Program-made: the position numbers and the translations under genes
The notes under the pieces: model-generated
Told to the model about the DNA's origin: nothing
The model's database searches: none
The model's input: only the letters and a program-made list of their open reading frames with translations
Shown: positions 1 through 64,000 of the stretch, piece after piece
How the letters are laid out: every line of letters starts with the position of its first letter
Numbering within the stretch: the stretch's first letter is position 1
Assembly: GCF_900475285.1 (NCBI RefSeq)
Contig: NZ_LS483370.1
Coordinates: 2,680,001-2,744,000 of the forward strand
Length of the DNA stretch: 64,000 bases
Direction of reading: 5' to 3'
DNA from: Pseudomonas taetrolens
GTDB lineage: Bacteria > Pseudomonadota > Gammaproteobacteria > Pseudomonadales > Pseudomonadaceae

Positions 1-206
1 TCCCAGCCCAGGCCGTAGCCACTGTCGAGGGTGTTGAGCGGGTTATAGCTCAAAGCCAGCGGTACGGCCGGCCCTCGCAGGTCGTTGCTCAGCACTTCGT
101 CCAGGGCCAGGCCGACGGTATTAAGTCCAGTACGCGGATCGACCCCGGACTGCACGAAACTGAGAAAGTTGAACGCATTGGAATGCACAGATGTAGAAAC
201 GGTCAT
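1..206 (-). CDS. RHS-repeat protein, N-terminal fragment (cut by window edge)
   Basis: Only the first 68 or so codons are inside the window; the gene continues beyond base 1. The start at 206 gives a protein beginning MTVSTSVHSNAFNFLSFVQS, which matches the start of the complete RHS gene at 8184-13211 almost residue for residue through a shared GVDPRTGL and NPLNTLDSGxGLGW stretch. The two genes are therefore paralogues pointing away from each other. It lies 73 bp downstream of the P47-like gene ending at 280 on the same strand and is probably the last gene of that unit. RHS proteins form a large beta-cage shell that carries a variable C-terminal toxin or effector; the C-terminus here cannot be seen. 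Confidence 0.85.
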   Translation of the reverse strand, partial: MTVSTSVHSNAFNFLSFVQSGVDPRTGLNTVGLALDEVLSNDLRGPAVPLALSYNPLNTLDSGYGLGW

Positions 207-237
207 GTCTGCAACCTCGAGTGTTCAAGTGGATCCG

Positions 238-271
238 CCTGTGCAATACGCCACCGGGCCCATTGCACAGG
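238..271. repeat. Inverted repeat between P47-like gene and RHS gene
   Basis: Arms CCTGTGCAAT (238-247) and ATTGCACAGG (262-271) pair perfectly over 10 bp around a 14-base loop. It lies in the 73-bp gap between two minus-strand genes. There is no T-run, so it may be an attenuator, an RNA-stability hairpin or an operator rather than a full terminator. Confidence 0.5.
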
Positions 272-279
272 ACGCTCAG

Positions 280-3093
280 TTACTCATCCAGAAAGCCGAG
301 CTTTAGCCGGTTGCGGTCCGAACTCTCGAACCTGACGGCCAGGGCATGCCGGTTGCCTTCGTTGTCGGTCAGCACCACCCGCATCGGCGATCTTTTCAGT
401 GATGTCAGCCCGGATTTCGCGCTCTGCAGTACATCATCCCGGCGAAACAAACCGATCAGAAAACGGCCTTCGGCCAACGGTTGTTCCAGATCCGTCTTGA
501 GCAGGAACGACGGTGCCATCCCGGCCTGGGTGGTGAGCGTGAAGTCGTACTTCATCAGGTTCTGATCGCCGGGCAGAAGCAGATTGTTATAGGCAAAGCC
601 GGTGTAACTGAACATTCGTTCGTTCTCGAACGTGCTTTCCCACTGGACGATTGAATTCAAGCCTGCAACATCGGCAGTTTCAAAGGTTACGCCGACCGTT
701 CCGCCACGCTTATACGACAAGTCCCAATAATCGGTGGTGTTCAGGTGCCAGTCGAAGTCATCGTTGGTGTCCGGCCCGCCGGGCCCGGAGCCTCCCGCAA
801 CCCGTCGGCGGCTCAGGGTGTAATCCTCGAGGACCGGTGTCGGGGCGGGTTCCGGCACCAGTTCGATAATGCCGTCCTCGGCCCCGGGGTGAACATCCGA
901 GCGCTTGGGAACGCCATCGGCCCGTGTAAACTGCGCATAGAATTTTTCGGGTTGAGACGCTCGCGTCACCACAAACAGGTTGACCCTGTTCGGCAGCTCG
1001 GCACGTGCCTCCTCATCCGGTTCAGCCTGCGCCGCCACCCCCGGAAAAGGCTTGAAGCGGTTTTCCTCGCGCGTTTGCGCCCATCGCACCAATCCCCCCG
1101 GGTCGTACTCGATGCCTAGCTGGAGCGCCGGCACAGCCTCCACTTCCTGGTTGGACCCGACATAGACCAGCTTCAGCGAATTTTCCTCATCCTTTGTCAG
1201 GCGCGCGCCATCGGTTTCGATCCGTGCTTCCAGCGGCAGTTGCTGATAGCCGTTGGCGAATGCCTTGGTTGAACGCAGGGCAGACAATGAGAAACGGGTC
1301 AGTTCAGTCCAGCTCGCCTCCACATCGATATTCGAGAGCCGGACCACGCTGAAGCCGGTTTTGACCAGATAAGTACCCCACCAGATTTCGCACTTCACCG
1401 CACTGAACGCTCGGATGGGATTTGCCGGCGCGGTAAATACGCCGTCTACGACGCTTCCCTCACCCAGTACCTGCCAGCGGCGCTCAAACTCGACCGGGAC
1501 ATCATCGCTGAGGTCCTTCAGTGTGACCGTCGCGGAACGGGCCAGGGAGCTGACAAAGGGAGGATCGATGGCCAGGGTCGCGTCAAACTTCGACAGCATC
1601 ACGCAGGCCTGAACGGTTTCGCCGGTCTGATCCCGTACTTCAATTGTCTGCAGCACAAAATTGTCCGGAAACGGAGCCTCTTTCGCCGGCGGCGTGTAGA
1701 CCGCCGTATTGCCAGTGGCCACCAGGCTTCCGTACTCCGGGGTGCTCCAGGTCAATGTGCTGCCACTGAGGGCCGTCGCCACGAACGTGACCTTGTCATC
1801 GTCCCCCAAATGGCGGGACACATACCCGGGTGAGACGGTCATGGCTTCGGGAGTGACCAGCAGCAAGGCCGACACCCGATGTGTCTGGTTGTTGACCGGG
1901 TCGACGTAGCTGGCGGTGACAATATTGCGCACCGAGTCCTTGCCGATCGCCTGCGCAGAGACCGGGCGATACAAACCACTGCCCGGGTCGATCTGGCCGG
2001 ATGAGCCGTTGGTATTCAGGCTGCTGACGCTCCAGGTTACTCCCGTGACAGGCATGCCATCGCGCAAAGCCCTGTACTGCAAAGGTTCAGCGCCGGCCTT
2101 GAGGCTGTGAATCCACGGTTCAATCGTGATCGTCGTACGTGAAGGATCCAGGCTGCCGAAACTCACCATGTCATAGGGAACGTGGCGCGAATGCTCGACA
2201 AACACGTTTTTCTCGCCCGGAAACAACAGGCTGCGGATCAGCTCCAGTTTTTCGTCATCGGAACGCGACACATATTCCCTGGCCAGGACCAGGGTGGCCG
2301 AATATTTTTTGACACCATTTTCCTCGTCATCCGGGATCAGGTACGGGAAGTAATCCTTGGACGGGATGTCTCCCCCCAAAGGGCTGCCCCTGAGCTGCAC
2401 CAGTACCACCACGGCACCGTCTGCCGAGTTCGCAGCACCGGCCAGCTCGGCGCCGGGGGCTCGTTGGGTCAGCACAATAAAATTGGTGGGCGTCAGATCG
2501 CTGCCGCCCTTGAGGTCCAGAATCCCCAGCTCGTACACCTGCCGCTCAAGCGGCAGTTCCTGGAAGCACTGATTGAAAAACTCACCGAGTTTTTTCTGGC
2601 TCGCCGCCGGCCCGGCCAGGTTGCACATGAACTGTGTGCCCTTGGACAGGTCCAGGGTGACCCGCCCCAGGCGATCGACGACCCCGACCACCAGCGACAA
2701 ATCCAGCACCACCTTCAGCGTGTAACCCTGCGCTTCGGTGATGGTGTAGCTGTACAGCACACCTGCGTCTATTTCGTTGGCGGTAAACGTGCCGCCCAGA
2801 ATGCTCAGGGTCAACACCGCCCGCGAGTTGTCCAGGGCTGCCGGTTCAAACGACAACAGAGGCTTGCCCAGCAACACATCTTTTAAAACGCCGAATTCAG
2901 TGCGCGACTCGTTCAAGTCCATCTGACCGGAAAACACTGGCAGATACTGTGTGCCGTCATATATCTCGATCCATTGTTGTTGCAGGACCCGATTCAACCG
3001 TTCGCGGTCAAAGGCACACACGGCACCCCATTTTTCAGTAATGGAGCCCGACTTCATTTTTTCCAGAATACTGGCAAGGGAATTACTGGCCAT
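280..3093 (-). CDS. P47/OrfX-like (TULIP-type) protein with Ig-like modules
   Basis: 937 aa, starting MASNSLASILEK. No signal peptide or membrane segment is visible. The N-terminus (residues ~20-45: KWGAVCAFDRERLNRVLQQQ) has the W-x5-D-x4-N-x-L spacing that I associate with the start of clostridial P47 and OrfX proteins, which have a lipid-binding TULIP fold. This assignment is from memory of the family and is inference. Roughly residues 320-560 look like bacterial Ig-like modules (repeated x-W-S-V-x and Y-x-P patterns). The C-terminal third is beta-rich and acidic. It is a paralogue of the next gene upstream (3190-5595): both share the N-terminal signature, a PLLSFE/PRLSFE motif and the Ig-like centre. 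It precedes the RHS gene at 206 on the same strand. Molecular function is unknown. Confidence 0.7.
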   Translation of the reverse strand: MASNSLASILEKMKSGSITEKWGAVCAFDRERLNRVLQQQWIEIYDGTQYLPVFSGQMDLNESRTEFGVLKDVLLGKPLLSFEPAALDNSRAVLTLSILGGTFTANEIDAGVLYSYTITEAQGYTLKVVLDLSLVVGVVDRLGRVTLDLSKGTQFMCNLAGPAASQKKLGEFFNQCFQELPLERQVYELGILDLKGGSDLTPTNFIVLTQRAPGAELAGAANSADGAVVVLVQLRGSPLGGDIPSKDYFPYLIPDDEENGVKKYSATLVLAREYVSRSDDEKLELIRSLLFPGEKNVFVEHSRHVPYDMVSFGSLDPSRTTITIEPWIHSLKAGAEPLQYRALRDGMPVTGVTWSVSSLNTNGSSGQIDPGSGLYRPVSAQAIGKDSVRNIVTASYVDPVNNQTHRVSALLLVTPEAMTVSPGYVSRHLGDDDKVTFVATALSGSTLTWSTPEYGSLVATGNTAVYTPPAKEAPFPDNFVLQTIEVRDQTGETVQACVMLSKFDATLAIDPPFVSSLARSATVTLKDLSDDVPVEFERRWQVLGEGSVVDGVFTAPANPIRAFSAVKCEIWWGTYLVKTGFSVVRLSNIDVEASWTELTRFSLSALRSTKAFANGYQQLPLEARIETDGARLTKDEENSLKLVYVGSNQEVEAVPALQLGIEYDPGGLVRWAQTREENRFKPFPGVAAQAEPDEEARAELPNRVNLFVVTRASQPEKFYAQFTRADGVPKRSDVHPGAEDGIIELVPEPAPTPVLEDYTLSRRRVAGGSGPGGPDTNDDFDWHLNTTDYWDLSYKRGGTVGVTFETADVAGLNSIVQWESTFENERMFSYTGFAYNNLLLPGDQNLMKYDFTLTTQAGMAPSFLLKTDLEQPLAEGRFLIGLFRRDDVLQSAKSGLTSLKRSPMRVVLTDNEGNRHALAVRFESSDRNRLKLGFLDE

Positions 3094-3126
3094 TGGCTTT
3101 CTCCTAGGCGACAGTCAGGGAACGCA

Positions 3127-3159
3127 CCGACGTTTCTGCACCCGGCAGCCAAACGTCGG
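3127..3159. repeat. Hairpin between the two P47-like genes
   Basis: CCGACGTTT (3127-3135) pairs with AAACGTCGG (3151-3159), with a small inner CTGC/GCAG stem. A T6 run follows on the plus strand (3165-3170). The flanking genes run on the minus strand, so it is not a textbook terminator for them. A repeat or RNA-processing hairpin is equally possible. Confidence 0.45.
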
Positions 3160-3189
3160 CACGGTTTTTTAAAGGGGCAACACCTTGGG

Positions 3190-5595
3190 TTAAAGCTGGA
3201 ACTCGCCTGGGGTTTCTTCAAAAAAACCTTGAGGCTCCTCGGGCTGTGGCTTGGGCGGTAACGCAATGAGCGGCAGCGGTTGAATGTAAAAGGCGTCGCC
3301 CAAAAAATATGGGTCCCTTTCAGGTATATCTATCTCGCCCTTGATCGTGATGATCACGAATTGGTATTGGCTGTTCGGGTCAGGGGTATAGAGACCTTGC
3401 TGATCAATCGATCCCGCACCCGTTGCGGGAATACAACCCCACTTCTCAGTCCCCGGTGGTAAATCCTGCCCATTGGAGGTGGCCGAGAACTGTGCCTTGT
3501 CACCCACCATAACGACCTCCATTGCCACGGTCTGTTTGCCATGAGTGACTACCACCAGTGAGTTCTGGGTCTGGGAGGTGCCGGTGTTGGTGACGATGAC
3601 TTCATCAATGGTGAAGGTCTTTTTAATCGTCCCGACCTCCTGTCTCAGGGGGGCGCTGTAGACATTGCTGCGATCCGGACTCGCTTCAGGCGGAACGCTG
3701 CCATCGCCTTTCACCGACCAGCGCAAGCCACCACTCAGGGCATTGGCGGTCAATTTCCGGGTCTGCACCGGACTGCCCTCGGTTGAGGCCGGGCACGTCT
3801 GAACCAGAGGATTAAGGGTAATGGCCCGGGCGGCGACCGTGACCAGGGCTCTGCTGACATGCTCGCCGCTGGTGGCCGTGACCTTGACCCGTTTATAGGT
3901 ACCCGGAATCTCACTCAGGCCCGGCGCGGTATATCGGCCGCTGGCGTCAATGGTACCGGCACCGGCACTGGAACCGTCGAGGTTAGCCACGCTCCAGGTG
4001 ATCGAGGACTGTGCCGGGTTCACCGTAAAACTGTAACTTTCGCCATACCCCATCAGGTGCTCCATGGGCGAAATGGCAAACGTGGTGAGCCTGGGGCTGA
4101 TCGAGCCAAAACTGACCAGGTCGCCGGGCGTGTCCACGCTCTTCAATTGCACCGCATCGGTGCTGTTGAACAACAGGCTGTTCAACACAAAGGCATCGAT
4201 GGACTGGAGATGGCCGAAAAAAGATTCGGCGGTCTTGCGGGCTTCTTCCTTGACTAATCTTGTAAATTCCGAAAGCAACAACAGCCTGTATAGCCATTCC
4301 TGACCTTCAATATCCGGACTTGAAAGTAACATCGGAGCTTTCAGGTCTTGCAGTTCATATACAATTTTTCGCTGCTCCAGATCGACGGTGAACGCACAGT
4401 CCGCATTCAGCGCCAAGGACACTTTTGCGTTAAGCGCACGACCGTCAATTGTGCAATCGACAGGGTGAGACGGGATGCTAGAACCCATGCCCACTCGAAA
4501 ACGGCCATTCCCGACATGACTCACGGTCAAGCGCTCATCTTCATCAATATAAATAGGGATGCGAATTTCACCGAGGCTAATGCGAACGCCCTCACCTATC
4601 GGGATGACATGCTCTTGAGGGGGCAGCCTGAAATACCCCGAGGTGCCACTTTTCACTTTAATGACTTCGACAAATCCCTCTACGTTTTTGACCGTATCGA
4701 ACCTCGGTTCACTCGCACCAAACGCCAGCGCCGTCCCTTGGCCGATAATATTCAGCATCAGTTGCTCATGACTGAACATCAGGGATGAGTTGATCCCGGG
4801 CATATCGTTGGGGATCGGATACAACCAGTCTGCACCGGGCAACCCGCCTTCCAGTTCGTCTTTCATGGCAATCCGCAGTTCAACCGCACCGCTGCCAAAG
4901 TTGGCCGCAGAGATATTCTGCGCACCCTCCTCCATCACCGTGCGGATCTTGAACACCGCCGGTTTCAAGAACTCCTGCTCGGTGTAGGCCAGCGTGCCCA
5001 GCTTGAACGATCTGCGCTTGGGTTCGGCTTCGCGGAACTTGCGTTTGAAAAACGCACCGGCCACGCGCCGTTCATGCTCGATCCTCGACCCGCTGACTTC
5101 CCAGATGTACTTCTGGACGTCCGGGTCACCCAGGTCCAGGGTCACGCTGCCGGCACCGTTCACTTCACCCTTGACGTCCTTCAACGCCACCCGGTTGGCC
5201 TGGAGTTCCGGATGATCGAGCGGATCGAATGAACTGATCATGGTCACTTCCGGCGTGCCCCCCGCATCATTGAGGTACACCTGGGTGCCACCGACCACGG
5301 CCATGCTCATGTTGACTTCAGCGGACGTATCATCGTTGGAGTTATTTTCAAAGCTTAACCGCGGGACATCGGTGACGTAATCCAGCTGCCAATGCCAAGT
5401 GGTTTCCCCGGTGGCGTAAGGTTCATCGATCGGTGGCAAATAAGAGTCGTTGTCGAACTTCTCGATGTACTCCTGCATCAGCAGCTGATTGCACTTGTCG
5501 CGGTCATAGGCCACGAACGCACTCCACTTGTTCGTGCGTGGCGACAATGCCATCCAGTTCAGATATTCACGTTGGGTAACTCGCTTCGCAGGCAT
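3190..5595 (-). CDS. P47/OrfX-like (TULIP-type) protein with Ig-like modules, second copy
   Basis: 801 aa from the start MPAKRVTQREYL at 5595. I chose this over the longer reading frame because GAGGGG lies 7 bases upstream and the extra N-terminal residues have no counterpart in the paralogue. Residues ~20-50 (KWSAFVAYDRDKCNQLLMQE) repeat the signature of the 280-3093 protein. The centre (roughly 520-700) carries Ig-like modules with ITWSVANLDG-type strands, matching VTWSVSSLN in the paralogue. No secretion signal is visible, so export with an RHS or Tc-like partner, or a cytoplasmic chaperone role, are both open. The gap to the upstream 607-aa gene is 76 bp and to the downstream paralogue 96 bp, consistent with one transcript. 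Confidence 0.7.
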   Translation of the reverse strand: MPAKRVTQREYLNWMALSPRTNKWSAFVAYDRDKCNQLLMQEYIEKFDNDSYLPPIDEPYATGETTWHWQLDYVTDVPRLSFENNSNDDTSAEVNMSMAVVGGTQVYLNDAGGTPEVTMISSFDPLDHPELQANRVALKDVKGEVNGAGSVTLDLGDPDVQKYIWEVSGSRIEHERRVAGAFFKRKFREAEPKRRSFKLGTLAYTEQEFLKPAVFKIRTVMEEGAQNISAANFGSGAVELRIAMKDELEGGLPGADWLYPIPNDMPGINSSLMFSHEQLMLNIIGQGTALAFGASEPRFDTVKNVEGFVEVIKVKSGTSGYFRLPPQEHVIPIGEGVRISLGEIRIPIYIDEDERLTVSHVGNGRFRVGMGSSIPSHPVDCTIDGRALNAKVSLALNADCAFTVDLEQRKIVYELQDLKAPMLLSSPDIEGQEWLYRLLLLSEFTRLVKEEARKTAESFFGHLQSIDAFVLNSLLFNSTDAVQLKSVDTPGDLVSFGSISPRLTTFAISPMEHLMGYGESYSFTVNPAQSSITWSVANLDGSSAGAGTIDASGRYTAPGLSEIPGTYKRVKVTATSGEHVSRALVTVAARAITLNPLVQTCPASTEGSPVQTRKLTANALSGGLRWSVKGDGSVPPEASPDRSNVYSAPLRQEVGTIKKTFTIDEVIVTNTGTSQTQNSLVVVTHGKQTVAMEVVMVGDKAQFSATSNGQDLPPGTEKWGCIPATGAGSIDQQGLYTPDPNSQYQFVIITIKGEIDIPERDPYFLGDAFYIQPLPLIALPPKPQPEEPQGFFEETPGEFQL

Positions 5596-5671
5596 GTCAT
5601 TGCCCCTCATCGTATGAAATGACGTCGTAAGCCGAACACCGTGTGCCCGGACACCTCTTGATCCCTCAGCC

Positions 5672-7495
5672 TCATGCTTCCAGTGTGAAACGCGCTTCGC
5701 GGTAGTTGGTTTCAGCCCCTGGCTCATAGATCACGCTGACCTGCACCGTGACCGGCCCCGTTTGAAACTGCCGCAGGATGGCCGCGCTGACATGGGTCGA
5801 CACTTGCTTGTTGGCGACATCGGCGGCGGTGACGCGGTAGTCGTTAAACAGGGGCAATGTCAGGGGCTGGTTGTTGATGTCCTTGCCGGTCATCATTGCG
5901 TTGACCGTGTGCCCTTCACGCATATAGACCCAGGCCCTGAGGGAGAACAGCTCACCTTCAGCAGGGATCTTGCTCAGCAGGATCCGGCCGTTGGTCTGTT
6001 GCGCCTGCCTGGACTGAATGCTCAGGTAGTAATCCAGCGCTATGGCCAGCACCCTCAGCCCGTACACCGGTGACTTGATTGCCACGCTCTCTCCCGCCGG
6101 GGTCACGCAGTAGTACACCTGCACGGTTTTTCCGAGGTTGGCCGGGATGAACTGCGGCGCGATATTGAATGTCTTGCTGTCCGGCGCCGTCGGCGTATCA
6201 ACCCGTGCATAACCCGTGGTGCCATACCCGGCCCAGAACACTTCGACCTTGTCGTTGGCTCCGTAACGGGAATCGATGCGCACATCGACCCCCGTGACAC
6301 TGAGGTTCAGCACCTCCAGTTCGCCTTCGCCTTCCACCGGCTCTTGCCCCGGACGCGCACCCGCCACGATGGGCATCTCCAGTTCAAGGGGCTCGCGGAT
6401 GGTCACCGCGTGTTCGAGTGAAGAACCTGCACTGCCGATCCAGGCAAACTGATACTGCAAGCTGATGACCTGACCGTTATTGGCGAGCAGCCATTGCGGG
6501 TCAATCCGGCTGTCAATAAAGCCCTTGTCGAGGGTCGAGGCATCAACCCTTATCGGCAGCACCAGCGGCTCGACGGCCGAGGCATCGGAGTGAACGTGGC
6601 ACAGCACGTCATCACCCATGCTCATGCCGGGGTAACCTTCGATGCGCACCGGCAAGCCCTCGGGGAAGTGCACCGGATTAATCGGCCCACCGCCATGGCC
6701 GACAATCGTCAATGCCGGCAGCAACGCCGTGGGCGGCGGCAGCAATTGCAGGGTCTGGGAAGCAGATACGGTCTTTTCCAGCGAGGTGTCGGCGTACTGG
6801 ATGCCGTAGCTGATCTCGACCCGCCCCCCGTCGACACGCAGCAGATCCGAACGCGTGAGCGGCAAGGCCAGCGGCTTGCCGACGTGCACGGCCTTCACCG
6901 ATGTGTCCTTGGCAATCGGCGGCAGGAGCTCCCTGCCGTCGGCATTGAAGCGCCGGCAGTGCAAGGTCACCACATCGCCTGCCGCCATCGCCTGGTAAGG
7001 CACCAGCATGACAGTAGGCTGGGCCCGCGAGCCGGTGTTCAAGTCATAGTGCAGGTCATGGGATTCCTTGATCTGCAACACTGGCAAATCCGCACTGATC
7101 CTTGGCCGCTTGCCGACATAGAAAAACAGCCGCCGTGACTCGTCGCCGTAATCCGGCTCAGCGGCTTTTTTGACGCTGTACGAATAAAACACCCAGCCCT
7201 GATCCAGATCGGTCAGCGTTTTGTTTTCGATCTGGGCCAACACCCCCTCAGGGGTCAAATCGACCACTTTTACTTCAATCGGCGCAATCAGTTCATCCAC
7301 CACCGCGCCATCGTGGGCACAGCCGCGCCAATTCAAATTAATCAAATCGCCTTCACCGGTTTCAATGCCCGGATAACAAATATAAGTCTGGAGTGCTGAA
7401 TGCCCCAACTTCACCAGATCAATTGCATTGTCAGCCTCTAATGCGGGAATTGTCGGGACAGGATTCAATTCAATCATGAGGAAGGTTCTCTGCAT
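5672..7495 (-). CDS. Large beta-module protein of unknown function, first gene of the P47/RHS unit
   Basis: 607 aa from 7495 (GGAGG 11 bases upstream); an internal start MIELNPVP at 7477 (601 aa) is possible. I do not recognise a named family. The protein has no signal peptide or membrane helix and reads as about five repeats of 100-120 residues, each with a GD-x-V-x-hydrophobic strand followed by an aromatic Y-x-V/Y-x-Q strand near the end. That pattern recurs in the proteins at 18616-20049 and 22705-24702, suggesting a common fold of tandem beta-sandwiches. It is the most upstream gene of a minus-strand series leading to two P47-like genes and an RHS gene. It is divergent from the small secreted protein at 7680. 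Confidence 0.7.
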   Translation of the reverse strand: MQRTFLMIELNPVPTIPALEADNAIDLVKLGHSALQTYICYPGIETGEGDLINLNWRGCAHDGAVVDELIAPIEVKVVDLTPEGVLAQIENKTLTDLDQGWVFYSYSVKKAAEPDYGDESRRLFFYVGKRPRISADLPVLQIKESHDLHYDLNTGSRAQPTVMLVPYQAMAAGDVVTLHCRRFNADGRELLPPIAKDTSVKAVHVGKPLALPLTRSDLLRVDGGRVEISYGIQYADTSLEKTVSASQTLQLLPPPTALLPALTIVGHGGGPINPVHFPEGLPVRIEGYPGMSMGDDVLCHVHSDASAVEPLVLPIRVDASTLDKGFIDSRIDPQWLLANNGQVISLQYQFAWIGSAGSSLEHAVTIREPLELEMPIVAGARPGQEPVEGEGELEVLNLSVTGVDVRIDSRYGANDKVEVFWAGYGTTGYARVDTPTAPDSKTFNIAPQFIPANLGKTVQVYYCVTPAGESVAIKSPVYGLRVLAIALDYYLSIQSRQAQQTNGRILLSKIPAEGELFSLRAWVYMREGHTVNAMMTGKDINNQPLTLPLFNDYRVTAADVANKQVSTHVSAAILRQFQTGPVTVQVSVIYEPGAETNYREARFTLEA

Positions 7496-7574
7496 TCAAA
7501 TAGTCGCCTCCGGCGTAATAAACGAGGCGCGTTCAGTGAGCACAATTTTTACCCCTCAAGTCCGCACTTGGGTA

Positions 7575-7590
7575 CTAGCAGAACTGCTAG
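7575..7590. promoter_or_regulatory. Palindrome in the divergent promoter region
   Basis: CTAGCAGAACTGCTAG is two perfect 7-bp arms around AA. It lies in the 184-bp gap between the divergent genes starting at 7495 (minus) and 7680 (plus), where an operator controlling both P47/RHS units would be expected. No regulator gene is nearby. The role is inferred from position only. Confidence 0.45.
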
Positions 7591-7679
7591 GTTTGCGTCG
7601 CTGAAAAGGCTGTTAGTGTTTATTCCCATGCCGCCATGCGGCCCCTGTACCTGTCCCCGTAAACATTCAGGAGTTTACT

Positions 7680-8132
7680 ATGAATCTCTCAAGCACTCTG
7701 TCTGCCAGTCTTTTAATCAGCCTGGGTATTACCCTGACGGTGGAAGCCGCAGGCAGTATTTACGTCAGGGAAAAAGACGTCAGCGTGGAATGTGCGATTC
7801 CGGCCACCGTGGGCGATCATGTAGTGAGCAACTACGGCTGCACCAATGACCAGGCCTATACCACGCGCCTGTTGAATGTGGACTCTGCCCTGAGCATTAC
7901 GTACTTCGATGATAAAAGTTCAAGTGGCTGTTTAGATAACCAAGGCTGGGAAATTGAAATACTGACCATTAAACAACCCACGACGACACCGCCCCTGGAA
8001 TACTTGAATATTGAAGCGCTGGCCGGCGTGCCCAATGGCGAAATTGTTGTGCCGGGGGTTCGCAAAGTCCGATTCCTTTCAGGCGGCACTATTCACGGGC
8101 ATCTTTCGTGCATTCGAATAGAGCGCAAGTAA
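7680..8132 (+). CDS. Small secreted protein of unknown function
   Basis: 150 aa with a clear Sec signal peptide (MNLSSTLSASLLISLGITLT followed by VEAAG, cleavage near residue 24). The mature part holds four cysteines (VECAIP, YGCTND, SGCLDN, LSCIRI), suggesting two disulfides in a small periplasmic or secreted beta protein. CAGGAG lies 7 bases before the ATG. It sits 51 bp upstream of the RHS gene on the same strand, so it is probably co-transcribed. I do not recognise the family. An accessory, inhibitor or immunity-type role for the RHS protein is possible but only inferred from position. Confidence 0.75.
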   Translation: MNLSSTLSASLLISLGITLTVEAAGSIYVREKDVSVECAIPATVGDHVVSNYGCTNDQAYTTRLLNVDSALSITYFDDKSSSGCLDNQGWEIEILTIKQPTTTPPLEYLNIEALAGVPNGEIVVPGVRKVRFLSGGTIHGHLSCIRIERK

Positions 8133-8183
8133 GTACCTGTAATTTAACGGCGACTGTGTTTAAAGTAATCGAGGTTTGCCCCT

Positions 8184-11100
8184 ATGACTGCCGCGACGGC
8201 TGTTCACTCCAACGCGTTCAATTTTCTGAGTTTTGTGCAAACGGGCGTCGATCCGCGCACCGGGTTATATACCGTCAGCGTGTCGTTGCCCGAAGTCAAA
8301 ACCAACGACCTTAGCGGCCCGGCCGTCCCGCTGACACTCACCTTCAACCCGCTCAATACCCTCGACAGCGGTTTTGGCCTGGGCTGGAACCTGGCCTTGA
8401 CCCAATACACGCCGAGCAATCAGGTGCTATCGGTGCATTCGGGGGAAAGTTTCAAGGTCACTTCACGCGCCCCGGGCAACCCTGCACGCATGCTGATGAA
8501 AGAGCAAAAGATCGAAAACTTTCAGCTCTACGACATCAGTGGCGACCCCCGGGGCGACTTCAAGGTGGTGCACAAATCCGGCCTGGTAGAAATCCTCAAG
8601 CTCATGGGCCCCACTCCGCAAATTGCCATGCCGGTTCATCAGTATTCACCCCAGGGGCACGGCGTGACCTTGAGCTACGGCGAGGGCAACTTGCCACGGA
8701 TGCTACGCACCGTCAGAGACGATCAGCGCCAGCTACTGGCGGTGATCCGCAATACGACGGCAAAAACCGTTGAGTTCCACCTCCCGGCGGTCGGCGGAGA
8801 ACCCTCGGAACGCGTGCTGATGCACCTGGAAGGTGACCGGGTCAGCAGAATCACCTTGCCCACCAACAACGATGCCGGCTGGCGCTTCGACTACGAACCC
8901 GTACGCGAGCTGCTGTGCATCAAGGATGTGTGGACCCCCATGGGCGGCCGTGAAACCCTGCAATATGGCGATGCAGGCCATGCGTTCCCCGGCGACGGCG
9001 GACAACAGAACGTGGCCCGGGTCACCCGCCACGTCACCGACCCCGGCGCCGGCCAGCCTGTCGCCACGGTGGACTACACCTACAGCAGCAACAATTTCCT
9101 CGGTTACAACTCACCGATCGACTGGACCGACGATGGCCTCGACAACCTGTACAAGGTCATCGGCGACTACACCTATGAAGTCACTGAACGCCTGATGGTC
9201 AATCAGCTCGCGGTGCGCACCACGACCCATACCTTCAACCGCTTCCATTTGCAGACCTCGCTCCTCACGACCCAGGGCAACCACCGAAAAACCGTCACCA
9301 CCACCTATTACGCCAACGACACAGACACCTTTGACAATCAGGTGCGCCAATGTCAGTTACCCAAACGGGTCGCCACCCTGTGGGACCTCACCGATGATCC
9401 GCGAACCTGGCGGCATGACAAAGAGCTGAACGAGTACGACATTCACGGTAACCAGACCCTCAAGGTGCAAGCCAACGGCATTCGTGAAGTCTCCAGCTGG
9501 TACCCGGCCGACGGTCTGCCTGGTGACTGTCCGCCCGATCCGTACGGGTTTGTGCGGCACCTGCAGAGCCGCACGGTGTTCCCCGCCAGCGACGCGACGC
9601 TGATCCCTGAACTGCAAGACGGTGCGCCAATCTTGCAGACCCTCTACCGTTACATCTCGCAACCGGCCATCGCGGCCAGTGCCAGCCAGACACCGTGGGT
9701 GGCACTGGCCGAAGAGCAGTTGCAGGAACTCGACAGCGCGCAAGCACGCCTGCTGCAACGTTGCGCCTATCGCTACTTCAACACCCCCGCCGATCCGCTG
9801 AGCCACGGCAGGCGTCAACAGCAAGCCCTGACCTTCGCCGATAACCCTGACCACACACTGGTCACGGACTATCGCTACAGCAAAAAAAAACCGACCCATG
9901 CCACTGTCGACGGTGAGACGGTGCTGGTCACCGAGCAGACCCTGAGCAGCCTTTTCGATAACGTCAGTAAACACACCACCGAGGAGCGTTCGTTGCTCAA
10001 CGGCGAACCCCTGCTCCTGAGCGACCAGGATGAGCAATTGCGCTTCACCTACGATGCATTGGGCCGGGTGCTCACCGAGACGGAAGCCCCCGACACCGAG
10101 TACGCCGCCACCCGCACCTTTCGTTATCGCCTGATCCGCCCGGCGGGCCGCGGTGAGACACCGGTGACCGATCTCCCCGGCCAGGAGCTGAAGGACGTCA
10201 AGGGTGTCAGGACGCAAACCTGGTTCGACGGCCTCAGCCGCGCCGTGCGCGAAGCCCTGCAAGACCACGACAATGCCGATGGCAACCCGCCGGTCTACCG
10301 GGACATCTACACCGCGCAATACGATGCCCTCGGGCAATTGAGCGAAGAAACCGAGATCGACTGGCTGGAAAAAACCGACCTGCGCCTGACCCGCCGCTTC
10401 AGCTACGACCTGTGGGGGCAGCAGGCCAGCGTGACCGGAGCTGATGGCATTACCCGCCATAGCCACAACAACCCGCTGACCTTTATCCACGAACAATGGA
10501 CCGAGGGCATGGGCAAGACCATTACCCTGAACAATCGTTTTGACAAACCACTGAGTACCGAACAACAGGACCTGGCCGGGAACCGCCTCAGCCTGCAGCG
10601 GTACCGTTACGACGGGCTGGGCAATTGCACGGAAGAGATCGACCCGCTCGGCCGGGTCAGCCGCCATCGCTACGACAGCTGGGGGCGTCTGCTCAGCAGC
10701 ACGCTGCCCGACCTGACCGTTATCAACCATACCTACGCGCCCCACAGCACTGCCGCGCTGGCCACCTCGCTGGCGGTCAAACCCGGCAACAAGCTGCGCC
10801 CGGCCGTCACGGTGGGCGAGCAGCGCTTCGACGGCCTCTCCCGTCTGACCCGGCTCACCGTCGGGGATCGCGTGGAGCAACTGGAGTATGAAGGCGCACG
10901 CCTGCAACCCAGCCGACGGCAAACACCGAGCGGCAAACAGCTCACCTACCAATACCGGCACGGCCTGACCACCGAACCCACCGTGATCGAAGCACCGGAT
11001 GAGAACGCCACGTTCAACTATGACCCGGCCAACGGCAATCTCGACCGGTCGAGCAATACTCAGGGCAGTTATGCGTTCACCTACAGTGCAACCGGCCATC

Positions 11101-13211
11101 TGACTGATGAAACCTGGACCGAGCCGGGCAAGACGACGTGGCACACCCGCTACATCAGTTCATTGAAGGGCCGGCAATTGTCCTGCACCGACATCGCCGG
11201 GCAGACCACCGTTGCCGAATACGACGTCAGCGCAAACACTGGGCGGCTGTTGCGCATTAACCAAGGCCAACTGCAAGGGGACTTTGAGTACGACACCTGC
11301 GGGCGCCTGCATCGCACCACCCGCACCGACCTGGGCACTGGCAATACCCTGACCACGGCACTGGACTTCGATGATATCGGTCGCGAAACCCGGCGCACGC
11401 TGACCCTGAGCGACCGTCAGGGCCAACCGCTGCAACCCGAACAGCAGATAGACCTGACGTACCTGGCCGACGGCAACCTGGCCACCTGTCATCGGCAGAT
11501 CGCGGGCCAGACGGTGCTGCTGGAAACCTACCATTACGACCTGCGCGGGCGGCTCGAACTGTATGAATGCGCCGGCACCGAATTGCCCGAAGACCGTTTC
11601 GCCAATGCCATCGTCAGGCAGTTCTACGAATTCGATGCGCTGGACAACATCATCTACACCCGTACCGATTTCGCCGACGGCAGCCAGGACATCGCCGAGT
11701 TCGGTTTTGCCAGCGCAGATCCCTGCCAACTGGTGAGCGCCAGCCACAGCCATCCCAGCTATCAGGCCTTGCGCAGCGACTACGCCTACGATGCCGACGG
11801 CAACCTGGCGCTTGACGAGCTTGGCCAGCAATTGAACTACGACAGCCAGGGCCGTCTGCTGGCGGTGAAAACCGCCGCCGGTCAAGCGCTCAGCACCTAC
11901 CGTTATGACGCGCACAACCATCTGTTGGGGGTCACCGCGCTAGGCAGCGCTGAAGCCTTGCGCTTCTATCAGGCAGACAACGTCAGCCACACCGTGCAAG
12001 ACGGCCACCACACGCAGTGGCTCTACCACGGTACCCAGCCACTGGGGCAACAGACCCCCGGCGACCCCTCTAAAACCCTGTTGTTGCTCACCGACGCCAA
12101 ACACAGCGTGATCGGTGAACTCGAGGGCACCGACCTGCGCACGGCCGTCTACAGCGCCTATGGCGAACGCAGCAGCGATGAACCATTGAACAGCCTCCCA
12201 GGGTTCAACGGCGAGGTGCGCGACCCGGCCAGCGGTTGGTATTTGCTCGGTCGTGGCTACCGCGCCTACAACCCCGGACTTATGCGCTTTCACAGCCCGG
12301 ACTCGCTGAGTCCCTTTGGCGCTGGCGGGATCAATTGCTACATGTATTGCACCGGCAACCCCATCGCCTTCAGCGACCCCACCGGCCGCAGTCAAATCAT
12401 CAATAACCCCTGGTTCAATGCCGGCGTCGCGGCCGCGACCACGGTGTTGGGGATTGTGTTGTCGATCGTGACGTGGAATCCCGGCCCCCTGATCAGCGCG
12501 GTCATCGCCTCCGCAGCGTCAACCGCGACCACCACAGCCCTGGCTCTGGGCGCCAGTGCCAGCGTCGCGGCCATGGCCGGGGCAGTGGCTACTGCCGCAG
12601 TCACCGCTGCACCGGCAGCGATCACCTGGGGCGCAACGGCGGCAGCGATGGGCGTCGAAGGCGTCGCCATGTTCACCCGGGACCAACGCACCCGCGAGAC
12701 CCTCGGCTGGATCGGCTTAGGCCTCAGTGCGATTGCATTACCGAACTTCAAGGCCTTCAAACCCCCGGCACCCAAACCAGTGATCCACTCGGCCAGCCCG
12801 GCCCCGATCCTGCGCAGCAGCGCTTCCAGCGCCAGTGTCTCAAGCGCCTCCAGCAGCGGCAGTATCCGTTCGTCATCCAGTGGCACCGATACCTCGCGCA
12901 CCTTCGGTTTCCTGACAGAAAGCGATATCACCGGAGCAATGAGTGGTGTTGTGCAGAGCAATTGGCGGTTGGCGGCAGCAGCGAAATCCGGAGGTGTCCA
13001 GGCGCCACGAACTTACGGGCTCCCGGCGCACACGCCGAGCAAGTCCATGCAGGAAGGTATTTTGGCTTCACTGGGCGAGAAAGCCGTTGCCCCGCCCAGC
13101 CCGACACCCGCCCTCGAACGGTATGTGCCGGACAATACAGTCTTGAAAGGCCAGGATTATTTCCGGGGCCGGCAGAATGTGCACAAACCCAGAGTGCTGC
13201 CCGTGATTTAA
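8184..13211 (+). CDS. RHS-repeat protein with variable C-terminus
   Basis: 1675 aa, with GAGG 9 bases before the ATG. The N-terminal ~400 residues are the part shared with the RHS start at 1-206. Residues ~400-1365 contain many YD-type repeats (YDALGRV, YDSWGRLLSS, YDLRGRLE, YDSQGRLLAV). The RHS core hallmark follows around residues 1365-1402 (RFHSPDSLSPFGAGGINCY, then DPTGR). Beyond it is a specific C-terminus of about 270 residues. This begins with long Ala/Thr/Val-rich hydrophobic stretches (about 1405-1500) that could be membrane-inserting, then a Ser-rich linker and a short basic tail. No known nuclease or deaminase motif is visible in the tail, and no separate immunity ORF follows. A cell-surface or toxin-delivery role is inferred from family knowledge. 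Confidence 0.9.
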   Translation: MTAATAVHSNAFNFLSFVQTGVDPRTGLYTVSVSLPEVKTNDLSGPAVPLTLTFNPLNTLDSGFGLGWNLALTQYTPSNQVLSVHSGESFKVTSRAPGNPARMLMKEQKIENFQLYDISGDPRGDFKVVHKSGLVEILKLMGPTPQIAMPVHQYSPQGHGVTLSYGEGNLPRMLRTVRDDQRQLLAVIRNTTAKTVEFHLPAVGGEPSERVLMHLEGDRVSRITLPTNNDAGWRFDYEPVRELLCIKDVWTPMGGRETLQYGDAGHAFPGDGGQQNVARVTRHVTDPGAGQPVATVDYTYSSNNFLGYNSPIDWTDDGLDNLYKVIGDYTYEVTERLMVNQLAVRTTTHTFNRFHLQTSLLTTQGNHRKTVTTTYYANDTDTFDNQVRQCQLPKRVATLWDLTDDPRTWRHDKELNEYDIHGNQTLKVQANGIREVSSWYPADGLPGDCPPDPYGFVRHLQSRTVFPASDATLIPELQDGAPILQTLYRYISQPAIAASASQTPWVALAEEQLQELDSAQARLLQRCAYRYFNTPADPLSHGRRQQQALTFADNPDHTLVTDYRYSKKKPTHATVDGETVLVTEQTLSSLFDNVSKHTTEERSLLNGEPLLLSDQDEQLRFTYDALGRVLTETEAPDTEYAATRTFRYRLIRPAGRGETPVTDLPGQELKDVKGVRTQTWFDGLSRAVREALQDHDNADGNPPVYRDIYTAQYDALGQLSEETEIDWLEKTDLRLTRRFSYDLWGQQASVTGADGITRHSHNNPLTFIHEQWTEGMGKTITLNNRFDKPLSTEQQDLAGNRLSLQRYRYDGLGNCTEEIDPLGRVSRHRYDSWGRLLSSTLPDLTVINHTYAPHSTAALATSLAVKPGNKLRPAVTVGEQRFDGLSRLTRLTVGDRVEQLEYEGARLQPSRRQTPSGKQLTYQYRHGLTTEPTVIEAPDENATFNYDPANGNLDRSSNTQGSYAFTYSATGHLTDETWTEPGKTTWHTRYISSLKGRQLSCTDIAGQTTVAEYDVSANTGRLLRINQGQLQGDFEYDTCGRLHRTTRTDLGTGNTLTTALDFDDIGRETRRTLTLSDRQGQPLQPEQQIDLTYLADGNLATCHRQIAGQTVLLETYHYDLRGRLELYECAGTELPEDRFANAIVRQFYEFDALDNIIYTRTDFADGSQDIAEFGFASADPCQLVSASHSHPSYQALRSDYAYDADGNLALDELGQQLNYDSQGRLLAVKTAAGQALSTYRYDAHNHLLGVTALGSAEALRFYQADNVSHTVQDGHHTQWLYHGTQPLGQQTPGDPSKTLLLLTDAKHSVIGELEGTDLRTAVYSAYGERSSDEPLNSLPGFNGEVRDPASGWYLLGRGYRAYNPGLMRFHSPDSLSPFGAGGINCYMYCTGNPIAFSDPTGRSQIINNPWFNAGVAAATTVLGIVLSIVTWNPGPLISAVIASAASTATTTALALGASASVAAMAGAVATAAVTAAPAAITWGATAAAMGVEGVAMFTRDQRTRETLGWIGLGLSAIALPNFKAFKPPAPKPVIHSASPAPILRSSASSASVSSASSSGSIRSSSSGTDTSRTFGFLTESDITGAMSGVVQSNWRLAAAAKSGGVQAPRTYGLPAHTPSKSMQEGILASLGEKAVAPPSPTPALERYVPDNTVLKGQDYFRGRQNVHKPRVLPVI

Positions 13212-13242
13212 GCGTGCGCTGCATGACCGATGATGATTGAAA

Positions 13243-13275
13243 TGGCCGGGTACACCGCAAAGGTGTGCCCGGCCA
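13243..13275 (+). terminator. Hairpin downstream of RHS gene
   Basis: TGGCCGGGTACACC (13243-13256) and GGTGTGCCCGGCCA (13262-13275) form a 14-bp stem with one T-G wobble and a 5-base loop, starting 32 bp after the RHS stop. There is no strong T-run, so termination may be incomplete. Confidence 0.6.
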
Positions 13276-13324
13276 CTGGCTGCCTGCCCTCCCCGAACCG
13301 CATCCCCCTTGCGCCCTCGATAAC

Positions 13325-13338
13325 TGAGAGTTCTCTCA
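13325..13338. promoter_or_regulatory. Palindrome upstream of fimbrial operon
   Basis: TGAGAGTTCTCTCA is a perfect 14-bp inverted repeat (two 6-bp arms around TT). It is followed at once by an AT-rich CATATAT that could be part of a -10 element. It lies about 145 bp before the pilin ATG. The remaining sequence between 13276 and 13480 shows no gene. Operator function is inferred from position and symmetry. Confidence 0.35.
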
Positions 13339-13480
13339 TATATCCCCCTGCCTGCCGCTTTTAACATTCCCGCGTCGAGACACCGTACCAACCCCTCAAT
13401 GTCGTCGGCACTTTATCGGAGTGTCACACCGGCGCCGTCTCGACCTCGGCGTGCCGGTCAACTATTCAAGGATACGTAAC

Positions 13481-14038
13481 ATGACGAAGTCTTTACTTGC
13501 GCTGACCCTTGGGCTGGCTGCAGGCCTGGCGGGCACTTCAGCCGTTGCAGCGCCAAGCACCGGGCAAATCAACTTCACCGGCAACATCAACACCAACACC
13601 TGTCCGATTGACCCGATCGATCCCAGCACCGGTGCACCCGGGCCGATCTTTATGGGCGATGTAGCCGTTGCCGACTTCGGCGGCAACGCCGACCAGGAAG
13701 CCGGCGGGCGCGAATTTGCCCTGCGGATCAAAGACGGCGCGGCCTGCGGGTTTACCGCCGGTGAAACCGCCACCGTCCAGTTCACCAGCACTCACGGCAA
13801 TGCTGGTACCGACGGCAAGTACTACGGCATCCAGACCGGCGGGGCCGAAGGTGTGGCGCTGGCGATCAAGGACAACGACAGCACCCACGTCGATCACGGC
13901 ACCGACTCCAAGGCGTACCCGCTCAACGAGACCGGCGAAACCCGAATGGTGTTCAACGCCAAATACCGCTCTACCACGGCAAACGTCGTCGGCGGGCCGG
14001 TGATCGCCAACATCAACTTCGTCGTCGCCCTCCCGTAA
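13481..14038 (+). CDS. Fimbrial major subunit (pilin) of a chaperone-usher system
   Basis: 185 aa. I chose ATG 13481 because AAGGA lies 9 bases upstream and a signal peptide follows directly (MTKSLLALTLGLAAGLAGTS then AVAA, cleavage before PSTGQ). The mature protein has two cysteines (NTCPID and AACGF) for the usual pilin disulfide and a pilin-like C-terminal strand ending NINFVVALP. The INFTGNI start of the mature chain is typical of FimA/SMF-type pilins, where the first strand is donated to the next subunit. It is the first gene of a four-gene operon; the hairpin that follows probably raises pilin mRNA levels relative to the rest. Confidence 0.9.
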   Translation: MTKSLLALTLGLAAGLAGTSAVAAPSTGQINFTGNINTNTCPIDPIDPSTGAPGPIFMGDVAVADFGGNADQEAGGREFALRIKDGAACGFTAGETATVQFTSTHGNAGTDGKYYGIQTGGAEGVALAIKDNDSTHVDHGTDSKAYPLNETGETRMVFNAKYRSTTANVVGGPVIANINFVVALP

Positions 14039-14044
14039 ACCCCG

Positions 14045-14076
14045 GCCTTTTGAGTGCGGCCACGCACTCAAAAGGC
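14045..14076. promoter_or_regulatory. Perfect stem-loop between pilin and chaperone genes
   Basis: GCCTTTTGAGTGCG (14045-14058) and CGCACTCAAAAGGC (14063-14076) pair perfectly over 14 bp with a 4-base GCCA loop, 7 bp after the pilin stop. Its position matches hairpins in other fimbrial operons that shield or partly terminate the pilin message, so pilin outnumbers chaperone and usher. There is no T-run. Confidence 0.7.
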
Positions 14077-14121
14077 GCGCCCGGCTCTGCGCACCCGCAG
14101 GTGTCGCCCCAAGGAATGTTC

Positions 14122-14874
14122 ATGTTCGAATCCATCAATGCGTTACGTCGCCGCACGGTGCGCATCGGCGCCGTGGGCGCGCTGTTTCTGTCCGTCTACG
14201 CACCCTTGAGCCAGGCCTCATTGACCCTGAGCAGCAGCCGTGTGGTGTTCGACGGTGACAAGCGCAGCGTGTCCCTGGTGATCGCCAACCCCAGCGATAA
14301 AGTCTACGCGGTGCAGACCTGGGTCAACACCGAGGCCGACGACACGACTACCGCCGTACCGTTCATGGCCTCGCCGCCCTTGTTCCGGGTCAATCCGGGC
14401 AAAGAACAGCAAGTCCAGATCAATGGCTTGCCCCATACGCTGCCGACCGATCGCGAGTCATTGTTTTACTTCAATGCCCAGGAAATCCCCCAGGTCGATA
14501 ATCGGCAGAGCAACGTCCTGAACATAGCGATTCGCACCCGAATCAAGTTCTTCTATCGCCCCAGCCAGCTCAAGGACAAACCTCAGGCCCGGCTCAAGGA
14601 CCTGCAATGGTCGATACAACGCCGTGACGGCAAGACCCATCTGGTGCTGAACAACCCGACGCCCTTTCACTACACCTTCAAGCAGCTGCAGCTCATGGTC
14701 GACGGCCAGCCACGGCGCATTGAACGGCCGGTGATGGCCGCCCCGCTGGAGCGCACCGTCTATGCGCTGGACAACCTCCCCCCAGGCCCCGGCCTGCAAG
14801 TGGTCTTCACCACGATCAACGATTACGGCGGAACCACCGCGCAGATGACCGTGCCGGTTCAGTCGGCCCCCTGA
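14122..14874 (+). CDS. Fimbrial chaperone, PapD family
   Basis: 250 aa from ATG 14122, 6 bases after AAGGA. Upstream in-frame starts lie within the stem-loop and are unlikely. A signal sequence precedes ASLTLSSSRVVFDGDKRSVS, the characteristic first strand of periplasmic pilus chaperones, in which the conserved Arg helps anchor the pilin C-terminus. The family signature appears as NIAIRTRIKFFYRP near the middle, with the second anchoring basic residue. It delivers pilin and adhesin subunits to the usher at 14909-17419 by donor-strand complementation. It is co-transcribed with the pilin upstream and the usher 34 bp downstream. Confidence 0.93.
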   Translation: MFESINALRRRTVRIGAVGALFLSVYAPLSQASLTLSSSRVVFDGDKRSVSLVIANPSDKVYAVQTWVNTEADDTTTAVPFMASPPLFRVNPGKEQQVQINGLPHTLPTDRESLFYFNAQEIPQVDNRQSNVLNIAIRTRIKFFYRPSQLKDKPQARLKDLQWSIQRRDGKTHLVLNNPTPFHYTFKQLQLMVDGQPRRIERPVMAAPLERTVYALDNLPPGPGLQVVFTTINDYGGTTAQMTVPVQSAP

Positions 14875-14908
14875 TCGCCCACTCACTCCGTTTGCCAGGA
14901 ACCTCACC

Positions 14909-17419
14909 ATGATCCTTTTTTCAGGACGATGGCGCTCGCCTGCTCGCCTGCGCCTTGGCCACTGGCTGCTGATCGGCAGCGGCGGTGCTGTGTGCATCGC
15001 GCCGGTACCGGCACAGGCGAGTCCCGGCCTGGCGTTCCAGCCCGGTTTCATGCTTCAGAGTGCCGGTCAGCCAGCCGATGCCGGGCGACTGGCGCTGCAG
15101 GCGCTGGCCGATACCCCCGACCTCGGCCCCGGGCGTTATCGAGTCGAGGTCCGGGTCAACCAGGACTACCTGGGGCCACATGAAATCGAATTCATCCAGG
15201 ACGATTCCACAGGGTTGACCCCGTGTTTGACGGCGACCCTGCTCGAGCAGTTCGGTGTGCGTCTCAACGCTATCGCCGAGCCCGAACAACTGAACAATCA
15301 GTGCGTCAACCTGAGTTCGCTGATCCCCGGTGCCAGCACCACCCTGAATGGCGGCGAATTGCAGCTGTCGGTCTCCATCCCGCAGATTGCCATGCACCGT
15401 GACGTGGTCGGCTATGTCGACCCGGCCCGCTGGGATCACGGGATCAACGCGGCCTTCCTCAGCTATCAGGTGTCAGCGCAACAAGGCTCCAGCCGGTATG
15501 GCGGAAAAAACGACAACCAGGATCTGTATCTGAATGCCGGGATCAATCTCGGCCCCTGGCGTTTGCGCACCAACCAGAGCGGGCGCCAGGGCACCAGAGG
15601 CGCGCGTCAATGGACCCGCGCCTACACCTATGCCCAGCGCGACTTGCCGGGGATGAACGCCAACCTGACCCTGGGCGAAGCCTTCACCGGTGGTGAAGTA
15701 TTCAAAAGCCTCCCGCTCAAGGGGGCACTGGTCAGCTCGGACGCGGGGATGCTGCCCGATGCGATGCAAGGCTATGCACCGGTCATCCGCGGGGTCGCGT
15801 TGAGCTGGGCACGGCTCGAAGTGCTGCAAAACGGTTACCCGATCTACTCCACCTACGTCAGCGCCGGCCCCTATGAAATCGATGATCTGAGTACCGGCGG
15901 CGGTGGCGGTGAGCTGGAAGTAGTGCTGACCGAAGCCGACGGGCAGGTCCGCCGCTTCAGCCAGCCCTATGCCACCCTGAGCAATCTGTTGCGCGAGGGC
16001 ACCTGGCGCTACAGCGCCGCCCTTGGTCGATACAACGCCGCCAGCGACACGGAAGATCCGCTTTTGTGGCAAGGCACCCTCAGCGTGGGTACCCGCTGGG
16101 GCTCGACCCTGTATGGCGGCCTGTTAAGCGCTGACTTTTATCAGGCCGTGAGCCTCGGCGTGGCCAAGGATCTGGGTGCCATCGGAGCAATGGCCCTGGA
16201 CGTGACCCGCTCCGATGCCGAACTGGGCATCCCCGGCCTGGACTCGGTGCAGGGCATGAGTTACGCCATCAAATACGGCAAGACCTTCCCGACCCGTACC
16301 AGCCTGCGCTTTGCCGGGTATCGTTACTCCACCGAGGGCTACCGTGACTTCGATGAAGCGGTGCGCCAGCGCGCCCAGGACGTGCGTTTTTACGGCAGTC
16401 GCCGCAGCCGGCTCGAGGCGGCGGTCTACCAGAATATCGGCACGCGCAGTTCCCTTAATCTGACCTTTTCCCAGGAAGACTTCTGGCGCAGTGATTACGA
16501 GCGGCGCCAGTTTCAATTCAACTTCAATACCCGCTACCGGGATGTCACCTACACCCTGTTCGCCAGCCAGTCCCTGAGCACCCGCAGCGAGCGCATCGAC
16601 CGCCAGTTCGGGCTGAGCATTTCGGTGCCGCTGGACTTCGCCCACAGCGCCTCGGCGACCTTCGACATGCAACACAACGGTGACTCGTTCAGTCAGCGCA
16701 GCAGCCTCAGTGGCAGCCTCGATCAGCATCGCCTGAGTTACCGCGCGGCACTGGCCAATGACAACGGAAAGCAAAAATCAGCCGAGTTCTCGGCGGGCTA
16801 CCAGACCCCTTACGGCAACTTCAGCGCCGGGTTGAGCCAGGGGTCGGGCTACAGCAGCCGCTCGCTCAGCGCCAATGGCGCCGTGTTGCTGCACGCTGAG
16901 GGTATTGAGCTCGGCCCTTATCTGGGGGAAACCGCCGGCCTGGTCCATGTGCCTGACGTCAAGGGCGTCGGTGTGAGTAACGTTCCGGGGGTTCGCACCA
17001 ATGCCCGCGGCTATGCCCTGATGCCCTATCTGCGCCCTTATCGGGTCAATCAGATCGAACTCGAAACCGACCAGTTGGGCCCCGAAATCGACATCGACAA
17101 CGGCACCGCCCAGGTTGTGCCCCGGCGCGGCGCGGTGGTCAAAACCACGTTCAACGCACGCTCGGTGCGACGCCTGCTCATCAGTGCCCGTTTCAACGAC
17201 CAGCCCTTGCCTTTCGGTGCCCAGGTGATCGACGTCGAAGGTGCACAAATCGGGGTTGTCGGCCAGGGCGGCCAGATCCTGCTCAGCACCCATGACCGTC
17301 CCCAGACACTTGACGTGCGCTGGGGGGATGAGAGCACCGAGCAATGCCGACTGCAGGTCGATCCGCACAGCATGGCCCAGAATCGGGGCTACCGCGTGCA
17401 AACCCTGGTCTGCCAGTGA
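14909..17419 (+). CDS. Outer-membrane fimbrial usher, FimD/PapC family
   Basis: 836 aa with a signal peptide (hydrophobic LLIGSGGAVCIAPVPAQA, cleavage near residue 38). Order: N-terminal chaperone-binding domain (~45-160, with two cysteines TPCLT and NQCVN), a long beta-barrel with the family's LTLGEAFTGGEVFKSLPLKG and GYAPVIRGVA motifs (~245-300), the plug domain inside it, then C-terminal domains ending with a cysteine pair (EQCRL, LVCQ). Length is normal for ushers. It forms the pore through which the pilus is assembled. AGGA lies 8 bases before the ATG. The gene is intact and in step with its chaperone and subunits. Confidence 0.95.
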   Translation: MILFSGRWRSPARLRLGHWLLIGSGGAVCIAPVPAQASPGLAFQPGFMLQSAGQPADAGRLALQALADTPDLGPGRYRVEVRVNQDYLGPHEIEFIQDDSTGLTPCLTATLLEQFGVRLNAIAEPEQLNNQCVNLSSLIPGASTTLNGGELQLSVSIPQIAMHRDVVGYVDPARWDHGINAAFLSYQVSAQQGSSRYGGKNDNQDLYLNAGINLGPWRLRTNQSGRQGTRGARQWTRAYTYAQRDLPGMNANLTLGEAFTGGEVFKSLPLKGALVSSDAGMLPDAMQGYAPVIRGVALSWARLEVLQNGYPIYSTYVSAGPYEIDDLSTGGGGGELEVVLTEADGQVRRFSQPYATLSNLLREGTWRYSAALGRYNAASDTEDPLLWQGTLSVGTRWGSTLYGGLLSADFYQAVSLGVAKDLGAIGAMALDVTRSDAELGIPGLDSVQGMSYAIKYGKTFPTRTSLRFAGYRYSTEGYRDFDEAVRQRAQDVRFYGSRRSRLEAAVYQNIGTRSSLNLTFSQEDFWRSDYERRQFQFNFNTRYRDVTYTLFASQSLSTRSERIDRQFGLSISVPLDFAHSASATFDMQHNGDSFSQRSSLSGSLDQHRLSYRAALANDNGKQKSAEFSAGYQTPYGNFSAGLSQGSGYSSRSLSANGAVLLHAEGIELGPYLGETAGLVHVPDVKGVGVSNVPGVRTNARGYALMPYLRPYRVNQIELETDQLGPEIDIDNGTAQVVPRRGAVVKTTFNARSVRRLLISARFNDQPLPFGAQVIDVEGAQIGVVGQGGQILLSTHDRPQTLDVRWGDESTEQCRLQVDPHSMAQNRGYRVQTLVCQ

Positions 17420-17483
17420 AACCACCCCATCTCGTGGCGCCGACGCCCGCGGCGCGCCACTTCGTTTTTGAAGGACTACACCC

Positions 17484-18566
17484 ATGACATCATTATTGCG
17501 ACGCGGGCTCAGCTTGCTGGGCATTCTGCTCGGATGGCAACTGGCCCTGCCCGCTGTGGCGAACACCTGCAGCTGGGACAACACCCCACCGGGGCCAATG
17601 GACTTCCAGGCCGATGTTGGCAACGTCTATGTACCCCGCGACGCCGCCATCGGCAGTATCTTCGGGCCCAAAGAAAGACTGCTGTTCACCAACAGCCAGA
17701 ACAGCGCAGAAATCCGCTGCAGCACCGACGGCAGCGTAGTACTGGAATTCAATGCACGGGCGACCTCGCCCATGGTCAGCGGGATCAATGCCTGTACCGA
17801 CCCGACAAAGATCTTTCAAACCAACATTGATGGCGTGGGTGTCTGCATCACCCTGGAGTTTCCGTTCAACGGCACCGGGAGCACGACCTTCTACCCGGTC
17901 AACGGCGTACCCACCGTGCCATTCGACGCGGTAACGATCCGACGCATGATTAGCCCGTTCCTGCTGTGGCGCCTGCGCAACAAAGTCACGCTGGTGAAGA
18001 CCGGGCCCATTGCTCCGGGAGCCCATACCCTGAACCGGCAATTATTCGACGGCTTTTTTACCGGTCTGGGCCTGGGCCTTCGCTATGGCCTGCATGGCAC
18101 CATTATCCAGTCGCAATGCGCCGTGGGCGCTAACCCGGTCAGTGTCGACCCGGTGCCGCTGGGCGACTGGAACACGTCGGACTTCACCCATCCCGGTTTC
18201 ACCACGGCCCCCACGCGCTTCTCGATCACCTTGTCGAGCTGCGAGGCAGATCCGACCGACACCGATCAGGCCACCGCGTACATCCGGCTCGACGGCGCCA
18301 ACGGCTCGCAGCCGGTCGGTGATGGCAGCGACGGGGTATTCAGCCTGAGCAATGGCTCGGCGGCTGCCGGCATGGGGATACAAATTCTGCACGAGGACGG
18401 GGTTACCCCGGTGCCATTGGGCGCCGACGTGTCATTCGGTACGATTGAGAACAATAAAGACAAAACTCTGGGCTTCACCGCCCGGTTTTACCAGACCGCA
18501 GAACGCAGCGAGATCAACGGCGGCAACGCTGAAGGCGCCCTGGCGTTCACCCTCACCTATCAGTGA
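17484..18566 (+). CDS. Fimbrial tip adhesin / minor subunit
   Basis: 360 aa, about twice the length of a pilin and last in the operon, as expected for a two-domain adhesin. A signal peptide (LLGILLGWQLALPAVA) precedes NTCSWDN. The N-terminal domain (~25-205) has several cysteines (IRCSTD, NACTDP, GVCITL). The C-terminal domain (~205-360) begins near the QSQCAVG cysteine and ends in a pilin-type strand (GALAFTLTYQ) that a chaperone can bind. A 7-bp hairpin (17434-17440 with 17454-17460) separates it from the usher. The receptor cannot be told from sequence. Confidence 0.85.
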   Translation: MTSLLRRGLSLLGILLGWQLALPAVANTCSWDNTPPGPMDFQADVGNVYVPRDAAIGSIFGPKERLLFTNSQNSAEIRCSTDGSVVLEFNARATSPMVSGINACTDPTKIFQTNIDGVGVCITLEFPFNGTGSTTFYPVNGVPTVPFDAVTIRRMISPFLLWRLRNKVTLVKTGPIAPGAHTLNRQLFDGFFTGLGLGLRYGLHGTIIQSQCAVGANPVSVDPVPLGDWNTSDFTHPGFTTAPTRFSITLSSCEADPTDTDQATAYIRLDGANGSQPVGDGSDGVFSLSNGSAAAGMGIQILHEDGVTPVPLGADVSFGTIENNKDKTLGFTARFYQTAERSEINGGNAEGALAFTLTYQ

Positions 18567-18571
18567 GTCAT

Positions 18572-18597
18572 TCAAGCCCCTTGCAACAGGGGCTTGA
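18572..18597. terminator. Hairpin between convergent genes
   Basis: TCAAGCCCCT (18572-18581) and AGGGGCTTGA (18588-18597) form a perfect 10-bp stem. It lies between the fimbrial adhesin and the convergent gene ending at 18616, so it may serve both strands. No T-run is present. Confidence 0.6.
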
Positions 18598-18615
18598 ACC
18601 CGGGGCTCGACATCC

Positions 18616-20049
18616 TCAGGGCTTGAGCATGGGTCGCAGCTCAACGAAAGAGAACCAGGTGGCGCCATCGTCAAAACTGACCTCGGTCTGCACGATGAAT
18701 CGCTGGTTGACGGGCAAGCCAGACATCAGGCTTTTCGGCGCCGTCACCACCACCCCGGCCTCGGTTTGCGCCGCAGTCACACGGTGCTTGTCCATGATCC
18801 CGATGCCTTCCACGCTGATGCTGATCAGGCAGTCGGTGCTGATGAACGCCCACTTGCGTTGCGAAATCGGCAGCCCCGTCCCGGGGATGGCCCCGCTCGA
18901 CACCGGGTCCGAAAAGGGAGCCGCCAGTTGCGGAACCGGGTAACTGTATTTGTCCACTTCACTGATGGTCAGCGTCAGCGGTGTCGAGGGCACGCTGGAG
19001 CCATCGGGCAAGTGAATGGTGTAATACACCGGCAAGGTCTTTTTCATCCAGGCGGCAATGTTCTCTTTGGGAATATGTACATCCCGTGACTGGGCACTGA
19101 CCGGCACGCTGATGGCCCCGTGGCTGCCCGGCTCGCCAAACTGCAGTTCAACGGTGTCGTCATCAAAGTACACCGCCTCTTCAGGGATGCGCACTGTGGC
19201 TCCGTCCAGCGCACTCAATGCTTTAAGCACACCGCTTTCGGCTGGCGTGTCGCCGATTTCAACAACCCATGGGGAAGGCGCTACACGCGGTGGCCTGAGG
19301 ACCGCAATCGTTATCGGGACCGGCGTCGATACCGGGCTCGAATTGCCGGCCCGGTCCTCGGCCCGGTAAGTCACCTGCCATTGGCCGTCCTTGACCGTGT
19401 CGCGAAAGAAATCACCGCTGAACGTCAGTTGCACCCGATCCTCATAGTCGTCTTCTGTCAATGGCTGGCTGCGAAAAGAGTGGGACACCCCGTTGCTGAG
19501 GTTTTTCCACTCACCCACGATCACGTCACCCGGCGCGGCGACCTTATGGAACGGCACATTGACCTTTACGCTGTCGCCGTACGCCGCGAGATAGTCCTTG
19601 GTGACACCTGCGGTCAGGACCTCTGCGGGAAACAGCAGTTCGCTGGGGTTATTCAGCGCCGGGGCTTGCAAATCAATGGTCAAGACCCGGATGTCCGAGG
19701 GTTCGGCCTGCCCGGTGGCCAGAATCAGCTGGTAATCCACCTCATGCCGGCCCTGGCTCAAATTCAGGGCGGGCACCTCAATGAAAAAATCGTCCGGTTC
19801 GATTCGGCTGCTCCAGGACTTGATCCCGACCGATACGTCATTCCAGAACAGCTCTACGCTCTCGGGATTTTCCGGGGTTGGATTGCTGTTGTCCCAAGGG
19901 GCAAATTCGACTTTCAACGGTTTGCCCTGAATGTTGGCCGGTAGCAAGCCGACCTGCCCGCCGGGGATGTCTTGCAACATCGCCAGGGTGAACGGCTTGG
20001 GGCGAATGCGACGGATATTCTGATCGATAAAACGCGTGGTTCTGGACAT
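18616..20049 (-). CDS. Beta-module protein of unknown function (paired with 22705-24702)
   Basis: 477 aa from MSRTTRFIDQN at 20049, preceded by AGGAGGAGATCAGAA, a strong ribosome site. No signal peptide or membrane segment is present. Residues ~25-130, 130-270, 270-375 and 375-477 look like four Ig-like or other beta-sandwich modules, with GDxVxV strands and W-x-V-x-Y strands (for example WQVTYRAEDRAGN). The family is not one I can name. It shares module style with the proteins at 5672-7495 and 22705-24702, and an almost identical upstream palindrome with the latter. It stands alone on the minus strand between the fimbrial operon and the autotransporter. Confidence 0.75.
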   Translation of the reverse strand: MSRTTRFIDQNIRRIRPKPFTLAMLQDIPGGQVGLLPANIQGKPLKVEFAPWDNSNPTPENPESVELFWNDVSVGIKSWSSRIEPDDFFIEVPALNLSQGRHEVDYQLILATGQAEPSDIRVLTIDLQAPALNNPSELLFPAEVLTAGVTKDYLAAYGDSVKVNVPFHKVAAPGDVIVGEWKNLSNGVSHSFRSQPLTEDDYEDRVQLTFSGDFFRDTVKDGQWQVTYRAEDRAGNSSPVSTPVPITIAVLRPPRVAPSPWVVEIGDTPAESGVLKALSALDGATVRIPEEAVYFDDDTVELQFGEPGSHGAISVPVSAQSRDVHIPKENIAAWMKKTLPVYYTIHLPDGSSVPSTPLTLTISEVDKYSYPVPQLAAPFSDPVSSGAIPGTGLPISQRKWAFISTDCLISISVEGIGIMDKHRVTAAQTEAGVVVTAPKSLMSGLPVNQRFIVQTEVSFDDGATWFSFVELRPMLKP

Positions 20050-20145
20050 TTCTGATCTCCTCCTGGGGCCCGTGGCGAGCAAGCTCGACAGCTGACCCGC
20101 CCCGGTGCATGAAGTGACTATTAATGCCCAGCCCCCCGCGCTCGT

Positions 20146-20164
20146 ATACTGTCAAACCTGACAG
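20146..20164. promoter_or_regulatory. Shared palindromic operator candidate, copy A
   Basis: ATACTGTCAAACCTGACAG contains the perfect inverted repeat CTGTCA-N4-TGACAG, about 100 bp upstream of the minus-strand gene starting at 20049. Read on the minus strand it contains TTGACA, so it may overlap a -35 box. It matches copy B (24861-24879) at 17 of 19 positions. Confidence 0.6.
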
Positions 20165-20201
20165 GTAAACCCCGCAAAGCATGGATTTCGACAGCCCAAA
20201 A

Positions 20202-20233
20202 AAAGCGCGGGCCACACCGGTGGCCCGCGCTTT
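20202..20233 (-). terminator. Rho-independent terminator of the autotransporter gene
   Basis: AAAGCGCGGGCCAC (20202-20215) pairs with GTGGCCCGCGCTTT (20220-20233) over 14 bp with a 4-base loop. On the minus strand it is followed by a T-run (A-run on plus, 20198-20204). It lies 30 bp after the stop of the gene ending at 20264. Confidence 0.85.
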
Positions 20234-20263
20234 CTTCGCTTTTGACATGAGCTGGACGCGTGA

Positions 20264-22456
20264 TTACCAGCTGTAACGCATGCCGATATTCGCACCCCAC
20301 GGTTGCTCGATCTTGTCGCCGTTGCTGTAGTCAAAGTCGGCATGCACCGAGACCTTGTCGGTCAGTGTCATCGCCAGGCCGGCGCCCAGTTCGCCACGGG
20401 AACCGGAGAGGTCGTTGTTGAAGACATTGCTGTTGACCTGCACTTCATTGTTATTGGCGAACTCATGCACATAGGCCGCCCTCACGTAAGGTTGCAGCAC
20501 TGTGCCATCGTCCAGCGTAAAGTTGCGCCCGGCGGTGGCCCCGACCTTGCCCAGCAAGGAGCGCGTGCGATCACCTTCAGCCTTCAGGCCGTTGTCCAGA
20601 TCGTAGTCTTTGCCCTGTATGATCACGCCGGACAGTTGCGTGTAAGGCTCGACAAAGTAGCCATCGTCCAGCTTGATATGGCGGCCGACTTCCAGAGACG
20701 CGCCGATACCATTGTTGTCGAAGCTGCCCTTGGTTTGCTGGCCATCGCTGAGCTGGACCCTGGACTCGTTCTGGAACCGGTTGAACTTGAGCACGCCGTC
20801 CAGGTAGTAGCCGCTCTGCTCATCCATCCAGGTGGTGTATGCGCCGGCATAGTAGCTGTCGACAGTGCCGCTGGTGCCACGGCTCATGTCCAGGTCTGAG
20901 GTGCTGTAGCCGGCCATGAGACCAACCAGCCATTGCCCGTCCCCCACCGGCAACGGCGCGTCGGCACCCAATGACAGGCCTTGCTGGGTTTGTTGATACG
21001 CCAGACCGGAGCTCGCACTCACGTCGAACTTGTTGCCATAGGCACGGCTCCAGGCCCCCGCTTTGCCATGATCCATACGCACTTCGCCCATGCGGCTGCG
21101 CAGGGTGCTGAGTTCACCGTACCAGACGCTGGGGGCTGCATTGAACAGCGCCATGACCGACTGCGTGCCGGGGCTGATAACGCGGCTGGCCGTGTTCAGG
21201 TACCAGTCATTGTTGCCCTGCTGGATCAGGTCATAGGAGTACGCCCCCAGGTCAACCGCACCGTTCAACAGCGAAAACGTGGCATCACCGGCAGCAATAT
21301 GAATCACCGGAACCTGCCCGTCAGCCGTTGGGTCGGCGCCGCTGCTGCCCATCAAGACCTTATGCGCCCCGGTAGCGGTACCGGTGACATTCAGGGTGTC
21401 CACCTGGCCAGTGGTGAAATCGGCATCCATGATGAATGTGCCGCTGCCCGACAGGTTGCCCACGGACAACTGATAAAACTCGCTCGGGCTGCCAAACTGG
21501 ATCGCTCCGCCGTCCATGGCCAGGTTGGCCACCTCGCCGTTGCCGACCATCACCCATTTGGCACTGTCGTTGACCGCCAGTGCACTGAGGTTTTCCAGGC
21601 GACCGGTCAGGCTGGCGCCGCGGGTCAGCGTCACGTCTGCCGTGCTGCCGTTTTCAACGATCACGTCCCCCACCAGTTGCGTAGCGCTGTCGCTGGCGGT
21701 GAAGTTGGCGGAGCCGTTGCTCTTGACCTCCAGCAGTGCGCCGTTACCCCCGGTCAGGCTCGCGCCATTGCCCACGAAAATGTCAGCAGCACCGCCCTGA
21801 ACGAGAATGGCCGAGCCCTCCTGGCCTTCAACCCGTGTGCCATTGAGTTCAAGACGCGAACCGCCCGCCTCGCTCGGATCGTCGCGGACCACAATCCCGG
21901 TCATGCCTCCGACAATGCTGCCACCCGTGGCGCTGGCCGTACCATCAAACATGAGCAGGCCGATACCATTGGCATCGGTGCCCACCACATCACTGTTGTT
22001 TAACGTCAGGTTGCTGCGTGCACTGATATGCACGCCCCGGCTGCCACCGCTGATCACACTGTTATTGACCTCGGCCGTTGAGCCGGTGCCGGTGGCAGTG
22101 AAACCCAGCAACATGCCGGCGGTGGCACCGGATATACGGCTGTTGTTGATGACACCCGAACTGTTGAACAGCTCCAGTGCAGTGCCCGAGCCATTGGTCG
22201 TGACCGAACTGGAATTGAGATTGACTGTGGACCCGTTCTGGGCCCGGATATTCCAGGTAGAGGCGTTATTGGCAGTTAACGTGGCTTGGGTATTGAGTGT
22301 GTAACTGTCAGGCGGGGTGTTCTGATCAATCACGACATCGTCGTTGATAATAGGGCCCGCAACCGCTTGTTGGGCGATCACCAGAAACTGAGCCAGTACG
22401 ATGTACTTCATCGCGCTGGCTAGAGGGGTCAAGTTAAACAGATTGGTAGCTGACAT
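20264..22456 (-). CDS. Autotransporter (type V secretion), pertactin-like passenger
   Basis: 730 aa from the ATG at 22456 (MSATNLFNLTPL); a GTG at 22468 would add four residues. A hydrophobic signal (IVLAQFLVIAQQAVAG) ends near residue 37. The passenger (~40-440) is a right-handed beta-helix rich in short N/S/G repeats (VNNSVISGG, NLTLNNSDVVG, GNGASLTGG). A linker with SVMALFNAAPSVWYGELSTL (~455-475) leads into the 12-strand autotransporter barrel, which ends in the expected aromatic GMRYSW. It is probably an adhesin or other surface protein. No protease catalytic motif is visible. It has its own terminator, and the 236 bp upstream form its promoter region. Confidence 0.92.
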   Translation of the reverse strand: MSATNLFNLTPLASAMKYIVLAQFLVIAQQAVAGPIINDDVVIDQNTPPDSYTLNTQATLTANNASTWNIRAQNGSTVNLNSSSVTTNGSGTALELFNSSGVINNSRISGATAGMLLGFTATGTGSTAEVNNSVISGGSRGVHISARSNLTLNNSDVVGTDANGIGLLMFDGTASATGGSIVGGMTGIVVRDDPSEAGGSRLELNGTRVEGQEGSAILVQGGAADIFVGNGASLTGGNGALLEVKSNGSANFTASDSATQLVGDVIVENGSTADVTLTRGASLTGRLENLSALAVNDSAKWVMVGNGEVANLAMDGGAIQFGSPSEFYQLSVGNLSGSGTFIMDADFTTGQVDTLNVTGTATGAHKVLMGSSGADPTADGQVPVIHIAAGDATFSLLNGAVDLGAYSYDLIQQGNNDWYLNTASRVISPGTQSVMALFNAAPSVWYGELSTLRSRMGEVRMDHGKAGAWSRAYGNKFDVSASSGLAYQQTQQGLSLGADAPLPVGDGQWLVGLMAGYSTSDLDMSRGTSGTVDSYYAGAYTTWMDEQSGYYLDGVLKFNRFQNESRVQLSDGQQTKGSFDNNGIGASLEVGRHIKLDDGYFVEPYTQLSGVIIQGKDYDLDNGLKAEGDRTRSLLGKVGATAGRNFTLDDGTVLQPYVRAAYVHEFANNNEVQVNSNVFNNDLSGSRGELGAGLAMTLTDKVSVHADFDYSNGDKIEQPWGANIGMRYSW

Positions 22457-22649
22457 ATTGTGGTTCACCCTTGGTTCACTAACCGTTGTTAACGCCCATC
22501 CTCTTACTTGGAAATAGGCCGAAACTTACAAAGGTGCGGATGCTACTTTTAACCCTCCGTATTGAATGTAGGAAAAAGCCCAAATCAAACAGGGAATTGT
22601 TGATAAGCAAGTGTTGGAACGTTAACCCGCACTTGTCACAGCCGTAATG

Positions 22650-22685
22650 ATGAACACTCCGGCAATCAGCCCCCGGAGTGTTCAT
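22650..22685. terminator. Hairpin downstream of the 22705-24702 gene
   Basis: ATGAACACTCCGG (22650-22662) pairs perfectly with CCGGAGTGTTCAT (22673-22685), 20 bp after the stop of the minus-strand gene. No T-run follows, so it is only a likely terminator. The rest of 22469-22704 is the autotransporter upstream region and holds no gene. Confidence 0.6.
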
Positions 22686-22704
22686 CGCATGGATCAAGCC
22701 GTAT

Positions 22705-24702
22705 TCAAGGAATGATGCAACCACCACTGCCCATGAACATGCCCACCGGGGCCGGGGCCGGCAAAGAGGTGACGCGTTTACCCTTGTAGGTGAACGAATA
22801 CGTCACCACCGTATTGGCCTCCGGATGGTCGGGCGGGTTATAGGCCGGGGCAATATGAGTCACGTATGGCTGGACCCGCCAATTGAACCCGGTCACCGGG
22901 AATGGGCTCGACGCATCGCCCAGGGTGACGGTGTCGATCAACGCCGCGGAAGTAATCTCGGTGGTGCCGGTCCGGTCCTGAAACAGCCTCCACGACATCT
23001 CCACCGTATCCCCCGGCGCCAGCCAGGCCGATAGATCAGGCACGCTCACCACAATGGCGTTGTCCGGTGCCTGCAATGAAGAGCACACCAGCCAGCCCCG
23101 ACTGGTCATATGGGGGAAAGTCGCCGGATTGGGTTCAATGACAATGGCATCCACTACATCCACCAAAGTGACCTGCGACTTTTGCCGGTTAGGCGTCACC
23201 GTAGGGTCGCCAATGGTGTAATAGACCTGCTTGCCCGGGCCGTTGTCCGTGGCCAGGATATAGTCCCAGGGAATCTGGATGGTTTTGGTAGAGCCGGCGG
23301 TTTCTGTGGTGATGGTGAAAGTCGCTTCCGTCACCCGGGTGTTTTCCCACCAGAACTCCAGGGTTTCACCGGCGTTCACCGGGTCGTAGATCGTGAATTC
23401 GAAATCAGCCGGTTTATTCGCATCCGTGATGTCAAGGAGGTTATCGCCGCCACCTCCTTTGACCACCCCGGCCAGCAACACCGGATTGGTCGGATCTGGA
23501 AAGTCCGGATCGGGATCAGGCAACGGTGGGCCAATGACGCTGAAATCAACCAGAAAATCGTCCTGCTGCGGGCCAAATACGCGCCCTTGCCGATCGACCA
23601 CGTAGCTGACCGTCGTGGTCTTTTGCCCGGTAGCGCCGACATAGGCCGTGCGCAGTGTCTGCGCCGGGACGGGAATCTCGGTGACGGTGTTTTCCAGCGC
23701 AATCACCGCGGGCAAATCCAGCCCGCCCCAGGTGGCGCGGATCATGTCCCCGGACTTCCAGCCGGTGTACGTCGGGATCTCGACAAAAACACCCCCGGCC
23801 GCTGTTTCCAGATCGATCACGGCGCCATTGGCTCCGACCGGTACCTCAGGCTTGGCCACCACATTCGGCAAGGCGCCTAGGGTGACGGTAAAGCGCTTGT
23901 AACCCGAAAGGCGACTACGATTCAGCGCCCGGTCGAACAAGGTATACAGCACATAAAAAATGCCGTCCTGCCGGGTCTCGATATACGCCTGGGGGATGGT
24001 GATCTGGTTATTGGCCGGCACTTCCCGCGCAGCCTCCACCGGAGGAAGCGTGGTCGGGTCATCCGGCAACGGGTCTTTGGCGTACCAATACACCACAGAA
24101 TCGCCCGCGGCCTTGTCGAGGTAGTCGGGGATAACCCCGGTGACGCTGCCGATATTGCTGTCATCCAGCTCGCTGGTGTTGAACACCATGGCCCCCGGCT
24201 CAGGAGTCGCAGAACGTTCATTGGGTGCGGTGGTGTCGCTGGTCAGATTGACCAGGGCACTGGTGGACACCTGGCCGGTGTACTGAATCACTTCATGCTT
24301 GAACGTAAAGGCGCCGTCCGGCTGCAGGTGATTGAGCGGGATATTGAAATCCCCGGTCCAGGTATCGGCGAACGGGTAGACAAACTGTTGGCTCAAGACC
24401 CGGACGAACGACGGGGCCTGCGGATCGGTGACATGACCAGGCGCGATGAACAGCTCCAGATCTTGAGTGTCACCCGGCGTACTGCCGGTGTTGGACCAGA
24501 TCGGAATCACCGTATCCAGGCCGTTGAGCTTGATCAGCGGACCATTGAGCAGTCCGTCGACCGGGTCGAGTATCGCGGCAAATGTCGCCGTAGGCAGCGG
24601 GTCGTCGAGCTTGGCCGCATGGGTCAGATGACGCTGGGTACGAACCTTGCGGTACGCATCACGCGCCTCCTTTGAGCGGTTGCGGGAATCCAGGGTTGCC
24701 AT
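22705..24702 (-). CDS. Large beta-module protein of unknown function
   Basis: 665 aa from MATLDSRNRSKEAR at 24702, with GGAG 9 bases upstream; the longer frame to 24843 runs through the promoter region. There is no signal peptide. A short basic N-terminal helix (~1-35) is followed by about five beta-sandwich-like modules. Each contains a GD-x-V/I strand (GDSVVYWYAKD, GDMIRATWGG, GETLEFWWEN, GDTVEMSWRL) and a later Y-x-V/Y-T-I strand. The C-terminus ends GMFMGSGGCIIP, an unusual Gly/Cys tail. The GDxVxxxW theme is shared with 18616-20049 and 5672-7495. It is monocistronic, with a promoter palindrome nearly identical to that of 18616-20049, so the two are probably co-regulated. No function can be assigned. 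Confidence 0.78.
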   Translation of the reverse strand: MATLDSRNRSKEARDAYRKVRTQRHLTHAAKLDDPLPTATFAAILDPVDGLLNGPLIKLNGLDTVIPIWSNTGSTPGDTQDLELFIAPGHVTDPQAPSFVRVLSQQFVYPFADTWTGDFNIPLNHLQPDGAFTFKHEVIQYTGQVSTSALVNLTSDTTAPNERSATPEPGAMVFNTSELDDSNIGSVTGVIPDYLDKAAGDSVVYWYAKDPLPDDPTTLPPVEAAREVPANNQITIPQAYIETRQDGIFYVLYTLFDRALNRSRLSGYKRFTVTLGALPNVVAKPEVPVGANGAVIDLETAAGGVFVEIPTYTGWKSGDMIRATWGGLDLPAVIALENTVTEIPVPAQTLRTAYVGATGQKTTTVSYVVDRQGRVFGPQQDDFLVDFSVIGPPLPDPDPDFPDPTNPVLLAGVVKGGGGDNLLDITDANKPADFEFTIYDPVNAGETLEFWWENTRVTEATFTITTETAGSTKTIQIPWDYILATDNGPGKQVYYTIGDPTVTPNRQKSQVTLVDVVDAIVIEPNPATFPHMTSRGWLVCSSLQAPDNAIVVSVPDLSAWLAPGDTVEMSWRLFQDRTGTTEITSAALIDTVTLGDASSPFPVTGFNWRVQPYVTHIAPAYNPPDHPEANTVVTYSFTYKGKRVTSLPAPAPVGMFMGSGGCIIP

Positions 24703-24860
24703 GTTTTCACTCTCCACGCGATCAATAGTAGCCGTGAGAACGGCGGTGGCTATCGAGGCTGTGCGGCGGTTTGAACACTGCAAGGGCGACCTAAGGATCA
24801 TGCCCAAAGCTCTGCACCACATGACCTTGGAAGAATTAAGCAACAGTTTTCACAACCCCG

Positions 24861-24879
24861 ATACTGTCAAAGTTGACAG
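24861..24879. promoter_or_regulatory. Shared palindromic operator candidate, copy B
   Basis: ATACTGTCAAAGTTGACAG contains CTGTCA-N4-TGACAG. It lies about 160 bp upstream of the minus-strand gene starting at 24702 and matches copy A (20146-20164) at 17 of 19 positions in the same orientation. On the minus strand TTTGACAGTAT is common to both. Confidence 0.6.
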
Positions 24880-25020
24880 TGCGCGGGCAGTCCGGCCGGG
24901 CACAGGTTGACACGGGACAGGGATCTTCGGACGCGCTGCTCAACGGCTGACACACGCGCCCGCCCTGCACTTTCCAGGTTCATCGGACAGAAACGCATGC
25001 GGGGGCTTGCGACTTGTGTA

Positions 25021-25036
25021 TTATGGTATACCATAA
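25021..25036. promoter_or_regulatory. GntR-type operator, site 1 (consensus copy)
   Basis: TTATGGTATACCATAA is a perfect 16-bp palindrome, 38 bp before the start of the catabolic operon at 25075. It is the reference copy of a motif found six times between 25 and 40 kb. It fits the size and symmetry of FadR/FCD-type GntR operators; the regulator is probably the gene at 30581-31333. Confidence 0.8.
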
Positions 25037-25074
25037 GACGCACAAACGCTTTTCACCCCCTCAAGGAGCAGCTC

Positions 25075-25665
25075 ATGAGTTTCGAAATCCGCAAGATCGT
25101 CAGCTATGTTGAAGAAACCCTCATTGAAGGCGGCAAGGCTACCGACACCCCCGTGACCATGGTCGGCCTGGCTGTAGTGATGAAGAACCCTTGGGTTGGC
25201 AATGGCTTTGTCGAAGACCTGAAACCGCAAATCCGTGCCAACTGCTCCGACCTCGGCGCCATGATGGTAGAGCGCCTGGTGAAGCTCATTGGCGGTGCCG
25301 AGAAAATCGAAGCCTACGGCAAGGCCGCGGTAGTCGGTGCCGATGGCGAAATCGAGCACGCCTCTGCCGTCATTCACACCCTGCGCTTTGGCAACCACTA
25401 CCGCGAAGCCGTTAAAGCCAAGAGCTATCTGAGCTTTACCAACAAGCGCGGCGGCCCTGGTACCTCGATCCAGATCCCAATGATGCACAAGGATGATGAG
25501 GGCCTGCGTTCGCACTACATCACCCTGGAAATGCAAATCGAAGACGCACCCCGTGCCGACGAAATCGTTGTGGTCCTGGGCTGTGCCGACGGCGGCCGTC
25601 TGCACCCGCGCATTGGCAACCGCTACATCGACCTGGAAGAACTGGCAGCCGAAAAAGCCCAGTAA
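25075..25665 (+). CDS. DUF1185 ('amino acid synthesis') family protein
   Basis: 196 aa, with AAGGAG 7 bases before the ATG. The sequence is recognisable as the family annotated 'amino acid synthesis' (PF06684, DUF1185): RKIVSYVEETLIEGG at the start, VVMKNPWVGNGFVEDL near residue 40, EAYGKAAVVGADGEIEHA near 82, and VVLGCADGGRLHPRIGNR near the end. Biochemical activity of this family is not something I can state with confidence; it often sits in catabolic clusters with flavin-dependent enzymes. Here it is the first gene of an operon running to 30488 with an operator directly in front, so it probably acts on a pathway intermediate. It is soluble and cytoplasmic. Confidence 0.85.
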   Translation: MSFEIRKIVSYVEETLIEGGKATDTPVTMVGLAVVMKNPWVGNGFVEDLKPQIRANCSDLGAMMVERLVKLIGGAEKIEAYGKAAVVGADGEIEHASAVIHTLRFGNHYREAVKAKSYLSFTNKRGGPGTSIQIPMMHKDDEGLRSHYITLEMQIEDAPRADEIVVVLGCADGGRLHPRIGNRYIDLEELAAEKAQ

Positions 25666-25711
25666 TGTCGATGTGCGTTACTACAACAAAAAAGGCATGC
25701 AGGAGCGCTCC

Positions 25712-26545
25712 ATGATTCGGCTCACCGCTGAACACACACCGGCGGGTACCAGTTACCTGGCGACCGGCCAGGGCCAGCCCGTGGTATTGATCCACGGCGT
25801 GGGCCTGAATAAAGAAATGTGGGGTGGCCAGGTCGTTGGCCTGGCCACGAAGTACCGCGTCATTGCTTATGACATGTTGGGTCATGGTGCCAGCCCTCGC
25901 CCTGAAAGTGGCACACCGCTGGTTGGCTATGCTGACCAGTTGCTGGAACTGCTCGATCATTTGCAATTGCCCCAGGCAACGGTGATCGGGTTTTCCATGG
26001 GCGGGCTGGTAGCACGGGCGTTTGCCCTGCATTACCCGCAGCGTTTGCATGGCCTGGTGGTACTCAACAGCGTATTCAACCGCAGCCCGGAACAGCGTGC
26101 AGGCGTTATCGCCCGAACCGCGCAAGCGGCCGAACATGGTCCGGATGCCAACGCCGAAGCCGCACTGTCACGTTGGTTCAGCCGCGAGTACCAGGCGGCC
26201 AACCCGGCCCAGATCGCGGCTTTGCGTCAGACCCTGGCCAATAACGACCCACAGGGTTACCTGACCACCTATGAGTTGTTCGCAACCCAGGACATGTACC
26301 GCGCCGATGACTTGAACCATATTCAAGTGCCGACGCTGATCGCGACCGGCGAGCTGGACCCGGGTTCAACCCCGCAAATGGCCATGCAATTGGCCGAGCG
26401 CATTCCCGGCGCACGCGTTGCTGTGCTCCCCGAGCAACGGCATATGATGCCCGTTGAATCGCCGCGTCTGGTCAACCAGCTGTTGCTGGAATTTCTCGAC
26501 ACAACGCACTCCCGACAAAATCTAATAAAGGGGATTGTTGCATGA
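25712..26545 (+). CDS. Alpha/beta-fold hydrolase
   Basis: 277 aa from ATG 25712 (AGGAG 6 bases upstream); a start at 25697 would add five residues. It is a classic single-domain hydrolase: oxyanion motif HGVGLNKEMW (~29-37), nucleophile elbow GFSMGG with Ser95, acid Asp216 (GELDPGS) and His244 (EQRHMMP). By family it hydrolyses an ester, enol-lactone or carbamate-like bond. In the Rut pathway a similar enzyme (RutD) works beside a flavin monooxygenase, and that composition is repeated in this island. The stop overlaps the ATG of the next gene (ATGA), indicating translational coupling. Confidence 0.9.
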   Translation: MIRLTAEHTPAGTSYLATGQGQPVVLIHGVGLNKEMWGGQVVGLATKYRVIAYDMLGHGASPRPESGTPLVGYADQLLELLDHLQLPQATVIGFSMGGLVARAFALHYPQRLHGLVVLNSVFNRSPEQRAGVIARTAQAAEHGPDANAEAALSRWFSREYQAANPAQIAALRQTLANNDPQGYLTTYELFATQDMYRADDLNHIQVPTLIATGELDPGSTPQMAMQLAERIPGARVAVLPEQRHMMPVESPRLVNQLLLEFLDTTHSRQNLIKGIVA

Positions 26546-28023
26546 CACTCGAACGTTTCCAGATGTGCATCGACGGCGAATGGGTCGATGCCCTATCCGG
26601 CAAGACCTTTGACAGCCTTAACCCGGCTCTGGCCCAACCTTGGGCGCAACTGCCGGATGCCGACGAAAACGATGTGGAGCGTGCCGTCCAGGCCGCCCAG
26701 CGCGCCTTCGACAGCCCGGCCTGGCGCAACCTGACGGCCACCGCGCGCGGCAAGCTGCTGCGCCGCCTGGGTGACTTGATCGCCGAGAACAAGGAGCACC
26801 TGGCGCAGCTGGAAAGCCGCGATAACGGCAAGCTGATTCGCGAAACCCGCGGCCAGGTCAGTTATCTGCCAGAGTTTTTCCACTACACCGCAGGCCTTGC
26901 CGACAAGCTTGAAGGCGGCACCCTGCCGCTGGACAAGCCCGACCTGTTTGCCTACACGGTGCACGAAGCCATGGGCGTGGTCGCCGCGATCATCCCCTGG
27001 AACAGCCCGTTGTACCTGACCGCAATCAAGATGGCACCGGCGCTTGCCGCTGGCAACACCATCGTGATCAAACCATCGGAGCATGCCTCCGCGACCATTC
27101 TCGAACTGGCACGCCTGGCGCTCGAAGCCGGCATCCCGGCGGGTGTCGTCAACGTGGTCACCGGCTACGGCCCGAGTACCGGCGCGGCGCTGACCCGTCA
27201 TCCGCTGGTGCGCAAAATCGCCTTCACCGGCGGCGCCGCCACTGCCCGGCATGTGGTGCGCAGCAGCGCCGAGAATTTCGCCAAACTGTCGCTGGAACTA
27301 GGCGGCAAGTCACCCAATATCATTTTTGCCGATGCAGACCTCGACAGCGCCATCAACGGGGCTATTGCCGGCATTTACGCGGCATCGGGCCAGAGCTGCG
27401 TCTCCGGTTCGCGGCTGCTGGTGCAAGACGAAATCTACGATGAGTTTGTCGAACGTCTGGTCGAGCGCGCCAAGCGTATCCGCATTGGCAACCCGCAAGA
27501 TGACGCCAGCGAAATGGGCCCCATGGCCACCGCCCAGCAACTGGCCGTGGTCGAAGGACTGGTGGCCGATGCCATCGCCGAAGGTGCGCACTTGCGGCTT
27601 GGCGGTAAACGGCCACAGAACCTGGGCGACGGCTGGTTCTACGAGCCGACGCTGTTCGAATGCGACAGCAACTCGATGAAGATCATGCAGGAAGAAGTGT
27701 TCGGCCCGGTGGCCTCCGTGATTCGATTCAAGGACGAGGCCGAGGCACTGGCGATTGCCAACGACTCACAGTTCGGTCTCGCCGCCGGTATCTGGACCCG
27801 AGACCTGGGACGCGCCCATCGACTGGCCCGGGATGTACGTTCGGGCATCATTTGGGTCAATACTTACCGCGCCGTGTCAGCCATGGCACCCATCGGCGGT
27901 TTCAAAAACAGCGGCTATGGACGCGAGAGCGGCATCGATTCGGTGCTGGCCTATACCGAACTCAAAACGGTATGGATCAACCTCTCCCAGGCCCCCATGC
28001 CTGATCCGTTCGTGATGCGCTAG
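26542..28023 (+). CDS. NAD(P)-dependent aldehyde dehydrogenase
   Basis: 493 aa, normal length for the family. Catalytic Cys286 lies in GQSCVSGSR and the general base Glu252 in LELGGKSPN; the AAIIPWNSPLYL cofactor-site motif is near residue 150. It oxidises an aldehyde to the acid with NAD(P)+. It is distinct from the SSADH-like enzyme at 28627, so the pathway probably has two aldehyde intermediates. It overlaps the upstream hydrolase by ATGA. The substrate cannot be told from sequence. A small open-chain aldehyde from ring opening is inferred from context. Confidence 0.93.
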   Translation: MTLERFQMCIDGEWVDALSGKTFDSLNPALAQPWAQLPDADENDVERAVQAAQRAFDSPAWRNLTATARGKLLRRLGDLIAENKEHLAQLESRDNGKLIRETRGQVSYLPEFFHYTAGLADKLEGGTLPLDKPDLFAYTVHEAMGVVAAIIPWNSPLYLTAIKMAPALAAGNTIVIKPSEHASATILELARLALEAGIPAGVVNVVTGYGPSTGAALTRHPLVRKIAFTGGAATARHVVRSSAENFAKLSLELGGKSPNIIFADADLDSAINGAIAGIYAASGQSCVSGSRLLVQDEIYDEFVERLVERAKRIRIGNPQDDASEMGPMATAQQLAVVEGLVADAIAEGAHLRLGGKRPQNLGDGWFYEPTLFECDSNSMKIMQEEVFGPVASVIRFKDEAEALAIANDSQFGLAAGIWTRDLGRAHRLARDVRSGIIWVNTYRAVSAMAPIGGFKNSGYGRESGIDSVLAYTELKTVWINLSQAPMPDPFVMR

Positions 28024-28035
28024 GAGGCAACCGAC

Positions 28036-28521
28036 ATGATCGAACCCGGCATTTACAAAGACGTCATGAGCTCGTTCCCGTCCGGTGTGACGGTGGTCAC
28101 CACCCTGGACCCTGACGGTGGCATCGTGGGCATCACGGCCAGCGCATTCAGTGCGCTGTCGATTGACCCGGCGCTGGTGCTGTTTTGCCCGAACTACGCC
28201 TCCGACACCTACCCGATCCTGCGTGACAGCAAGCAATTCGCGATTCATTTGCTGTCCGCCGGGCAGACCGCCGAAGCCTACGCGTTTGCCAGTAAAGGCA
28301 AGGAGAAGGCCAAAGGCATCGAGTGGCAACTGAGTGCTCTGGGCAATCCGTTGCTGAACGAAGCCACGGCCATCATCGAGTGCGAACTGTGGCGCGAATA
28401 CGACGGTGGCGATCACGCGATCATCGTCGGTGCGGTTAAGAACCTGATTCTGCCCGAGCAACCCGTCACGCCGATGATCTACCACAAAGGCAAGCTAGGC
28501 CCTCTGCCCACCCTCGCGTAG
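28036..28521 (+). CDS. Flavin reductase (two-component monooxygenase partner), copy 1
   Basis: 161 aa of the flavin-reductase-like FMN-binding family: FPSGVTVVTT (~14-23), a GITASAFSALSIDPALVLFC segment (~35-55) and the C-terminal GDHAIIVG. Such proteins use NAD(P)H to make free reduced FMN or FAD for a partner oxygenase. AGGAGG is in front. A close paralogue of the same length lies at 39455, directly upstream of the LLM monooxygenase, so the island holds two reductases for one obvious oxygenase. It is in an operon with the aldehyde dehydrogenases. The 105 bp after it show nothing notable. Confidence 0.92.
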   Translation: MIEPGIYKDVMSSFPSGVTVVTTLDPDGGIVGITASAFSALSIDPALVLFCPNYASDTYPILRDSKQFAIHLLSAGQTAEAYAFASKGKEKAKGIEWQLSALGNPLLNEATAIIECELWREYDGGDHAIIVGAVKNLILPEQPVTPMIYHKGKLGPLPTLA

Positions 28522-28626
28522 CACGGTCGCCGCTGTCGGGCGTGCGAGGACTGCGATCGATGATCGCCGCCCTCGCAAAACCTGAATGGCCAGGCCTCAC
28601 GAACACTTTTTTCTTTTGGAGCCCCC

Positions 28627-30102
28627 ATGCCCCCTGCAGCCACGCAACTGTTTCGCCAGCAGGCCTATATCGACGGCCAATGGCTGGATGCGCCAGACGG
28701 CGCGTATCAGGAGATTTTCAACCCGGCTACCGGCGAGCGCATCGGCCAGGTTCCCGCGCTTGGCGCAATACACGCGCGCGCCGCCATCACCGCGGCCAAC
28801 AAAGCCTGGCCGGCGTGGCGTGCACTGACCGCCAAAGAGCGCAGCCGCCTGCTCAAATGCTGGCACGCACTGATGCTGGAACACGCCGATGAACTGGCCG
28901 CCATCCTCACCCTCGAACAGGGCAAGCCACTGGCCGAGGCCAAAGGCGAAATCCTCTACGCCGCAAGCTTTATCGAGTGGTTCGCCGAAGAGGCGAAGCG
29001 GGTCTACGGTGACACCATTCCCAGCCATAAAGGCGATGCGCGCATCGTTGTCAGCAAGGAGCCGATCGGCGTGGTCGCGGCCATCACCCCGTGGAACTTC
29101 CCGGCGGCGATGATCACCCGCAAGGCCGGCCCGGCGTTGGCCGCCGGTTGCCCGTGCATCGTCAAACCGGCTCCCGAAACACCGTTCTCGGCACTGGCCA
29201 TGGCTGCACTGGCGGAACAGGCCGGTATTCCGCCGGGCATTTTCAACGTCATCACCGGCGACGCCATCGCCATTGGCGCTGAGCTGACAGCCAGCCCGCT
29301 GGTACGCAAACTGTCGTTCACGGGGTCTACCGCCATCGGCAAACTATTGATGGCACAGTGCGCGCCGACCCTGAAAAAAGTTTCGCTGGAGCTGGGCGGC
29401 AATGCCCCCTTCATCGTGTTCGACGACGCCAACCTGGAGCGTGCGGTCGAAGGCGCGCTGATTGCCAAATTTCGCAATGCCGGACAAACCTGCGTCTGCG
29501 TCAACCGTTTCCTGGTACAGGCCGGTATTCATGACGCCTTTGTTGCACGCCTGGCCGAGCGTGTCGCCCAACTGCAGGTGGGCAGCGGTTTCGAGGCAAG
29601 CAGCACCCAGGGCCCGTTGATCAACGAACGGGCGGTGGCCAAGGTCGAAGACCATGTGCAAGACGCCCTCGCCCACGGCGCCCGGTTGCTGTGCGGCGGC
29701 GAGCGCCATGCCCTGGGCCACGGTTTTTTCCAGCCTACGGTTCTGGCCGGCATTACCGCCTCGATGAAAGTGGCCAAAGAAGAAACCTTTGGTCCGCTGG
29801 CCGCCGTCTTCCGCTTTGAGACCGAAGCCCAGGCGATCCATATGGCCAATGACACGGAATTCGGGCTTGCGGCCTATTGCTACACCCGCGACCTGGGTCG
29901 TGCCTGGCGCATGAGCGAGGCCTTGGAGTACGGCATGGTCGGGATCAACGAAGGGCTGATTTCCACCGAAGTGGCCCCTTTCGGAGGGATCAAGTCTTCC
30001 GGCCTGGGCCGTGAAGGCTCCAAGTACGGAATTGAGGATTACCTGGAACTCAAATACACCTTGATGGGTGGGTTGGATGACTTTGGGAGCACACCGCAAT
30101 GA
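28627..30102 (+). CDS. NAD-dependent succinate-semialdehyde dehydrogenase-like protein
   Basis: 491 aa, GabD-like. Catalytic Cys289 lies in FRNAGQTCVCVNRF, the motif typical of succinate-semialdehyde dehydrogenases, and base Glu255 in LELGGNAPF. TPWNFPAAMITRK near residue 155 and the C-terminal GIKSSGLGREGSKYGIEDYLE also match the GabD group. It would convert succinic semialdehyde to succinate, feeding the TCA cycle. This is the strongest hint about the end product of the island, although related semialdehydes such as glutarate semialdehyde cannot be excluded. It overlaps the next gene by ATGA. Confidence 0.9.
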   Translation: MPPAATQLFRQQAYIDGQWLDAPDGAYQEIFNPATGERIGQVPALGAIHARAAITAANKAWPAWRALTAKERSRLLKCWHALMLEHADELAAILTLEQGKPLAEAKGEILYAASFIEWFAEEAKRVYGDTIPSHKGDARIVVSKEPIGVVAAITPWNFPAAMITRKAGPALAAGCPCIVKPAPETPFSALAMAALAEQAGIPPGIFNVITGDAIAIGAELTASPLVRKLSFTGSTAIGKLLMAQCAPTLKKVSLELGGNAPFIVFDDANLERAVEGALIAKFRNAGQTCVCVNRFLVQAGIHDAFVARLAERVAQLQVGSGFEASSTQGPLINERAVAKVEDHVQDALAHGARLLCGGERHALGHGFFQPTVLAGITASMKVAKEETFGPLAAVFRFETEAQAIHMANDTEFGLAAYCYTRDLGRAWRMSEALEYGMVGINEGLISTEVAPFGGIKSSGLGREGSKYGIEDYLELKYTLMGGLDDFGSTPQ

Positions 30103-30488
30103 GTCATGAAAAGTATGAACAAGGGCTGAAAATCCGCACTCAGGTCCTGGGTGAAGCCTACGTCAATCGCTCTATCGAGAACGCAGACGACTTCACCCGC
30201 CCGCTTCAGGAAATGGTCACTGAGTACTGCTGGGGCCACGTCTGGGGCCGTGATGGCTTGTCGCTTAAAGAGCGCAGCATGATAAACTTGGCAATGATTT
30301 CGGCCCTCAACCGGCCACACGAACTCAAGCTGCATGTACGTGGTGCCTTGCGTAACGGCCTGAGTCGTGAACAAATACGCGAAATTCTGCTTCAGGTCGG
30401 CATTTACTGCGGTGTACCCGCTGCCGTAGACAGTTTCCGGCTTGCCCGTGAAGCGTTTGCCGAAGCCGATGCCGAGGCCTCCAGTTAA
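30099..30488 (+). CDS. Carboxymuconolactone decarboxylase family protein
   Basis: 129 aa, the usual length. It shows the family pattern: YCWGHVWGRDGLSLKERSM (~46-64), ALNRPHELKLHVRGALRNGLS (~70-90) and REILLQVGIYCGVPAA (~95-110). True members decarboxylate gamma-carboxymuconolactone; others are AhpD-like reductants. AhpD enzymes need a CxxC pair, which is absent here, so a lyase- or decarboxylase-like role on a pathway intermediate is more likely. It is the last gene of the operon 25075-30488 and is followed by a terminator. Confidence 0.88.
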   Translation: MSHEKYEQGLKIRTQVLGEAYVNRSIENADDFTRPLQEMVTEYCWGHVWGRDGLSLKERSMINLAMISALNRPHELKLHVRGALRNGLSREQIREILLQVGIYCGVPAAVDSFRLAREAFAEADAEASS

Positions 30489-30511
30489 CCCTTGGCTGTT
30501 TGATCTGACCG

Positions 30512-30548
30512 GAGCACGGATGATCTGAATGATCGAAGTGCTCTTTTT
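30512..30548 (+). terminator. Rho-independent terminator after the catabolic operon
   Basis: GAGCAC (30512-30517) pairs with GTGCTC (30538-30543), with an inner GATC/GATC stem, then T5. It separates the operon from the GntR gene at 30581. Confidence 0.75.
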
Positions 30549-30580
30549 GCAATGGACAGCCACACTCAGAGCAGCCCCCC

Positions 30581-31899
<1,319 letters not shown>

Positions 31900-31943
31900 G
31901 CCGCAAGCCCGGATGTTCGCGGCCTGCGGCATCTCCCGCCGCG

Positions 31944-32237
31944 CTAGGGCGCCACGCCTTCGACAATAATCACCTCGGCCCGGGCCACGCCCTCGCGGTG
32001 CCCTTTCGCGTCTTGATACAACTCGGATTCGTAGCAGGCCAGTGCCTGTTCGTAGGAGTCGAATTCGATCACCACACTGCGCTGCGGGGTTGGCCGGCCT
32101 TCCATGGCCTGACTGCGCCCGCCCCGGGCGAGGATACGTCCGCCATGCAACGCAAAGGCCGCCGGTGCCCTCTGAGTGTAGTGACTGTATTGCTCGGGGT
32201 CGGTGATATCCACGTGTGCAATCCAATACGCCTTCAT
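31944..32237 (-). CDS. DUF1330 family protein
   Basis: 97 aa, with the ferredoxin-like DUF1330 pattern: MKAYWIAHVDITDPEQYSHY at the start, GGRILARGG (~34-42) and RSVVIEFDSYEQALACYES (~53-71). Enzymatic activity of the family is unclear; members are small dimeric alpha/beta-barrel proteins. It is divergent from the RibB-type gene, and operator site 2 sits between the two starts, so both belong to the same regulon. The two genes' starts are 69 bp apart. Confidence 0.87.
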   Translation of the reverse strand: MKAYWIAHVDITDPEQYSHYTQRAPAAFALHGGRILARGGRSQAMEGRPTPQRSVVIEFDSYEQALACYESELYQDAKGHREGVARAEVIIVEGVAP

Positions 32238-32261
32238 AGTGACCTCTCGGGTTATTTTGTA

Positions 32262-32277
32262 TTATGGTATACCATAT
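32262..32277. promoter_or_regulatory. GntR-type operator, site 2
   Basis: TTATGGTATACCATAT differs from the consensus at one end position. It sits centrally in the 69-bp gap between the divergent starts at 32237 and 32307 and could control both. Confidence 0.8.
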
Positions 32278-32306
32278 TCAGGCGCATCATATCCGGAGAA
32301 TCCAGC

Positions 32307-33416
32307 ATGGCCTTCAACAGCATCGAAGAAATCATCGCCGACTATAAGCTCGGCAGAATGGTGCTCATGGTAGACGACGAAGATCGGGAAAACGAAGGCG
32401 ACCTGCTGCTGGCTGCCGACTGTTGCAACGCTGAGGCCATCAGCTTTATGGCCCGGGAAGCCCGTGGTCTGATTTGCCTGACCCTGACCGACGAACATTG
32501 CCAGCGCCTGGGCCTGGAGCAGATGGTCCCCAGCAATGGCAGTGTCTTCAGTACCGCCTTCACCGTGTCCATCGAAGCCGCGACGGGTGTGACCACCGGC
32601 ATTTCCGCCGCTGACCGTGCGCGCACTGTGGCCGCAGCCGTGAACGTCAATGCCGGGCCAGCCGACCTGGTGCAGCCCGGGCACATTTTCCCGTTGCGGG
32701 CCAAGGAAGGCGGCGTATTGACCCGCGCCGGCCACACTGAAACCGGCTGCGACCTGGCGCGCCTTGCCGGTTTTACCCCGGCCTCGGTGATTGTCGAAGT
32801 CATGAATGATGACGGCACCATGGCCCGTCGACCTGATCTGGAAGTCTTCGCCCGCAAGCATGGCATCAAGATCGGCACCATTGCCGACCTGATTCACTAC
32901 CGTCTCAGCACCGAACGCACCGTGGTACGCATCGGCGAACGAGAACTGCCCACCGTGCATGGCAACTTCCGCCTGATCACCTTTGAAGATCGCATTGAAG
33001 GCGGCGTGCACATGGCAATGGTCATGGGCACCTTGCACCGGGACGATCCGACTCTGGTGCGGGTGCATGTAATCGATCCGTTGCGCGATCTGGTCGGTGC
33101 TGCATACAGCGGCCCTTCGAACTGGACGCTGTGGGCCGCACTGCAGCGAGTGGCTGAAGAAGGCCGGGGTGTGGTGGTGGTGCTGGCCAACCATGAATCG
33201 TCCCAGGCGCTGCTTGAGCGCGTGCCGCAATTGACCCAGCCTCCTCGTCAGTTCAATCGCTCGCAATCGCGAATTTATTCAGAAGTGGGCACCGGGGCGC
33301 AAATCCTTCAGGACCTCGGCGTGGGCAAGCTGCGTCATCTCGGTCCCCCGCTCAAGTACGCCGGCTTGACCGGATATGACCTCGAAGTGGTGGAGAGCAT
33401 TGCCTTTACCGGCTGA
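32307..33416 (+). CDS. ribB: 3,4-dihydroxy-2-butanone-4-phosphate synthase (RibB) with degenerate RibA-like domain
   Basis: 369 aa from ATG 32307, with GGAG 8 bases upstream. The N-terminal half (~1-205) is RibB: DDEDRENEGDLLLAADC (acidic metal site), THxx-type segments replaced by GHTETGCDLARLAG, and HGIKIGTIADLIHYRL. The C-terminal half (~210-369) resembles GTP cyclohydrolase II but lacks its zinc cysteines and the GDxFGSxRCDC motif. It is therefore the RibBX-like type, not a bifunctional RibBA. It would make one riboflavin precursor. Control by the island operator suggests extra flavin supply for the flavin-dependent monooxygenase. No FMN riboswitch precedes it. Confidence 0.9.
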   Translation: MAFNSIEEIIADYKLGRMVLMVDDEDRENEGDLLLAADCCNAEAISFMAREARGLICLTLTDEHCQRLGLEQMVPSNGSVFSTAFTVSIEAATGVTTGISAADRARTVAAAVNVNAGPADLVQPGHIFPLRAKEGGVLTRAGHTETGCDLARLAGFTPASVIVEVMNDDGTMARRPDLEVFARKHGIKIGTIADLIHYRLSTERTVVRIGERELPTVHGNFRLITFEDRIEGGVHMAMVMGTLHRDDPTLVRVHVIDPLRDLVGAAYSGPSNWTLWAALQRVAEEGRGVVVVLANHESSQALLERVPQLTQPPRQFNRSQSRIYSEVGTGAQILQDLGVGKLRHLGPPLKYAGLTGYDLEVVESIAFTG

Positions 33417-33424
33417 GCCCGAGA

Positions 33425-33482
33425 CTGACCGGCAGGCAGAATTTCACTGCCCACAGGCCATTCCCGGCGGATGGCCGGTCAG
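33425..33482 (+). terminator. Multi-branched inverted repeat after ribB
   Basis: CTGACCGGC (33425-33433) pairs with GCCGGTCAG (33474-33482), enclosing GGCAG/CTGCC (33435-33439, 33447-33451) and GGCCAT/ATGGCC (33456-33461, 33471-33476). The last stem competes with the outer one for three bases. It starts 9 bp after the ribB stop and probably terminates or processes that message. Confidence 0.5.
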
Positions 33483-33500
33483 GCAAAAGACTTGTAGAAA

Positions 33501-33516
33501 GTTTGGAATACCATAA
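33501..33516. promoter_or_regulatory. GntR-type operator, site 3
   Basis: GTTTGGAATACCATAA is the exact reverse complement of site 4 (39220-39235). It lies 163 bp before the ABC transporter operon at 33680. The 263-bp gap 33417-33679 otherwise holds only the ribB downstream hairpin. Confidence 0.75.
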
Positions 33517-33679
33517 TATGACATCCCATAGGCCGAGCACCTCTCCCCCGGTGCCGCGCCTGCATAACAACAATAAAACCCCGAGGCCCGGCCACCTTTA
33601 ACGGCCAGATGGACCTGATGCTCCCGATAGGCGGGCACTGCAAAGCCCGCTCAAAAACACAACAAATGAGGGCGTAAAA

Positions 33680-34705
33680 ATGGCGTTGAATACACGTGCA
33701 ACCGCAGTCCTGCTTGCAGGTTTCCTGACCACCGTCAGTCACATGGCCGTAGCAGCCGAGAGTTTGAATTTCGTCAGCTGGGGCGGCAGTACCCAGGATG
33801 CGCAAAAGCAGGCCTGGGCCGAACCTTTCAGCAAGGCCAGCGGCATCACCGTGGTCCAGGACGGGCCGACCGACTACGGAAAGCTCAAGGCCATGGTCGA
33901 AAGCGGCAACGTGCAGTGGGACGTGGTCGACGTCGAAGCCGACTTCGCCCTGCGCGCCGCCGCTGAAGGCCTGCTCGAACCCCTCGATTTTTCGGTGATC
34001 CCGCGCGACAGAATCGACCCGCGATTTGTCTCGGATCATGGCGTGGGCTCGTTCTTCTTCTCGTTCGTGCTCGGCTATAACGAAAACCGCCTCGGCACGG
34101 CCAAGCCACAGGACTGGAGCGCTCTGTTCGACACCAAAACCTATCCCGGCAAGCGTGCGCTCTACAAATGGCCAAGCCCCGGCGTACTGGAGCTGGCGCT
34201 GCTGGCCGATGGCGTACCTGCCGAGACACTCTATCCGCTGGACCTCGATCGCGCGTTCAAGAAGCTCGACACCATCAAGAAAGATATTGTCTGGTGGGGC
34301 GGCGGTGCTCAGTCGCAGCAGCTGCTGGCTTCAGGCGAGGTCAGCATGGGCCAACTGTGGAACGGCCGGGTGCATGCCCTGCAGCAAGATGGCGCTCCGG
34401 TCGGGGTGAGCTGGAAACAGAACCTGGTCATGGCCGATATTCTGGTCATCCCCAAAGGCGCGAAAAACAAAGCCGCTGCAATGAAGTTCCTGGCCAATGC
34501 CAGCAGCGCCCGGGGCCAGGCTGACTTCTCCAACCTGACCGCCTATGCGCCGGTGAACCTGGACAGCGTGGCGCTTTTGGACACCGGGCTCGCGCCTAAC
34601 CTGCCAACGGCGTATGCCAACGATCAAATTACCCTCGACTTCGCCTACTGGGCCAAAAACGGTTCGGCCATCGCGACGCGGTGGAACGAATGGCTGGTGA
34701 AATGA
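33680..34705 (+). CDS. ABC transporter periplasmic binding protein (polyamine/PotD-like)
   Basis: 341 aa with a Sec signal (LLAGFLTTVSHMAVA, cleavage before AESLNFVSWGG). The LNFVSWGG start of the mature chain, YGKLKAMVESGNVQWDVVDVEA and WWGGGAQSQQLLASGEV are typical of the spermidine/putrescine-type binding proteins (PotD/PotF class). The ligand need not be a polyamine: this class also takes aminophosphonates and other small amines. It overlaps the permease downstream by ATGA. In a regulon for breakdown of a probable N-heterocycle it likely captures the substrate or an amine derivative. Confidence 0.92.
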   Translation: MALNTRATAVLLAGFLTTVSHMAVAAESLNFVSWGGSTQDAQKQAWAEPFSKASGITVVQDGPTDYGKLKAMVESGNVQWDVVDVEADFALRAAAEGLLEPLDFSVIPRDRIDPRFVSDHGVGSFFFSFVLGYNENRLGTAKPQDWSALFDTKTYPGKRALYKWPSPGVLELALLADGVPAETLYPLDLDRAFKKLDTIKKDIVWWGGGAQSQQLLASGEVSMGQLWNGRVHALQQDGAPVGVSWKQNLVMADILVIPKGAKNKAAAMKFLANASSARGQADFSNLTAYAPVNLDSVALLDTGLAPNLPTAYANDQITLDFAYWAKNGSAIATRWNEWLVK

Positions 34706-35646
34706 AAATGACAGCCCCCGCATCCAACTCGTCCACAGCAAGCGGTGGAGCCTCGGGCGTCACCGGCTCGCCTCCTGTCACGCGTACCATGCTCAAGTCA
34801 TCCTCTTCGCTGGCTCAGCGCTGGCGAGGGGCCGGCAACCTGGTGCCCGCGCTGCTGTTCCTTGGCCTGTTCTTTTTGGCGCCTCTGATCGGCCTGCTGC
34901 TGCGCGGTGTGCTTGAGCCGACACCGGGCCTGGGCAACTACGAACAATTGTTTGCCAATTCGGCCTATGGCCGGGTGTTGCTCAATACGTTCTCTGTCGC
35001 CGGGCTGGTGACCCTGTTCAGTCTGCTGCTGGGGTTTCCGCTTGCCTGGGCAATCACCCTGGTACCCCGTGGCTGGGGGCGCTGGATCCTCAACATTGTG
35101 CTGCTGTCGATGTGGACCAGCCTCCTGGCGCGGACGTACTCCTGGCTGGTGCTGTTGCAGGCCTCCGGCGTCATCAACAAGGCATTGATGGCCATGGGCA
35201 TTATCGATCAGCCGCTGGAAATGGTGCACAACCTGACTGGCGTGGTGATCGGCATGAGCTACATCATGATCCCGTTTATCGTCCTGCCGCTGCAGGCCAC
35301 CATGCAGGCCATCGACCCGATGATCCTGCAGGCCGGATCGATCTGCGGCGCCAGCCCCTGGAGCAACTTCTTCCGGGTGTTCCTGCCGCTGTGCCGGCCG
35401 GGACTGTTCTCGGGCGGCCTGATGGTGTTCGTGATGTCTCTCGGTTACTACGTGACCCCGGCCCTGCTGGGCGGCGCGCAAAACATGATGCTGCCCGAGT
35501 TCATCATTCAGCAGGTGCAGTCGTTCCTCAATTGGGGCCTGGCAAGTGCCGGCGCCGCATTGCTGATCGCCATCACTCTGGTGCTGTTCTACTTCTACCT
35601 GAAGCTCCAGCCGGAATCCCCGGTTGGCGCCAGTAACGCGAGGTAA
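34702..35646 (+). CDS. ABC transporter permease (PotB/PotH-like)
   Basis: 314 aa from ATG 34702, overlapping the binding-protein stop. A Ser/Thr-rich N-terminal tail (~1-45) precedes six membrane helices. The EAA-type loop is present as LQAGSICGASPWSNFFRVFLP (~215-235), which docks on the ATPase. It forms the membrane channel with the permease at 35653. The long tail is unusual but contains no recognisable domain. Confidence 0.92.
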   Translation: MKMTAPASNSSTASGGASGVTGSPPVTRTMLKSSSSLAQRWRGAGNLVPALLFLGLFFLAPLIGLLLRGVLEPTPGLGNYEQLFANSAYGRVLLNTFSVAGLVTLFSLLLGFPLAWAITLVPRGWGRWILNIVLLSMWTSLLARTYSWLVLLQASGVINKALMAMGIIDQPLEMVHNLTGVVIGMSYIMIPFIVLPLQATMQAIDPMILQAGSICGASPWSNFFRVFLPLCRPGLFSGGLMVFVMSLGYYVTPALLGGAQNMMLPEFIIQQVQSFLNWGLASAGAALLIAITLVLFYFYLKLQPESPVGASNAR

Positions 35647-35652
35647 GCCATC

Positions 35653-36462
35653 ATGCTGCTGACCCCCAATGCGATGAGCCGACGCATGCGTTTCGGACTC
35701 TATTCCACCACCGGGCTGATCGCGCTGTTCCTGCTGCTGCCCATCGTGTTCATCGTCCTGCTTTCATTTGGTTCATCCCAATGGCTGGTGTTCCCGCCCC
35801 CTGGCTGGACACTGAAATGGTATGGCCAGTTCTTCTCCAATGCCGACTGGATGAATGCGGCGCTGGCCAGCCTCAAGGTCGCACTGCTGACCACCGTTTT
35901 CGCCGTGGCGCTGGGCCTGCCCACCGCGTTTGCACTGGTGCGCGGGCGCTTCCCGGGACGCGAAATGCTCTACGGGTTGTTTACCCTGCCGATGATCGTG
36001 CCACTGGTGATTATCGCGGTGGCGGTCTACGCGCTGTTTCTCAAGCTGGGTTACACCGGCACCCTGTTCGCTTTCGTGGTCAGCCACGTCATTGTGGCGT
36101 TACCGTTCACCATCATCTCGATCATCAACTCTCTGAAGCTGTTCGATCAATCGATCGAGGATGCGGCGGTGATTTGTGGTGCGTCACGCTTGCAAGCCGT
36201 GTTCAAAGTGACCTTTCCGGCGATTCGCCCCGGCATGATTGCCGGCGCCCTGTTCGCATTTCTGGTGTCGTGGGATGAAGTGGTGCTGAGCGTAATGATG
36301 GCCAGCCCGACCCTGCAAACCTTGCCGGTCAAAATGTGGACCACGCTGCGGCAGGACCTGACCCCCGTTATTGCTGTGGCCTCAACGCTGCTGATCGGCC
36401 TTTCGGTGCTGGTCATGGTGATCGCCGCCGCCCTTCGCAGACGCAACCCAATCAGCGCTTAA
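35653..36462 (+). CDS. ABC transporter permease (PotC/PotI-like)
   Basis: 269 aa with six predicted membrane helices and the EAA-type loop EDAAVICGASRLQAVFKVTF (~170-190). It is partner to the permease at 34702, from which it is separated by 6 bp. It is the second half of the import channel. Length and topology are normal for the family. Confidence 0.92.
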   Translation: MLLTPNAMSRRMRFGLYSTTGLIALFLLLPIVFIVLLSFGSSQWLVFPPPGWTLKWYGQFFSNADWMNAALASLKVALLTTVFAVALGLPTAFALVRGRFPGREMLYGLFTLPMIVPLVIIAVAVYALFLKLGYTGTLFAFVVSHVIVALPFTIISIINSLKLFDQSIEDAAVICGASRLQAVFKVTFPAIRPGMIAGALFAFLVSWDEVVLSVMMASPTLQTLPVKMWTTLRQDLTPVIAVASTLLIGLSVLVMVIAAALRRRNPISA

Positions 36463-36479
36463 GCGCCCAGGAGAACGAC

Positions 36480-37634
36480 ATGAGTGCTGTGATCAAAAAC
36501 CTCGAACAACCCACCGACCTGCCCCTTGTCAGCCTGCGTAACCTGAACAGGCACTACGGCGATTTTGCTGCCGTGGACAACATCTCGCTGGACATCAAGG
36601 AGGGTGAATTCCTCACCTTCCTCGGGTCCAGCGGGTCAGGTAAAAGCACCACCCTGTCGATGCTTGCCGGCTTCGAAACACCGAGCAGCGGCGAGATTCT
36701 GGTCAACGGCCAATCGCTGGTCAACGTGCCGCCCCACAAGCGCGACATCGGCATGGTGTTTCAGCGCTACTCACTGTTCCCGCACTTGTCAGTGCGCGAC
36801 AACATCGCGTTCCCGCTGGCGATTCGCAAGCTGTCCAGTGCCGAGCGCGACCGCCGGGTCGACGCCATGCTCAAACTGGTCCAACTGGATACGTTCGCCC
36901 ATCGCCGTCCGTCCCAACTCTCCGGTGGCCAGCAGCAACGCGTGGCCATCGCCCGGGCGCTGGTCTATGAACCACGCATTCTGCTGATGGATGAGCCCCT
37001 GGGGGCCCTCGACAAAAAGCTGCGCGAAGACTTGCAGGACGAGCTGCGCCAACTGCATCGACGTCTGGGCATCACCATCGTCTACGTCACCCACGACCAG
37101 GAAGAAGCCATGCGCCTGTCCCAGCGCATCGCCATTTTCAGTCACGGCAAGATTGTCGGCCTGGGCAGTGGGTACGACCTTTACCAGAACCCGCCCAACG
37201 CCTTTGTCGCGTCGTTCCTCGGCAACTCTAACTTCCTCAGGCTCAAGGCCCGGGGCAGTGGTGCTGCAAGCTTTGAAGGCCAGCCGTTGTCGATTCGCCT
37301 CACCGCCGGCCTGCACAACGATCAGGATGTGTTACTGATGGTCCGTCCGGAAAAGGCCCAGGCTCTGAGCTTGCAGCAAGCTCACCAGGAGCCTTTGGCC
37401 AGCGGCTGGAACGCCGTATCGGCGAAAGTGCTGGAAGTACTGTTTCTGGGCGAAAGCCAGACCTGCAGCGTCGTTACGGCCGGCGGCACGGCAATGACCG
37501 TCAAGGCGCTGTCTGCCGCCGGCATGCCGCTCAAGGCCGGCGACCCGGTGCAAGTACGCTGGGCCACGGCTGACGCCTGCGTATACACCGACTGGGCGGA
37601 AAGCGATCTGAACAAAGCCGCCGCTCACTCCTGA
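36480..37634 (+). CDS. ABC transporter ATP-binding protein (PotA/PotG-like)
   Basis: 384 aa from ATG 36480 (AGGAG upstream). Walker A GSSGSGKST (~50-58), Q-loop VFQRYSLFPHLSV, signature LSGGQQQR (~145-152), Walker B ILLMDEP and the H-loop THDQEEA are all intact. The C-terminal ~120 residues form the TOBE domain typical of polyamine-type importers. It powers import through the two permeases. It is the last gene of the four-gene operon and is followed by a strong bidirectional terminator. Confidence 0.94.
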   Translation: MSAVIKNLEQPTDLPLVSLRNLNRHYGDFAAVDNISLDIKEGEFLTFLGSSGSGKSTTLSMLAGFETPSSGEILVNGQSLVNVPPHKRDIGMVFQRYSLFPHLSVRDNIAFPLAIRKLSSAERDRRVDAMLKLVQLDTFAHRRPSQLSGGQQQRVAIARALVYEPRILLMDEPLGALDKKLREDLQDELRQLHRRLGITIVYVTHDQEEAMRLSQRIAIFSHGKIVGLGSGYDLYQNPPNAFVASFLGNSNFLRLKARGSGAASFEGQPLSIRLTAGLHNDQDVLLMVRPEKAQALSLQQAHQEPLASGWNAVSAKVLEVLFLGESQTCSVVTAGGTAMTVKALSAAGMPLKAGDPVQVRWATADACVYTDWAESDLNKAAAHS

Positions 37635-37662
37635 ACCCCGCCAAGACCAGCGACTGCACACC

Positions 37663-37698
37663 CACAAAAACGCCCGGCATTTGCCGGGCGTTTTTGTG
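37663..37698. terminator. Bidirectional rho-independent terminator
   Basis: CACAAAAACGCCCGGC and GCCGGGCGTTTTTGTG pair perfectly over 16 bp around ATTT, with T-runs in both directions. It lies between the ABC operon (plus) and the NCS1 permease (minus). Confidence 0.95.
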
Positions 37699-37725
37699 TC
37701 GGGTTCAGGCGTGGCTGATAAGTTT

Positions 37726-39132
37726 CTAGTCGCTGTAGACCAGCGTTGCGGATTTGACGCCCTGTGCCTGTCCACGCGTCGCCAGGCAGTAGTACAGCGG
37801 GCATGTAACCACCAGCCCGACCAGCCACGACAGGTCAGCACCTTCCACCAGGTTGGCATACGGGCCAACATACAGCGAGGTGTTGGCAAACGGCAGTTGC
37901 ACAATGATGCCGATGAAATACGCCACGATTGCGTACAGGTTATAGCGCCCGTAGATCCCGCCATCCGCACTGAAAATCGAGGCAATGTCGTAGTTGCCGC
38001 GCTTGATCACATAGAAGTCGATCAGATTGATCGAAGCCCAGGGCACCAGCACCAGCAACAGCGCCAGGATCAGGCCGATGAACTGCGAAATGAAGTCCGC
38101 CGAGGCGCTCAGGGCAACCAGGCAGCAACCGCTCAGCACAATAGCCGACAACACCACCCGCACCTTGATGCTGGGTGTCCACTGGCTGGCGAACGTCTGG
38201 ATCGAGGTGATGATCGACAGCACCGCACCGTACAGATTCAACGCGTTGTGACTGATGATATTGAGCAGGAACAGCACCATCAGAATCGGCCCAAGCCAGC
38301 CCGTCGACTGCTTGACCGCGACCATTGCCTCAGTCCCTTCGGGGGTCGCCAGTACCGCGACCGCGCCGAACGAAAAGGACAGTATCGTGCCCAGGGTCGC
38401 CCCCAGGTAAGTAGCAAAGAATGGTTTGGCAAAGCCGATGTCGGCCGGCAGGTACCGCGAATAGTCCGAGACATACGGCGAGAAGCTGATCTGCCAGATG
38501 ATCCCCAGTGACACCGTTGCCAGCCATCCGGAAAGGTTGAAACCGCCACGGGTCAGGAAGTCGGCCGGCAAGTCATGGGCGAATATGTACAGAAAGCCGG
38601 CCAGCAAGGCGCTGCCCATGACCCAGGTGCCAATGCGATTGAGGGTATGAATGAAACGGTAACCGATCACGCCAATCGCTGTTGCGCTCAAGGCACCGAT
38701 CAGAATGCTCGCAGGCACCGGTACCGACGGGACAATCCCGACAATGGATTTGCCGGCCAGTACGATATTGGAGATGAAAAAGCCGACATAAATGATCGCC
38801 GCAAAACAGACGATCAACAGCGCACCATAGCGGCCGAACTGGCCACGGCTCTGGACCATTTGCGGGATCCCCATGCGCGGCCCCTGGGCTGACGCCAGGG
38901 CAATCACGAGGCCACCGACCATGTGCCCCAAGGCAATCGCCAGCAGGCCCCAAAACAGGTCGAGGTGGAACACTTGCACCACCATTGCGCCCGTCACGAT
39001 GGGCAGGGGCGCAATATTGGTACTGAACCATAGGGTGAACAGGTCGCGGGCCTTCCCATGGCGTTCCGCGAGTGGGACGTAGTCGACCGTGTGGTTCTCG
39101 ATCAGGGGGTCTTGCCGGGACATCTGGGACAT
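37726..39132 (-). CDS. NCS1-family permease, copy 1
   Basis: 468 aa with about twelve membrane helices. NCS1 hallmarks: the N-terminal DYVPLAERHGKARDLFTLWF, AQGPRMGIPQMVQSRGQFG between helices 2 and 3, SPYVSDYSRYLP near the middle, and the C-terminal VPWASINLIDFYVIKRG. The family imports nucleobases, hydantoins, allantoin and some B vitamins, usually with Na+ or H+. It is one of two NCS1 permeases in the island (the other at 42142); they are recognisably related but not near-identical. Operator site 4 lies 88 bp before the start. The transporter class supports a small planar N-heterocycle as substrate. Confidence 0.92.
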   Translation of the reverse strand: MSQMSRQDPLIENHTVDYVPLAERHGKARDLFTLWFSTNIAPLPIVTGAMVVQVFHLDLFWGLLAIALGHMVGGLVIALASAQGPRMGIPQMVQSRGQFGRYGALLIVCFAAIIYVGFFISNIVLAGKSIVGIVPSVPVPASILIGALSATAIGVIGYRFIHTLNRIGTWVMGSALLAGFLYIFAHDLPADFLTRGGFNLSGWLATVSLGIIWQISFSPYVSDYSRYLPADIGFAKPFFATYLGATLGTILSFSFGAVAVLATPEGTEAMVAVKQSTGWLGPILMVLFLLNIISHNALNLYGAVLSIITSIQTFASQWTPSIKVRVVLSAIVLSGCCLVALSASADFISQFIGLILALLLVLVPWASINLIDFYVIKRGNYDIASIFSADGGIYGRYNLYAIVAYFIGIIVQLPFANTSLYVGPYANLVEGADLSWLVGLVVTCPLYYCLATRGQAQGVKSATLVYSD

Positions 39133-39219
39133 AGGAATGAACTCAAGTTTGTCTGATCTTATAGTTGTATGAAGCCAAACCGGAGGTGCTCTCTGGCAAC
39201 CCCTCAGATGAGTACCATA

Positions 39220-39235
39220 TTATGGTATTCCAAAC
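39220..39235. promoter_or_regulatory. GntR-type operator, site 4
   Basis: TTATGGTATTCCAAAC, with an overlapping inverted repeat TACCATATTATGGTA at 39213-39227, lies upstream of the NCS1 permease start at 39132. It could allow two bound dimers. It is the exact reverse complement of site 3. Confidence 0.75.
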
Positions 39236-39392
39236 TTAAAACAAGACTGATCCGGTCCCTGAGCGCTCATCTGATCCGCAATCCTGACGCATCAATGCCG
39301 GGATCTTCCAGTTAAAACCCCCGTTAACATTGACTTTAAGACCGATGGTGTACGTTTATCGTTTCACTAAAAAAGACCTTGCAAAGAACGTA

Positions 39393-39408
39393 TTACGGTA
39401 TACCATCA
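39393..39408. promoter_or_regulatory. GntR-type operator, site 5
   Basis: TTACGGTATACCATCA keeps the GGTATACC core. It lies 46 bp before the flavin reductase start at 39455. The gap 39133-39454 contains only sites 4 and 5 and AT-rich promoter-like sequence. Confidence 0.75.
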
Positions 39409-39454
39409 GACCTACAAATCATAAAAACCAGCCCCACCGTTCGAGGACCGTCCC

Positions 39455-39940
39455 ATGATTGATGCCGCCATCTACAAACAAGTAATGGGTTCGTTTCCGT
39501 CCGGGGTCACCGTCATCACCACCCTGGATGACGACGGCCAGGTCGTCGGCCTGACTGCCAGCGCTTTCAGCTCGCTGTCGATGGATCCGGCACTGGTACT
39601 GTTCTGCCCCAACTACAGCTCGGATTCCTACCCGGTACTGATCAAAAATAAACGCTTTGCCATCCACGTCCTTTCCGGCGGCCAGCAAAATGAGGCCTAT
39701 GCCTTTGCACGCAAGGGCAAAGACAAGGCTCAAGGCCTGGAATGGACACTGAGCGCGCTGGGCAACCCGATCCTGGCCAATGCCACGGCGGTCATCGAAT
39801 GCGAGCTGTGGCGCGAATATGAAGGAGGCGATCACGCCATCATGGTCGGCTCGGTGAAGAACCTGATCGTGCCCCGGCACAACGCCGGACCGTTGGTCTA
39901 TTGCCACGGCAAGATGGGTGCCCTGCCCGCCCTCGCCTGA
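39455..39940 (+). CDS. Flavin reductase, copy 2
   Basis: 161 aa and closely similar to the reductase at 28036 along its whole length (SFPSGVTVITT, GLTASAFSSLSMDPALVLFC, GDHAIMVG, and the ending LGxLPxLA). It reduces FMN or FAD with NAD(P)H. Its place 171 bp upstream of the LLM monooxygenase gene makes it the most obvious partner of that enzyme. It has its own operator in front, and another operator separates it from the monooxygenase, so the two genes may be expressed in different ratios. Retention of two paralogues suggests either dosage or two separate flavin steps. Confidence 0.93.
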   Translation: MIDAAIYKQVMGSFPSGVTVITTLDDDGQVVGLTASAFSSLSMDPALVLFCPNYSSDSYPVLIKNKRFAIHVLSGGQQNEAYAFARKGKDKAQGLEWTLSALGNPILANATAVIECELWREYEGGDHAIMVGSVKNLIVPRHNAGPLVYCHGKMGALPALA

Positions 39941-39964
39941 TGGCAAGACCGTGGCCTTTACGTA

Positions 39965-39980
39965 TTATGGAATACCGCAA
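39965..39980. promoter_or_regulatory. GntR-type operator, site 6
   Basis: TTATGGAATACCGCAA is the most diverged copy but keeps GG-N2-TACC. It lies in the 171-bp gap before the LLM monooxygenase at 40112. Confidence 0.65.
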
Positions 39981-40111
39981 AACCCGCAGCCGCTCTACGC
40001 TCTTGCGCCGAGCGCCTCAAGCAGCCAGAACACCCGGGAGCGTCCAGCGCTCCTTCCAGAAAACAGGTCTGCAGTCGACAGGCCGCCAATAAAAGATTTG
40101 AGGTAAGCGTC

Positions 40112-41155
40112 ATGAAGTTTTCCCTGTTCGTACACATGGAGCGCTGGGACGAAAGCATCAGCCATCGTCAGCTGTTCGAAGACCTGACCGAATTGACCCT
40201 GATGGCAGAAGCCGCTGGCTTCAGCACAGTATGGATTGGCGAACACCACGCCATGGAGTACACCATTTCACCGAGTCCCATGCCGCTGCTGGCGTACCTC
40301 GCGGGCAAAACCACCACCATTCACCTTGGCGCCGGCACCATCATCGCGCCCTTCTGGCATCCGCTGCGAGTGGCCGGTGAGTGTGCGCTGCTCGACGTGA
40401 TCAGCAACGGACGCATGGAAGTCGGTCTGGCCCGTGGCGCCTATCAGGTGGAGTTCGACCGGATGGCCGGTGGCATGCCGGCTTCGTCCGGCGGTCAGGC
40501 CTTGCGCGAAATGGTCCCGGTGGTGCGTGCGCTGTGGCAAGGCGACTACGCCCACGATGGCGATATCTGGAAATTCCCGACGTCCACCAGCGTACCGAAG
40601 CCGATCCAGAAGCCTAACCCGCCGATGTGGATCGCCGCGCGCGACCCGGATTCCCACAACTTCGCCGTCGCCAATGGCTGCAACGTGATGGTCACGCCGC
40701 TGATGAAAGGCGACGAAGAAGTCCTCGACCTGAAGAACAAGTTTCAGGCCGCGCTCGACAACAATCCGGACGTCCCGCGCCCGCAACTGATGGTGCTGCG
40801 TCACACCCACGTTCACGCGCCGGACGATACCGAAGGCTGGAAAATCGGGGCCCGGGCCATTTCGCGTTTTTACCGCACTTTCGATGCCTGGTTCGGCAAC
40901 AAGCAAGTGCCGGTCAATGGTTTCCTGGCACCCAGCCCGGAGGATAAGTTCGCCGAGCGCCCGGAATTCCAACTGGAAAACATCCGCAAAACCGCGATGA
41001 TCGGCACCGCCGAAGAAATAATTCCGCGCATCAAGCACTATCAGGAACTGGGTGTGGACGAGTTCAGCTTCTGGTGTGACAACAGCTTGCCCCACGCGGA
41101 AAAGAAAAAGTCCCTGGAACTGTTTATCAAACACGTGGTTCCAGCGTTTCGCTGA
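40112..41155 (+). CDS. LLM-class flavin-dependent monooxygenase
   Basis: 347 aa, a luciferase-like TIM-barrel oxygenase: MKFSLFVHMERWDES at the start, AGFSTVWIGEHHAMEY (~35-50), LGAGTIIAPFWHPLRVAGECALLD (~72-95), NGRMEVGLARGAYQVEFDRM (~100-120) and the C-terminal GTAEEIIPRIKHYQELGVDEFSFW. It uses reduced flavin from a separate reductase and O2. RutA, which opens uracil, and the flavin-dependent ring-opening enzyme of bacterial pyridine degradation are of this general type. It is the probable key enzyme of the island, inserting oxygen into or opening the ring of the substrate. GAGGTAA precedes the ATG. Confidence 0.93.
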   Translation: MKFSLFVHMERWDESISHRQLFEDLTELTLMAEAAGFSTVWIGEHHAMEYTISPSPMPLLAYLAGKTTTIHLGAGTIIAPFWHPLRVAGECALLDVISNGRMEVGLARGAYQVEFDRMAGGMPASSGGQALREMVPVVRALWQGDYAHDGDIWKFPTSTSVPKPIQKPNPPMWIAARDPDSHNFAVANGCNVMVTPLMKGDEEVLDLKNKFQAALDNNPDVPRPQLMVLRHTHVHAPDDTEGWKIGARAISRFYRTFDAWFGNKQVPVNGFLAPSPEDKFAERPEFQLENIRKTAMIGTAEEIIPRIKHYQELGVDEFSFWCDNSLPHAEKKKSLELFIKHVVPAFR

Positions 41156-41214
41156 AACCACTGACCAGCCCCGGACATGCAGGCCGGGGGTAACTGACCT
41201 GCAGGGTCGAAGCC

Positions 41215-41367
41215 ATGATCACTCACCGCCTCCCATTGCTCACCCTTCCCTGCAGTGCCGAGCAGGTTTACCTGCGCGGTGAATGGACCGCTTCACACAT
41301 CCGCCTCAAACGCCTGCGCGCCAGCGTTGCAGCCAAGCAGAATGGTTTCTGGCAAATAGTTCACTGA
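41215..41367 (+). CDS. Possible small protein, 50 aa
   Basis: An open frame MITHRLPLLTLPCSAEQVYL continues to RGEWTASHIRLKRL and ends WQIVH. The ribosome site is weak (AGGG about 9 bases before the ATG). No family is recognised. It fills part of the 303-bp gap between the monooxygenase and the cysteine hydrolase, which otherwise shows nothing and has no operator copy. It could be a genuine small protein, a decayed gene or chance. Confidence 0.25.
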   Translation: MITHRLPLLTLPCSAEQVYLRGEWTASHIRLKRLRASVAAKQNGFWQIVH

Positions 41368-41458
41368 GCCGACCCGAACTAACATAAACGCACGCCACGC
41401 CGCGCCCTCAACCGGCGTGCCCGTGCATTGCGCTTCGGCTCATGATCAGGTTTGCCCA

Positions 41459-42136
41459 ATGAACAATAACAACGCGCTGTTGATCATCGACATGCAACAG
41501 GAGGACGGTTTCGTCCTCAAAAACTTCGAGGCGGTGCAGGCCAACACCGCCGCCTTGCTCGAGACCGCCCGCAGCCAGCGGATCCCGGTCATTTATACCC
41601 GTCATGTCAATCAGGCTGACGGCAGTGACATGCCTCATGGCGAACCCCGCGACGCCGACGGAGGACCGAGTGGCTACCGCGCCGGCACCCGTCAAGTGGA
41701 AATCATCGAGCATCTGGCACCTCTGCCGGATGAATGCGTCATCGACAAGGGTCGTTACAGTGCCTTCCACCGCACCGACCTGGATGCCCGGCTCAAGACT
41801 CTCAGGGTTGATACCCTGATTATCAGCGGCGTGCTGACCGATGTCTGCGTGCTCAGCAGCGTATTCGATGCCTTCGCCCTGGGTTATCGCATTCGCCTGG
41901 TCAGCGACGCCTGCACCACCACCACGCTGGCTGGCCACTATGCGGCGCTGTTGATAATGGCTAATTGGGTGTATGCCCTCGAAATCCTCACCACCGACCA
42001 ATGCCAGCGCGCGCTGCAAGGGCTTGCTCACCTGAGTCTGATCACCGAAGGGCCGGATGAGTTCGCCCACCCGCCTCACGCGTTCGAAAGCACCATCGCC
42101 CGCCTGCAGGCGCACCTCACCCGGACTCAGGAGTAA
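41459..42136 (+). CDS. Cysteine hydrolase (isochorismatase-like)
   Basis: 225 aa from ATG 41459. The catalytic triad is complete: Asp11 (IIDMQ), Lys97 (IDKGRYSAF) and Cys130 (GVLTDVCVLS), with the family's cis-peptide region just before the cysteine. Members cleave amides, ureido acids or N-carbamoyl groups; RutB in uracil breakdown is one. In this island it would release ammonia, formate or a carbamate from the ring-opened product, which is inference from family and context. The stop is 5 bp before the NCS1 permease start, so they form an operon. Confidence 0.92.
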   Translation: MNNNNALLIIDMQQEDGFVLKNFEAVQANTAALLETARSQRIPVIYTRHVNQADGSDMPHGEPRDADGGPSGYRAGTRQVEIIEHLAPLPDECVIDKGRYSAFHRTDLDARLKTLRVDTLIISGVLTDVCVLSSVFDAFALGYRIRLVSDACTTTTLAGHYAALLIMANWVYALEILTTDQCQRALQGLAHLSLITEGPDEFAHPPHAFESTIARLQAHLTRTQE

Positions 42137-42141
42137 TCGCC

Positions 42142-43503
42142 ATGCAAGTCGAAAAAAGAAGCATCGATTTCGTCCCTGAATCCGAGCGTCACGGTCATCC
42201 CGGCTCGCTGTTCTTTATCTGGTTTGGCGCCAACATGAACATCACCACCATCGCTTCCGGCGTGCTACCGGTGGTGATGGGGCTGAACCTGTTCTGGAGT
42301 GCTCTGGCGATCATTATCGGTTCGCTGGTGGGGGCAATCTTCATGGCCTCTCACTCGGCACAGGGCCCGAAGCTGGGAATCCCGCAAATGATCCAGAGCC
42401 GGGCGCAATTCGGCGTGCTGGGTGCGGTGTTGCCGTTGTTGTTCGTGATGCTGATTTACCTGGGGTTCTTTGTCAGCAACACCCTGCTCGCCGCCCAGGC
42501 GCTGGAGTCCGTCAGCCCGTTGCCGGCCACCGGCAACATCTACCTGATCGGCGCGCTGTGCTTCGTCGTCGCGCTGTATGGCTATCGCCTGATTCATCGT
42601 CTGCAGAAGCTGCTGTCTCTGCTGTCGCTGCTGATCTTCGCGGCCGCCACGTTGCTCGCTTTGCAGCTCCCGATAGCACCCGAACAATGGCTGCCGACGG
42701 GCTTCGTGCTGTCGAAGTTTCTGGTCGCGGTGAGCATTGCCGTGACCTGGCAGCTGTCGTACGCACCGTATGTCGCTGACTATTCGCGCTACCTGCCGAG
42801 CAACACCTCGTCGGCGAAAGTATTTTGGTACAGCTATGCCGGCACGGTCAGCGGTGGCGCCTGGATGATGATTCTGGGCGCCATGCTCAGCGTGGGTATC
42901 GGTGACTTTTCGAGCAATGTCGGTGGGCATGTTGTCGGGTTGTTTGGCGGCGGCGCATGGCTGCTGTTCGCGTTCATCCTGTACGGTCAGGTGTCGATCA
43001 ACGTCTTCAATCTGTATGGCGCGTTCATGTCGACCATCACCGTCATCGAACCCTTTGCCCGGCTCAAGGTGACGCCACGGGTGCGTGGCCTGTTCATGCT
43101 GGTGATCAGCCTGGTGGCGACAGCCTTGTGCACCATCAGCCAGGACAACTTCATCAACTTTTTCCTCAATTTCATCTTCTTCATGAGCTACTTCCTGATC
43201 CCATGGACGGCGATCAATCTGGTGGACTACTACTGCCTGCGCAAAGGTCAGTACCGGATTGACGATATCTTCGACATGAACGGGATGTACGGACGCATCA
43301 ACTGGATTGCCTGCGGCTGTTTTGTACTGGCGATCGCCCTCGAAATCCCCTTCATGAACACCACCTTGTACATTGGCCCGGTCGCCACGGCACTGGACGG
43401 CGTAGACCTGGCCTGGCTGGTTGGCTTGCTGGTACCTGCGCTGAGCTATTACTGGCTGATGAAACTCGACAAGCGCACCCACGGCGTCGCCGGCCTGTCG
43501 TGA
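42142..43503 (+). CDS. NCS1-family permease, copy 2
   Basis: 453 aa, about twelve membrane helices. It has the same NCS1 landmarks as copy 1: FVPESERHGHPGSLFFIWF, AQGPKLGIPQMIQSRAQFG, APYVADYSRYLPS and IPWTAINLVDYYCLRKGQ. Sequence between the landmarks differs clearly from copy 1, so the two may take different compounds, such as the parent and a metabolite. It follows the cysteine hydrolase by 5 bp. No operator copy stands directly before this pair, so read-through from the monooxygenase or a separate promoter is needed. Confidence 0.92.
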   Translation: MQVEKRSIDFVPESERHGHPGSLFFIWFGANMNITTIASGVLPVVMGLNLFWSALAIIIGSLVGAIFMASHSAQGPKLGIPQMIQSRAQFGVLGAVLPLLFVMLIYLGFFVSNTLLAAQALESVSPLPATGNIYLIGALCFVVALYGYRLIHRLQKLLSLLSLLIFAAATLLALQLPIAPEQWLPTGFVLSKFLVAVSIAVTWQLSYAPYVADYSRYLPSNTSSAKVFWYSYAGTVSGGAWMMILGAMLSVGIGDFSSNVGGHVVGLFGGGAWLLFAFILYGQVSINVFNLYGAFMSTITVIEPFARLKVTPRVRGLFMLVISLVATALCTISQDNFINFFLNFIFFMSYFLIPWTAINLVDYYCLRKGQYRIDDIFDMNGMYGRINWIACGCFVLAIALEIPFMNTTLYIGPVATALDGVDLAWLVGLLVPALSYYWLMKLDKRTHGVAGLS

Positions 43504-43512
43504 CCCTCCTCA

Positions 43513-43542
43513 GCCTGGCCCTCTCCCGGGAGAGGGCCAGGC
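43513..43542. terminator. Perfect 30-bp palindrome between convergent genes
   Basis: GCCTGGCCCTCTCCC joined directly to GGGAGAGGGCCAGGC: every base pairs, with no spacer. It lies in the 41-bp gap between the NCS1 permease and the convergent enolase-type gene, so it probably ends transcription from both sides despite lacking T-runs. Confidence 0.75.
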
Positions 43543-43544
43543 CT

Positions 43545-44819
43545 TCAGAAGCGCGGCTTGAGGGCTTTCCAGTCCGGTTTGTAGCGCTGCATCTGCTTCA
43601 CGTCGTCGCGCTGGCGAATGCCGCAGCTCAGGTATTGGTCGTTCAATTTGGCCAATTGCTCGTAATCCAGCTCAAGTCCCAATCCCGGTGCCCGGGTGAC
43701 TTTCACACACCCGTCGACAATGGGCAGCTTTCCGCCCTTTATCACTTCTTCATCCGGCTCCTGCCACGGGTAATGCGTGTCGCAGGCAAAGTCCAGATTA
43801 GGGACTGCGGCGGCGACATGGGCCATGGCCATCAGGCTGATGCCCAAATGCGAGTTGGAGTGCATGGACACCCCCAGGCCAAAGGTCTGACACATTTTGG
43901 CCAGCGTCTGGGTGTCGCGCAGGCCACCCCAATAGTGATGATCCGCCAGCACGATCTGCACGCTGTCGAGCGCGACACTGCGACGAAACTCCTCGAAATC
44001 GGTGACCACCATGTTGGTCGCCAGCGGCAGACCGGTGCGCTTGTGCAGTTCGGACATACCCTCGAGGCCCGGGGTCGGGTCCTCGTAATATTGCAGATCA
44101 TCGCCCAGTAACTCGGCCATCCGGATCGAGGTTTCAAGTGACCAGTTGCCATTCGGGTCGATCCGCAGCGGGTAGCCGGGAAAGGCCTTCTTCAGCGCCT
44201 TGATACAAGACACTTCGTGCTCGGGAGGCAGCGTCCCGGCCTTGAGCTTGATGCTTTTAAAGCCGTAGGCCTCAATCATGCGCCGCGCCTGGGCGACGAT
44301 CTGTTCTTCGTTCAGGGCTTCGCCCCAGGAGTCGGCCGGGTATGGCGAGTCGATGTGCCGTGCGTATTTGAAGAACAGGTAGGCGCTGAACGGTATTTCA
44401 TCGCGCACTGCCCCGCCCAGCAGGTCCACCAGAGGAACGTTCAGGGCGTGTGCCTGCAGATCGAGAAACGCCACTTCGAACGCCGAATAGGCATTGCTCA
44501 CGGCTTTGCTGGCATGGGACCCGGGCGCCAGCTCGGCACCGGCAATGCTCTGCGGTTTGCAGGCGGCTACGGTGGCCTGAACGATGGCCCGCAGCTGATT
44601 GAGGTTGAACGGGTCGAGGCCGATCAGTTGTGTTTGCAGTTGTTGTTGGATCGCCAGCGCCGGAGCATCGCCGTAGCTTTCACCCAGGCCAATGTAGCCA
44701 TTGTCGCTTTCGATCTCGATGATCGAACGCAAGGCAAACGGTTCGTGGATGCCGCTGGCATTCAGCAGCGGCGGATCACGGAACGCAATGGGGGTGACGG
44801 TGACTCGTTTGATTTTCAA
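43545..44819 (-). CDS. Enolase-superfamily sugar-acid dehydratase (glucarate-dehydratase-like)
   Basis: 424 aa from a TTG start at 44819 that overlaps the transporter's stop (TTGA) and has GGAG 7 bases upstream. A longer frame to 45278 is only the shadow of the transporter gene. Landmarks of the glucarate dehydratase group: GFKSIKLKAGTLPPEHE (the KxK base motif), RIDPNGNWSLETS and YYEDP (metal ligands), ATNMVVTDFEEFRRS, VQIVLADHHYWGG and SMHSNSHLGISLMAMAHVAAA with the catalytic His region. It would dehydrate D-glucarate, galactarate or a related acid sugar to a keto-deoxy product. The paired MFS transporter supports uptake of such an acid. Confidence 0.88.
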   Translation of the reverse strand: MKIKRVTVTPIAFRDPPLLNASGIHEPFALRSIIEIESDNGYIGLGESYGDAPALAIQQQLQTQLIGLDPFNLNQLRAIVQATVAACKPQSIAGAELAPGSHASKAVSNAYSAFEVAFLDLQAHALNVPLVDLLGGAVRDEIPFSAYLFFKYARHIDSPYPADSWGEALNEEQIVAQARRMIEAYGFKSIKLKAGTLPPEHEVSCIKALKKAFPGYPLRIDPNGNWSLETSIRMAELLGDDLQYYEDPTPGLEGMSELHKRTGLPLATNMVVTDFEEFRRSVALDSVQIVLADHHYWGGLRDTQTLAKMCQTFGLGVSMHSNSHLGISLMAMAHVAAAVPNLDFACDTHYPWQEPDEEVIKGGKLPIVDGCVKVTRAPGLGLELDYEQLAKLNDQYLSCGIRQRDDVKQMQRYKPDWKALKPRF

Positions 44820-46210
44820 GAGGCGGCTCCCGTTGGACCAGGTTTCAAGGCGTGATGATGGGTTGACGAAGATCGGACGATCGCGGCATCGGGCTGCTGG
44901 CCTGCCGGCGACGTCTGGCTGCGAGGGGTGGTGCGCACGAAAAAGATCACCACGGCCGCCAGCAGCGAGGTGGCGGCTAGCCCGTAAAGGCCACCCTCGA
45001 TCGAGCCGGTGGTCTGTTCCAGAAAACCGAACGCCGTGGGCGCGACGAAACCGCCAAGGTTGCCGATGGAGTTGATCAGGGCAATCACCGCCGCGGCGAT
45101 GCGCGCATCCAGATAGCCCTGAGGAATCGGCCAGAACAAGGCCGACGCGGCCTTGAAGCCGATAGCGGCAAAGCAGATGGCAACAAAGGCGAATACCGGG
45201 CCACCGGTGGTGGACATGAACATGCCCACGGATGCGATCACCAGCGTCAGCGCCACCCAGGCTTGCTGGTGCTTCCACTTGCCGGCCATGGCGGCAAAAC
45301 CGTACATCGCAACAATCGAGATCAGCCAGGGGATCGAGTTGAACAGCCCCACCTGAAAATCACCGAAACTGCCCATCTTCTTGATCATGCTCGGCAGCCA
45401 GAAGGTCGCACCGTAAATGGTCAGCGCGATGGAGAAGTAGATAAAACAGAACAGCGCAATCTGCTTGTCGGCCAGCAGCTTGAACATCGACGGTTTGACC
45501 GTCTGCACCGCTTCGCGGGCCTGCTGTTCCTGGGCGATGGCCGCGATCAGCGCGCCCTTCTCTTCTTCGCTCAGCCATTTCGCTTCACGGGGATGCGATT
45601 GCAGCCAGAACCAGACAAACCCGCAGAGCACGATCGAGGCAAATCCTTCAATCAGGAACATCCACTGCCAGCCATGCAGGCTCATGCCACTGACGTGCAG
45701 CAGCGCCCCGGACACCGGCCCGGAAATGACCGAGGCAATGGCCGAGCCGCTGAGAAAGATCGCTATGGCCTTGCCCCGCTCGGTCGACGGCAGCCACTGG
45801 GTGAAGTAGTAAATGATCCCGGGGAAGAAGCCCGCTTCAGCGGCCCCCAGAATAAAACGCAGCACATAAAAGCTGGTTTCGCCGCGCACGAACGCCATGG
45901 CCATTGCCGCGGCGCCCCAAGTGAACATGATGCGCGTCAGCCAGGCCCGGGCGCCGTAACGCTGCAACAGCAGGTTGGAGGGCACTTCAAAAATCGCATA
46001 ACCGATGAAAAACAGCCCGGCACCGAGCCCGTAGGCGGCAGCACCAATGCCCAGGTCGGTTTCCAGATGGCTGCGGACAAAACCAATGTTGACCCGGTCG
46101 ATGTAGTTGACGATGAACATCACCACAAACAAGGGCAGCACATGGCGCTTGACCTTGGACGCCGCACGGGCAAGTACCGTGGGGTCGGGTGAAAGGTGGA
46201 GTGTGTTCAC
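44816..46210 (-). CDS. MFS transporter, anion:cation symporter type (sugar acids)
   Basis: 464 aa with twelve membrane helices. NYIDRVNIGFVRSHLETDLG near the start and GYAIFEVPSNLLLQRYGARAW (~70-90) are signatures of the ACS family, which imports glucarate, galactonate, hexuronates and phthalate-like acids. It is translationally coupled to the dehydratase downstream (TTGA overlap) and divergent from the LysR regulator. The operon is therefore a small sugar-acid uptake and dehydration unit, apparently separate from the island to its left. Confidence 0.92.
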   Translation of the reverse strand: MNTLHLSPDPTVLARAASKVKRHVLPLFVVMFIVNYIDRVNIGFVRSHLETDLGIGAAAYGLGAGLFFIGYAIFEVPSNLLLQRYGARAWLTRIMFTWGAAAMAMAFVRGETSFYVLRFILGAAEAGFFPGIIYYFTQWLPSTERGKAIAIFLSGSAIASVISGPVSGALLHVSGMSLHGWQWMFLIEGFASIVLCGFVWFWLQSHPREAKWLSEEEKGALIAAIAQEQQAREAVQTVKPSMFKLLADKQIALFCFIYFSIALTIYGATFWLPSMIKKMGSFGDFQVGLFNSIPWLISIVAMYGFAAMAGKWKHQQAWVALTLVIASVGMFMSTTGGPVFAFVAICFAAIGFKAASALFWPIPQGYLDARIAAAVIALINSIGNLGGFVAPTAFGFLEQTTGSIEGGLYGLAATSLLAAVVIFFVRTTPRSQTSPAGQQPDAAIVRSSSTHHHALKPGPTGAAS

Positions 46211-46280
46211 AGGCGGAACTCCCGATCATTGTTGTTTTTAGGGACGAACCGATCATGGACGCGCACATTGTTCCCGTCTA

Positions 46281-46316
46281 ATCTAACTTGGCATTCGATT
46301 GATACCTGGATTAGAT
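46281..46316. promoter_or_regulatory. Candidate LysR binding region
   Basis: ATCTAA (46281-46286) and TTAGAT (46311-46316) form an inverted repeat within the 108-bp gap between the divergent starts at 46210 and 46319. It ends 2 bp before the LysR ATG. A LysR protein usually binds such dyads to control itself and the divergent operon. Confidence 0.45.
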
Positions 46317-46318
46317 CA

Positions 46319-47221
46319 ATGTTCGAGCTGACTCAACTGCGTTGTTTCACCACCGTGGCGACGGAACTCAACTTTCGCCGTGCCGCCGAACGGCTGAACA
46401 TGACGCAACCGCCTCTCAGCCGGCAGATTCAATTGCTGGAGCATCACCTCGGTGTCGAGTTGCTGACCCGCACTACCCGCAGCGTGGCGCTGACAGCCGC
46501 CGGCCGGGCTTTCTTTGTCGAGGCCCAAAACCTGCTGGAGCGCGCACAGCAAGCGGCTACCACGGCCCGGCGCTTTGCAGAGGGCGACATCGGCTCGGTC
46601 AATATCGGTTTCGTCGGCAGCGCGGTGTACGAGTTTTTACCCAAGGTCATCGCCGAAGCCAGGCTCAAGCAGCCCCATGTCAGAATCGACCTGTCGGAGA
46701 TGAACACCTACCAGCAGCATGAAGCGTTGCGCGCGCGGCGGGTCGACCTCGGGATCGCCCGCGCGCCCCTGCTCGAACCTGGCTATGCCACTGAATGCCT
46801 GGTGCGTGAACCGTTTGTGCTGGCCGTCCCCAGCCAGCATCGACTAGCCAGTGCCACCCGCCTGTCAGTCGGGGATCTCGATGCGCAGCCGTTCCTGATG
46901 TACTCCCATGCCGCCTATCCTCCCTTCAACGAACTGCTCACCGGCATGCTCCGCTCCGCCCGCGTGGCCCCGGAATACGTGCAATGGCTGGGTTCTTCAC
47001 TGACCATTCTGGCGCTGGTCAATGCCGGCATGGGCCTGGCGCTGGTACCGCGTTGCGCGTCCAGCGTGGTGTTCAAGAACGTGGTGTTTCGGGACATTGA
47101 TCTGGGCGAGGGGGTGCAGAGCGAACTGCACCTGATCTGGCGCGAGAACAATGACAACCCGGCATTTGCCATGTTGCTCGAAGCCATACGCCGGGCGGTG
47201 CGTGAGGGCTGGGACGGTTGA
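46319..47221 (+). CDS. LysR-family transcriptional regulator
   Basis: 300 aa. The N-terminal winged helix (~1-60) is canonical: FELTQLRCFTTVATELNFRR, AAERLNMTQPPLSRQIQLLE and LGVELLTRTTRSVALTAAG. The effector domain (~90-295) has the periplasmic-binding fold. VNIGFVGSAVYEFLPKVI and the similarity to the BenM/CatR group suggest a carboxylic-acid inducer. It is divergently transcribed from the sugar-acid transporter-dehydratase operon and is probably its activator. A terminator follows at 47353. Confidence 0.93.
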   Translation: MFELTQLRCFTTVATELNFRRAAERLNMTQPPLSRQIQLLEHHLGVELLTRTTRSVALTAAGRAFFVEAQNLLERAQQAATTARRFAEGDIGSVNIGFVGSAVYEFLPKVIAEARLKQPHVRIDLSEMNTYQQHEALRARRVDLGIARAPLLEPGYATECLVREPFVLAVPSQHRLASATRLSVGDLDAQPFLMYSHAAYPPFNELLTGMLRSARVAPEYVQWLGSSLTILALVNAGMGLALVPRCASSVVFKNVVFRDIDLGEGVQSELHLIWRENNDNPAFAMLLEAIRRAVREGWDG

Positions 47222-47309
47222 CGAGCGGAGCGAGGCTGCGTTCGGGTTTTCGATCCTCCCGCCCTTTCCGGAAACAGGTACGCCGGGCTTACGACGGCTG
47301 CTACAACCT

Positions 47310-47336
47310 TTGTAGCCGCTGCCGCAGGCTGCGATG
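47310..47336. repeat. Pseudomonas intergenic repeat element
   Basis: TTGTAGCCGCTGCCGCAGGC and the following GCGAT match a repeat that is very common between genes in fluorescent pseudomonads. The inner GCCGC/GCGGC-type symmetry is typical of REP-like elements. It lies in the 175-bp gap after the LysR gene. Confidence 0.7.
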
Positions 47337-47352
47337 GGTTGCGCAGAGCCCC

Positions 47353-47379
47353 CGGCCTGAAGGTCCTTCGGCCTTTTTC
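47353..47379 (+). terminator. Rho-independent terminator after LysR gene
   Basis: GGCCTGAAGG pairs with CCTTCGGCC (one bulge), followed by T5. It is about 130 bp after the LysR stop. Confidence 0.65.
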
Positions 47380-47443
47380 GCAGTAATCCCCCGGAATCAG
47401 GGTCCAAGGAGGTACATGAGCCCCAACAACACCCAGGCTCCTC

Positions 47444-47560
47444 CTAGCACCACCACGCCACCGCGGCGGCATAGGGCAGCACAAAAGCCACCCCCAGTCC
47501 CGCCAGGGAGATCAGTCCGAACCATGCCACCGGCCCCATGGCCCACCCCCAGAGCATCAC
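47444..47560 (-). pseudogene. DUF3325 protein remnant (C-terminal 38 codons)
   Basis: The frame reads WGWAMGPVAWFGLISLAGLG then VAFVLPYAAAVAWWC and a stop at 47444. I recognise this as the C-terminal end of the small membrane protein DUF3325 that follows the PepSY gene in Pseudomonas iron-uptake operons. The N-terminal two thirds are missing. It lies in a different frame from the PepSY remnant, which runs straight into it. Confidence 0.65.
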
Positions 47561-48101
47561 GCTCTTGCTTGGGCTGCGATAGTTTCCAGCATGTCCACGC
47601 CAGCAGGAGCCCCATGAGCACTGTGGTCACCTCCAGGTAAACATGATCGCCACGATTGCCTCCCAGCAGATTCAGGGCTGGCAACCCGATACACAGCAGC
47701 GCAGTCAGGCCCAGTTGCTCGCGCCAGGCATCGAGCCAAGGGCGAATCACGGCATACCCCAAACTCAGCAGCCATACCGCAAAAAATACCCGGACTTCCC
47801 AGCCGCCACGCCGTTGCTCGCCCGCAGACACCGTCAGGCTCGGTGAACGCTCAGTGGCCAAGCCGATATTCCAGGCGCTGGCATCGGGGTGCTGGTGCTG
47901 CAGGTAATCCAGTGCGCGCTGCGCACTTTGCGCTTTGTCCAATGAGTGCGCAGGAATCTCGGGGCGCATCCAGCCGTCGATTTCCTTGTCGAAGACCGCC
48001 AGGGTTCCGGTCAGGAAAATCGAAAACAGAATCCAGCCGAACACCAGGCCATCCCAGGTGTGCAACCAGGACAGTGACTGGGTCAGGGGCTTTTGTTTCA
48101 T
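47561..48101 (-). pseudogene. PepSY-associated membrane protein, internally deleted
   Basis: The start is normal: MKQKPLTQSLSWLHTWDGLV then FGWILFSIFLTGTLAVFDKE, typical of PepSY transmembrane proteins of about 500 aa linked to siderophore or haem uptake. After GEQRRGGWEVRVF the sequence jumps to a late segment (WLLSLGYAVIRPWLDAWREQ, LGLTALLCIG). Some 250 central residues with the conserved histidines and PepSY motifs are missing. The frame then runs into DUF3325 sequence and stops at 47397. The product cannot be a functional family member. The start overlaps the DUF3649 stop (ATGA), preserving the original operon layout. Confidence 0.75.
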
Positions 48102-48292
48102 GTCAGCGTCTCCAGCAACTGCGGCCAGAGGCCGATCACACCCAAGGGCAGCGCTAACGACAGCCCGGCCCACGCACGCCACACGCTGTGACAGCAGAAC
48201 ACCCAGAGAATGAACAGCGGGTACACCACAAATGACAACAACGTGGCCGTTATCAGGGCATCGACCTTGTCCAGCGGCAACAGGCGTCCCAA
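48098..48292 (-). pseudogene. DUF3649 protein remnant, 5' truncated
   Basis: Reads RLLPLDKVDALITATLLSFV then VYPLFILWVFCCHSVWRAWA, the C-terminal half of the small DUF3649 membrane protein that begins this iron-uptake operon. The first helix and normal start are absent: an in-frame stop lies directly upstream, and sequence beyond 48292 is unrelated. The break marks the boundary with the capsule region. Confidence 0.7.
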
Positions 48293-48474
48293 TCAAAAGC
48301 GCCTCGCCCGAAGGGCTCCATGTGCCGGAACATGGGGCCTGCGGGCTATATTTTCTGAAACCGCAACAATAGCGGCAGACCGGGCTATGGTCAGTGAATG
48401 TAAAGGCGCAGAGACCGTCGCGAGTTTGTAACTTTCGAGGGTTATACGGGTAGTACAGCAAAAGGAATCCAAAA

Positions 48475-48579
48475 ATGATCTGGATCACCGTTATCTGCAC
48501 TGTCGTAATCGTCACTCTTCTTGGCGCTCTGATAAATGCCTGGCGGATCCACCTCAATAAAAACCTGGAACTTCATTGA
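48475..48579 (+). CDS. Small single-pass membrane protein, 34 aa
   Basis: MIWITVICTVVIVTLLGALI continues NAWRIHLNKNLELH and stops. One membrane helix fills residues ~2-22, followed by a short basic tail. AAGGA lies 8 bases before the ATG, a good ribosome site. No family is recognised. It sits alone between the decayed iron operon and the capsule promoter. A sizeable membrane helix in an in-frame ORF with a proper ribosome site argues for a real small protein, but chance cannot be excluded. Confidence 0.5.
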   Translation: MIWITVICTVVIVTLLGALINAWRIHLNKNLELH

Positions 48580-48776
48580 TGGACAAGCAGGCGCTCGTGA
48601 CAACTGCGACCGCAGGTAAGACCACAGCCGAAATACCGCTTGTTTGATTTGAAGCAAACCGCACCGCCGTTTCTAGCAGCACCCCCTCAGTACTGGCCTC
48701 TTTTCCTGCAAAGAGGTGATGCCCCCCGATAAAACTCCAAAAAAAAACAACTCCGCTCCCCTACAGGTGGTGGCTT

Positions 48777-48804
48777 TTGGATATTGCACTCAACACCTTA
48801 TAAT
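48777..48804 (+). promoter_or_regulatory. Candidate sigma-70 promoter of the capsule export operon
   Basis: TTGGAT (48777-48782), 16-bp spacer, TATAAT (48799-48804). It is about 240 bp before the kpsM start, giving a long AT-rich leader (48805-49042) in which I see no gene. The region 48580-48776 also holds no gene, only a short hairpin CCTCTTT/AAAGAGG near 48697-48716. Confidence 0.6.
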
Positions 48805-49042
48805 TCCTTATTCCTCGAAAAATCCCCGACGTTTTAAGATACGATCTTCTCTAAAAATTCAGGAGTTGCCCTACAGAAGGCAGGACTTCTTCATTGACGC
48901 TTATGCCACGAAACGATTAGTCTTCCTGCCCCTAGAACATGGAATACTATCGAGTCCCGGCTTTACCGCGCGGGATTATGCATTTCCTGAAAATGAATTC
49001 CCCGGCGCATTCATTTGCGCGGCTCTGCTTGCGGTAAACATA

Positions 49043-49834
49043 TTGAAGCCTCGTTCCTCGCTCCAGATTCAAAAATCGGTGATCTTCGCCCTTATCCTGC
49101 GCGAAGCCCGAGCACGCTTTGGCGCGCGCCGCATGGGCGCCGTATGGACTCTGGTCGAGCCCATTTGCCACTTGCTTATCTTCAGTATTTTATTCGCGGT
49201 CATTCGTGGACGTACGGTCTCTGACGTCGAGTACCCGGTATTTGTCCTGGTCGCGATGGCTCCTTTCCTGCTCTACCGCAATACCGCCTTGCGCCTGATG
49301 GACAGTCTGCGGGAAAACCGCTCGCTGTTCGGCTACAAGCAGATCAAGCCCCTGGACACCTATGTCGCCCGAGTGCTGGTGGAAGCCTGTATCAGTGCCA
49401 CGGTGTACGCGATCCTGGTATTTGGTTTCGCGTGGTACGGCTTCGACATGTCGGTAGCCAACCCGTTGATGTGGGTGGTGACACTGGCCTTGGGATTGTT
49501 GTTCGCGTTCAGCCTGGGCATGGTGCTGGCATTGATTACCCATGCCCTGCCCAGCCTGAAAGTGGTCATTCGCATGGCCTTTTTCCCGCTGTATTTCATT
49601 TCCGGCGTACTGGTACCTGCTGCATACCTGCCGCAAGCGATGATGCCGGTGTTGCTGCTCAACCCTTTCCTGCACATTGTCGAGCTGATCCGCGCTCAGG
49701 TTTTGCCGCACTACACCCCTGTGGACGGTGTGTCGGAGGGCTACGTGATAGTCCTGACCACGGTGTTGCTGTTTATTGCCATGGGTAGCTACCGCGCACG
49801 CCGCTTGCACCTTGTTTCCACGAAGAACGGATGA
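49043..49834 (+). CDS. kpsM: Capsule polysaccharide ABC transporter permease
   Basis: 263 aa from TTG 49043, matching the ~260 aa of KpsM proteins. The frame is open back to 48716, but those residues are unlike the family and would span the promoter. Six membrane helices are visible. VIFALILREARARFGARRMG and AVWTLVEPICHLLIFSILFA at the start are characteristic of KpsM/BexB/CtrC permeases. With KpsT it exports the finished polymer across the inner membrane. The ribosome site before the TTG is weak, so the exact start is the least certain point. It is followed by kpsT after 12 bp. Confidence 0.88.
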   Translation: MKPRSSLQIQKSVIFALILREARARFGARRMGAVWTLVEPICHLLIFSILFAVIRGRTVSDVEYPVFVLVAMAPFLLYRNTALRLMDSLRENRSLFGYKQIKPLDTYVARVLVEACISATVYAILVFGFAWYGFDMSVANPLMWVVTLALGLLFAFSLGMVLALITHALPSLKVVIRMAFFPLYFISGVLVPAAYLPQAMMPVLLLNPFLHIVELIRAQVLPHYTPVDGVSEGYVIVLTTVLLFIAMGSYRARRLHLVSTKNG

Positions 49835-49846
49835 GTACAGGCCAAC

Positions 49847-50500
49847 GTGTTCGAGCTTAGAAACGTTACCAAATCCTACCTGACTCCAAAGGGACGTCGG
49901 TATGTGTTCCGCAACCTGTCGCTGTCGATTCCGCCAGGCAAGAATATTGGCCTTATCGGGCGCAACGGTGCAGGCAAATCGACCTTGATGCGCCTGCTCG
50001 GCGCTGCCGACATTCCTGACTCCGGCTCAGTCGTCACAGACAAAAGCATTTCCTGGCCGGTCGGTTTGACGGGCGGTTTTCAAGGCAGCATGACCGGCCG
50101 CGAAAACATCAAGTTTGTCTGCCGCGTCTACGGCGCAGTGGGTGACGACATGCGCGAAAAAATTCGCTACGTTCAGGAATTTGCTGAAATCGGCGACTGG
50201 ATTGATGAGCCCATCAAGACTTACTCCTCCGGGATGCGCTCGCGGGTGGCCTTCGGCCTGAGCATGGCCTTCGATTTTGATTACTACCTGATCGACGAAG
50301 TGATGTCCGTCGGCGACGCACAGTTCAAACGTAAATGTGCCGACGTATTCCAGGAAAAATTACAGCAGTCAAAAGTCGTGCTGGTGACCCACAACATGAA
50401 TGAAGTTCAAAAGATCTGCGACATCGTCCTGCTGGTTCGCAATGGCGAGATCCAGGTTTACGAAGACGTCGCCGAAGGCATCAAAGCCTACAACTCCTGA
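49847..50500 (+). CDS. kpsT: Capsule polysaccharide ABC transporter ATPase
   Basis: 217 aa from GTG 49847, 6 bases after ACAGG. Walker A GRNGAGKSTLM (~38-48), the signature region as YSSGMRSRVAFGLSMAFDF (the variant typical of polysaccharide exporters), a Walker B variant YYLIDEVMSVGDA and H-loop VTHNMNEV are all present. The length matches KpsT, which lacks the C-terminal carbohydrate-binding domain of Wzt, so the export signal is a capsule-type lipid terminus rather than a capped O antigen. Confidence 0.94.
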   Translation: MFELRNVTKSYLTPKGRRYVFRNLSLSIPPGKNIGLIGRNGAGKSTLMRLLGAADIPDSGSVVTDKSISWPVGLTGGFQGSMTGRENIKFVCRVYGAVGDDMREKIRYVQEFAEIGDWIDEPIKTYSSGMRSRVAFGLSMAFDFDYYLIDEVMSVGDAQFKRKCADVFQEKLQQSKVVLVTHNMNEVQKICDIVLLVRNGEIQVYEDVAEGIKAYNS

Positions 50501-50554
50501 CTTCATACTCTCTTTTATAAAGCAGAACCGTTCGACTTCAAGGATGCATCATAT

Positions 50555-51661
50555 ATGAGCAGCAAGGGTAAACTCAGACGCTGGCGCCTGGCTATCGGCC
50601 TGGTGATTTTGCCAATGGTTCTGGCGACCATTTACTACGGCATTTTCGCCACCGATCGCTATGTCAGCAGTGCGCAGGTCGTCGTCCGCCAGGACGGTGG
50701 CAACCAGGCCGCCGCCATGCCAGGCCTCTCGACCCTGCTGACCGGTACCAACCCCGCGTCCCGGGAAGAGACCCTCTACCTGCGCGAATACATCGGGTCC
50801 ATGGACATGATGCTATTGCTCGAAGAGCGCCTGCACTGGATCGAGCAATACGCCGACCAGCACAGCGACATGTTCTTCTGGATCAACAAGGATGCCCCAC
50901 GCGAGGACCTGCTCAAATACTACCAGCGCATGGTAACGGCCCATTACGACGAAACTACCGGCCTGTTGCGGGTTGAAGTACAAGCCTTCACCCCCGAGCT
51001 TTCTGAACAAATGCTGCGCACCATACTGTCCGCCAGCGAGAACTTCGTTAACGAAGTCAGCCACAGCATTGCCCGCGAACAAATGACCTTCGCCAAAAGC
51101 GAACTGGCAACTGCCCGGGTTCAATACGCGGATCGCAAAGCTGAACTGATCGACTTCCAGAACACCAACAAAGTACTCGATGGTGCAAACACCGCACAAA
51201 GCCGTGCCACCATCATTGCCGACCTCGAAGGCCAGCACACCAAAGAACAGGCCGTATTGACCGAGATGCAGTTCAAACTGCGCGCCGATTCGCCGCAAGT
51301 GAAACAGCAAAAGCAAAGGGTTAACGCCATTGCCCAGCAACTGGCCAAGGAAAAACGCCTGCTGGTGTCGTCAACTGACGGCTCCCAGCTGAACGTAGTC
51401 GCCTCTGCTTTCCAGCAACTGACACTGGATGCAGGCATCGCTGAAGCCAGCTACAAAACAGCGGTGGCTGCACTGGACAATGCACGGATTGAAGCCAGCA
51501 AAAAGATCCGCACCCTGGTGACGGTCGTCAGCCCGAACACCCCGCAACTGGCACTGTACCCGGAGCGCCTGTATAACCTGGCAACTATCTTGCTTGGCCT
51601 GCTCATGCTGTATGGCATTACCCGCTTCATCCTGGCTTCGATCGAGGATCATCGTGATTAA
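50555..51661 (+). CDS. kpsE: Capsule export inner-membrane protein (polysaccharide co-polymerase type 3)
   Basis: 368 aa. One N-terminal helix (WRLAIGLVILPMVLATIYYG, ~10-30) and one C-terminal helix (LYNLATILLGLLMLYGI) bracket a long periplasmic part with extended coiled coil (~180-320). YVSSAQVVVRQ directly after the first helix is typical of KpsE/CtrB/BexC. It links the KpsMT transporter to the outer-membrane channel KpsD across the periplasm. The C-terminus overlaps the start of kpsD (51654). Confidence 0.92.
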   Translation: MSSKGKLRRWRLAIGLVILPMVLATIYYGIFATDRYVSSAQVVVRQDGGNQAAAMPGLSTLLTGTNPASREETLYLREYIGSMDMMLLLEERLHWIEQYADQHSDMFFWINKDAPREDLLKYYQRMVTAHYDETTGLLRVEVQAFTPELSEQMLRTILSASENFVNEVSHSIAREQMTFAKSELATARVQYADRKAELIDFQNTNKVLDGANTAQSRATIIADLEGQHTKEQAVLTEMQFKLRADSPQVKQQKQRVNAIAQQLAKEKRLLVSSTDGSQLNVVASAFQQLTLDAGIAEASYKTAVAALDNARIEASKKIRTLVTVVSPNTPQLALYPERLYNLATILLGLLMLYGITRFILASIEDHRD

Positions 51662-52742
51662 ATCCCTTACTGTCTCCCACTCGTTCCATCTGAAACTGGC
51701 AACAGTGGCCTTGGCGATCCTCGGCCTCTCGGGCTGCAGTGGCGTCATATCCGGCGCAGGCCCTTACAAGGGTGCCATCGAGTCCGAGAACACGACCTAC
51801 AATCTGGTCGAGATCAACGCCAACACGATCGCACCTTATATGCGCAGTGCCGCGCGCCCGATGCAAGCCAGCATCGCCAAACCCGTCGCCCCTTCGGCGC
51901 GACTGATGCCCGGCGACGTCCTGAGCATCCTGATCACAGACAACGCCCCCGAGGGCTCGGCGCTGTTTGCCCCGCTGTCAACTGGTGGCACTCAGCTTAA
52001 AACCCGCATCAACGACCAAGGCAAGATTTCGTTGCCCTACGTTGGTCAGCCGTTTGTGGCAGGCATGACCCTCAGCCAGGTTGAGGCACTGATCGTCAAG
52101 CAACTCAAAGGCATGACCACCGACGTACAGACCCACGTCGAACTGGTTGGCGACCTGTCAGGCTCGGTACTGGTCGCGGGCGCGGTCAAATCCCCGGGGC
52201 GCTTCAGCACCCTGCAAGGGCCTTTGACCCTGCTCGACGCCGTCAACCAGGCAGGCGGTCCAGTAATGGAGCCGCACCTGGTCAACGTTACCGTGCGTAC
52301 CGGCAACCAGGTTCAACAGTTCAACTACGAAGACATCCTGGCCGGCAACAACATGGTGCTGCGCCCGAACTCGGAAGTCGTACTCGAACGCGCCCGTCAG
52401 CGCTTCGTGGCCATGGGCGCCGTCGGTGAGCCGGGACTGAAAGATCTGCCAGCGCAAAACACCAGTTTGCTGGATGCCCTGAGCAGTGTCGGCGGACTGA
52501 GAGAAGGCAGCGCCAACCCTGAAGGCGTGTTCGTGTTCCGCATGGGCGAAGGCGACCAGGCAAAACCTACCGTTCTGCGCCTCGACATGCGCGACCCGGC
52601 CGCGATCTTCTACGCTCGCCAGGTCGTGATCAAGCCGGATGACACCATCTATGTCACCAACGCGGCTGTGCATGAATGGCAAAAAATCATCAGCCCTGTT
52701 GTACAGACGATGATGGTGGGCCGAGTGGCAGGTATTCAGTAA
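51654..52742 (+). CDS. kpsD: Outer-membrane polysaccharide export lipoprotein (KpsD/Wza class)
   Basis: 362 aa from GTG 51654, which overlaps kpsE by 8 bases and has GAGG 6 bases upstream. The start gives a proper lipoprotein signal with lipobox LGLSGC (Cys ~26). The polysaccharide export domain follows: APSARLMPGDVLSILITDNA (~80-100), GKISLPYVGQPFVAGMTLSQ (~125-145), then SLBB-type repeats (VLVAGAVKSPGRFSTLQGPL, FVAMGAVGEPGLKDLP). The last ~25 residues could form the barrel-spanning helix. It is the final gene of the export operon, followed by a strong terminator. Confidence 0.92.
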   Translation: MIKSLTVSHSFHLKLATVALAILGLSGCSGVISGAGPYKGAIESENTTYNLVEINANTIAPYMRSAARPMQASIAKPVAPSARLMPGDVLSILITDNAPEGSALFAPLSTGGTQLKTRINDQGKISLPYVGQPFVAGMTLSQVEALIVKQLKGMTTDVQTHVELVGDLSGSVLVAGAVKSPGRFSTLQGPLTLLDAVNQAGGPVMEPHLVNVTVRTGNQVQQFNYEDILAGNNMVLRPNSEVVLERARQRFVAMGAVGEPGLKDLPAQNTSLLDALSSVGGLREGSANPEGVFVFRMGEGDQAKPTVLRLDMRDPAAIFYARQVVIKPDDTIYVTNAAVHEWQKIISPVVQTMMVGRVAGIQ

Positions 52743-52766
52743 GCGGCGAAATATTACCGTTAAACC

Positions 52767-52799
52767 AAAAACGCCAAGACACTACGTCTTGGCGTTTTT
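52767..52799. terminator. Bidirectional rho-independent terminator after kpsD
   Basis: AAAAACGCCAAGAC (52767-52780) and GTCTTGGCGTTTTT (52786-52799) pair perfectly over 14 bp with a 5-base loop, giving T-runs on both strands. It serves kpsD and the convergent gene ending at 52855. Confidence 0.95.
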
Positions 52800-52854
52800 G
52801 TTTGCGGAAACCCTTTACAACCCTGAACACTTATCTCTCACGATGGCCCAAGGA

Positions 52855-53988
52855 TCAAGCTGCCAGCCTGGCCAGGCGAGGCTCTATCTTCTCGGCATTC
52901 CCACCATGCTCAAGAGCATCGAGCAGGTACTGCCTTGCACGCTGAAGATCGCCCTCTCTCGCATAAATATCCGACAGCATCATCAACACAGTGTGAGCCG
53001 CTGGATTGCGCTTCAGATAGGCCATAAAGTGCACTTTCGCATACGAATGACGCTTATTAAGCATCAGTGCACGACCGAGACGATAGCGCGCACCCATGTA
53101 ATGCGGCGCCGAGCCAACGGACATAAGCAATGGCGCTTGAGCCTCTGCTATCCGCTTAACCTCTAACAGACTGGTGCCAAGCAGGTAGTTTGAATACTCA
53201 TGCCGCGGATCAAGTTCAAGTGCAATGGCGGCTTCGAGCTCAACCTTTGACCAATCCTTTTCCTGAAAAGCCAGATACGTTTTATACAGCGCCCTGACAA
53301 GCGGCCCATTCGTCACCGAGGCACCGGACTCGATAATGTCCGGAAGCGGCTGACCGTCAGCCCATAGCGTGATGAATTCAGACAAACCGTAGTGATCTTT
53401 AATAAAAGGTGCACCACCATGACCCACCCCCGTTAAAGTGATGGTCTTGACTTGCTTCATGTCCTGAATGTGCGCAGCTGCAAGCAAATCAAGAGAGTCA
53501 CACTCTCCGGCGATTTGCAAAACTTCAACTTTCGAGGCTTCAATCACTGGGCGCAGATCGGGAAATGCAAGGGGCACATTTTTAGGCATTCGCTTCTGAC
53601 TGCGACTGCCCTTAATCTTCAGTTTGGTGTCATAACCAAAAGCAAGTACTTTTGCGTCCAACGCTGCGCCATATAAGACAGCGCCATAGCCGCCCATACT
53701 GACGCCGACAAAAAACACCTCATCAACTTGTAAATATTGAACAAGCGACTTGAGCTTTTCGACAGTCCCTTCATGGCTGTCACCAAAACCAGGAATACCC
53801 TGTTGGTACCATTCGTTTCGACCATTGTTAAAGAACAGCAAGTGAGACGCCTGAGCATTCGCCACGTGCCAAAAATCGAATTTACCATCGGTTTTATCAG
53901 TGCCCGCCAAAAAAACCATGAGACGCTTGGAGCCAGCACGTTCAACGATCTTGAAATGCTTGCCTTCCATCTCCGAAAACGTGTCCAT
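52855..53988 (-). CDS. Alpha/beta-hydrolase fused to TPR-like repeats
   Basis: 377 aa from MDTFSEMEGKHF at 53988; the longer frame to 54111 has no supporting ribosome site. Residues ~20-225 form a hydrolase domain with nucleophile elbow GVSMGG (Ser97), a likely acid in GECDSLD (~170) and a likely His in GVGHGG. Residues ~245-377 are helical repeats (LEAAIALELDPRHEYSNYLL, ARYRLGRALMLNKRHSYAKV) of TPR type. There is no signal peptide. Such two-domain proteins occur among polysaccharide loci and could act on an acyl group or polymer precursor; this is inferred from location. The gene faces the export operon. Confidence 0.8.
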   Translation of the reverse strand: MDTFSEMEGKHFKIVERAGSKRLMVFLAGTDKTDGKFDFWHVANAQASHLLFFNNGRNEWYQQGIPGFGDSHEGTVEKLKSLVQYLQVDEVFFVGVSMGGYGAVLYGAALDAKVLAFGYDTKLKIKGSRSQKRMPKNVPLAFPDLRPVIEASKVEVLQIAGECDSLDLLAAAHIQDMKQVKTITLTGVGHGGAPFIKDHYGLSEFITLWADGQPLPDIIESGASVTNGPLVRALYKTYLAFQEKDWSKVELEAAIALELDPRHEYSNYLLGTSLLEVKRIAEAQAPLLMSVGSAPHYMGARYRLGRALMLNKRHSYAKVHFMAYLKRNPAAHTVLMMLSDIYAREGDLQRARQYLLDALEHGGNAEKIEPRLARLAA

Positions 53989-54172
53989 AACAACAAACCT
54001 ATTATTTGATAAAAGTCGAGACCTGGAATGCGTCTCACATACGCACAAGCAACACACAGGAGTGTCGGCACCTGATCTCACCCCAGAAAAGGGAGATCTT
54101 CCTGCCGACACCCTGAGAAGGCCTGTCTTTTTACATCAAAATGGGAGATTTCTCCACCACCACCCCGTGCCT

Positions 54173-55276
54173 TCAGCGCGAGCACTCTACCTTGTCATTG
54201 CTTTCGACCGTGTTGCCCTTTGTGTTCTGGCCATCAGGCTTTTTCGCATGCTTGTAAGGCTCGAGCACTGACTCCCGACTCCTGCTATCAATTCGATTTC
54301 TCATGATTTTATTGTTGTCACCCTCAACGCGAACAGCCGTCTTGGTATTGCAAAACTGATTACCCTCGACAATATTATTATTGGCGTAATCCTTGTAGTA
54401 CTTCCCGTTCGGGTCCACCGCAGGATCGCCACATCCCCACGTGCTCAAGTCCTTGCCTTGACGCGAGGCAATCCAGACACCGACACGCTCATTGGTGAAG
54501 GTATTATTCCTGATGGTGTTAAAGTCGCTCGACTGCCAACGGAGTGCAGACTTCCCAGCCCGATAGTGCTCCCCGCAATTCTTGTACATCAGCACGCCGC
54601 CACGGGTGTTCCCTATAAACCGATTCCCTTCAATTGTATTGTGCGCAGAGGAATCGACGGACAGTCCTTCACGCCCTCCCGCCTTACCATTGCCCTGAAT
54701 GGTATTGTTGACAATATTCAGGCGCTGCGTCCCCTGCTCCAGATAGACACCGACGTTACCCGAACCTTGAACAGTGGAGTTTTTCAGCGTTGATTCCGTC
54801 GTGTAGCTGTCAAAATACACACCGCCCCGGCCGCTGTTAGACACCGTGACATTATCGATCACAATATGGCTGGGTGCCATTTTGTAGTTAGCATCCCTGT
54901 CGGCGGAAAGGTCTTTAATATGAAAACCGGAAGTAATACTTATGCCACGGTTTTTAAAATTTTGAATACGGCAGTTTTCAACCGTCACATTCTCGATCTT
55001 CTTTTTACCCCCACCCACAACAATACCGATAGGAATTTTATTACCACCATCCAGCGTTGCACCCTTGCAATCCAGATGCGTATTACTGTTGGGGAGCCGG
55101 AGAGACTGAGTATAGGTACAAGAACCGTCCAGTTCGACCTTGCCGCTCAAAGCACTCTGCGCCGGCAGCTTGCAAGTCCCGCCCTCTGCGGCAAAGACCA
55201 CAACCGGGCAAGTGACTAATAACGAAAAAAAACAGTTCAGACCTCGTTTCAATCCAGAACTTTTATTCATCTTCAT
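54173..55276 (-). CDS. Secreted right-handed beta-helix protein
   Basis: 367 aa with a signal peptide (FFSLLVTCPVVVFA, cleavage before AEGGTCKLP). Residues ~60-345 are a parallel beta-helix with repeated N-T/V-I-x-x-N patterns (NRGISITSG, NNTIQGNGKAGGREGLSVDS, HNTIEGNRFIGNTRGGVLMY, NIVEGNQFCNT) and paired cysteines. This fold is found in polysaccharide lyases, epimerases such as AlgG, and surface proteins. Its place in a capsule locus suggests modification or trimming of the polymer in the periplasm or outside the cell. Catalytic residues cannot be assigned from sequence alone. Confidence 0.82.
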   Translation of the reverse strand: MKMNKSSGLKRGLNCFFSLLVTCPVVVFAAEGGTCKLPAQSALSGKVELDGSCTYTQSLRLPNSNTHLDCKGATLDGGNKIPIGIVVGGGKKKIENVTVENCRIQNFKNRGISITSGFHIKDLSADRDANYKMAPSHIVIDNVTVSNSGRGGVYFDSYTTESTLKNSTVQGSGNVGVYLEQGTQRLNIVNNTIQGNGKAGGREGLSVDSSAHNTIEGNRFIGNTRGGVLMYKNCGEHYRAGKSALRWQSSDFNTIRNNTFTNERVGVWIASRQGKDLSTWGCGDPAVDPNGKYYKDYANNNIVEGNQFCNTKTAVRVEGDNNKIMRNRIDSRSRESVLEPYKHAKKPDGQNTKGNTVESNDKVECSR

Positions 55277-55898
55277 TGTCTCCGCTCACTGCCTCATATG
55301 GAGATCCTAGAATACACGCTGAAAGCAAAGTCGTACCGCTCAGGCATAGAAATTTGACTGTAGAATACCTCCATACGATGAAGTGCCTGACCATCACTCC
55401 GACGCAGGCGCCATCCTGACTCGCATCACCAGGGACAGATTGAACAGCAGCTACTTAGCATGCCCGAATAGCACAGACGAAAACTCACGGAACTTTTCAA
55501 TCAGAAACAGGTCTGCGAGTTGATGTCAGGACTCCCACTAACAGACTCAACACCCCACCACCCTCACCCCCCACTTATTGACCAAGATCCTTTTGTCGAC
55601 TCCGAACAGCAATACCGACCACAGAAATACCTGTCAAACCCTACCAAAACGAACAAACCATCCAGCGCCTTCACACCCTTCCGCCCACCCCCCCATTCCC
55701 AACAACCCAACTCTACCGGACCTCGGTCACAGAATGAGTAATACGCAATGAAGGACTCCATGCTTTCGACTCCATAATTCTGGAATTTTTTCCGAAAATA
55801 AAATAACATCGAGCGACATTGAAAGCATTGAACCACAACTGAAGAATACTTAGTTGCACACCAAAGACTCTCCAACCATAAGTCCTCCGGAGTTAGAT
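55277..55898. other. AT-rich intergenic region without a gene
   Basis: About 620 bp between divergent genes. It is markedly lower in GC than the rest of the window. Open frames here have no ribosome site or family likeness. It probably contains the promoters of the beta-helix gene (minus) and the acetyltransferase at 55899 (plus). Confidence 0.5.
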
Positions 55899-56831
55899 TT
55901 GAACAGTTCCAGACATAAAAGCAGAAACATAATAGGGCCCGGCTGCAGAATCTCGGAAGAAGCCACCCTCGTTGCACCCGTACGACTCTATGGCGTAGTT
56001 GTGGTAGATAAAACCTCGAGCATTGGCAAATACACATACATCGGAACGAGCACTTACGTACAACATACCCATATCGGAAACTATTGCTCAATAGCCCGAG
56101 ACATTGAAATTGGTGCCAAAGCTCACCCACTCACCATGCTGTCTTCACATTCATTCCAATACAATAACAACCACTTCGCCAATCAGCCTGAATACCAGAT
56201 AACCAAGGTAAAACAGCCTCGCAAGCGGGATCATGTGACTGAAATTGGCAGCGACGTCTGGATCGGAACAAAATCTGTTATCCGCGGCGGGGTCACCATT
56301 GGTCATGGCGCAGTGATTGGCTCGAGCTCAGTCGTAACAAAAGACGTTCGACCCTACGCCATTGTTGCCGGAGCGCCAGCAAAAGAAATAAGAATGCGCT
56401 TTGATGAGGAGACCGTTTCACGCCTGCTAGAGTCGCGCTGGTGGGAACTTGACCCTACCGACATGAACGGCGTCGACTTTAATGACATTGATGCAGCGCT
56501 CAACGAGATAGAAGCCCGCCGAGCCGATTACAAGAACTTGATAAACCAGACACTGCTCACCACCCTCAAGAATTCGTCCACCAGCAAAAATGGTGTCATC
56601 TGGTTTGACATCGAAAAGTCATATGCAGAACCTGAAATCCTGAAAGACTTTGACAGCGTGAACATCATCGAGTCAGCCTTCGGTTCAGGGAATTTCAAGA
56701 TTGAAAAGGCCTGGCACAACCCAGAGAAAAATCATTTCGCCTTGAAAATCGATGGCGCTCCAAAAACCATCCCAAAAGGGACCGTGACGTTCACCTTCAG
56801 AACAATCAATGATCTGCCAACCAAAGGCTGA
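55899..56831 (+). CDS. Hexapeptide-repeat acetyltransferase with extra C-terminal module (copy 1)
   Basis: 310 aa from TTG 55899, chosen because GGAG lies exactly 6 bases upstream; no ATG fits. Residues ~15-180 form the left-handed beta-helix of the CatB/VatD-like group (IGKYTYIGTST, IGNYCSIARDIEIGAKAHPL, SFQYNNNHFAN, IGSDVWIGTKSVIRGG, IGHGAVIGSSSVVTKDV, YAIVAGAPAKEIRMRF). This group O- or N-acetylates sugars with acetyl-CoA. The last ~85 residues (NGVIWFDIEKSYAEPEILKD onward) are an added module shared with the glycosyltransferase at 57012 and the second acetyltransferase. Base composition is AT-richer than the window average, a sign of transfer. Confidence 0.85.
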   Translation: MNSSRHKSRNIIGPGCRISEEATLVAPVRLYGVVVVDKTSSIGKYTYIGTSTYVQHTHIGNYCSIARDIEIGAKAHPLTMLSSHSFQYNNNHFANQPEYQITKVKQPRKRDHVTEIGSDVWIGTKSVIRGGVTIGHGAVIGSSSVVTKDVRPYAIVAGAPAKEIRMRFDEETVSRLLESRWWELDPTDMNGVDFNDIDAALNEIEARRADYKNLINQTLLTTLKNSSTSKNGVIWFDIEKSYAEPEILKDFDSVNIIESAFGSGNFKIEKAWHNPEKNHFALKIDGAPKTIPKGTVTFTFRTINDLPTKG

Positions 56832-57011
56832 CTTCAGTACACGCTGAAATGCAGTCACTCCATGGACTGCAATGACCAGTACCCGCGAAAACAAAGCCCC
56901 ACCCCTTCAGCCGGGCATTAACCAGCTCCAGGGGGCGGGGCGCCCGCTTCGATAGTGTCATCACCTCAAATAAGAAATGATGCCCTTTCACTCAAGAGAC
57001 CAGCCCCGCCC

Positions 57012-58715
57012 TCAAGAAAGCATAAATTTTATCGCCCGACTTGCAATAGCCCCCCGAAAAGACACCCCCTCCTTCATTAAGCGAAAACGGTACCTTCCTT
57101 TAACCTCATCGAAGACCATTTCGTCGACTTCGTACGCCCCGGGCTGCACCCTGGCAATTTCCCCCATAAACTCACGCTCAGCAGAGACCTCCAGCACCCA
57201 GGCCTTCTTGGCCGATCGATAGCATTCGGCACTTTGCTCACTGGCCGCTTCCGGCAGATAAATCCAGCCAACTTTACTCGACACCCGATTCTGGAGAACC
57301 TCTCCTTCGGGCCTGGCATGAGCTTCGCGCCCAGTCGACCCACCAGCCAAGCCATCAAACAGATCGAGCCAGAGCTTAACGATCGACTGAGACGTGAACC
57401 TTCGCGCACTGAGCGCGCCCTTACTGCCCATGGACGAAACCAGAGCGCTATCACCGAGCAACAGGCAGATCTTCTCTACAAACTCATCTTCGGCATCTAC
57501 GATAAAGCCGTCCTCACCATCAGCCACAATTTCCTGGGGCCCATAGTTGGTACGCATGGACACAAGCGGAGTGCCATACCCCAAGGACTCAGCAAAGCTG
57601 ATGCCAAAGCCTTCAGTGGCCGACATGCCCAGACTGACACTGGCTCGCCTGAAAATGCGGGATACGCTCGTTGCAAAACCCATCACCTGAATGGAGTCCT
57701 GCATGCCGAGCTTGAGAATCAATGCCTTTATCTCTTCCTCCTGATCTCCCGAGCCCCAGATCTCCAGGCGCGCATCAGGATTTATCGCCACTACTTTGGC
57801 GAATGCACTGACCATCGACTTGATACGCTTGACACCGTGAAGCCGCGACACGATAACAGCGAGATTAGCCTCACGCAGAACCGGCTCATCCTGCGACTCA
57901 AGGGTGACCAGGTTGCCGATCACTGAATATCGCCCTGACGGAAACTGCTGTTGCATGTCGTGAAGCTGTCCACGGGTCAAAAGAACCAGCCGGTCACAGT
58001 GAGGAAGACCCCTGATAACACCGTGGTATTTAGGCGCAATAGCACCACCGACACGGTACGGCTTAAGCAAATGATTACTGTGCATCATCAGCACTCTGTA
58101 AATATCATCGCCCTCTACACTACATACTGCATCCGCAGCACCAATGGAATCCGCAACGATAAAGCTGGGCAAGCACTCGACTGACAGGCACTTCAACCAG
58201 TAAGCATGGGCCGCGTCGAGCGAGTTGAACTTGAGCGGCCTCTTGCCGGGCATGGAAATCACAACCATCACACCACCCGTCAGGTGATTCTGGAATTCCT
58301 CTAAATACACATAGCCCTTGATCGTTATATAGCGAACAACACTGACATTCGCGCCATTGATATGATCAATACGCCTGCCGACCTTAACTTGCAAATGCTC
58401 AATATTCGAATCAATACCACCTGCAACACCCGGACTTATAACTTCCAAAGCCTTGCAGGCAAACCACTTATAGAAATTCAAGACTTTAACCGTCTCAGGA
58501 ATACGCCCCTGATCAACAAGGTTCCTGATCGTTGTATCAAGCCGCTCATCAAAGTCCAATACGGCTATGCGCGCATTCACTCCCGCCTCGACCAGTGCAG
58601 CTGTTCTGCCTAGCGAAACACGTGTTACTCCCCCACCCTGCTCCGCCAACTCATACAAGACAGATATTACTTGCTGCACGGCAAACCCCCTTGACCCGAA
58701 CTTTCTGGACATCAT
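57012..58715 (-). CDS. Glycosyltransferase (GT-B, family 4-like) with extra C-terminal module
   Basis: 567 aa, longer than the usual ~380-500. The N-terminal domain carries the family's glycine-rich start GGGVTRVSLGR. The donor-binding half includes VIVSRLHGVKRIKSMVSAFA (~285-305), RLEIWGSGDQEEEIKALI and the E-x7-E motif SATEGFGISFAES (~370-382). Overall it resembles poly(glycerol-phosphate) or teichoic-type alpha-glucosyltransferases (TagE-like). That fits the tagD and CDP-glycerol enzymes downstream, but this is inference. The last ~95 residues (VGWIYLPEAASEQ onward) form a module also present in the two flanking acetyltransferases. The gene runs opposite to its neighbours. Confidence 0.87.
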   Translation of the reverse strand: MMSRKFGSRGFAVQQVISVLYELAEQGGGVTRVSLGRTAALVEAGVNARIAVLDFDERLDTTIRNLVDQGRIPETVKVLNFYKWFACKALEVISPGVAGGIDSNIEHLQVKVGRRIDHINGANVSVVRYITIKGYVYLEEFQNHLTGGVMVVISMPGKRPLKFNSLDAAHAYWLKCLSVECLPSFIVADSIGAADAVCSVEGDDIYRVLMMHSNHLLKPYRVGGAIAPKYHGVIRGLPHCDRLVLLTRGQLHDMQQQFPSGRYSVIGNLVTLESQDEPVLREANLAVIVSRLHGVKRIKSMVSAFAKVVAINPDARLEIWGSGDQEEEIKALILKLGMQDSIQVMGFATSVSRIFRRASVSLGMSATEGFGISFAESLGYGTPLVSMRTNYGPQEIVADGEDGFIVDAEDEFVEKICLLLGDSALVSSMGSKGALSARRFTSQSIVKLWLDLFDGLAGGSTGREAHARPEGEVLQNRVSSKVGWIYLPEAASEQSAECYRSAKKAWVLEVSAEREFMGEIARVQPGAYEVDEMVFDEVKGRYRFRLMKEGVSFRGAIASRAIKFMLS

Positions 58716-59069
58716 ACCTACCTATGAGCATCCGCACCAAAACTACCCGCCAGCCTGGCAGGCTGCACCGTTAATGAACACGCCACCTACATGGCACGAT
58801 AGTACTCATATTCAAGGTTTCGGATCTACCGGCTTCCAATCCTGTAGTTATCAAAGCAATACATTACCTGAACAGAAATCTCCGCATATTGACCGCCCTG
58901 TATTGCAGCAGCACAGAGTTGACGACTGCAATTACAGTTCAGTTGGCCATTACCATATCCACTCGCTACACATCTTGACACAAGCATGGCTCGCCGATAA
59001 GATCCCCAGTTTCCCAACCCGGCATCAAGGCATTTAAGACGCGCCATATGAATATCTCTTGATAGTCAC
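58716..59069. other. Intergenic region without a clear gene
   Basis: 354 bp between divergent starts. Overlapping frames on both strands have no ribosome site and no family likeness. It probably holds the promoters of the glycosyltransferase and the second acetyltransferase. No operator-like palindrome stands out. Confidence 0.4.
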
Positions 59070-60083
59070 ATGGTGGCACTAAAACACCTAAGTGATGGCA
59101 CTGCAATACTACGGAGCGCATTGATTTTGGAAAGCACATTGATATCGAAACTTGCCAATATTTCACCGGACGCTATTTTAATGGACCCAGTGAAACTTTA
59201 TGGCGCTGTCACTGTCAATGCGAAAGCCCAGATAGGCAAATACACTTACATTGGCAACGGAGGCTATGTTGGTCGAGGCGTTACTATCGGGAATTTCTGT
59301 TCCATAGCACGCAACGCAGAAATTAGCCCTATCAATCATCCGACTGATTATCTGAGCTGCCACCCCTTCCAGTACAACAACAATCATTTCACTGACTTTA
59401 AAGACTACTCGGCTCATCAGCGCGTCAAGGGCCCGACTGCTAACCCGGCAGTGATTGGTCACGACGTATGGATTGGTGCCGGCGTAATGATTTGCCAAGG
59501 CGTAACCGTCGGCACTGGTGCCGTCATTGCTGGTGGAGCGGTGGTTACAAAAGACGTACCTCCTTATGCAATCGTGGGCGGTATTCCCGCTCAAGTGATC
59601 CGCTATCGTTTCGACGAAACGACCATTGAGCGGCTATTGGCCAGCCAGTGGTGGGACCTTGAACCTAAAGACATGGTTGACGTCGACTTCACGAACGTGC
59701 CCGAAGCGCTCGAAAAGATCGGTGCGATCAAGCTTCACATGGGCCTGAAAAACCGCAGCGTGCTGGCCGGCACTGTCGACAACTCCGCGAGCGGTACAAG
59801 CTCCGGCATTGTCTGGATCTCAACACCTACTGCCTATGCAGACATGAATGCCCTGGATCGCTTTACCTCGATCGAAGTCATTTCGCACGAACCAGGAAAA
59901 GACAGCACCTCGGCTTTGGTTGCACCTGGCGTTTATCCGATCCAGAGCACGTCGTTCGACGCCAAGCGTGGCTGGTATCGCCTGACTTTCCTGGTGGATG
60001 GCAAGCCGTTCAAAGGAAAACTGGCTCGCAAAAAATTCAGTTTCAAACTCGGTACGACCCAACCGCGCGGCAACGCGGAATAA
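59070..60083 (+). CDS. Hexapeptide-repeat acetyltransferase with extra C-terminal module (copy 2)
   Basis: 337 aa from ATG 59070; the ribosome site is weak, and a TTG about 75 bases further in is an alternative start. The catalytic half matches copy 1 closely: IGKYTYIGNGGYV, IGNFCSIARNAEISPINHPT, PFQYNNNHFTD, IGHDVWIGAGVMICQG, VGTGAVIAGGAVVTKDV, YAIVGGIPAQVIRYRF. The C-terminal ~85 residues (SGIVWISTPTAYADMN, then PGVYPIQSTSFDAKRGWYRL) are the module shared with the glycosyltransferase and copy 1. It is likely to acetylate a capsule sugar or glycerol unit. It is followed by its own terminator. Confidence 0.87.
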   Translation: MVALKHLSDGTAILRSALILESTLISKLANISPDAILMDPVKLYGAVTVNAKAQIGKYTYIGNGGYVGRGVTIGNFCSIARNAEISPINHPTDYLSCHPFQYNNNHFTDFKDYSAHQRVKGPTANPAVIGHDVWIGAGVMICQGVTVGTGAVIAGGAVVTKDVPPYAIVGGIPAQVIRYRFDETTIERLLASQWWDLEPKDMVDVDFTNVPEALEKIGAIKLHMGLKNRSVLAGTVDNSASGTSSGIVWISTPTAYADMNALDRFTSIEVISHEPGKDSTSALVAPGVYPIQSTSFDAKRGWYRLTFLVDGKPFKGKLARKKFSFKLGTTQPRGNAE

Positions 60084-60098
60084 AACCCGTATCCGAAC

Positions 60099-60133
60099 CA
60101 CAAAAGCCCCCGGTACAATGGCGGGCTTTTGTG
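60099..60133. terminator. Bidirectional-type rho-independent terminator
   Basis: CACAAAAGCCC (60099-60109) and GGGCTTTTGTG (60123-60133) pair over 11 bp, with T and A runs inside the arms. It lies 15 bp after the acetyltransferase stop. The next ~200 bp to tagD contain another short hairpin (CACCTTTGAAAGGTG near 60148) and no gene. Confidence 0.85.
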
Positions 60134-60332
60134 AACGCATCATGCCCCACCTTTGAAAGGTGAGGCATGCGCAGACGCCACAGGATTTACACCCGGTATC
60201 ACGAAACCTGCAGCCTCTCTGAGAAACAACGAGATCACCTTACCGACAAGCTGAACCTCGAGACAACAGCCCGAAAGCTACCCTTTCCACCCCGTTACAT
60301 GCGACGCAACCGCCAACGCGATAAGGATATAT

Positions 60333-60728
60333 ATGAGAACTATCATCACCTTCGGTACCTTCGACGTGCTGCACATCGGTCACGTAAAAATCCTGCAGCG
60401 CGCCCGCGCCCAAGGGGATCGGCTAGTTGTGGGTATCTCTTCGGATGCGTTGAACTTCTCGAAAAAGCAACGCAACCCGGTTTACCCCGAAGGCGAGCGT
60501 CGCGACATCATCGCCTCACTCGGATGCGTGGACGAAGTTTTCATCGAAGAGTCTCTTGAGCTCAAGGGTGAGTACATCAAAGAGTTCGGCGCTCACGCTT
60601 TGGTCATGGGCAATGACTGGGAAGGCCGTTTCGATGAATTCAAGTCGCTGTGCGAAGTTATCTACCTGCCGCGCACCGAAGGTATCTCCACGACCCAATT
60701 GATCGCAGAGATCAAAAAGTATGGGTAA
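60333..60728 (+). CDS. tagD: Glycerol-3-phosphate cytidylyltransferase
   Basis: 131 aa, the exact size of TagD/GCT enzymes. Nucleotidyltransferase signature: GTFDVLHIGHVKIL with His14 and His17 (HxGH), then VYPEGERRDIIASL, YIKEFGAHALVMGNDWEGRF and the closing RTEGISTTQLI. It makes CDP-glycerol from sn-glycerol-3-phosphate and CTP. AAGGA lies upstream. Its last codons overlap the start of the CDP-glycerol transferase (ATGGGTAA), a direct genetic link between precursor and polymerase. In Gram-negative bacteria such genes mark capsules with glycerol-phosphate units. Confidence 0.95.
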   Translation: MRTIITFGTFDVLHIGHVKILQRARAQGDRLVVGISSDALNFSKKQRNPVYPEGERRDIIASLGCVDEVFIEESLELKGEYIKEFGAHALVMGNDWEGRFDEFKSLCEVIYLPRTEGISTTQLIAEIKKYG

Positions 60729-61854
60729 GTCACCCAGAATCGGTTTCGTTGGGTGGAACCCGTTTCAATTCCTTCACATTCAAAAGCTGGCCAGCACCTT
60801 CCCTGGCGCATGCTTTGTGATTGAAAAGCGAATGGATTTCATCGCTGAATTCAGCGATGACATCCTGAAAAACCCCCACACCCCAATTATGGTGTGGGAT
60901 CGCGCACAAATGGCCACACTCGATGGCGTCTTTGACATCATCGTATGCCAGACACCTTTTTCACGTATCGAAGCGTTTGAAAAATCAAAGATCGCCATGA
61001 TCCAGTATGGCTATGCCAAAGAGCCGCATAACTACGGCCCATGGCGTGCATTTGCAGATCTGTGTCTGACTTACGGCCCTTATGCGTCAGAGCGTATCGA
61101 TTATTTCAGTCCAACGGCTTCCGTTGGCAATCCTCGTTACGATGATTGGCATCTGGAGAGTTTTCATCAGGCCGCCAAATCAAAACACGCAGCCAAACTG
61201 AACCCGAACAAAAAAACAGTGTTGTATCTGCCAACCTGGGGCGATCTGTCCAGCGTTGACCAGTTCGTGAGCTCTATTTACGAGCTGGCTGATAACTTCA
61301 ACGTTTTGATGAAAATGCACCACAACACCGAACTGCTCGAAAGCGCTCGCAAAGACAAGATGGACATGGGAGCCATTTGCCATTTCGGAGCGAATGATGA
61401 CCTTCTGGAGTTGCTGTCCATCTGCGATGTCGTCATTTCCGATTACAGCGGCGCGATCTTCGACGCGATGTATTGCAAGAAGCCCATTGCGCTGCTGGAT
61501 ACCGACCTGTCCGAGCAGATGGGCGGTAAAAAAATTGACGGGTACAGCCTTGAGTACTCGCGCCGGAGCGAACTGGGTCTGACCATCCAGACACCCGAAG
61601 CGTTGGCAGCCGGCATCACCGAGCTGGCCGAGAACGCTGACAAGTATGTCCAGCTGTATGAACCGCTGCGCAGCTCTCTCTTCACTGATACCAAAGACTC
61701 ATTGAGTCTGGCTCGCGATGCGCTGATAAAACTGTGGAAAGGTGAGTTCACACCGACTCAACCTCAATCCTATGTGCGCAAGGAATTGAAAGAGTTCTAC
61801 AAAACCAAGCGGCAGCTGGCGATCGCCAAGAAAAAGCAGAGCGTGAAAAAATAA
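60721..61854 (+). CDS. CDP-glycerol glycerophosphotransferase family protein
   Basis: 377 aa. It has the GT-B fold of the TagF/TagB family: YLPTWGDLSS (~170-180), MKMHHNTELLES (~198-210) in place of the usual K-x-H-P, and ISDYSGAIFDAMYCKKPIAL (~240-260), where the SDYSS/G-x-x-F-D-x-x motif binds CDP-glycerol. It transfers glycerol-phosphate to a growing chain. No membrane helix is visible; association is expected through basic surfaces such as the Lys-rich C-terminus. It overlaps tagD and the next gene (TAATG), so all three are coupled. Confidence 0.92.
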   Translation: MGKSPRIGFVGWNPFQFLHIQKLASTFPGACFVIEKRMDFIAEFSDDILKNPHTPIMVWDRAQMATLDGVFDIIVCQTPFSRIEAFEKSKIAMIQYGYAKEPHNYGPWRAFADLCLTYGPYASERIDYFSPTASVGNPRYDDWHLESFHQAAKSKHAAKLNPNKKTVLYLPTWGDLSSVDQFVSSIYELADNFNVLMKMHHNTELLESARKDKMDMGAICHFGANDDLLELLSICDVVISDYSGAIFDAMYCKKPIALLDTDLSEQMGGKKIDGYSLEYSRRSELGLTIQTPEALAAGITELAENADKYVQLYEPLRSSLFTDTKDSLSLARDALIKLWKGEFTPTQPQSYVRKELKEFYKTKRQLAIAKKKQSVKK

Positions 61855-64000
61855 TGATATCCATCCAGCGACACATCATTGTTAAGGCAATCTTCCTGCT
61901 TTCAAAAATGGGGGCACATCGTGCCAGTCTGGCTTGCACTGACAGATTGCTCCGGCTGAATGTTTCCCTGAGCCAATTGCGCCAGGCGGTTGTCACTGCC
62001 AACTTGCATAACAATCAGGCGTCGGCACTGCGTTATGCAAACAGCGCGATTGAAAAGTACCCGTCCAACTCGTTTGGCTACATCGAAAAAGCCAAGATCC
62101 TGGGCGGTCGCGGCGACGAAGAAGAAGCCATCGAAATACTGAAGCGAGCACCCTCGTGCAGCCAGGTTTCCGAAATGCTGGCACTTTATCGCTCGCCGCT
62201 GTTTGCACAGCAAACAAAAGAAACCTTTACCAAGCCCAAGCCGCTGGTCTCGACCAGCGACCTGGAAAAGTCATTCCTGCTGGCCGGGAACGACGAATCG
62301 TGGCTCAACATCATCGCCACCCAAGCGCGTCAAGCCATCAAGTCTGACCCACTGAACCTGACCAACTTCAGTATTCTGACGCGCGTATACAGCCAGCTGA
62401 ATCAGCATGAAGCACTGATTGAGACGATTAACTCGTTTCCCGAGCACGTATCATCGACACTTAACTACCGCCTGATGCTGTCCAAAGCCTATCAAATGGC
62501 ACGCAATCAAGAAGCGGCACTGGATGTGCTGCTGGCGGCACAAGTCAACTACCCTTCTGAACGCAAACTGCTGATGCGAATCAGCGATATGTTGCGTGAC
62601 GATGCTCAGGTCGCCCGAGCCTATTCTTATCTGTGTGGCGCCCAAGCCTGTTATCCGGCCTTTGGATCAGTCAAGCGCCTGTCTTTCGAGATTGATCACG
62701 CGCTGTACGATGATGCGCGCAACACATTATTGGGCATTTTGAGCTTTCCTCGCGAAACGCTGATGAAGTTCATGCCCATGATTAACCGCGCAACGCCTTT
62801 CTTTCCTGATTTGTACGAAAAAACCCAAGCGGCGCGGAATCTCGCACAGTCGCTGCTTTCTGCGGAAAAAGGCAAGAAAGGCATCAACCCGAACGACCAG
62901 GTCAAGGTCGCGGTGAAATGCCGCTGGCTACACGAAGCGCAGCTGATCATCAACCGGAACAAAGGCGGCACCCAACCCGTTTCCGAGGAAAATCAGGCCT
63001 GGCTGGATGCCGTGATCCGAAACCTGGGCAAGTCCCGAGTACTTGCTGAAATCGCCAATACCAACGAGGTGTCTCAGCATCTGTACGGCTGGAGCAATGG
63101 CACGATCGTTGACATCGAACCCAGCACCATGGATCTTTCGAAGGTCGTCGAAGTCTTCATTCCAACGGTATTTTTCGCTGCTCCCAACGAAGAAAAACCA
63201 AGCTACGCGACTGTTCGCGAATTCCTGTCAAACGTGTACGGATACCTTCTGTCTCGTAAAGACCTGATTCTGGTACCACGCCACCAATGGAACTGGAGGA
63301 ACTGTGACCCTCGAATTCCAGGCGCCCGCATTGTCAGCTACCACACCAATGCCCCTCTGAGCGACAACCACCTGCACATCCAGGAAGTTCCGCTAGCCGG
63401 TCGTTGCAGCATGGACCACCAGGGGTTTGCAGGTTACTCCTCTCTCGCCACGATCCATGCTCCGATTGAGCAATCGACGACCGAGGTCACGGCCGAGGTG
63501 CTGGCGGCGAATGAAGAGGCGTTGCGCGAAGCGTATATCCATAACAACGTCTCCAAGTATGCGCAGAGCGCAGAGCGCATCACGTACACAGATGAGTACG
63601 TTTTCGTCGCCCTGCAGATACCCACCGATACTGTTGCCGCCCTTGCAGAAATCACAGGCGCAGATTTGGTGCGTACCGTCGCCGAGTACTACGCGGGCAC
63701 GACCACAAAAGTGCGGGTCAAGCGCCACCCCTACTGCAACAGCATGACGGTACAGAAAACACTCGAAGCCCTTTCAAGCCGTGGAGCCATCGAGATGTCG
63801 GACGCCTCGGTCCACGACCTCATATCGGGTGCGAAAGCCGTCTTTACCGTTAACTCCGGCGTTGGACTGGAAGCGCTGCTGCATCGCCGCCCCGTTGTTG
63901 TGACCGGTGAATGCGACTACTCCTACGCCGTTGCTGCATACCCGCGCAGCATTGATGAGCTGAAGACGCGCCTCGACAGCGAGCTCGTCTATGACGCGCA
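61854..64000 (+). CDS. Helical-repeat protein with C-terminal KpsC/KpsS-type capsule domain (cut by window edge)
   Basis: At least 715 codons, still open at the window end. It starts at ATG 61854 inside the upstream stop (TAATG). Residues ~30-420 are helical repeats of TPR type (ALRYANSAIEKYPSNSFGYI, LMLSKAYQMARNQEAALDVL). Residues ~560 to the end match the capsule polysaccharide synthesis family (PF05159): a VFVALQIPTDTV strand, VRVKRHPYCNS, and SDASVHDLISGAKAVFTVNS followed by GVGLEALLHRRPVVV. That fold transfers Kdo in KpsC/KpsS, which build the lipid-linked Kdo primer of group 2 capsules. The large N-terminal repeat domain is not typical of KpsC or KpsS, so this may be a polymer-specific transferase instead. 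Confidence 0.8.
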   Translation, partial: MISIQRHIIVKAIFLLSKMGAHRASLACTDRLLRLNVSLSQLRQAVVTANLHNNQASALRYANSAIEKYPSNSFGYIEKAKILGGRGDEEEAIEILKRAPSCSQVSEMLALYRSPLFAQQTKETFTKPKPLVSTSDLEKSFLLAGNDESWLNIIATQARQAIKSDPLNLTNFSILTRVYSQLNQHEALIETINSFPEHVSSTLNYRLMLSKAYQMARNQEAALDVLLAAQVNYPSERKLLMRISDMLRDDAQVARAYSYLCGAQACYPAFGSVKRLSFEIDHALYDDARNTLLGILSFPRETLMKFMPMINRATPFFPDLYEKTQAARNLAQSLLSAEKGKKGINPNDQVKVAVKCRWLHEAQLIINRNKGGTQPVSEENQAWLDAVIRNLGKSRVLAEIANTNEVSQHLYGWSNGTIVDIEPSTMDLSKVVEVFIPTVFFAAPNEEKPSYATVREFLSNVYGYLLSRKDLILVPRHQWNWRNCDPRIPGARIVSYHTNAPLSDNHLHIQEVPLAGRCSMDHQGFAGYSSLATIHAPIEQSTTEVTAEVLAANEEALREAYIHNNVSKYAQSAERITYTDEYVFVALQIPTDTVAALAEITGADLVRTVAEYYAGTTTKVRVKRHPYCNSMTVQKTLEALSSRGAIEMSDASVHDLISGAKAVFTVNSGVGLEALLHRRPVVVTGECDYSYAVAAYPRSIDELKTRLDSELVYDA

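Follow-up and report, generated by a model that had tools for sequence, protein, structure and literature searches.

The window analysed here is a 64,000-nucleotide stretch of the Pseudomonas taetrolens genome. Between positions 25075 and 43503, family models recognize an LLM flavin-dependent monooxygenase, two flavin reductases, an isochorismatase-fold hydrolase, an alpha/beta hydrolase, and two aldehyde dehydrogenases, as a preliminary description of this DNA had listed. Also present are the DUF1185 and CMD-family proteins that it named, together with its three uptake systems, of which two are NCS1 permeases and the third is an ABC system (PF06684, PF02627, PF02133, and PF13416). Three genes of the interval played no part in its reasoning: a regulator gene of the GntR/FCD type, the gene of a NUDIX hydrolase with a zinc ribbon, and a second gene of RibBA type. 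The features are as follows (percentages are protein identities; mismatches refer to the palindrome described below).

25019..25034, operator-like palindrome before DUF1185, 0 mismatches
25075..25665, plus strand, DUF1185/AA_synth protein (TgnF-like); PF06684, 236.9 bits; 56% to A. baylyi protein
25712..26545, plus strand, alpha/beta hydrolase (TgnD-like); PF00561; 35% to A. baylyi hydrolase
26542..28023, plus strand, first aldehyde dehydrogenase, ALDH1 (TgnC-like); PF00171; 52% to A. baylyi dehydrogenase
28036..28521, plus strand, flavin reductase 1 (TgnB-like domain); PF01613; 37% to the reductase half of an A. baylyi 310-aa protein
28627..30102, plus strand, succinate-semialdehyde dehydrogenase, SSADH (TgnE-like); TIGR01780 over cut-off; 70% to A. 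baylyi
30099..30488, plus strand, CMD-family protein; PF02627; 77% to A. baylyi CMD gene
30581..31333, plus strand, GntR/FCD regulator (TgnR-like); PF00392 and PF07729; 36% to A. baylyi GntR
31336..31899, plus strand, NUDIX hydrolase with zinc ribbon; PF00293 and PF14803
32260..32275, operator-like palindrome before RibBA, 0 mismatches
32298..33416, plus strand, RibBA/RibBX-type riboflavin gene; NF009132 over cut-off; ribA model 34.9 against a cut-off of 205.9 bits
33503..33518, operator-like palindrome before the ABC operon, 2 mismatches
33680..34705, plus strand, ABC substrate-binding protein, PotD type; PF13416; 60% to S. meliloti pSymA cluster protein
34681..35646, plus strand, ABC permease 1; PotB/PotH-like, below cut-offs; 61% in S. 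meliloti cluster
35653..36462, plus strand, ABC permease 2; PotC-like, below cut-off
36477..37634, plus strand, ABC ATPase; PotA-like, just below cut-off
37726..39132, minus strand, NCS1 permease, core; PF02133; 55% to NCS1 permease of A. baylyi cluster
39218..39233, operator-like palindrome before the minus-strand NCS1 gene, 2 mismatches
39391..39406, operator-like palindrome before flavin reductase 2, 1 mismatch
39455..39940, plus strand, flavin reductase 2 (TgnB-like domain); 38% to A. baylyi
39963..39978, weak operator-like site before LLM, 3 mismatches
40112..41155, plus strand, LLM flavin-dependent monooxygenase, TgnA homolog of a sister clade in the tree; PF00296; 49% over 346 residues to A. 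baylyi
41459..42136, plus strand, isochorismatase-family amidohydrolase, accessory; PF00857
42142..43503, plus strand, NCS1 permease 2, accessory, paired with the isochorismatase gene; PF02133

Every core gene of the island has a counterpart in one cluster of the Acinetobacter baylyi type strain (DSM 14961, L079), which we take to be the trigonelline (tgn) cluster. Trigonelline (N-methylnicotinate) is a common plant pyridine compound and a metabolite of plants and algae, and the tgn pathway breaks it down into methylamine, formate, CO2, and succinate semialdehyde. The tgn trigonelline catabolic cluster of A. baylyi was reportedly described by Perchat et al. (PNAS, 2018). Island and A. baylyi cluster share DUF1185, alpha/beta hydrolase, flavin reductase, LLM, ALDH, and NCS1 genes, as well as SSADH, CMD, a GntR/FCD-type regulator, and a palindromic site. 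Five types of enzymes and helpers of a tgn cluster lie together, with identities of 37-38% (flavin reductases), 52% (ALDH), 35% (hydrolase), 70% (SSADH), and 56% (DUF1185). The low value of the hydrolase counts against a tgn assignment; its gene follows DUF1185 in A. baylyi too. The second aldehyde dehydrogenase, earlier called SSADH-like, scores above the SSADH model cut-off (727 vs 646 bits), and the CMD gene overlaps the SSADH stop in A. baylyi as well. The CMD protein narrowly passes the PcaC model (156.2, cut-off 155.7). DUF1185 and CMD had been regarded as extras, which they are not, since the A. baylyi cluster contains both.

There are also differences between the two clusters. The island LLM belongs to a sister clade, and RibBA, the ABC importer, the isochorismatase, and the second NCS1 permease are extra in the island, while A. 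baylyi has a porin and another operon arrangement. A flavin reductase and a Nudix-like domain are fused in A. baylyi; in the island they are separate and there are two reductases, 70% identical to each other (PF01613 is shown for the first). The NUDIX hydrolase, whose gene is directly 3' of the regulator gene, has its homolog in the C-terminal half of the 310-aa flavin reductase of A. baylyi (25%, E 9e-08). A counterpart of flavin reductase 2 is found within the LLM stretch of most relatives.

With varying completeness, the cluster set recurs across the 80 named loci that were retained. On pSymA of Sinorhizobium meliloti it is located between noeB and nifT (L064). PMC6297676 lists a reference whose title assigns genes of trigonelline catabolism to the symbiotic region of pSym. 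As in the island, DUF1185, hydrolase, reductase, LLM, ALDH, a PotD-type ABC importer, SSADH, and a palindromic site are found there. Unlike the island, L064 has an LLM of the A. baylyi clade and a NIPSNAP gene, and no NCS1 or CMD match was seen within the 21-kb stretch. The LLM on plasmid pDCT5 of Arthrobacter dokdonellae (L065) is 76% identical to that of the island, and it is accompanied by a cytosine-permease-type NCS1, NUDIX, reductase, GntR, DUF1185, hydrolase, ALDH, and SSADH genes. This cluster differs in having riboflavin kinase in place of RibBA, a tautomerase, two DUF1185 genes, no CMD match, no adjoining PotD-type ABC system, and no palindrome at two or fewer mismatches.

The palindrome ATGGTATACCAT is found upstream of five island genes and weakly of a sixth. 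When the extended motif is searched at two or fewer mismatches, all five places in the 4.84-Mb genome are inside the island. Because the palindrome precedes five of its genes and all close matches in the genome are located there, the island looks like one regulon. At three mismatches four unrelated places of the genome appear as well, so that the weak LLM site cannot be distinguished from background; a site within 300 bp of LLM is found in 10 of 23 relatives. After removal of duplicates, 73 distinct operator-like sites are found across 24 of 24 genomes. Sites before CMD (3 of 20) are probably due to chance. In A. baylyi, S. meliloti, Mesorhizobium, and Leisingera, the same palindrome lies upstream of DUF1185. 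Thus, judged from sequence, the island appears to have both the FCD-type regulator and the shared operator-like palindrome of a tgn cluster.

According to a passage of PMC8269262, the trigonelline ring is opened by TgnA/TgnB. In a tree built by a quick method, for which the tool warned of long branches elsewhere, the island LLM falls not in the clade of the A. baylyi LLM (39 rows, support 100), and hence is not its strict ortholog, but in a sister clade (25 rows, support 99). The sister clade spans two phyla (Pseudomonas and Actinobacteria) and is about 50% identical to the A. baylyi clade. Across both clades 121 alignment columns are identical and fixed, and there are 17 fixed differences between them. 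Given the sister clade and these differences, the substrate could differ.

Orthologs of the oxygenase and of DUF1185 are found in the identical 21 of 35 congeners, and ALDH1 has an ortholog in all 21 of the oxygenase-positive ones, to which that search was restricted. These matching distributions and the palindrome common to the island indicate an association beyond chance. Several relatives have loci with LLM only; the idea that these represent a different pathway was dropped, as DUF1185 and ALDH1 orthologs exist elsewhere in the same genomes. No tgnA-clade LLM was seen in the 36 congeneric genomes, where none of the listed non-ortholog matches exceeds 43% identity and most cover only part of the protein.

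Genes for methylamine assimilation are found near LLM in two relatives. One (G018) has gmaS, three glutamate-synthase-type genes, and amt ending 74 bp from LLM; sox-type genes lie no more than about 13 kb away. The other (G022) has gmaS and sox-type genes about 19-25 kb from LLM. Sox-type genes also adjoin the A. baylyi cluster. Of the 22 genomes with the oxygenase, 5 have GmaS over the cut-off, against 1 of the 14 without it; the negative one (G023) has a GmaS only 39% identical, and its exclusion gives 0 of 14 (p 0.13). This co-occurrence was rejected as proof of a methylamine product, so support for methylamine comes from the neighbourhood in the two genomes. Palindrome-like sites occur before gmaS in G018, G022, and G008 and are absent in G024 and G009; they could belong to another regulator and were left out of the counts.

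Trigonelline use has been scored in Pseudomonas identification tests for decades. It is used by 97.9% of P. viridiflava isolates (n=48) and by 100% of the strains in each of three P. syringae groups (33, 2, and 18 strains). A protein named P. viridiflava is an LLM ortholog of the island's oxygenase clade, 91% identical; no LLM was seen under the name P. syringae. The link to the phenotype is made by species name, not by mutant. The island offers likely genes for trigonelline use in Pseudomonas, in which no tgnA-clade oxygenase was seen among the 36 congeners searched.

From gene content, homology, co-occurrence, and shared operator-like sites, we infer the substrate, each reaction, the pairing of regulator and operator, and the role in flavin supply. 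The region 25075..43503 is, with good confidence, a Pseudomonas-type trigonelline catabolic regulon, a divergent version of the A. baylyi tgn pathway, and trigonelline itself is its probable substrate. The gene set is most likely, for the most part, a known pathway that has drifted from the Acinetobacter version. The earlier proposal of a catabolic island that opens a small N-heterocycle by flavin-dependent chemistry appears right. As proposed too, the island seems not to be a uracil pathway; the claim of an undescribed pathway is mostly wrong since the core matches the presumed tgn cluster.

In the proposed pathway, the substrate would be taken up via the ABC importer and NCS1 permease, and FMNH2 from the flavin reductases would allow the LLM oxygenase to open the N-methylpyridinium ring. 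The first aldehyde dehydrogenase would oxidize the ring-opened product, which the alpha/beta hydrolase would cleave to give methylamine, formate, CO2, and succinate semialdehyde. SSADH would then produce succinate, with the DUF1185 protein as helper. A passage of PMC7913881 reports stimulation of TgnE by TgnF, a homolog of a DUF1185-family protein, and states that a helper effect of HcdD, a DUF1185 protein, could not be observed, so the helper role in the island is uncertain. Structure papers had linked DUF1185 to amino-acid metabolism; it now gains a further, widely conserved catabolic context. The GntR/FCD regulator at ATGGTATACCAT sites would control all units jointly, including the second ribB-type gene (the genome has two ribB matches), so that the supply of flavin would probably go up together with the oxygenase. 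The island would thus be a catabolic regulon that appears to bring its own flavin-supply gene.

The same chemistry may instead act on another N-substituted pyridine, such as homarine, 1-methylnicotinamide (for which the isochorismatase would serve as amidase), or a further N-methylpyridinium compound, the clade then marking a true change of substrate. The separate, cross-phylum oxygenase clade with its fixed differences would fit, as would the two distinct NCS1 permeases and the amidohydrolase. Moreover, three Caballeronia loci have two paralogous clusters side by side, so a single cell may contain several pathways of the family. We consider this unlikely, however, as the A. baylyi and S. meliloti clusters have homologs of the transporters, the palindrome, and the downstream enzymes, a trigonelline-using Pseudomonas species has the island's clade, and the isochorismatase is not found in 33 of 36 genomes (E 1e-30), against 22 of 36 with the oxygenase. 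It is equally doubtful that the Pseudomonas/actinobacterial clade represents a distinct ring-opening enzyme acting on an N-methylpyridinium substrate of its own, which could be 1-methylnicotinamide supplied by the isochorismatase-NCS1 pair; if so, the tgn family would comprise parallel pathways for different pyridinium metabolites.

A heterocycle without the N-methyl group (pyridine, pyridone, or imide) opened by the same oxygenase family is very improbable. Bacterial pyridine ring opening likewise involves LLM, flavin reductase, aldehyde dehydrogenase, and SSADH, and the island's own genome has no GmaS over the cut-off, but the whole cluster matches that of A. baylyi and methylamine-assimilation genes are near LLM in the two relatives. 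A Rut-like pyrimidine pathway deserves hardly any credence. Rut and the island have four fold families in common, those of LLM, flavin reductase, isochorismatase, and alpha/beta hydrolase. The earlier remark that the parts are the same is misleading, as the likeness to the E. coli uracil pathway is limited to fold families. Scores are far under the cut-offs (RutB 55 vs 378, RutD 95 vs 238, and RutF 65-67 vs 255 bits), models for RutA and RutC do not appear among those listed for the island genes (for LLM, the best 25 of 30), and the isochorismatase is optional. The Rut pathway was rejected on these scores, in agreement with the earlier statement that classical uracil genes are absent.

The isochorismatase gene, which had fed the Rut analogy, is found in 3 of 36 genomes including its own (E 1e-30), and the shared palindrome was not seen upstream of it. 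Its pairing with NCS1 occurs also in three other loci (L033, L115, and L222) and one P. luteola plasmid. A Rhizobium leguminosarum pair was struck from the list for its poor alignment with the others; neither that record nor the P. luteola plasmid has an LLM match at E 1e-40. The pair is an add-on that, as a guess, perhaps converts an imported amide to the ring substrate, and its substrate is open to direct testing. As to a nicotinamidase role, the solved structures that match the isochorismatase best belong to cysteine hydrolases of the biuret-hydrolase and isochorismatase types, and a putative nicotinamidase is at rank five.

The island (window positions 25075-43503) lies in a genome of 4,843,871 bases in a single contig, and its genes occur in the following order.

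25075-43503, first part: DUF1185 protein (TgnF-like), alpha/beta hydrolase, TgnC-like aldehyde dehydrogenase (ALDH1), flavin reductase 1, succinate-semialdehyde dehydrogenase (SSADH, TgnE-like), PF02627-type protein (CMD), GntR/FCD regulator
25075-43503, second part: zinc-ribbon NUDIX hydrolase, RibBA-type protein, four-gene PotD-type ABC system
25075-43503, third part: NCS1 permease (minus strand), flavin reductase 2, LLM flavin-dependent monooxygenase (TgnA homolog), isochorismatase-fold hydrolase, second NCS1 permease

The Tgn letters are presumptive and follow gene family. The preliminary description named its parts correctly, and all of them are present in this interval. The rationale it built on these parts left out the GntR/FCD regulator, the NUDIX hydrolase, and RibBA. 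Its proposal of an undescribed pathway mostly does not hold: the island most likely encodes a known pathway in a divergent but clearly bounded version, with a counterpart cluster in Acinetobacter baylyi, and is ordinary in kind. Two long ORFs of 734 and 712 aa occupy the minus strand upstream (20264-24843); the first is autotransporter-like by eye. The island is followed by genes for a glucarate-dehydratase-like enolase and for a D-galactonate-type MFS transporter (43545-46210, minus strand; both models below cut-off), and beyond them by a LysR-looking gene. The genes of 43545-46210 are probably a separate sugar-acid unit.

Named genomes were scanned with an A. baumannii homolog as query, and the best 80 of at least 547 confirmed relatives were kept. 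The gene set was found again, more or less complete, across these 80 loci, which include the A. baylyi type strain (L079). The order there is GntR, DUF1185, hydrolase, 310-aa flavin reductase, LLM, ALDH, NCS1, porin, SSADH, and CMD. We take this cluster of strain DSM 14961, not ADP1, to be the trigonelline (tgn) cluster. Identities to the window proteins are 36% for GntR, 56% for DUF1185, 35% for the hydrolase, 37-38% for the flavin reductases, 49% for LLM, 52% for ALDH, 55% for NCS1, 70% for SSADH, and 77% for CMD; the porin is outside this set. In A. baylyi, unlike in the window, the flavin reductase carries a fused domain that shows homology to the NUDIX protein of the window (25%, E 9e-08). 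The six-protein pathway of Perchat et al. 2018 reportedly yields methylamine, formate, CO2, and succinate semialdehyde.

In Sinorhizobium meliloti pSymA the gene set is located between noeB and nifT, and a title cited in PMC6297676 (Goldmann et al.) places trigonelline catabolism genes in the symbiotic region of pSym. The trigonelline ring is described in part of PMC8269262 as opened by TgnA/TgnB. According to an excerpt of PMC7913881, TgnE is stimulated by TgnF, a homolog of a DUF1185-family protein; for the DUF1185 protein HcdD, a comparable effect could not be observed. Four homologs of the window LLM (74-80% identity, among 120 listed) carry the JGI label 'flavin-dependent trigonelline monooxygenase, oxygenase component', presumably assigned automatically. 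Among the open-access papers listed, none recognisably describes this Pseudomonas cluster; this is weak evidence of absence, since subscription journals are largely outside that scope.

In a quick-method LLM tree of 72 rows (with a long-branch warning elsewhere in the tree), the window LLM falls in a 25-row clade that joins Pseudomonas and Actinobacteria with a small number of further Gammaproteobacteria. LLMs of A. baylyi, S. meliloti, and the Burkholderia and Roseobacter types form a separate 39-row clade. Between them are two small groups, one with Caballeronia and one with Mesorhizobium. Two sequences of the same order, 63% and 56% identical to the window LLM, also branch there as single rows. 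When 148 window-clade and 79 A. baylyi-clade LLMs were aligned, 121 columns were fixed alike and 17 differently (95% level). The common columns include the EHH motif, which aligns with bacterial luciferase. In three Caballeronia loci (L095, L097, L099), paralogous tgn-type clusters occur as a back-to-back pair; their LLMs share 53% and 49% identity with the window LLM.

An LLM ortholog (84-94% identity) exists in 21 of 35 congeners. The same 21 have a DUF1185 ortholog (90-98%), which is absent from all 14 LLM-negative congeners, two of them with a 40-43% paralog only. The Fisher p of 4e-10 for this co-occurrence overstates independence because the genomes are related. ALDH1 orthologs (89-97%) were found in 21/21 LLM-positive congeners, to which that search was directed. 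In two single-contig genomes (G029 and G019) the LLM and DUF1185 halves are separated by more than 1 Mb. DUF1185 occurs in 14/293 genomes of the order sample; in the phylum sample, 22/398 genomes have an LLM match with an E-value of 1e-85 or lower. Loci L055, L056, and L060 have DUF1185 paralogs (38-43%) with a different aldehyde dehydrogenase gene a few kb off and no LLM match in the surrounding stretch; DUF1185 proteins may therefore serve other pathways as well. The cluster on an Arthrobacter dokdonellae plasmid (L065) has two DUF1185 genes side by side (8353-9512).

Several island genes are preceded by an operator-like palindrome. TGGTATACCA with at most 1 mismatch has 5 copies in the window vs 0.68 expected, and 5 was reached in 1/100 shuffles. 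Genome-wide, TATTATGGTATACCAT with at most 2 mismatches gives seven matches at five distinct places, every one inside the island; at 3 mismatches four places outside also match, and the site before LLM is only of this grade. ATGGTATACCAT with at most 1 mismatch yields 73 distinct sites over 24 genomes. All 83 counted before deduplication lie within about 300 bp before DUF1185, RibBA, flavin reductase 2, NCS1, or LLM (60 permuted palindromes: mean total 0.48, maximum 6).

Tallied per genome (at most 2 mismatches, within 300 bp, genomes with that stretch in the data), a site precedes DUF1185 in 24/24, RibBA in 17/17, the ABC substrate-binding protein gene in 16/16, NCS1 in 17/17, flavin reductase 2 in 20/21, LLM in 10/23, and CMD in 3/20; by the same measure none precedes the remaining island genes, the single isochorismatase copy included. 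With at most 2 mismatches the site is also found before DUF1185 in A. baylyi, A. baumannii, S. meliloti, M. ciceri, Leisingera, and Caballeronia, and before SSADH in both Acinetobacter loci, and is not found in the Arthrobacter (L065), Xanthomonas (L087), L052, and L053 loci. It is absent in six loci with distant DUF1185 paralogs. The palindrome is predicted to be the binding site of the island's GntR protein. In three relatives (L227:12582, L228:4961, L231:3827) operator-like palindromes with 2-3 mismatches lie about 90-140 bp ahead of gmaS.

The RibBA protein scores far below the ribA model cut-off, as RibBX variants likewise do. A role in flavin supply is suggested, since the palindrome precedes RibBA and the genome has two ribB genes, of which RibBA is one. 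In the Arthrobacter cluster, genes for riboflavin kinase and a NUDIX protein are present.

Judged from gene content and species phenotypes, trigonelline would be the substrate. It is used by 97.9% of 48 P. viridiflava isolates (PMC9412563, Table 2) and by 100% of each P. syringae group of 33, 2, and 18 strains (PMC10890144, Table 2). A 91% LLM ortholog is listed under the name P. viridiflava; among the homologs listed, none was seen under P. syringae. No A. baylyi-clade LLM was seen among the matches listed in 36 genomes, which is in favor of this substrate; non-orthologous matches there do not exceed 43% identity, and most of them are partial. The neighbors of LLM in two congeners also argue for it. 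In G018, whose proteins alone were covered by the Pfam scan of these methylamine-type neighbors, gmaS, three glutamate-synthase-type genes, and amt form a group ending 74 bp from LLM, and sox-type genes nearby are 56-85% identical to those adjoining the A. baylyi cluster. The distance from LLM to gmaS and sox-type genes in G022 is about 19-25 kb. Counted against trigonelline are the sister-clade position of the window LLM, the lack of any GmaS match above cut-off in the window genome, and the presence of gmaS over cut-off in only 5/22 LLM-positive vs 1/14 LLM-negative genomes. The value of the island lies in the apparent regulon that it defines and in the likely genes that it offers for a long-known phenotype.

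The isochorismatase gene and its neighboring NCS1 permease are beside LLM in the window genome and G021, and at another place in G033. A P. luteola plasmid has the pair without an LLM match. As a guess, the pair may handle an amide, for instance 1-methylnicotinamide, from which the ring substrate is made. In Paraburkholderia tagetis the pair adjoins an A. baylyi-type cluster.
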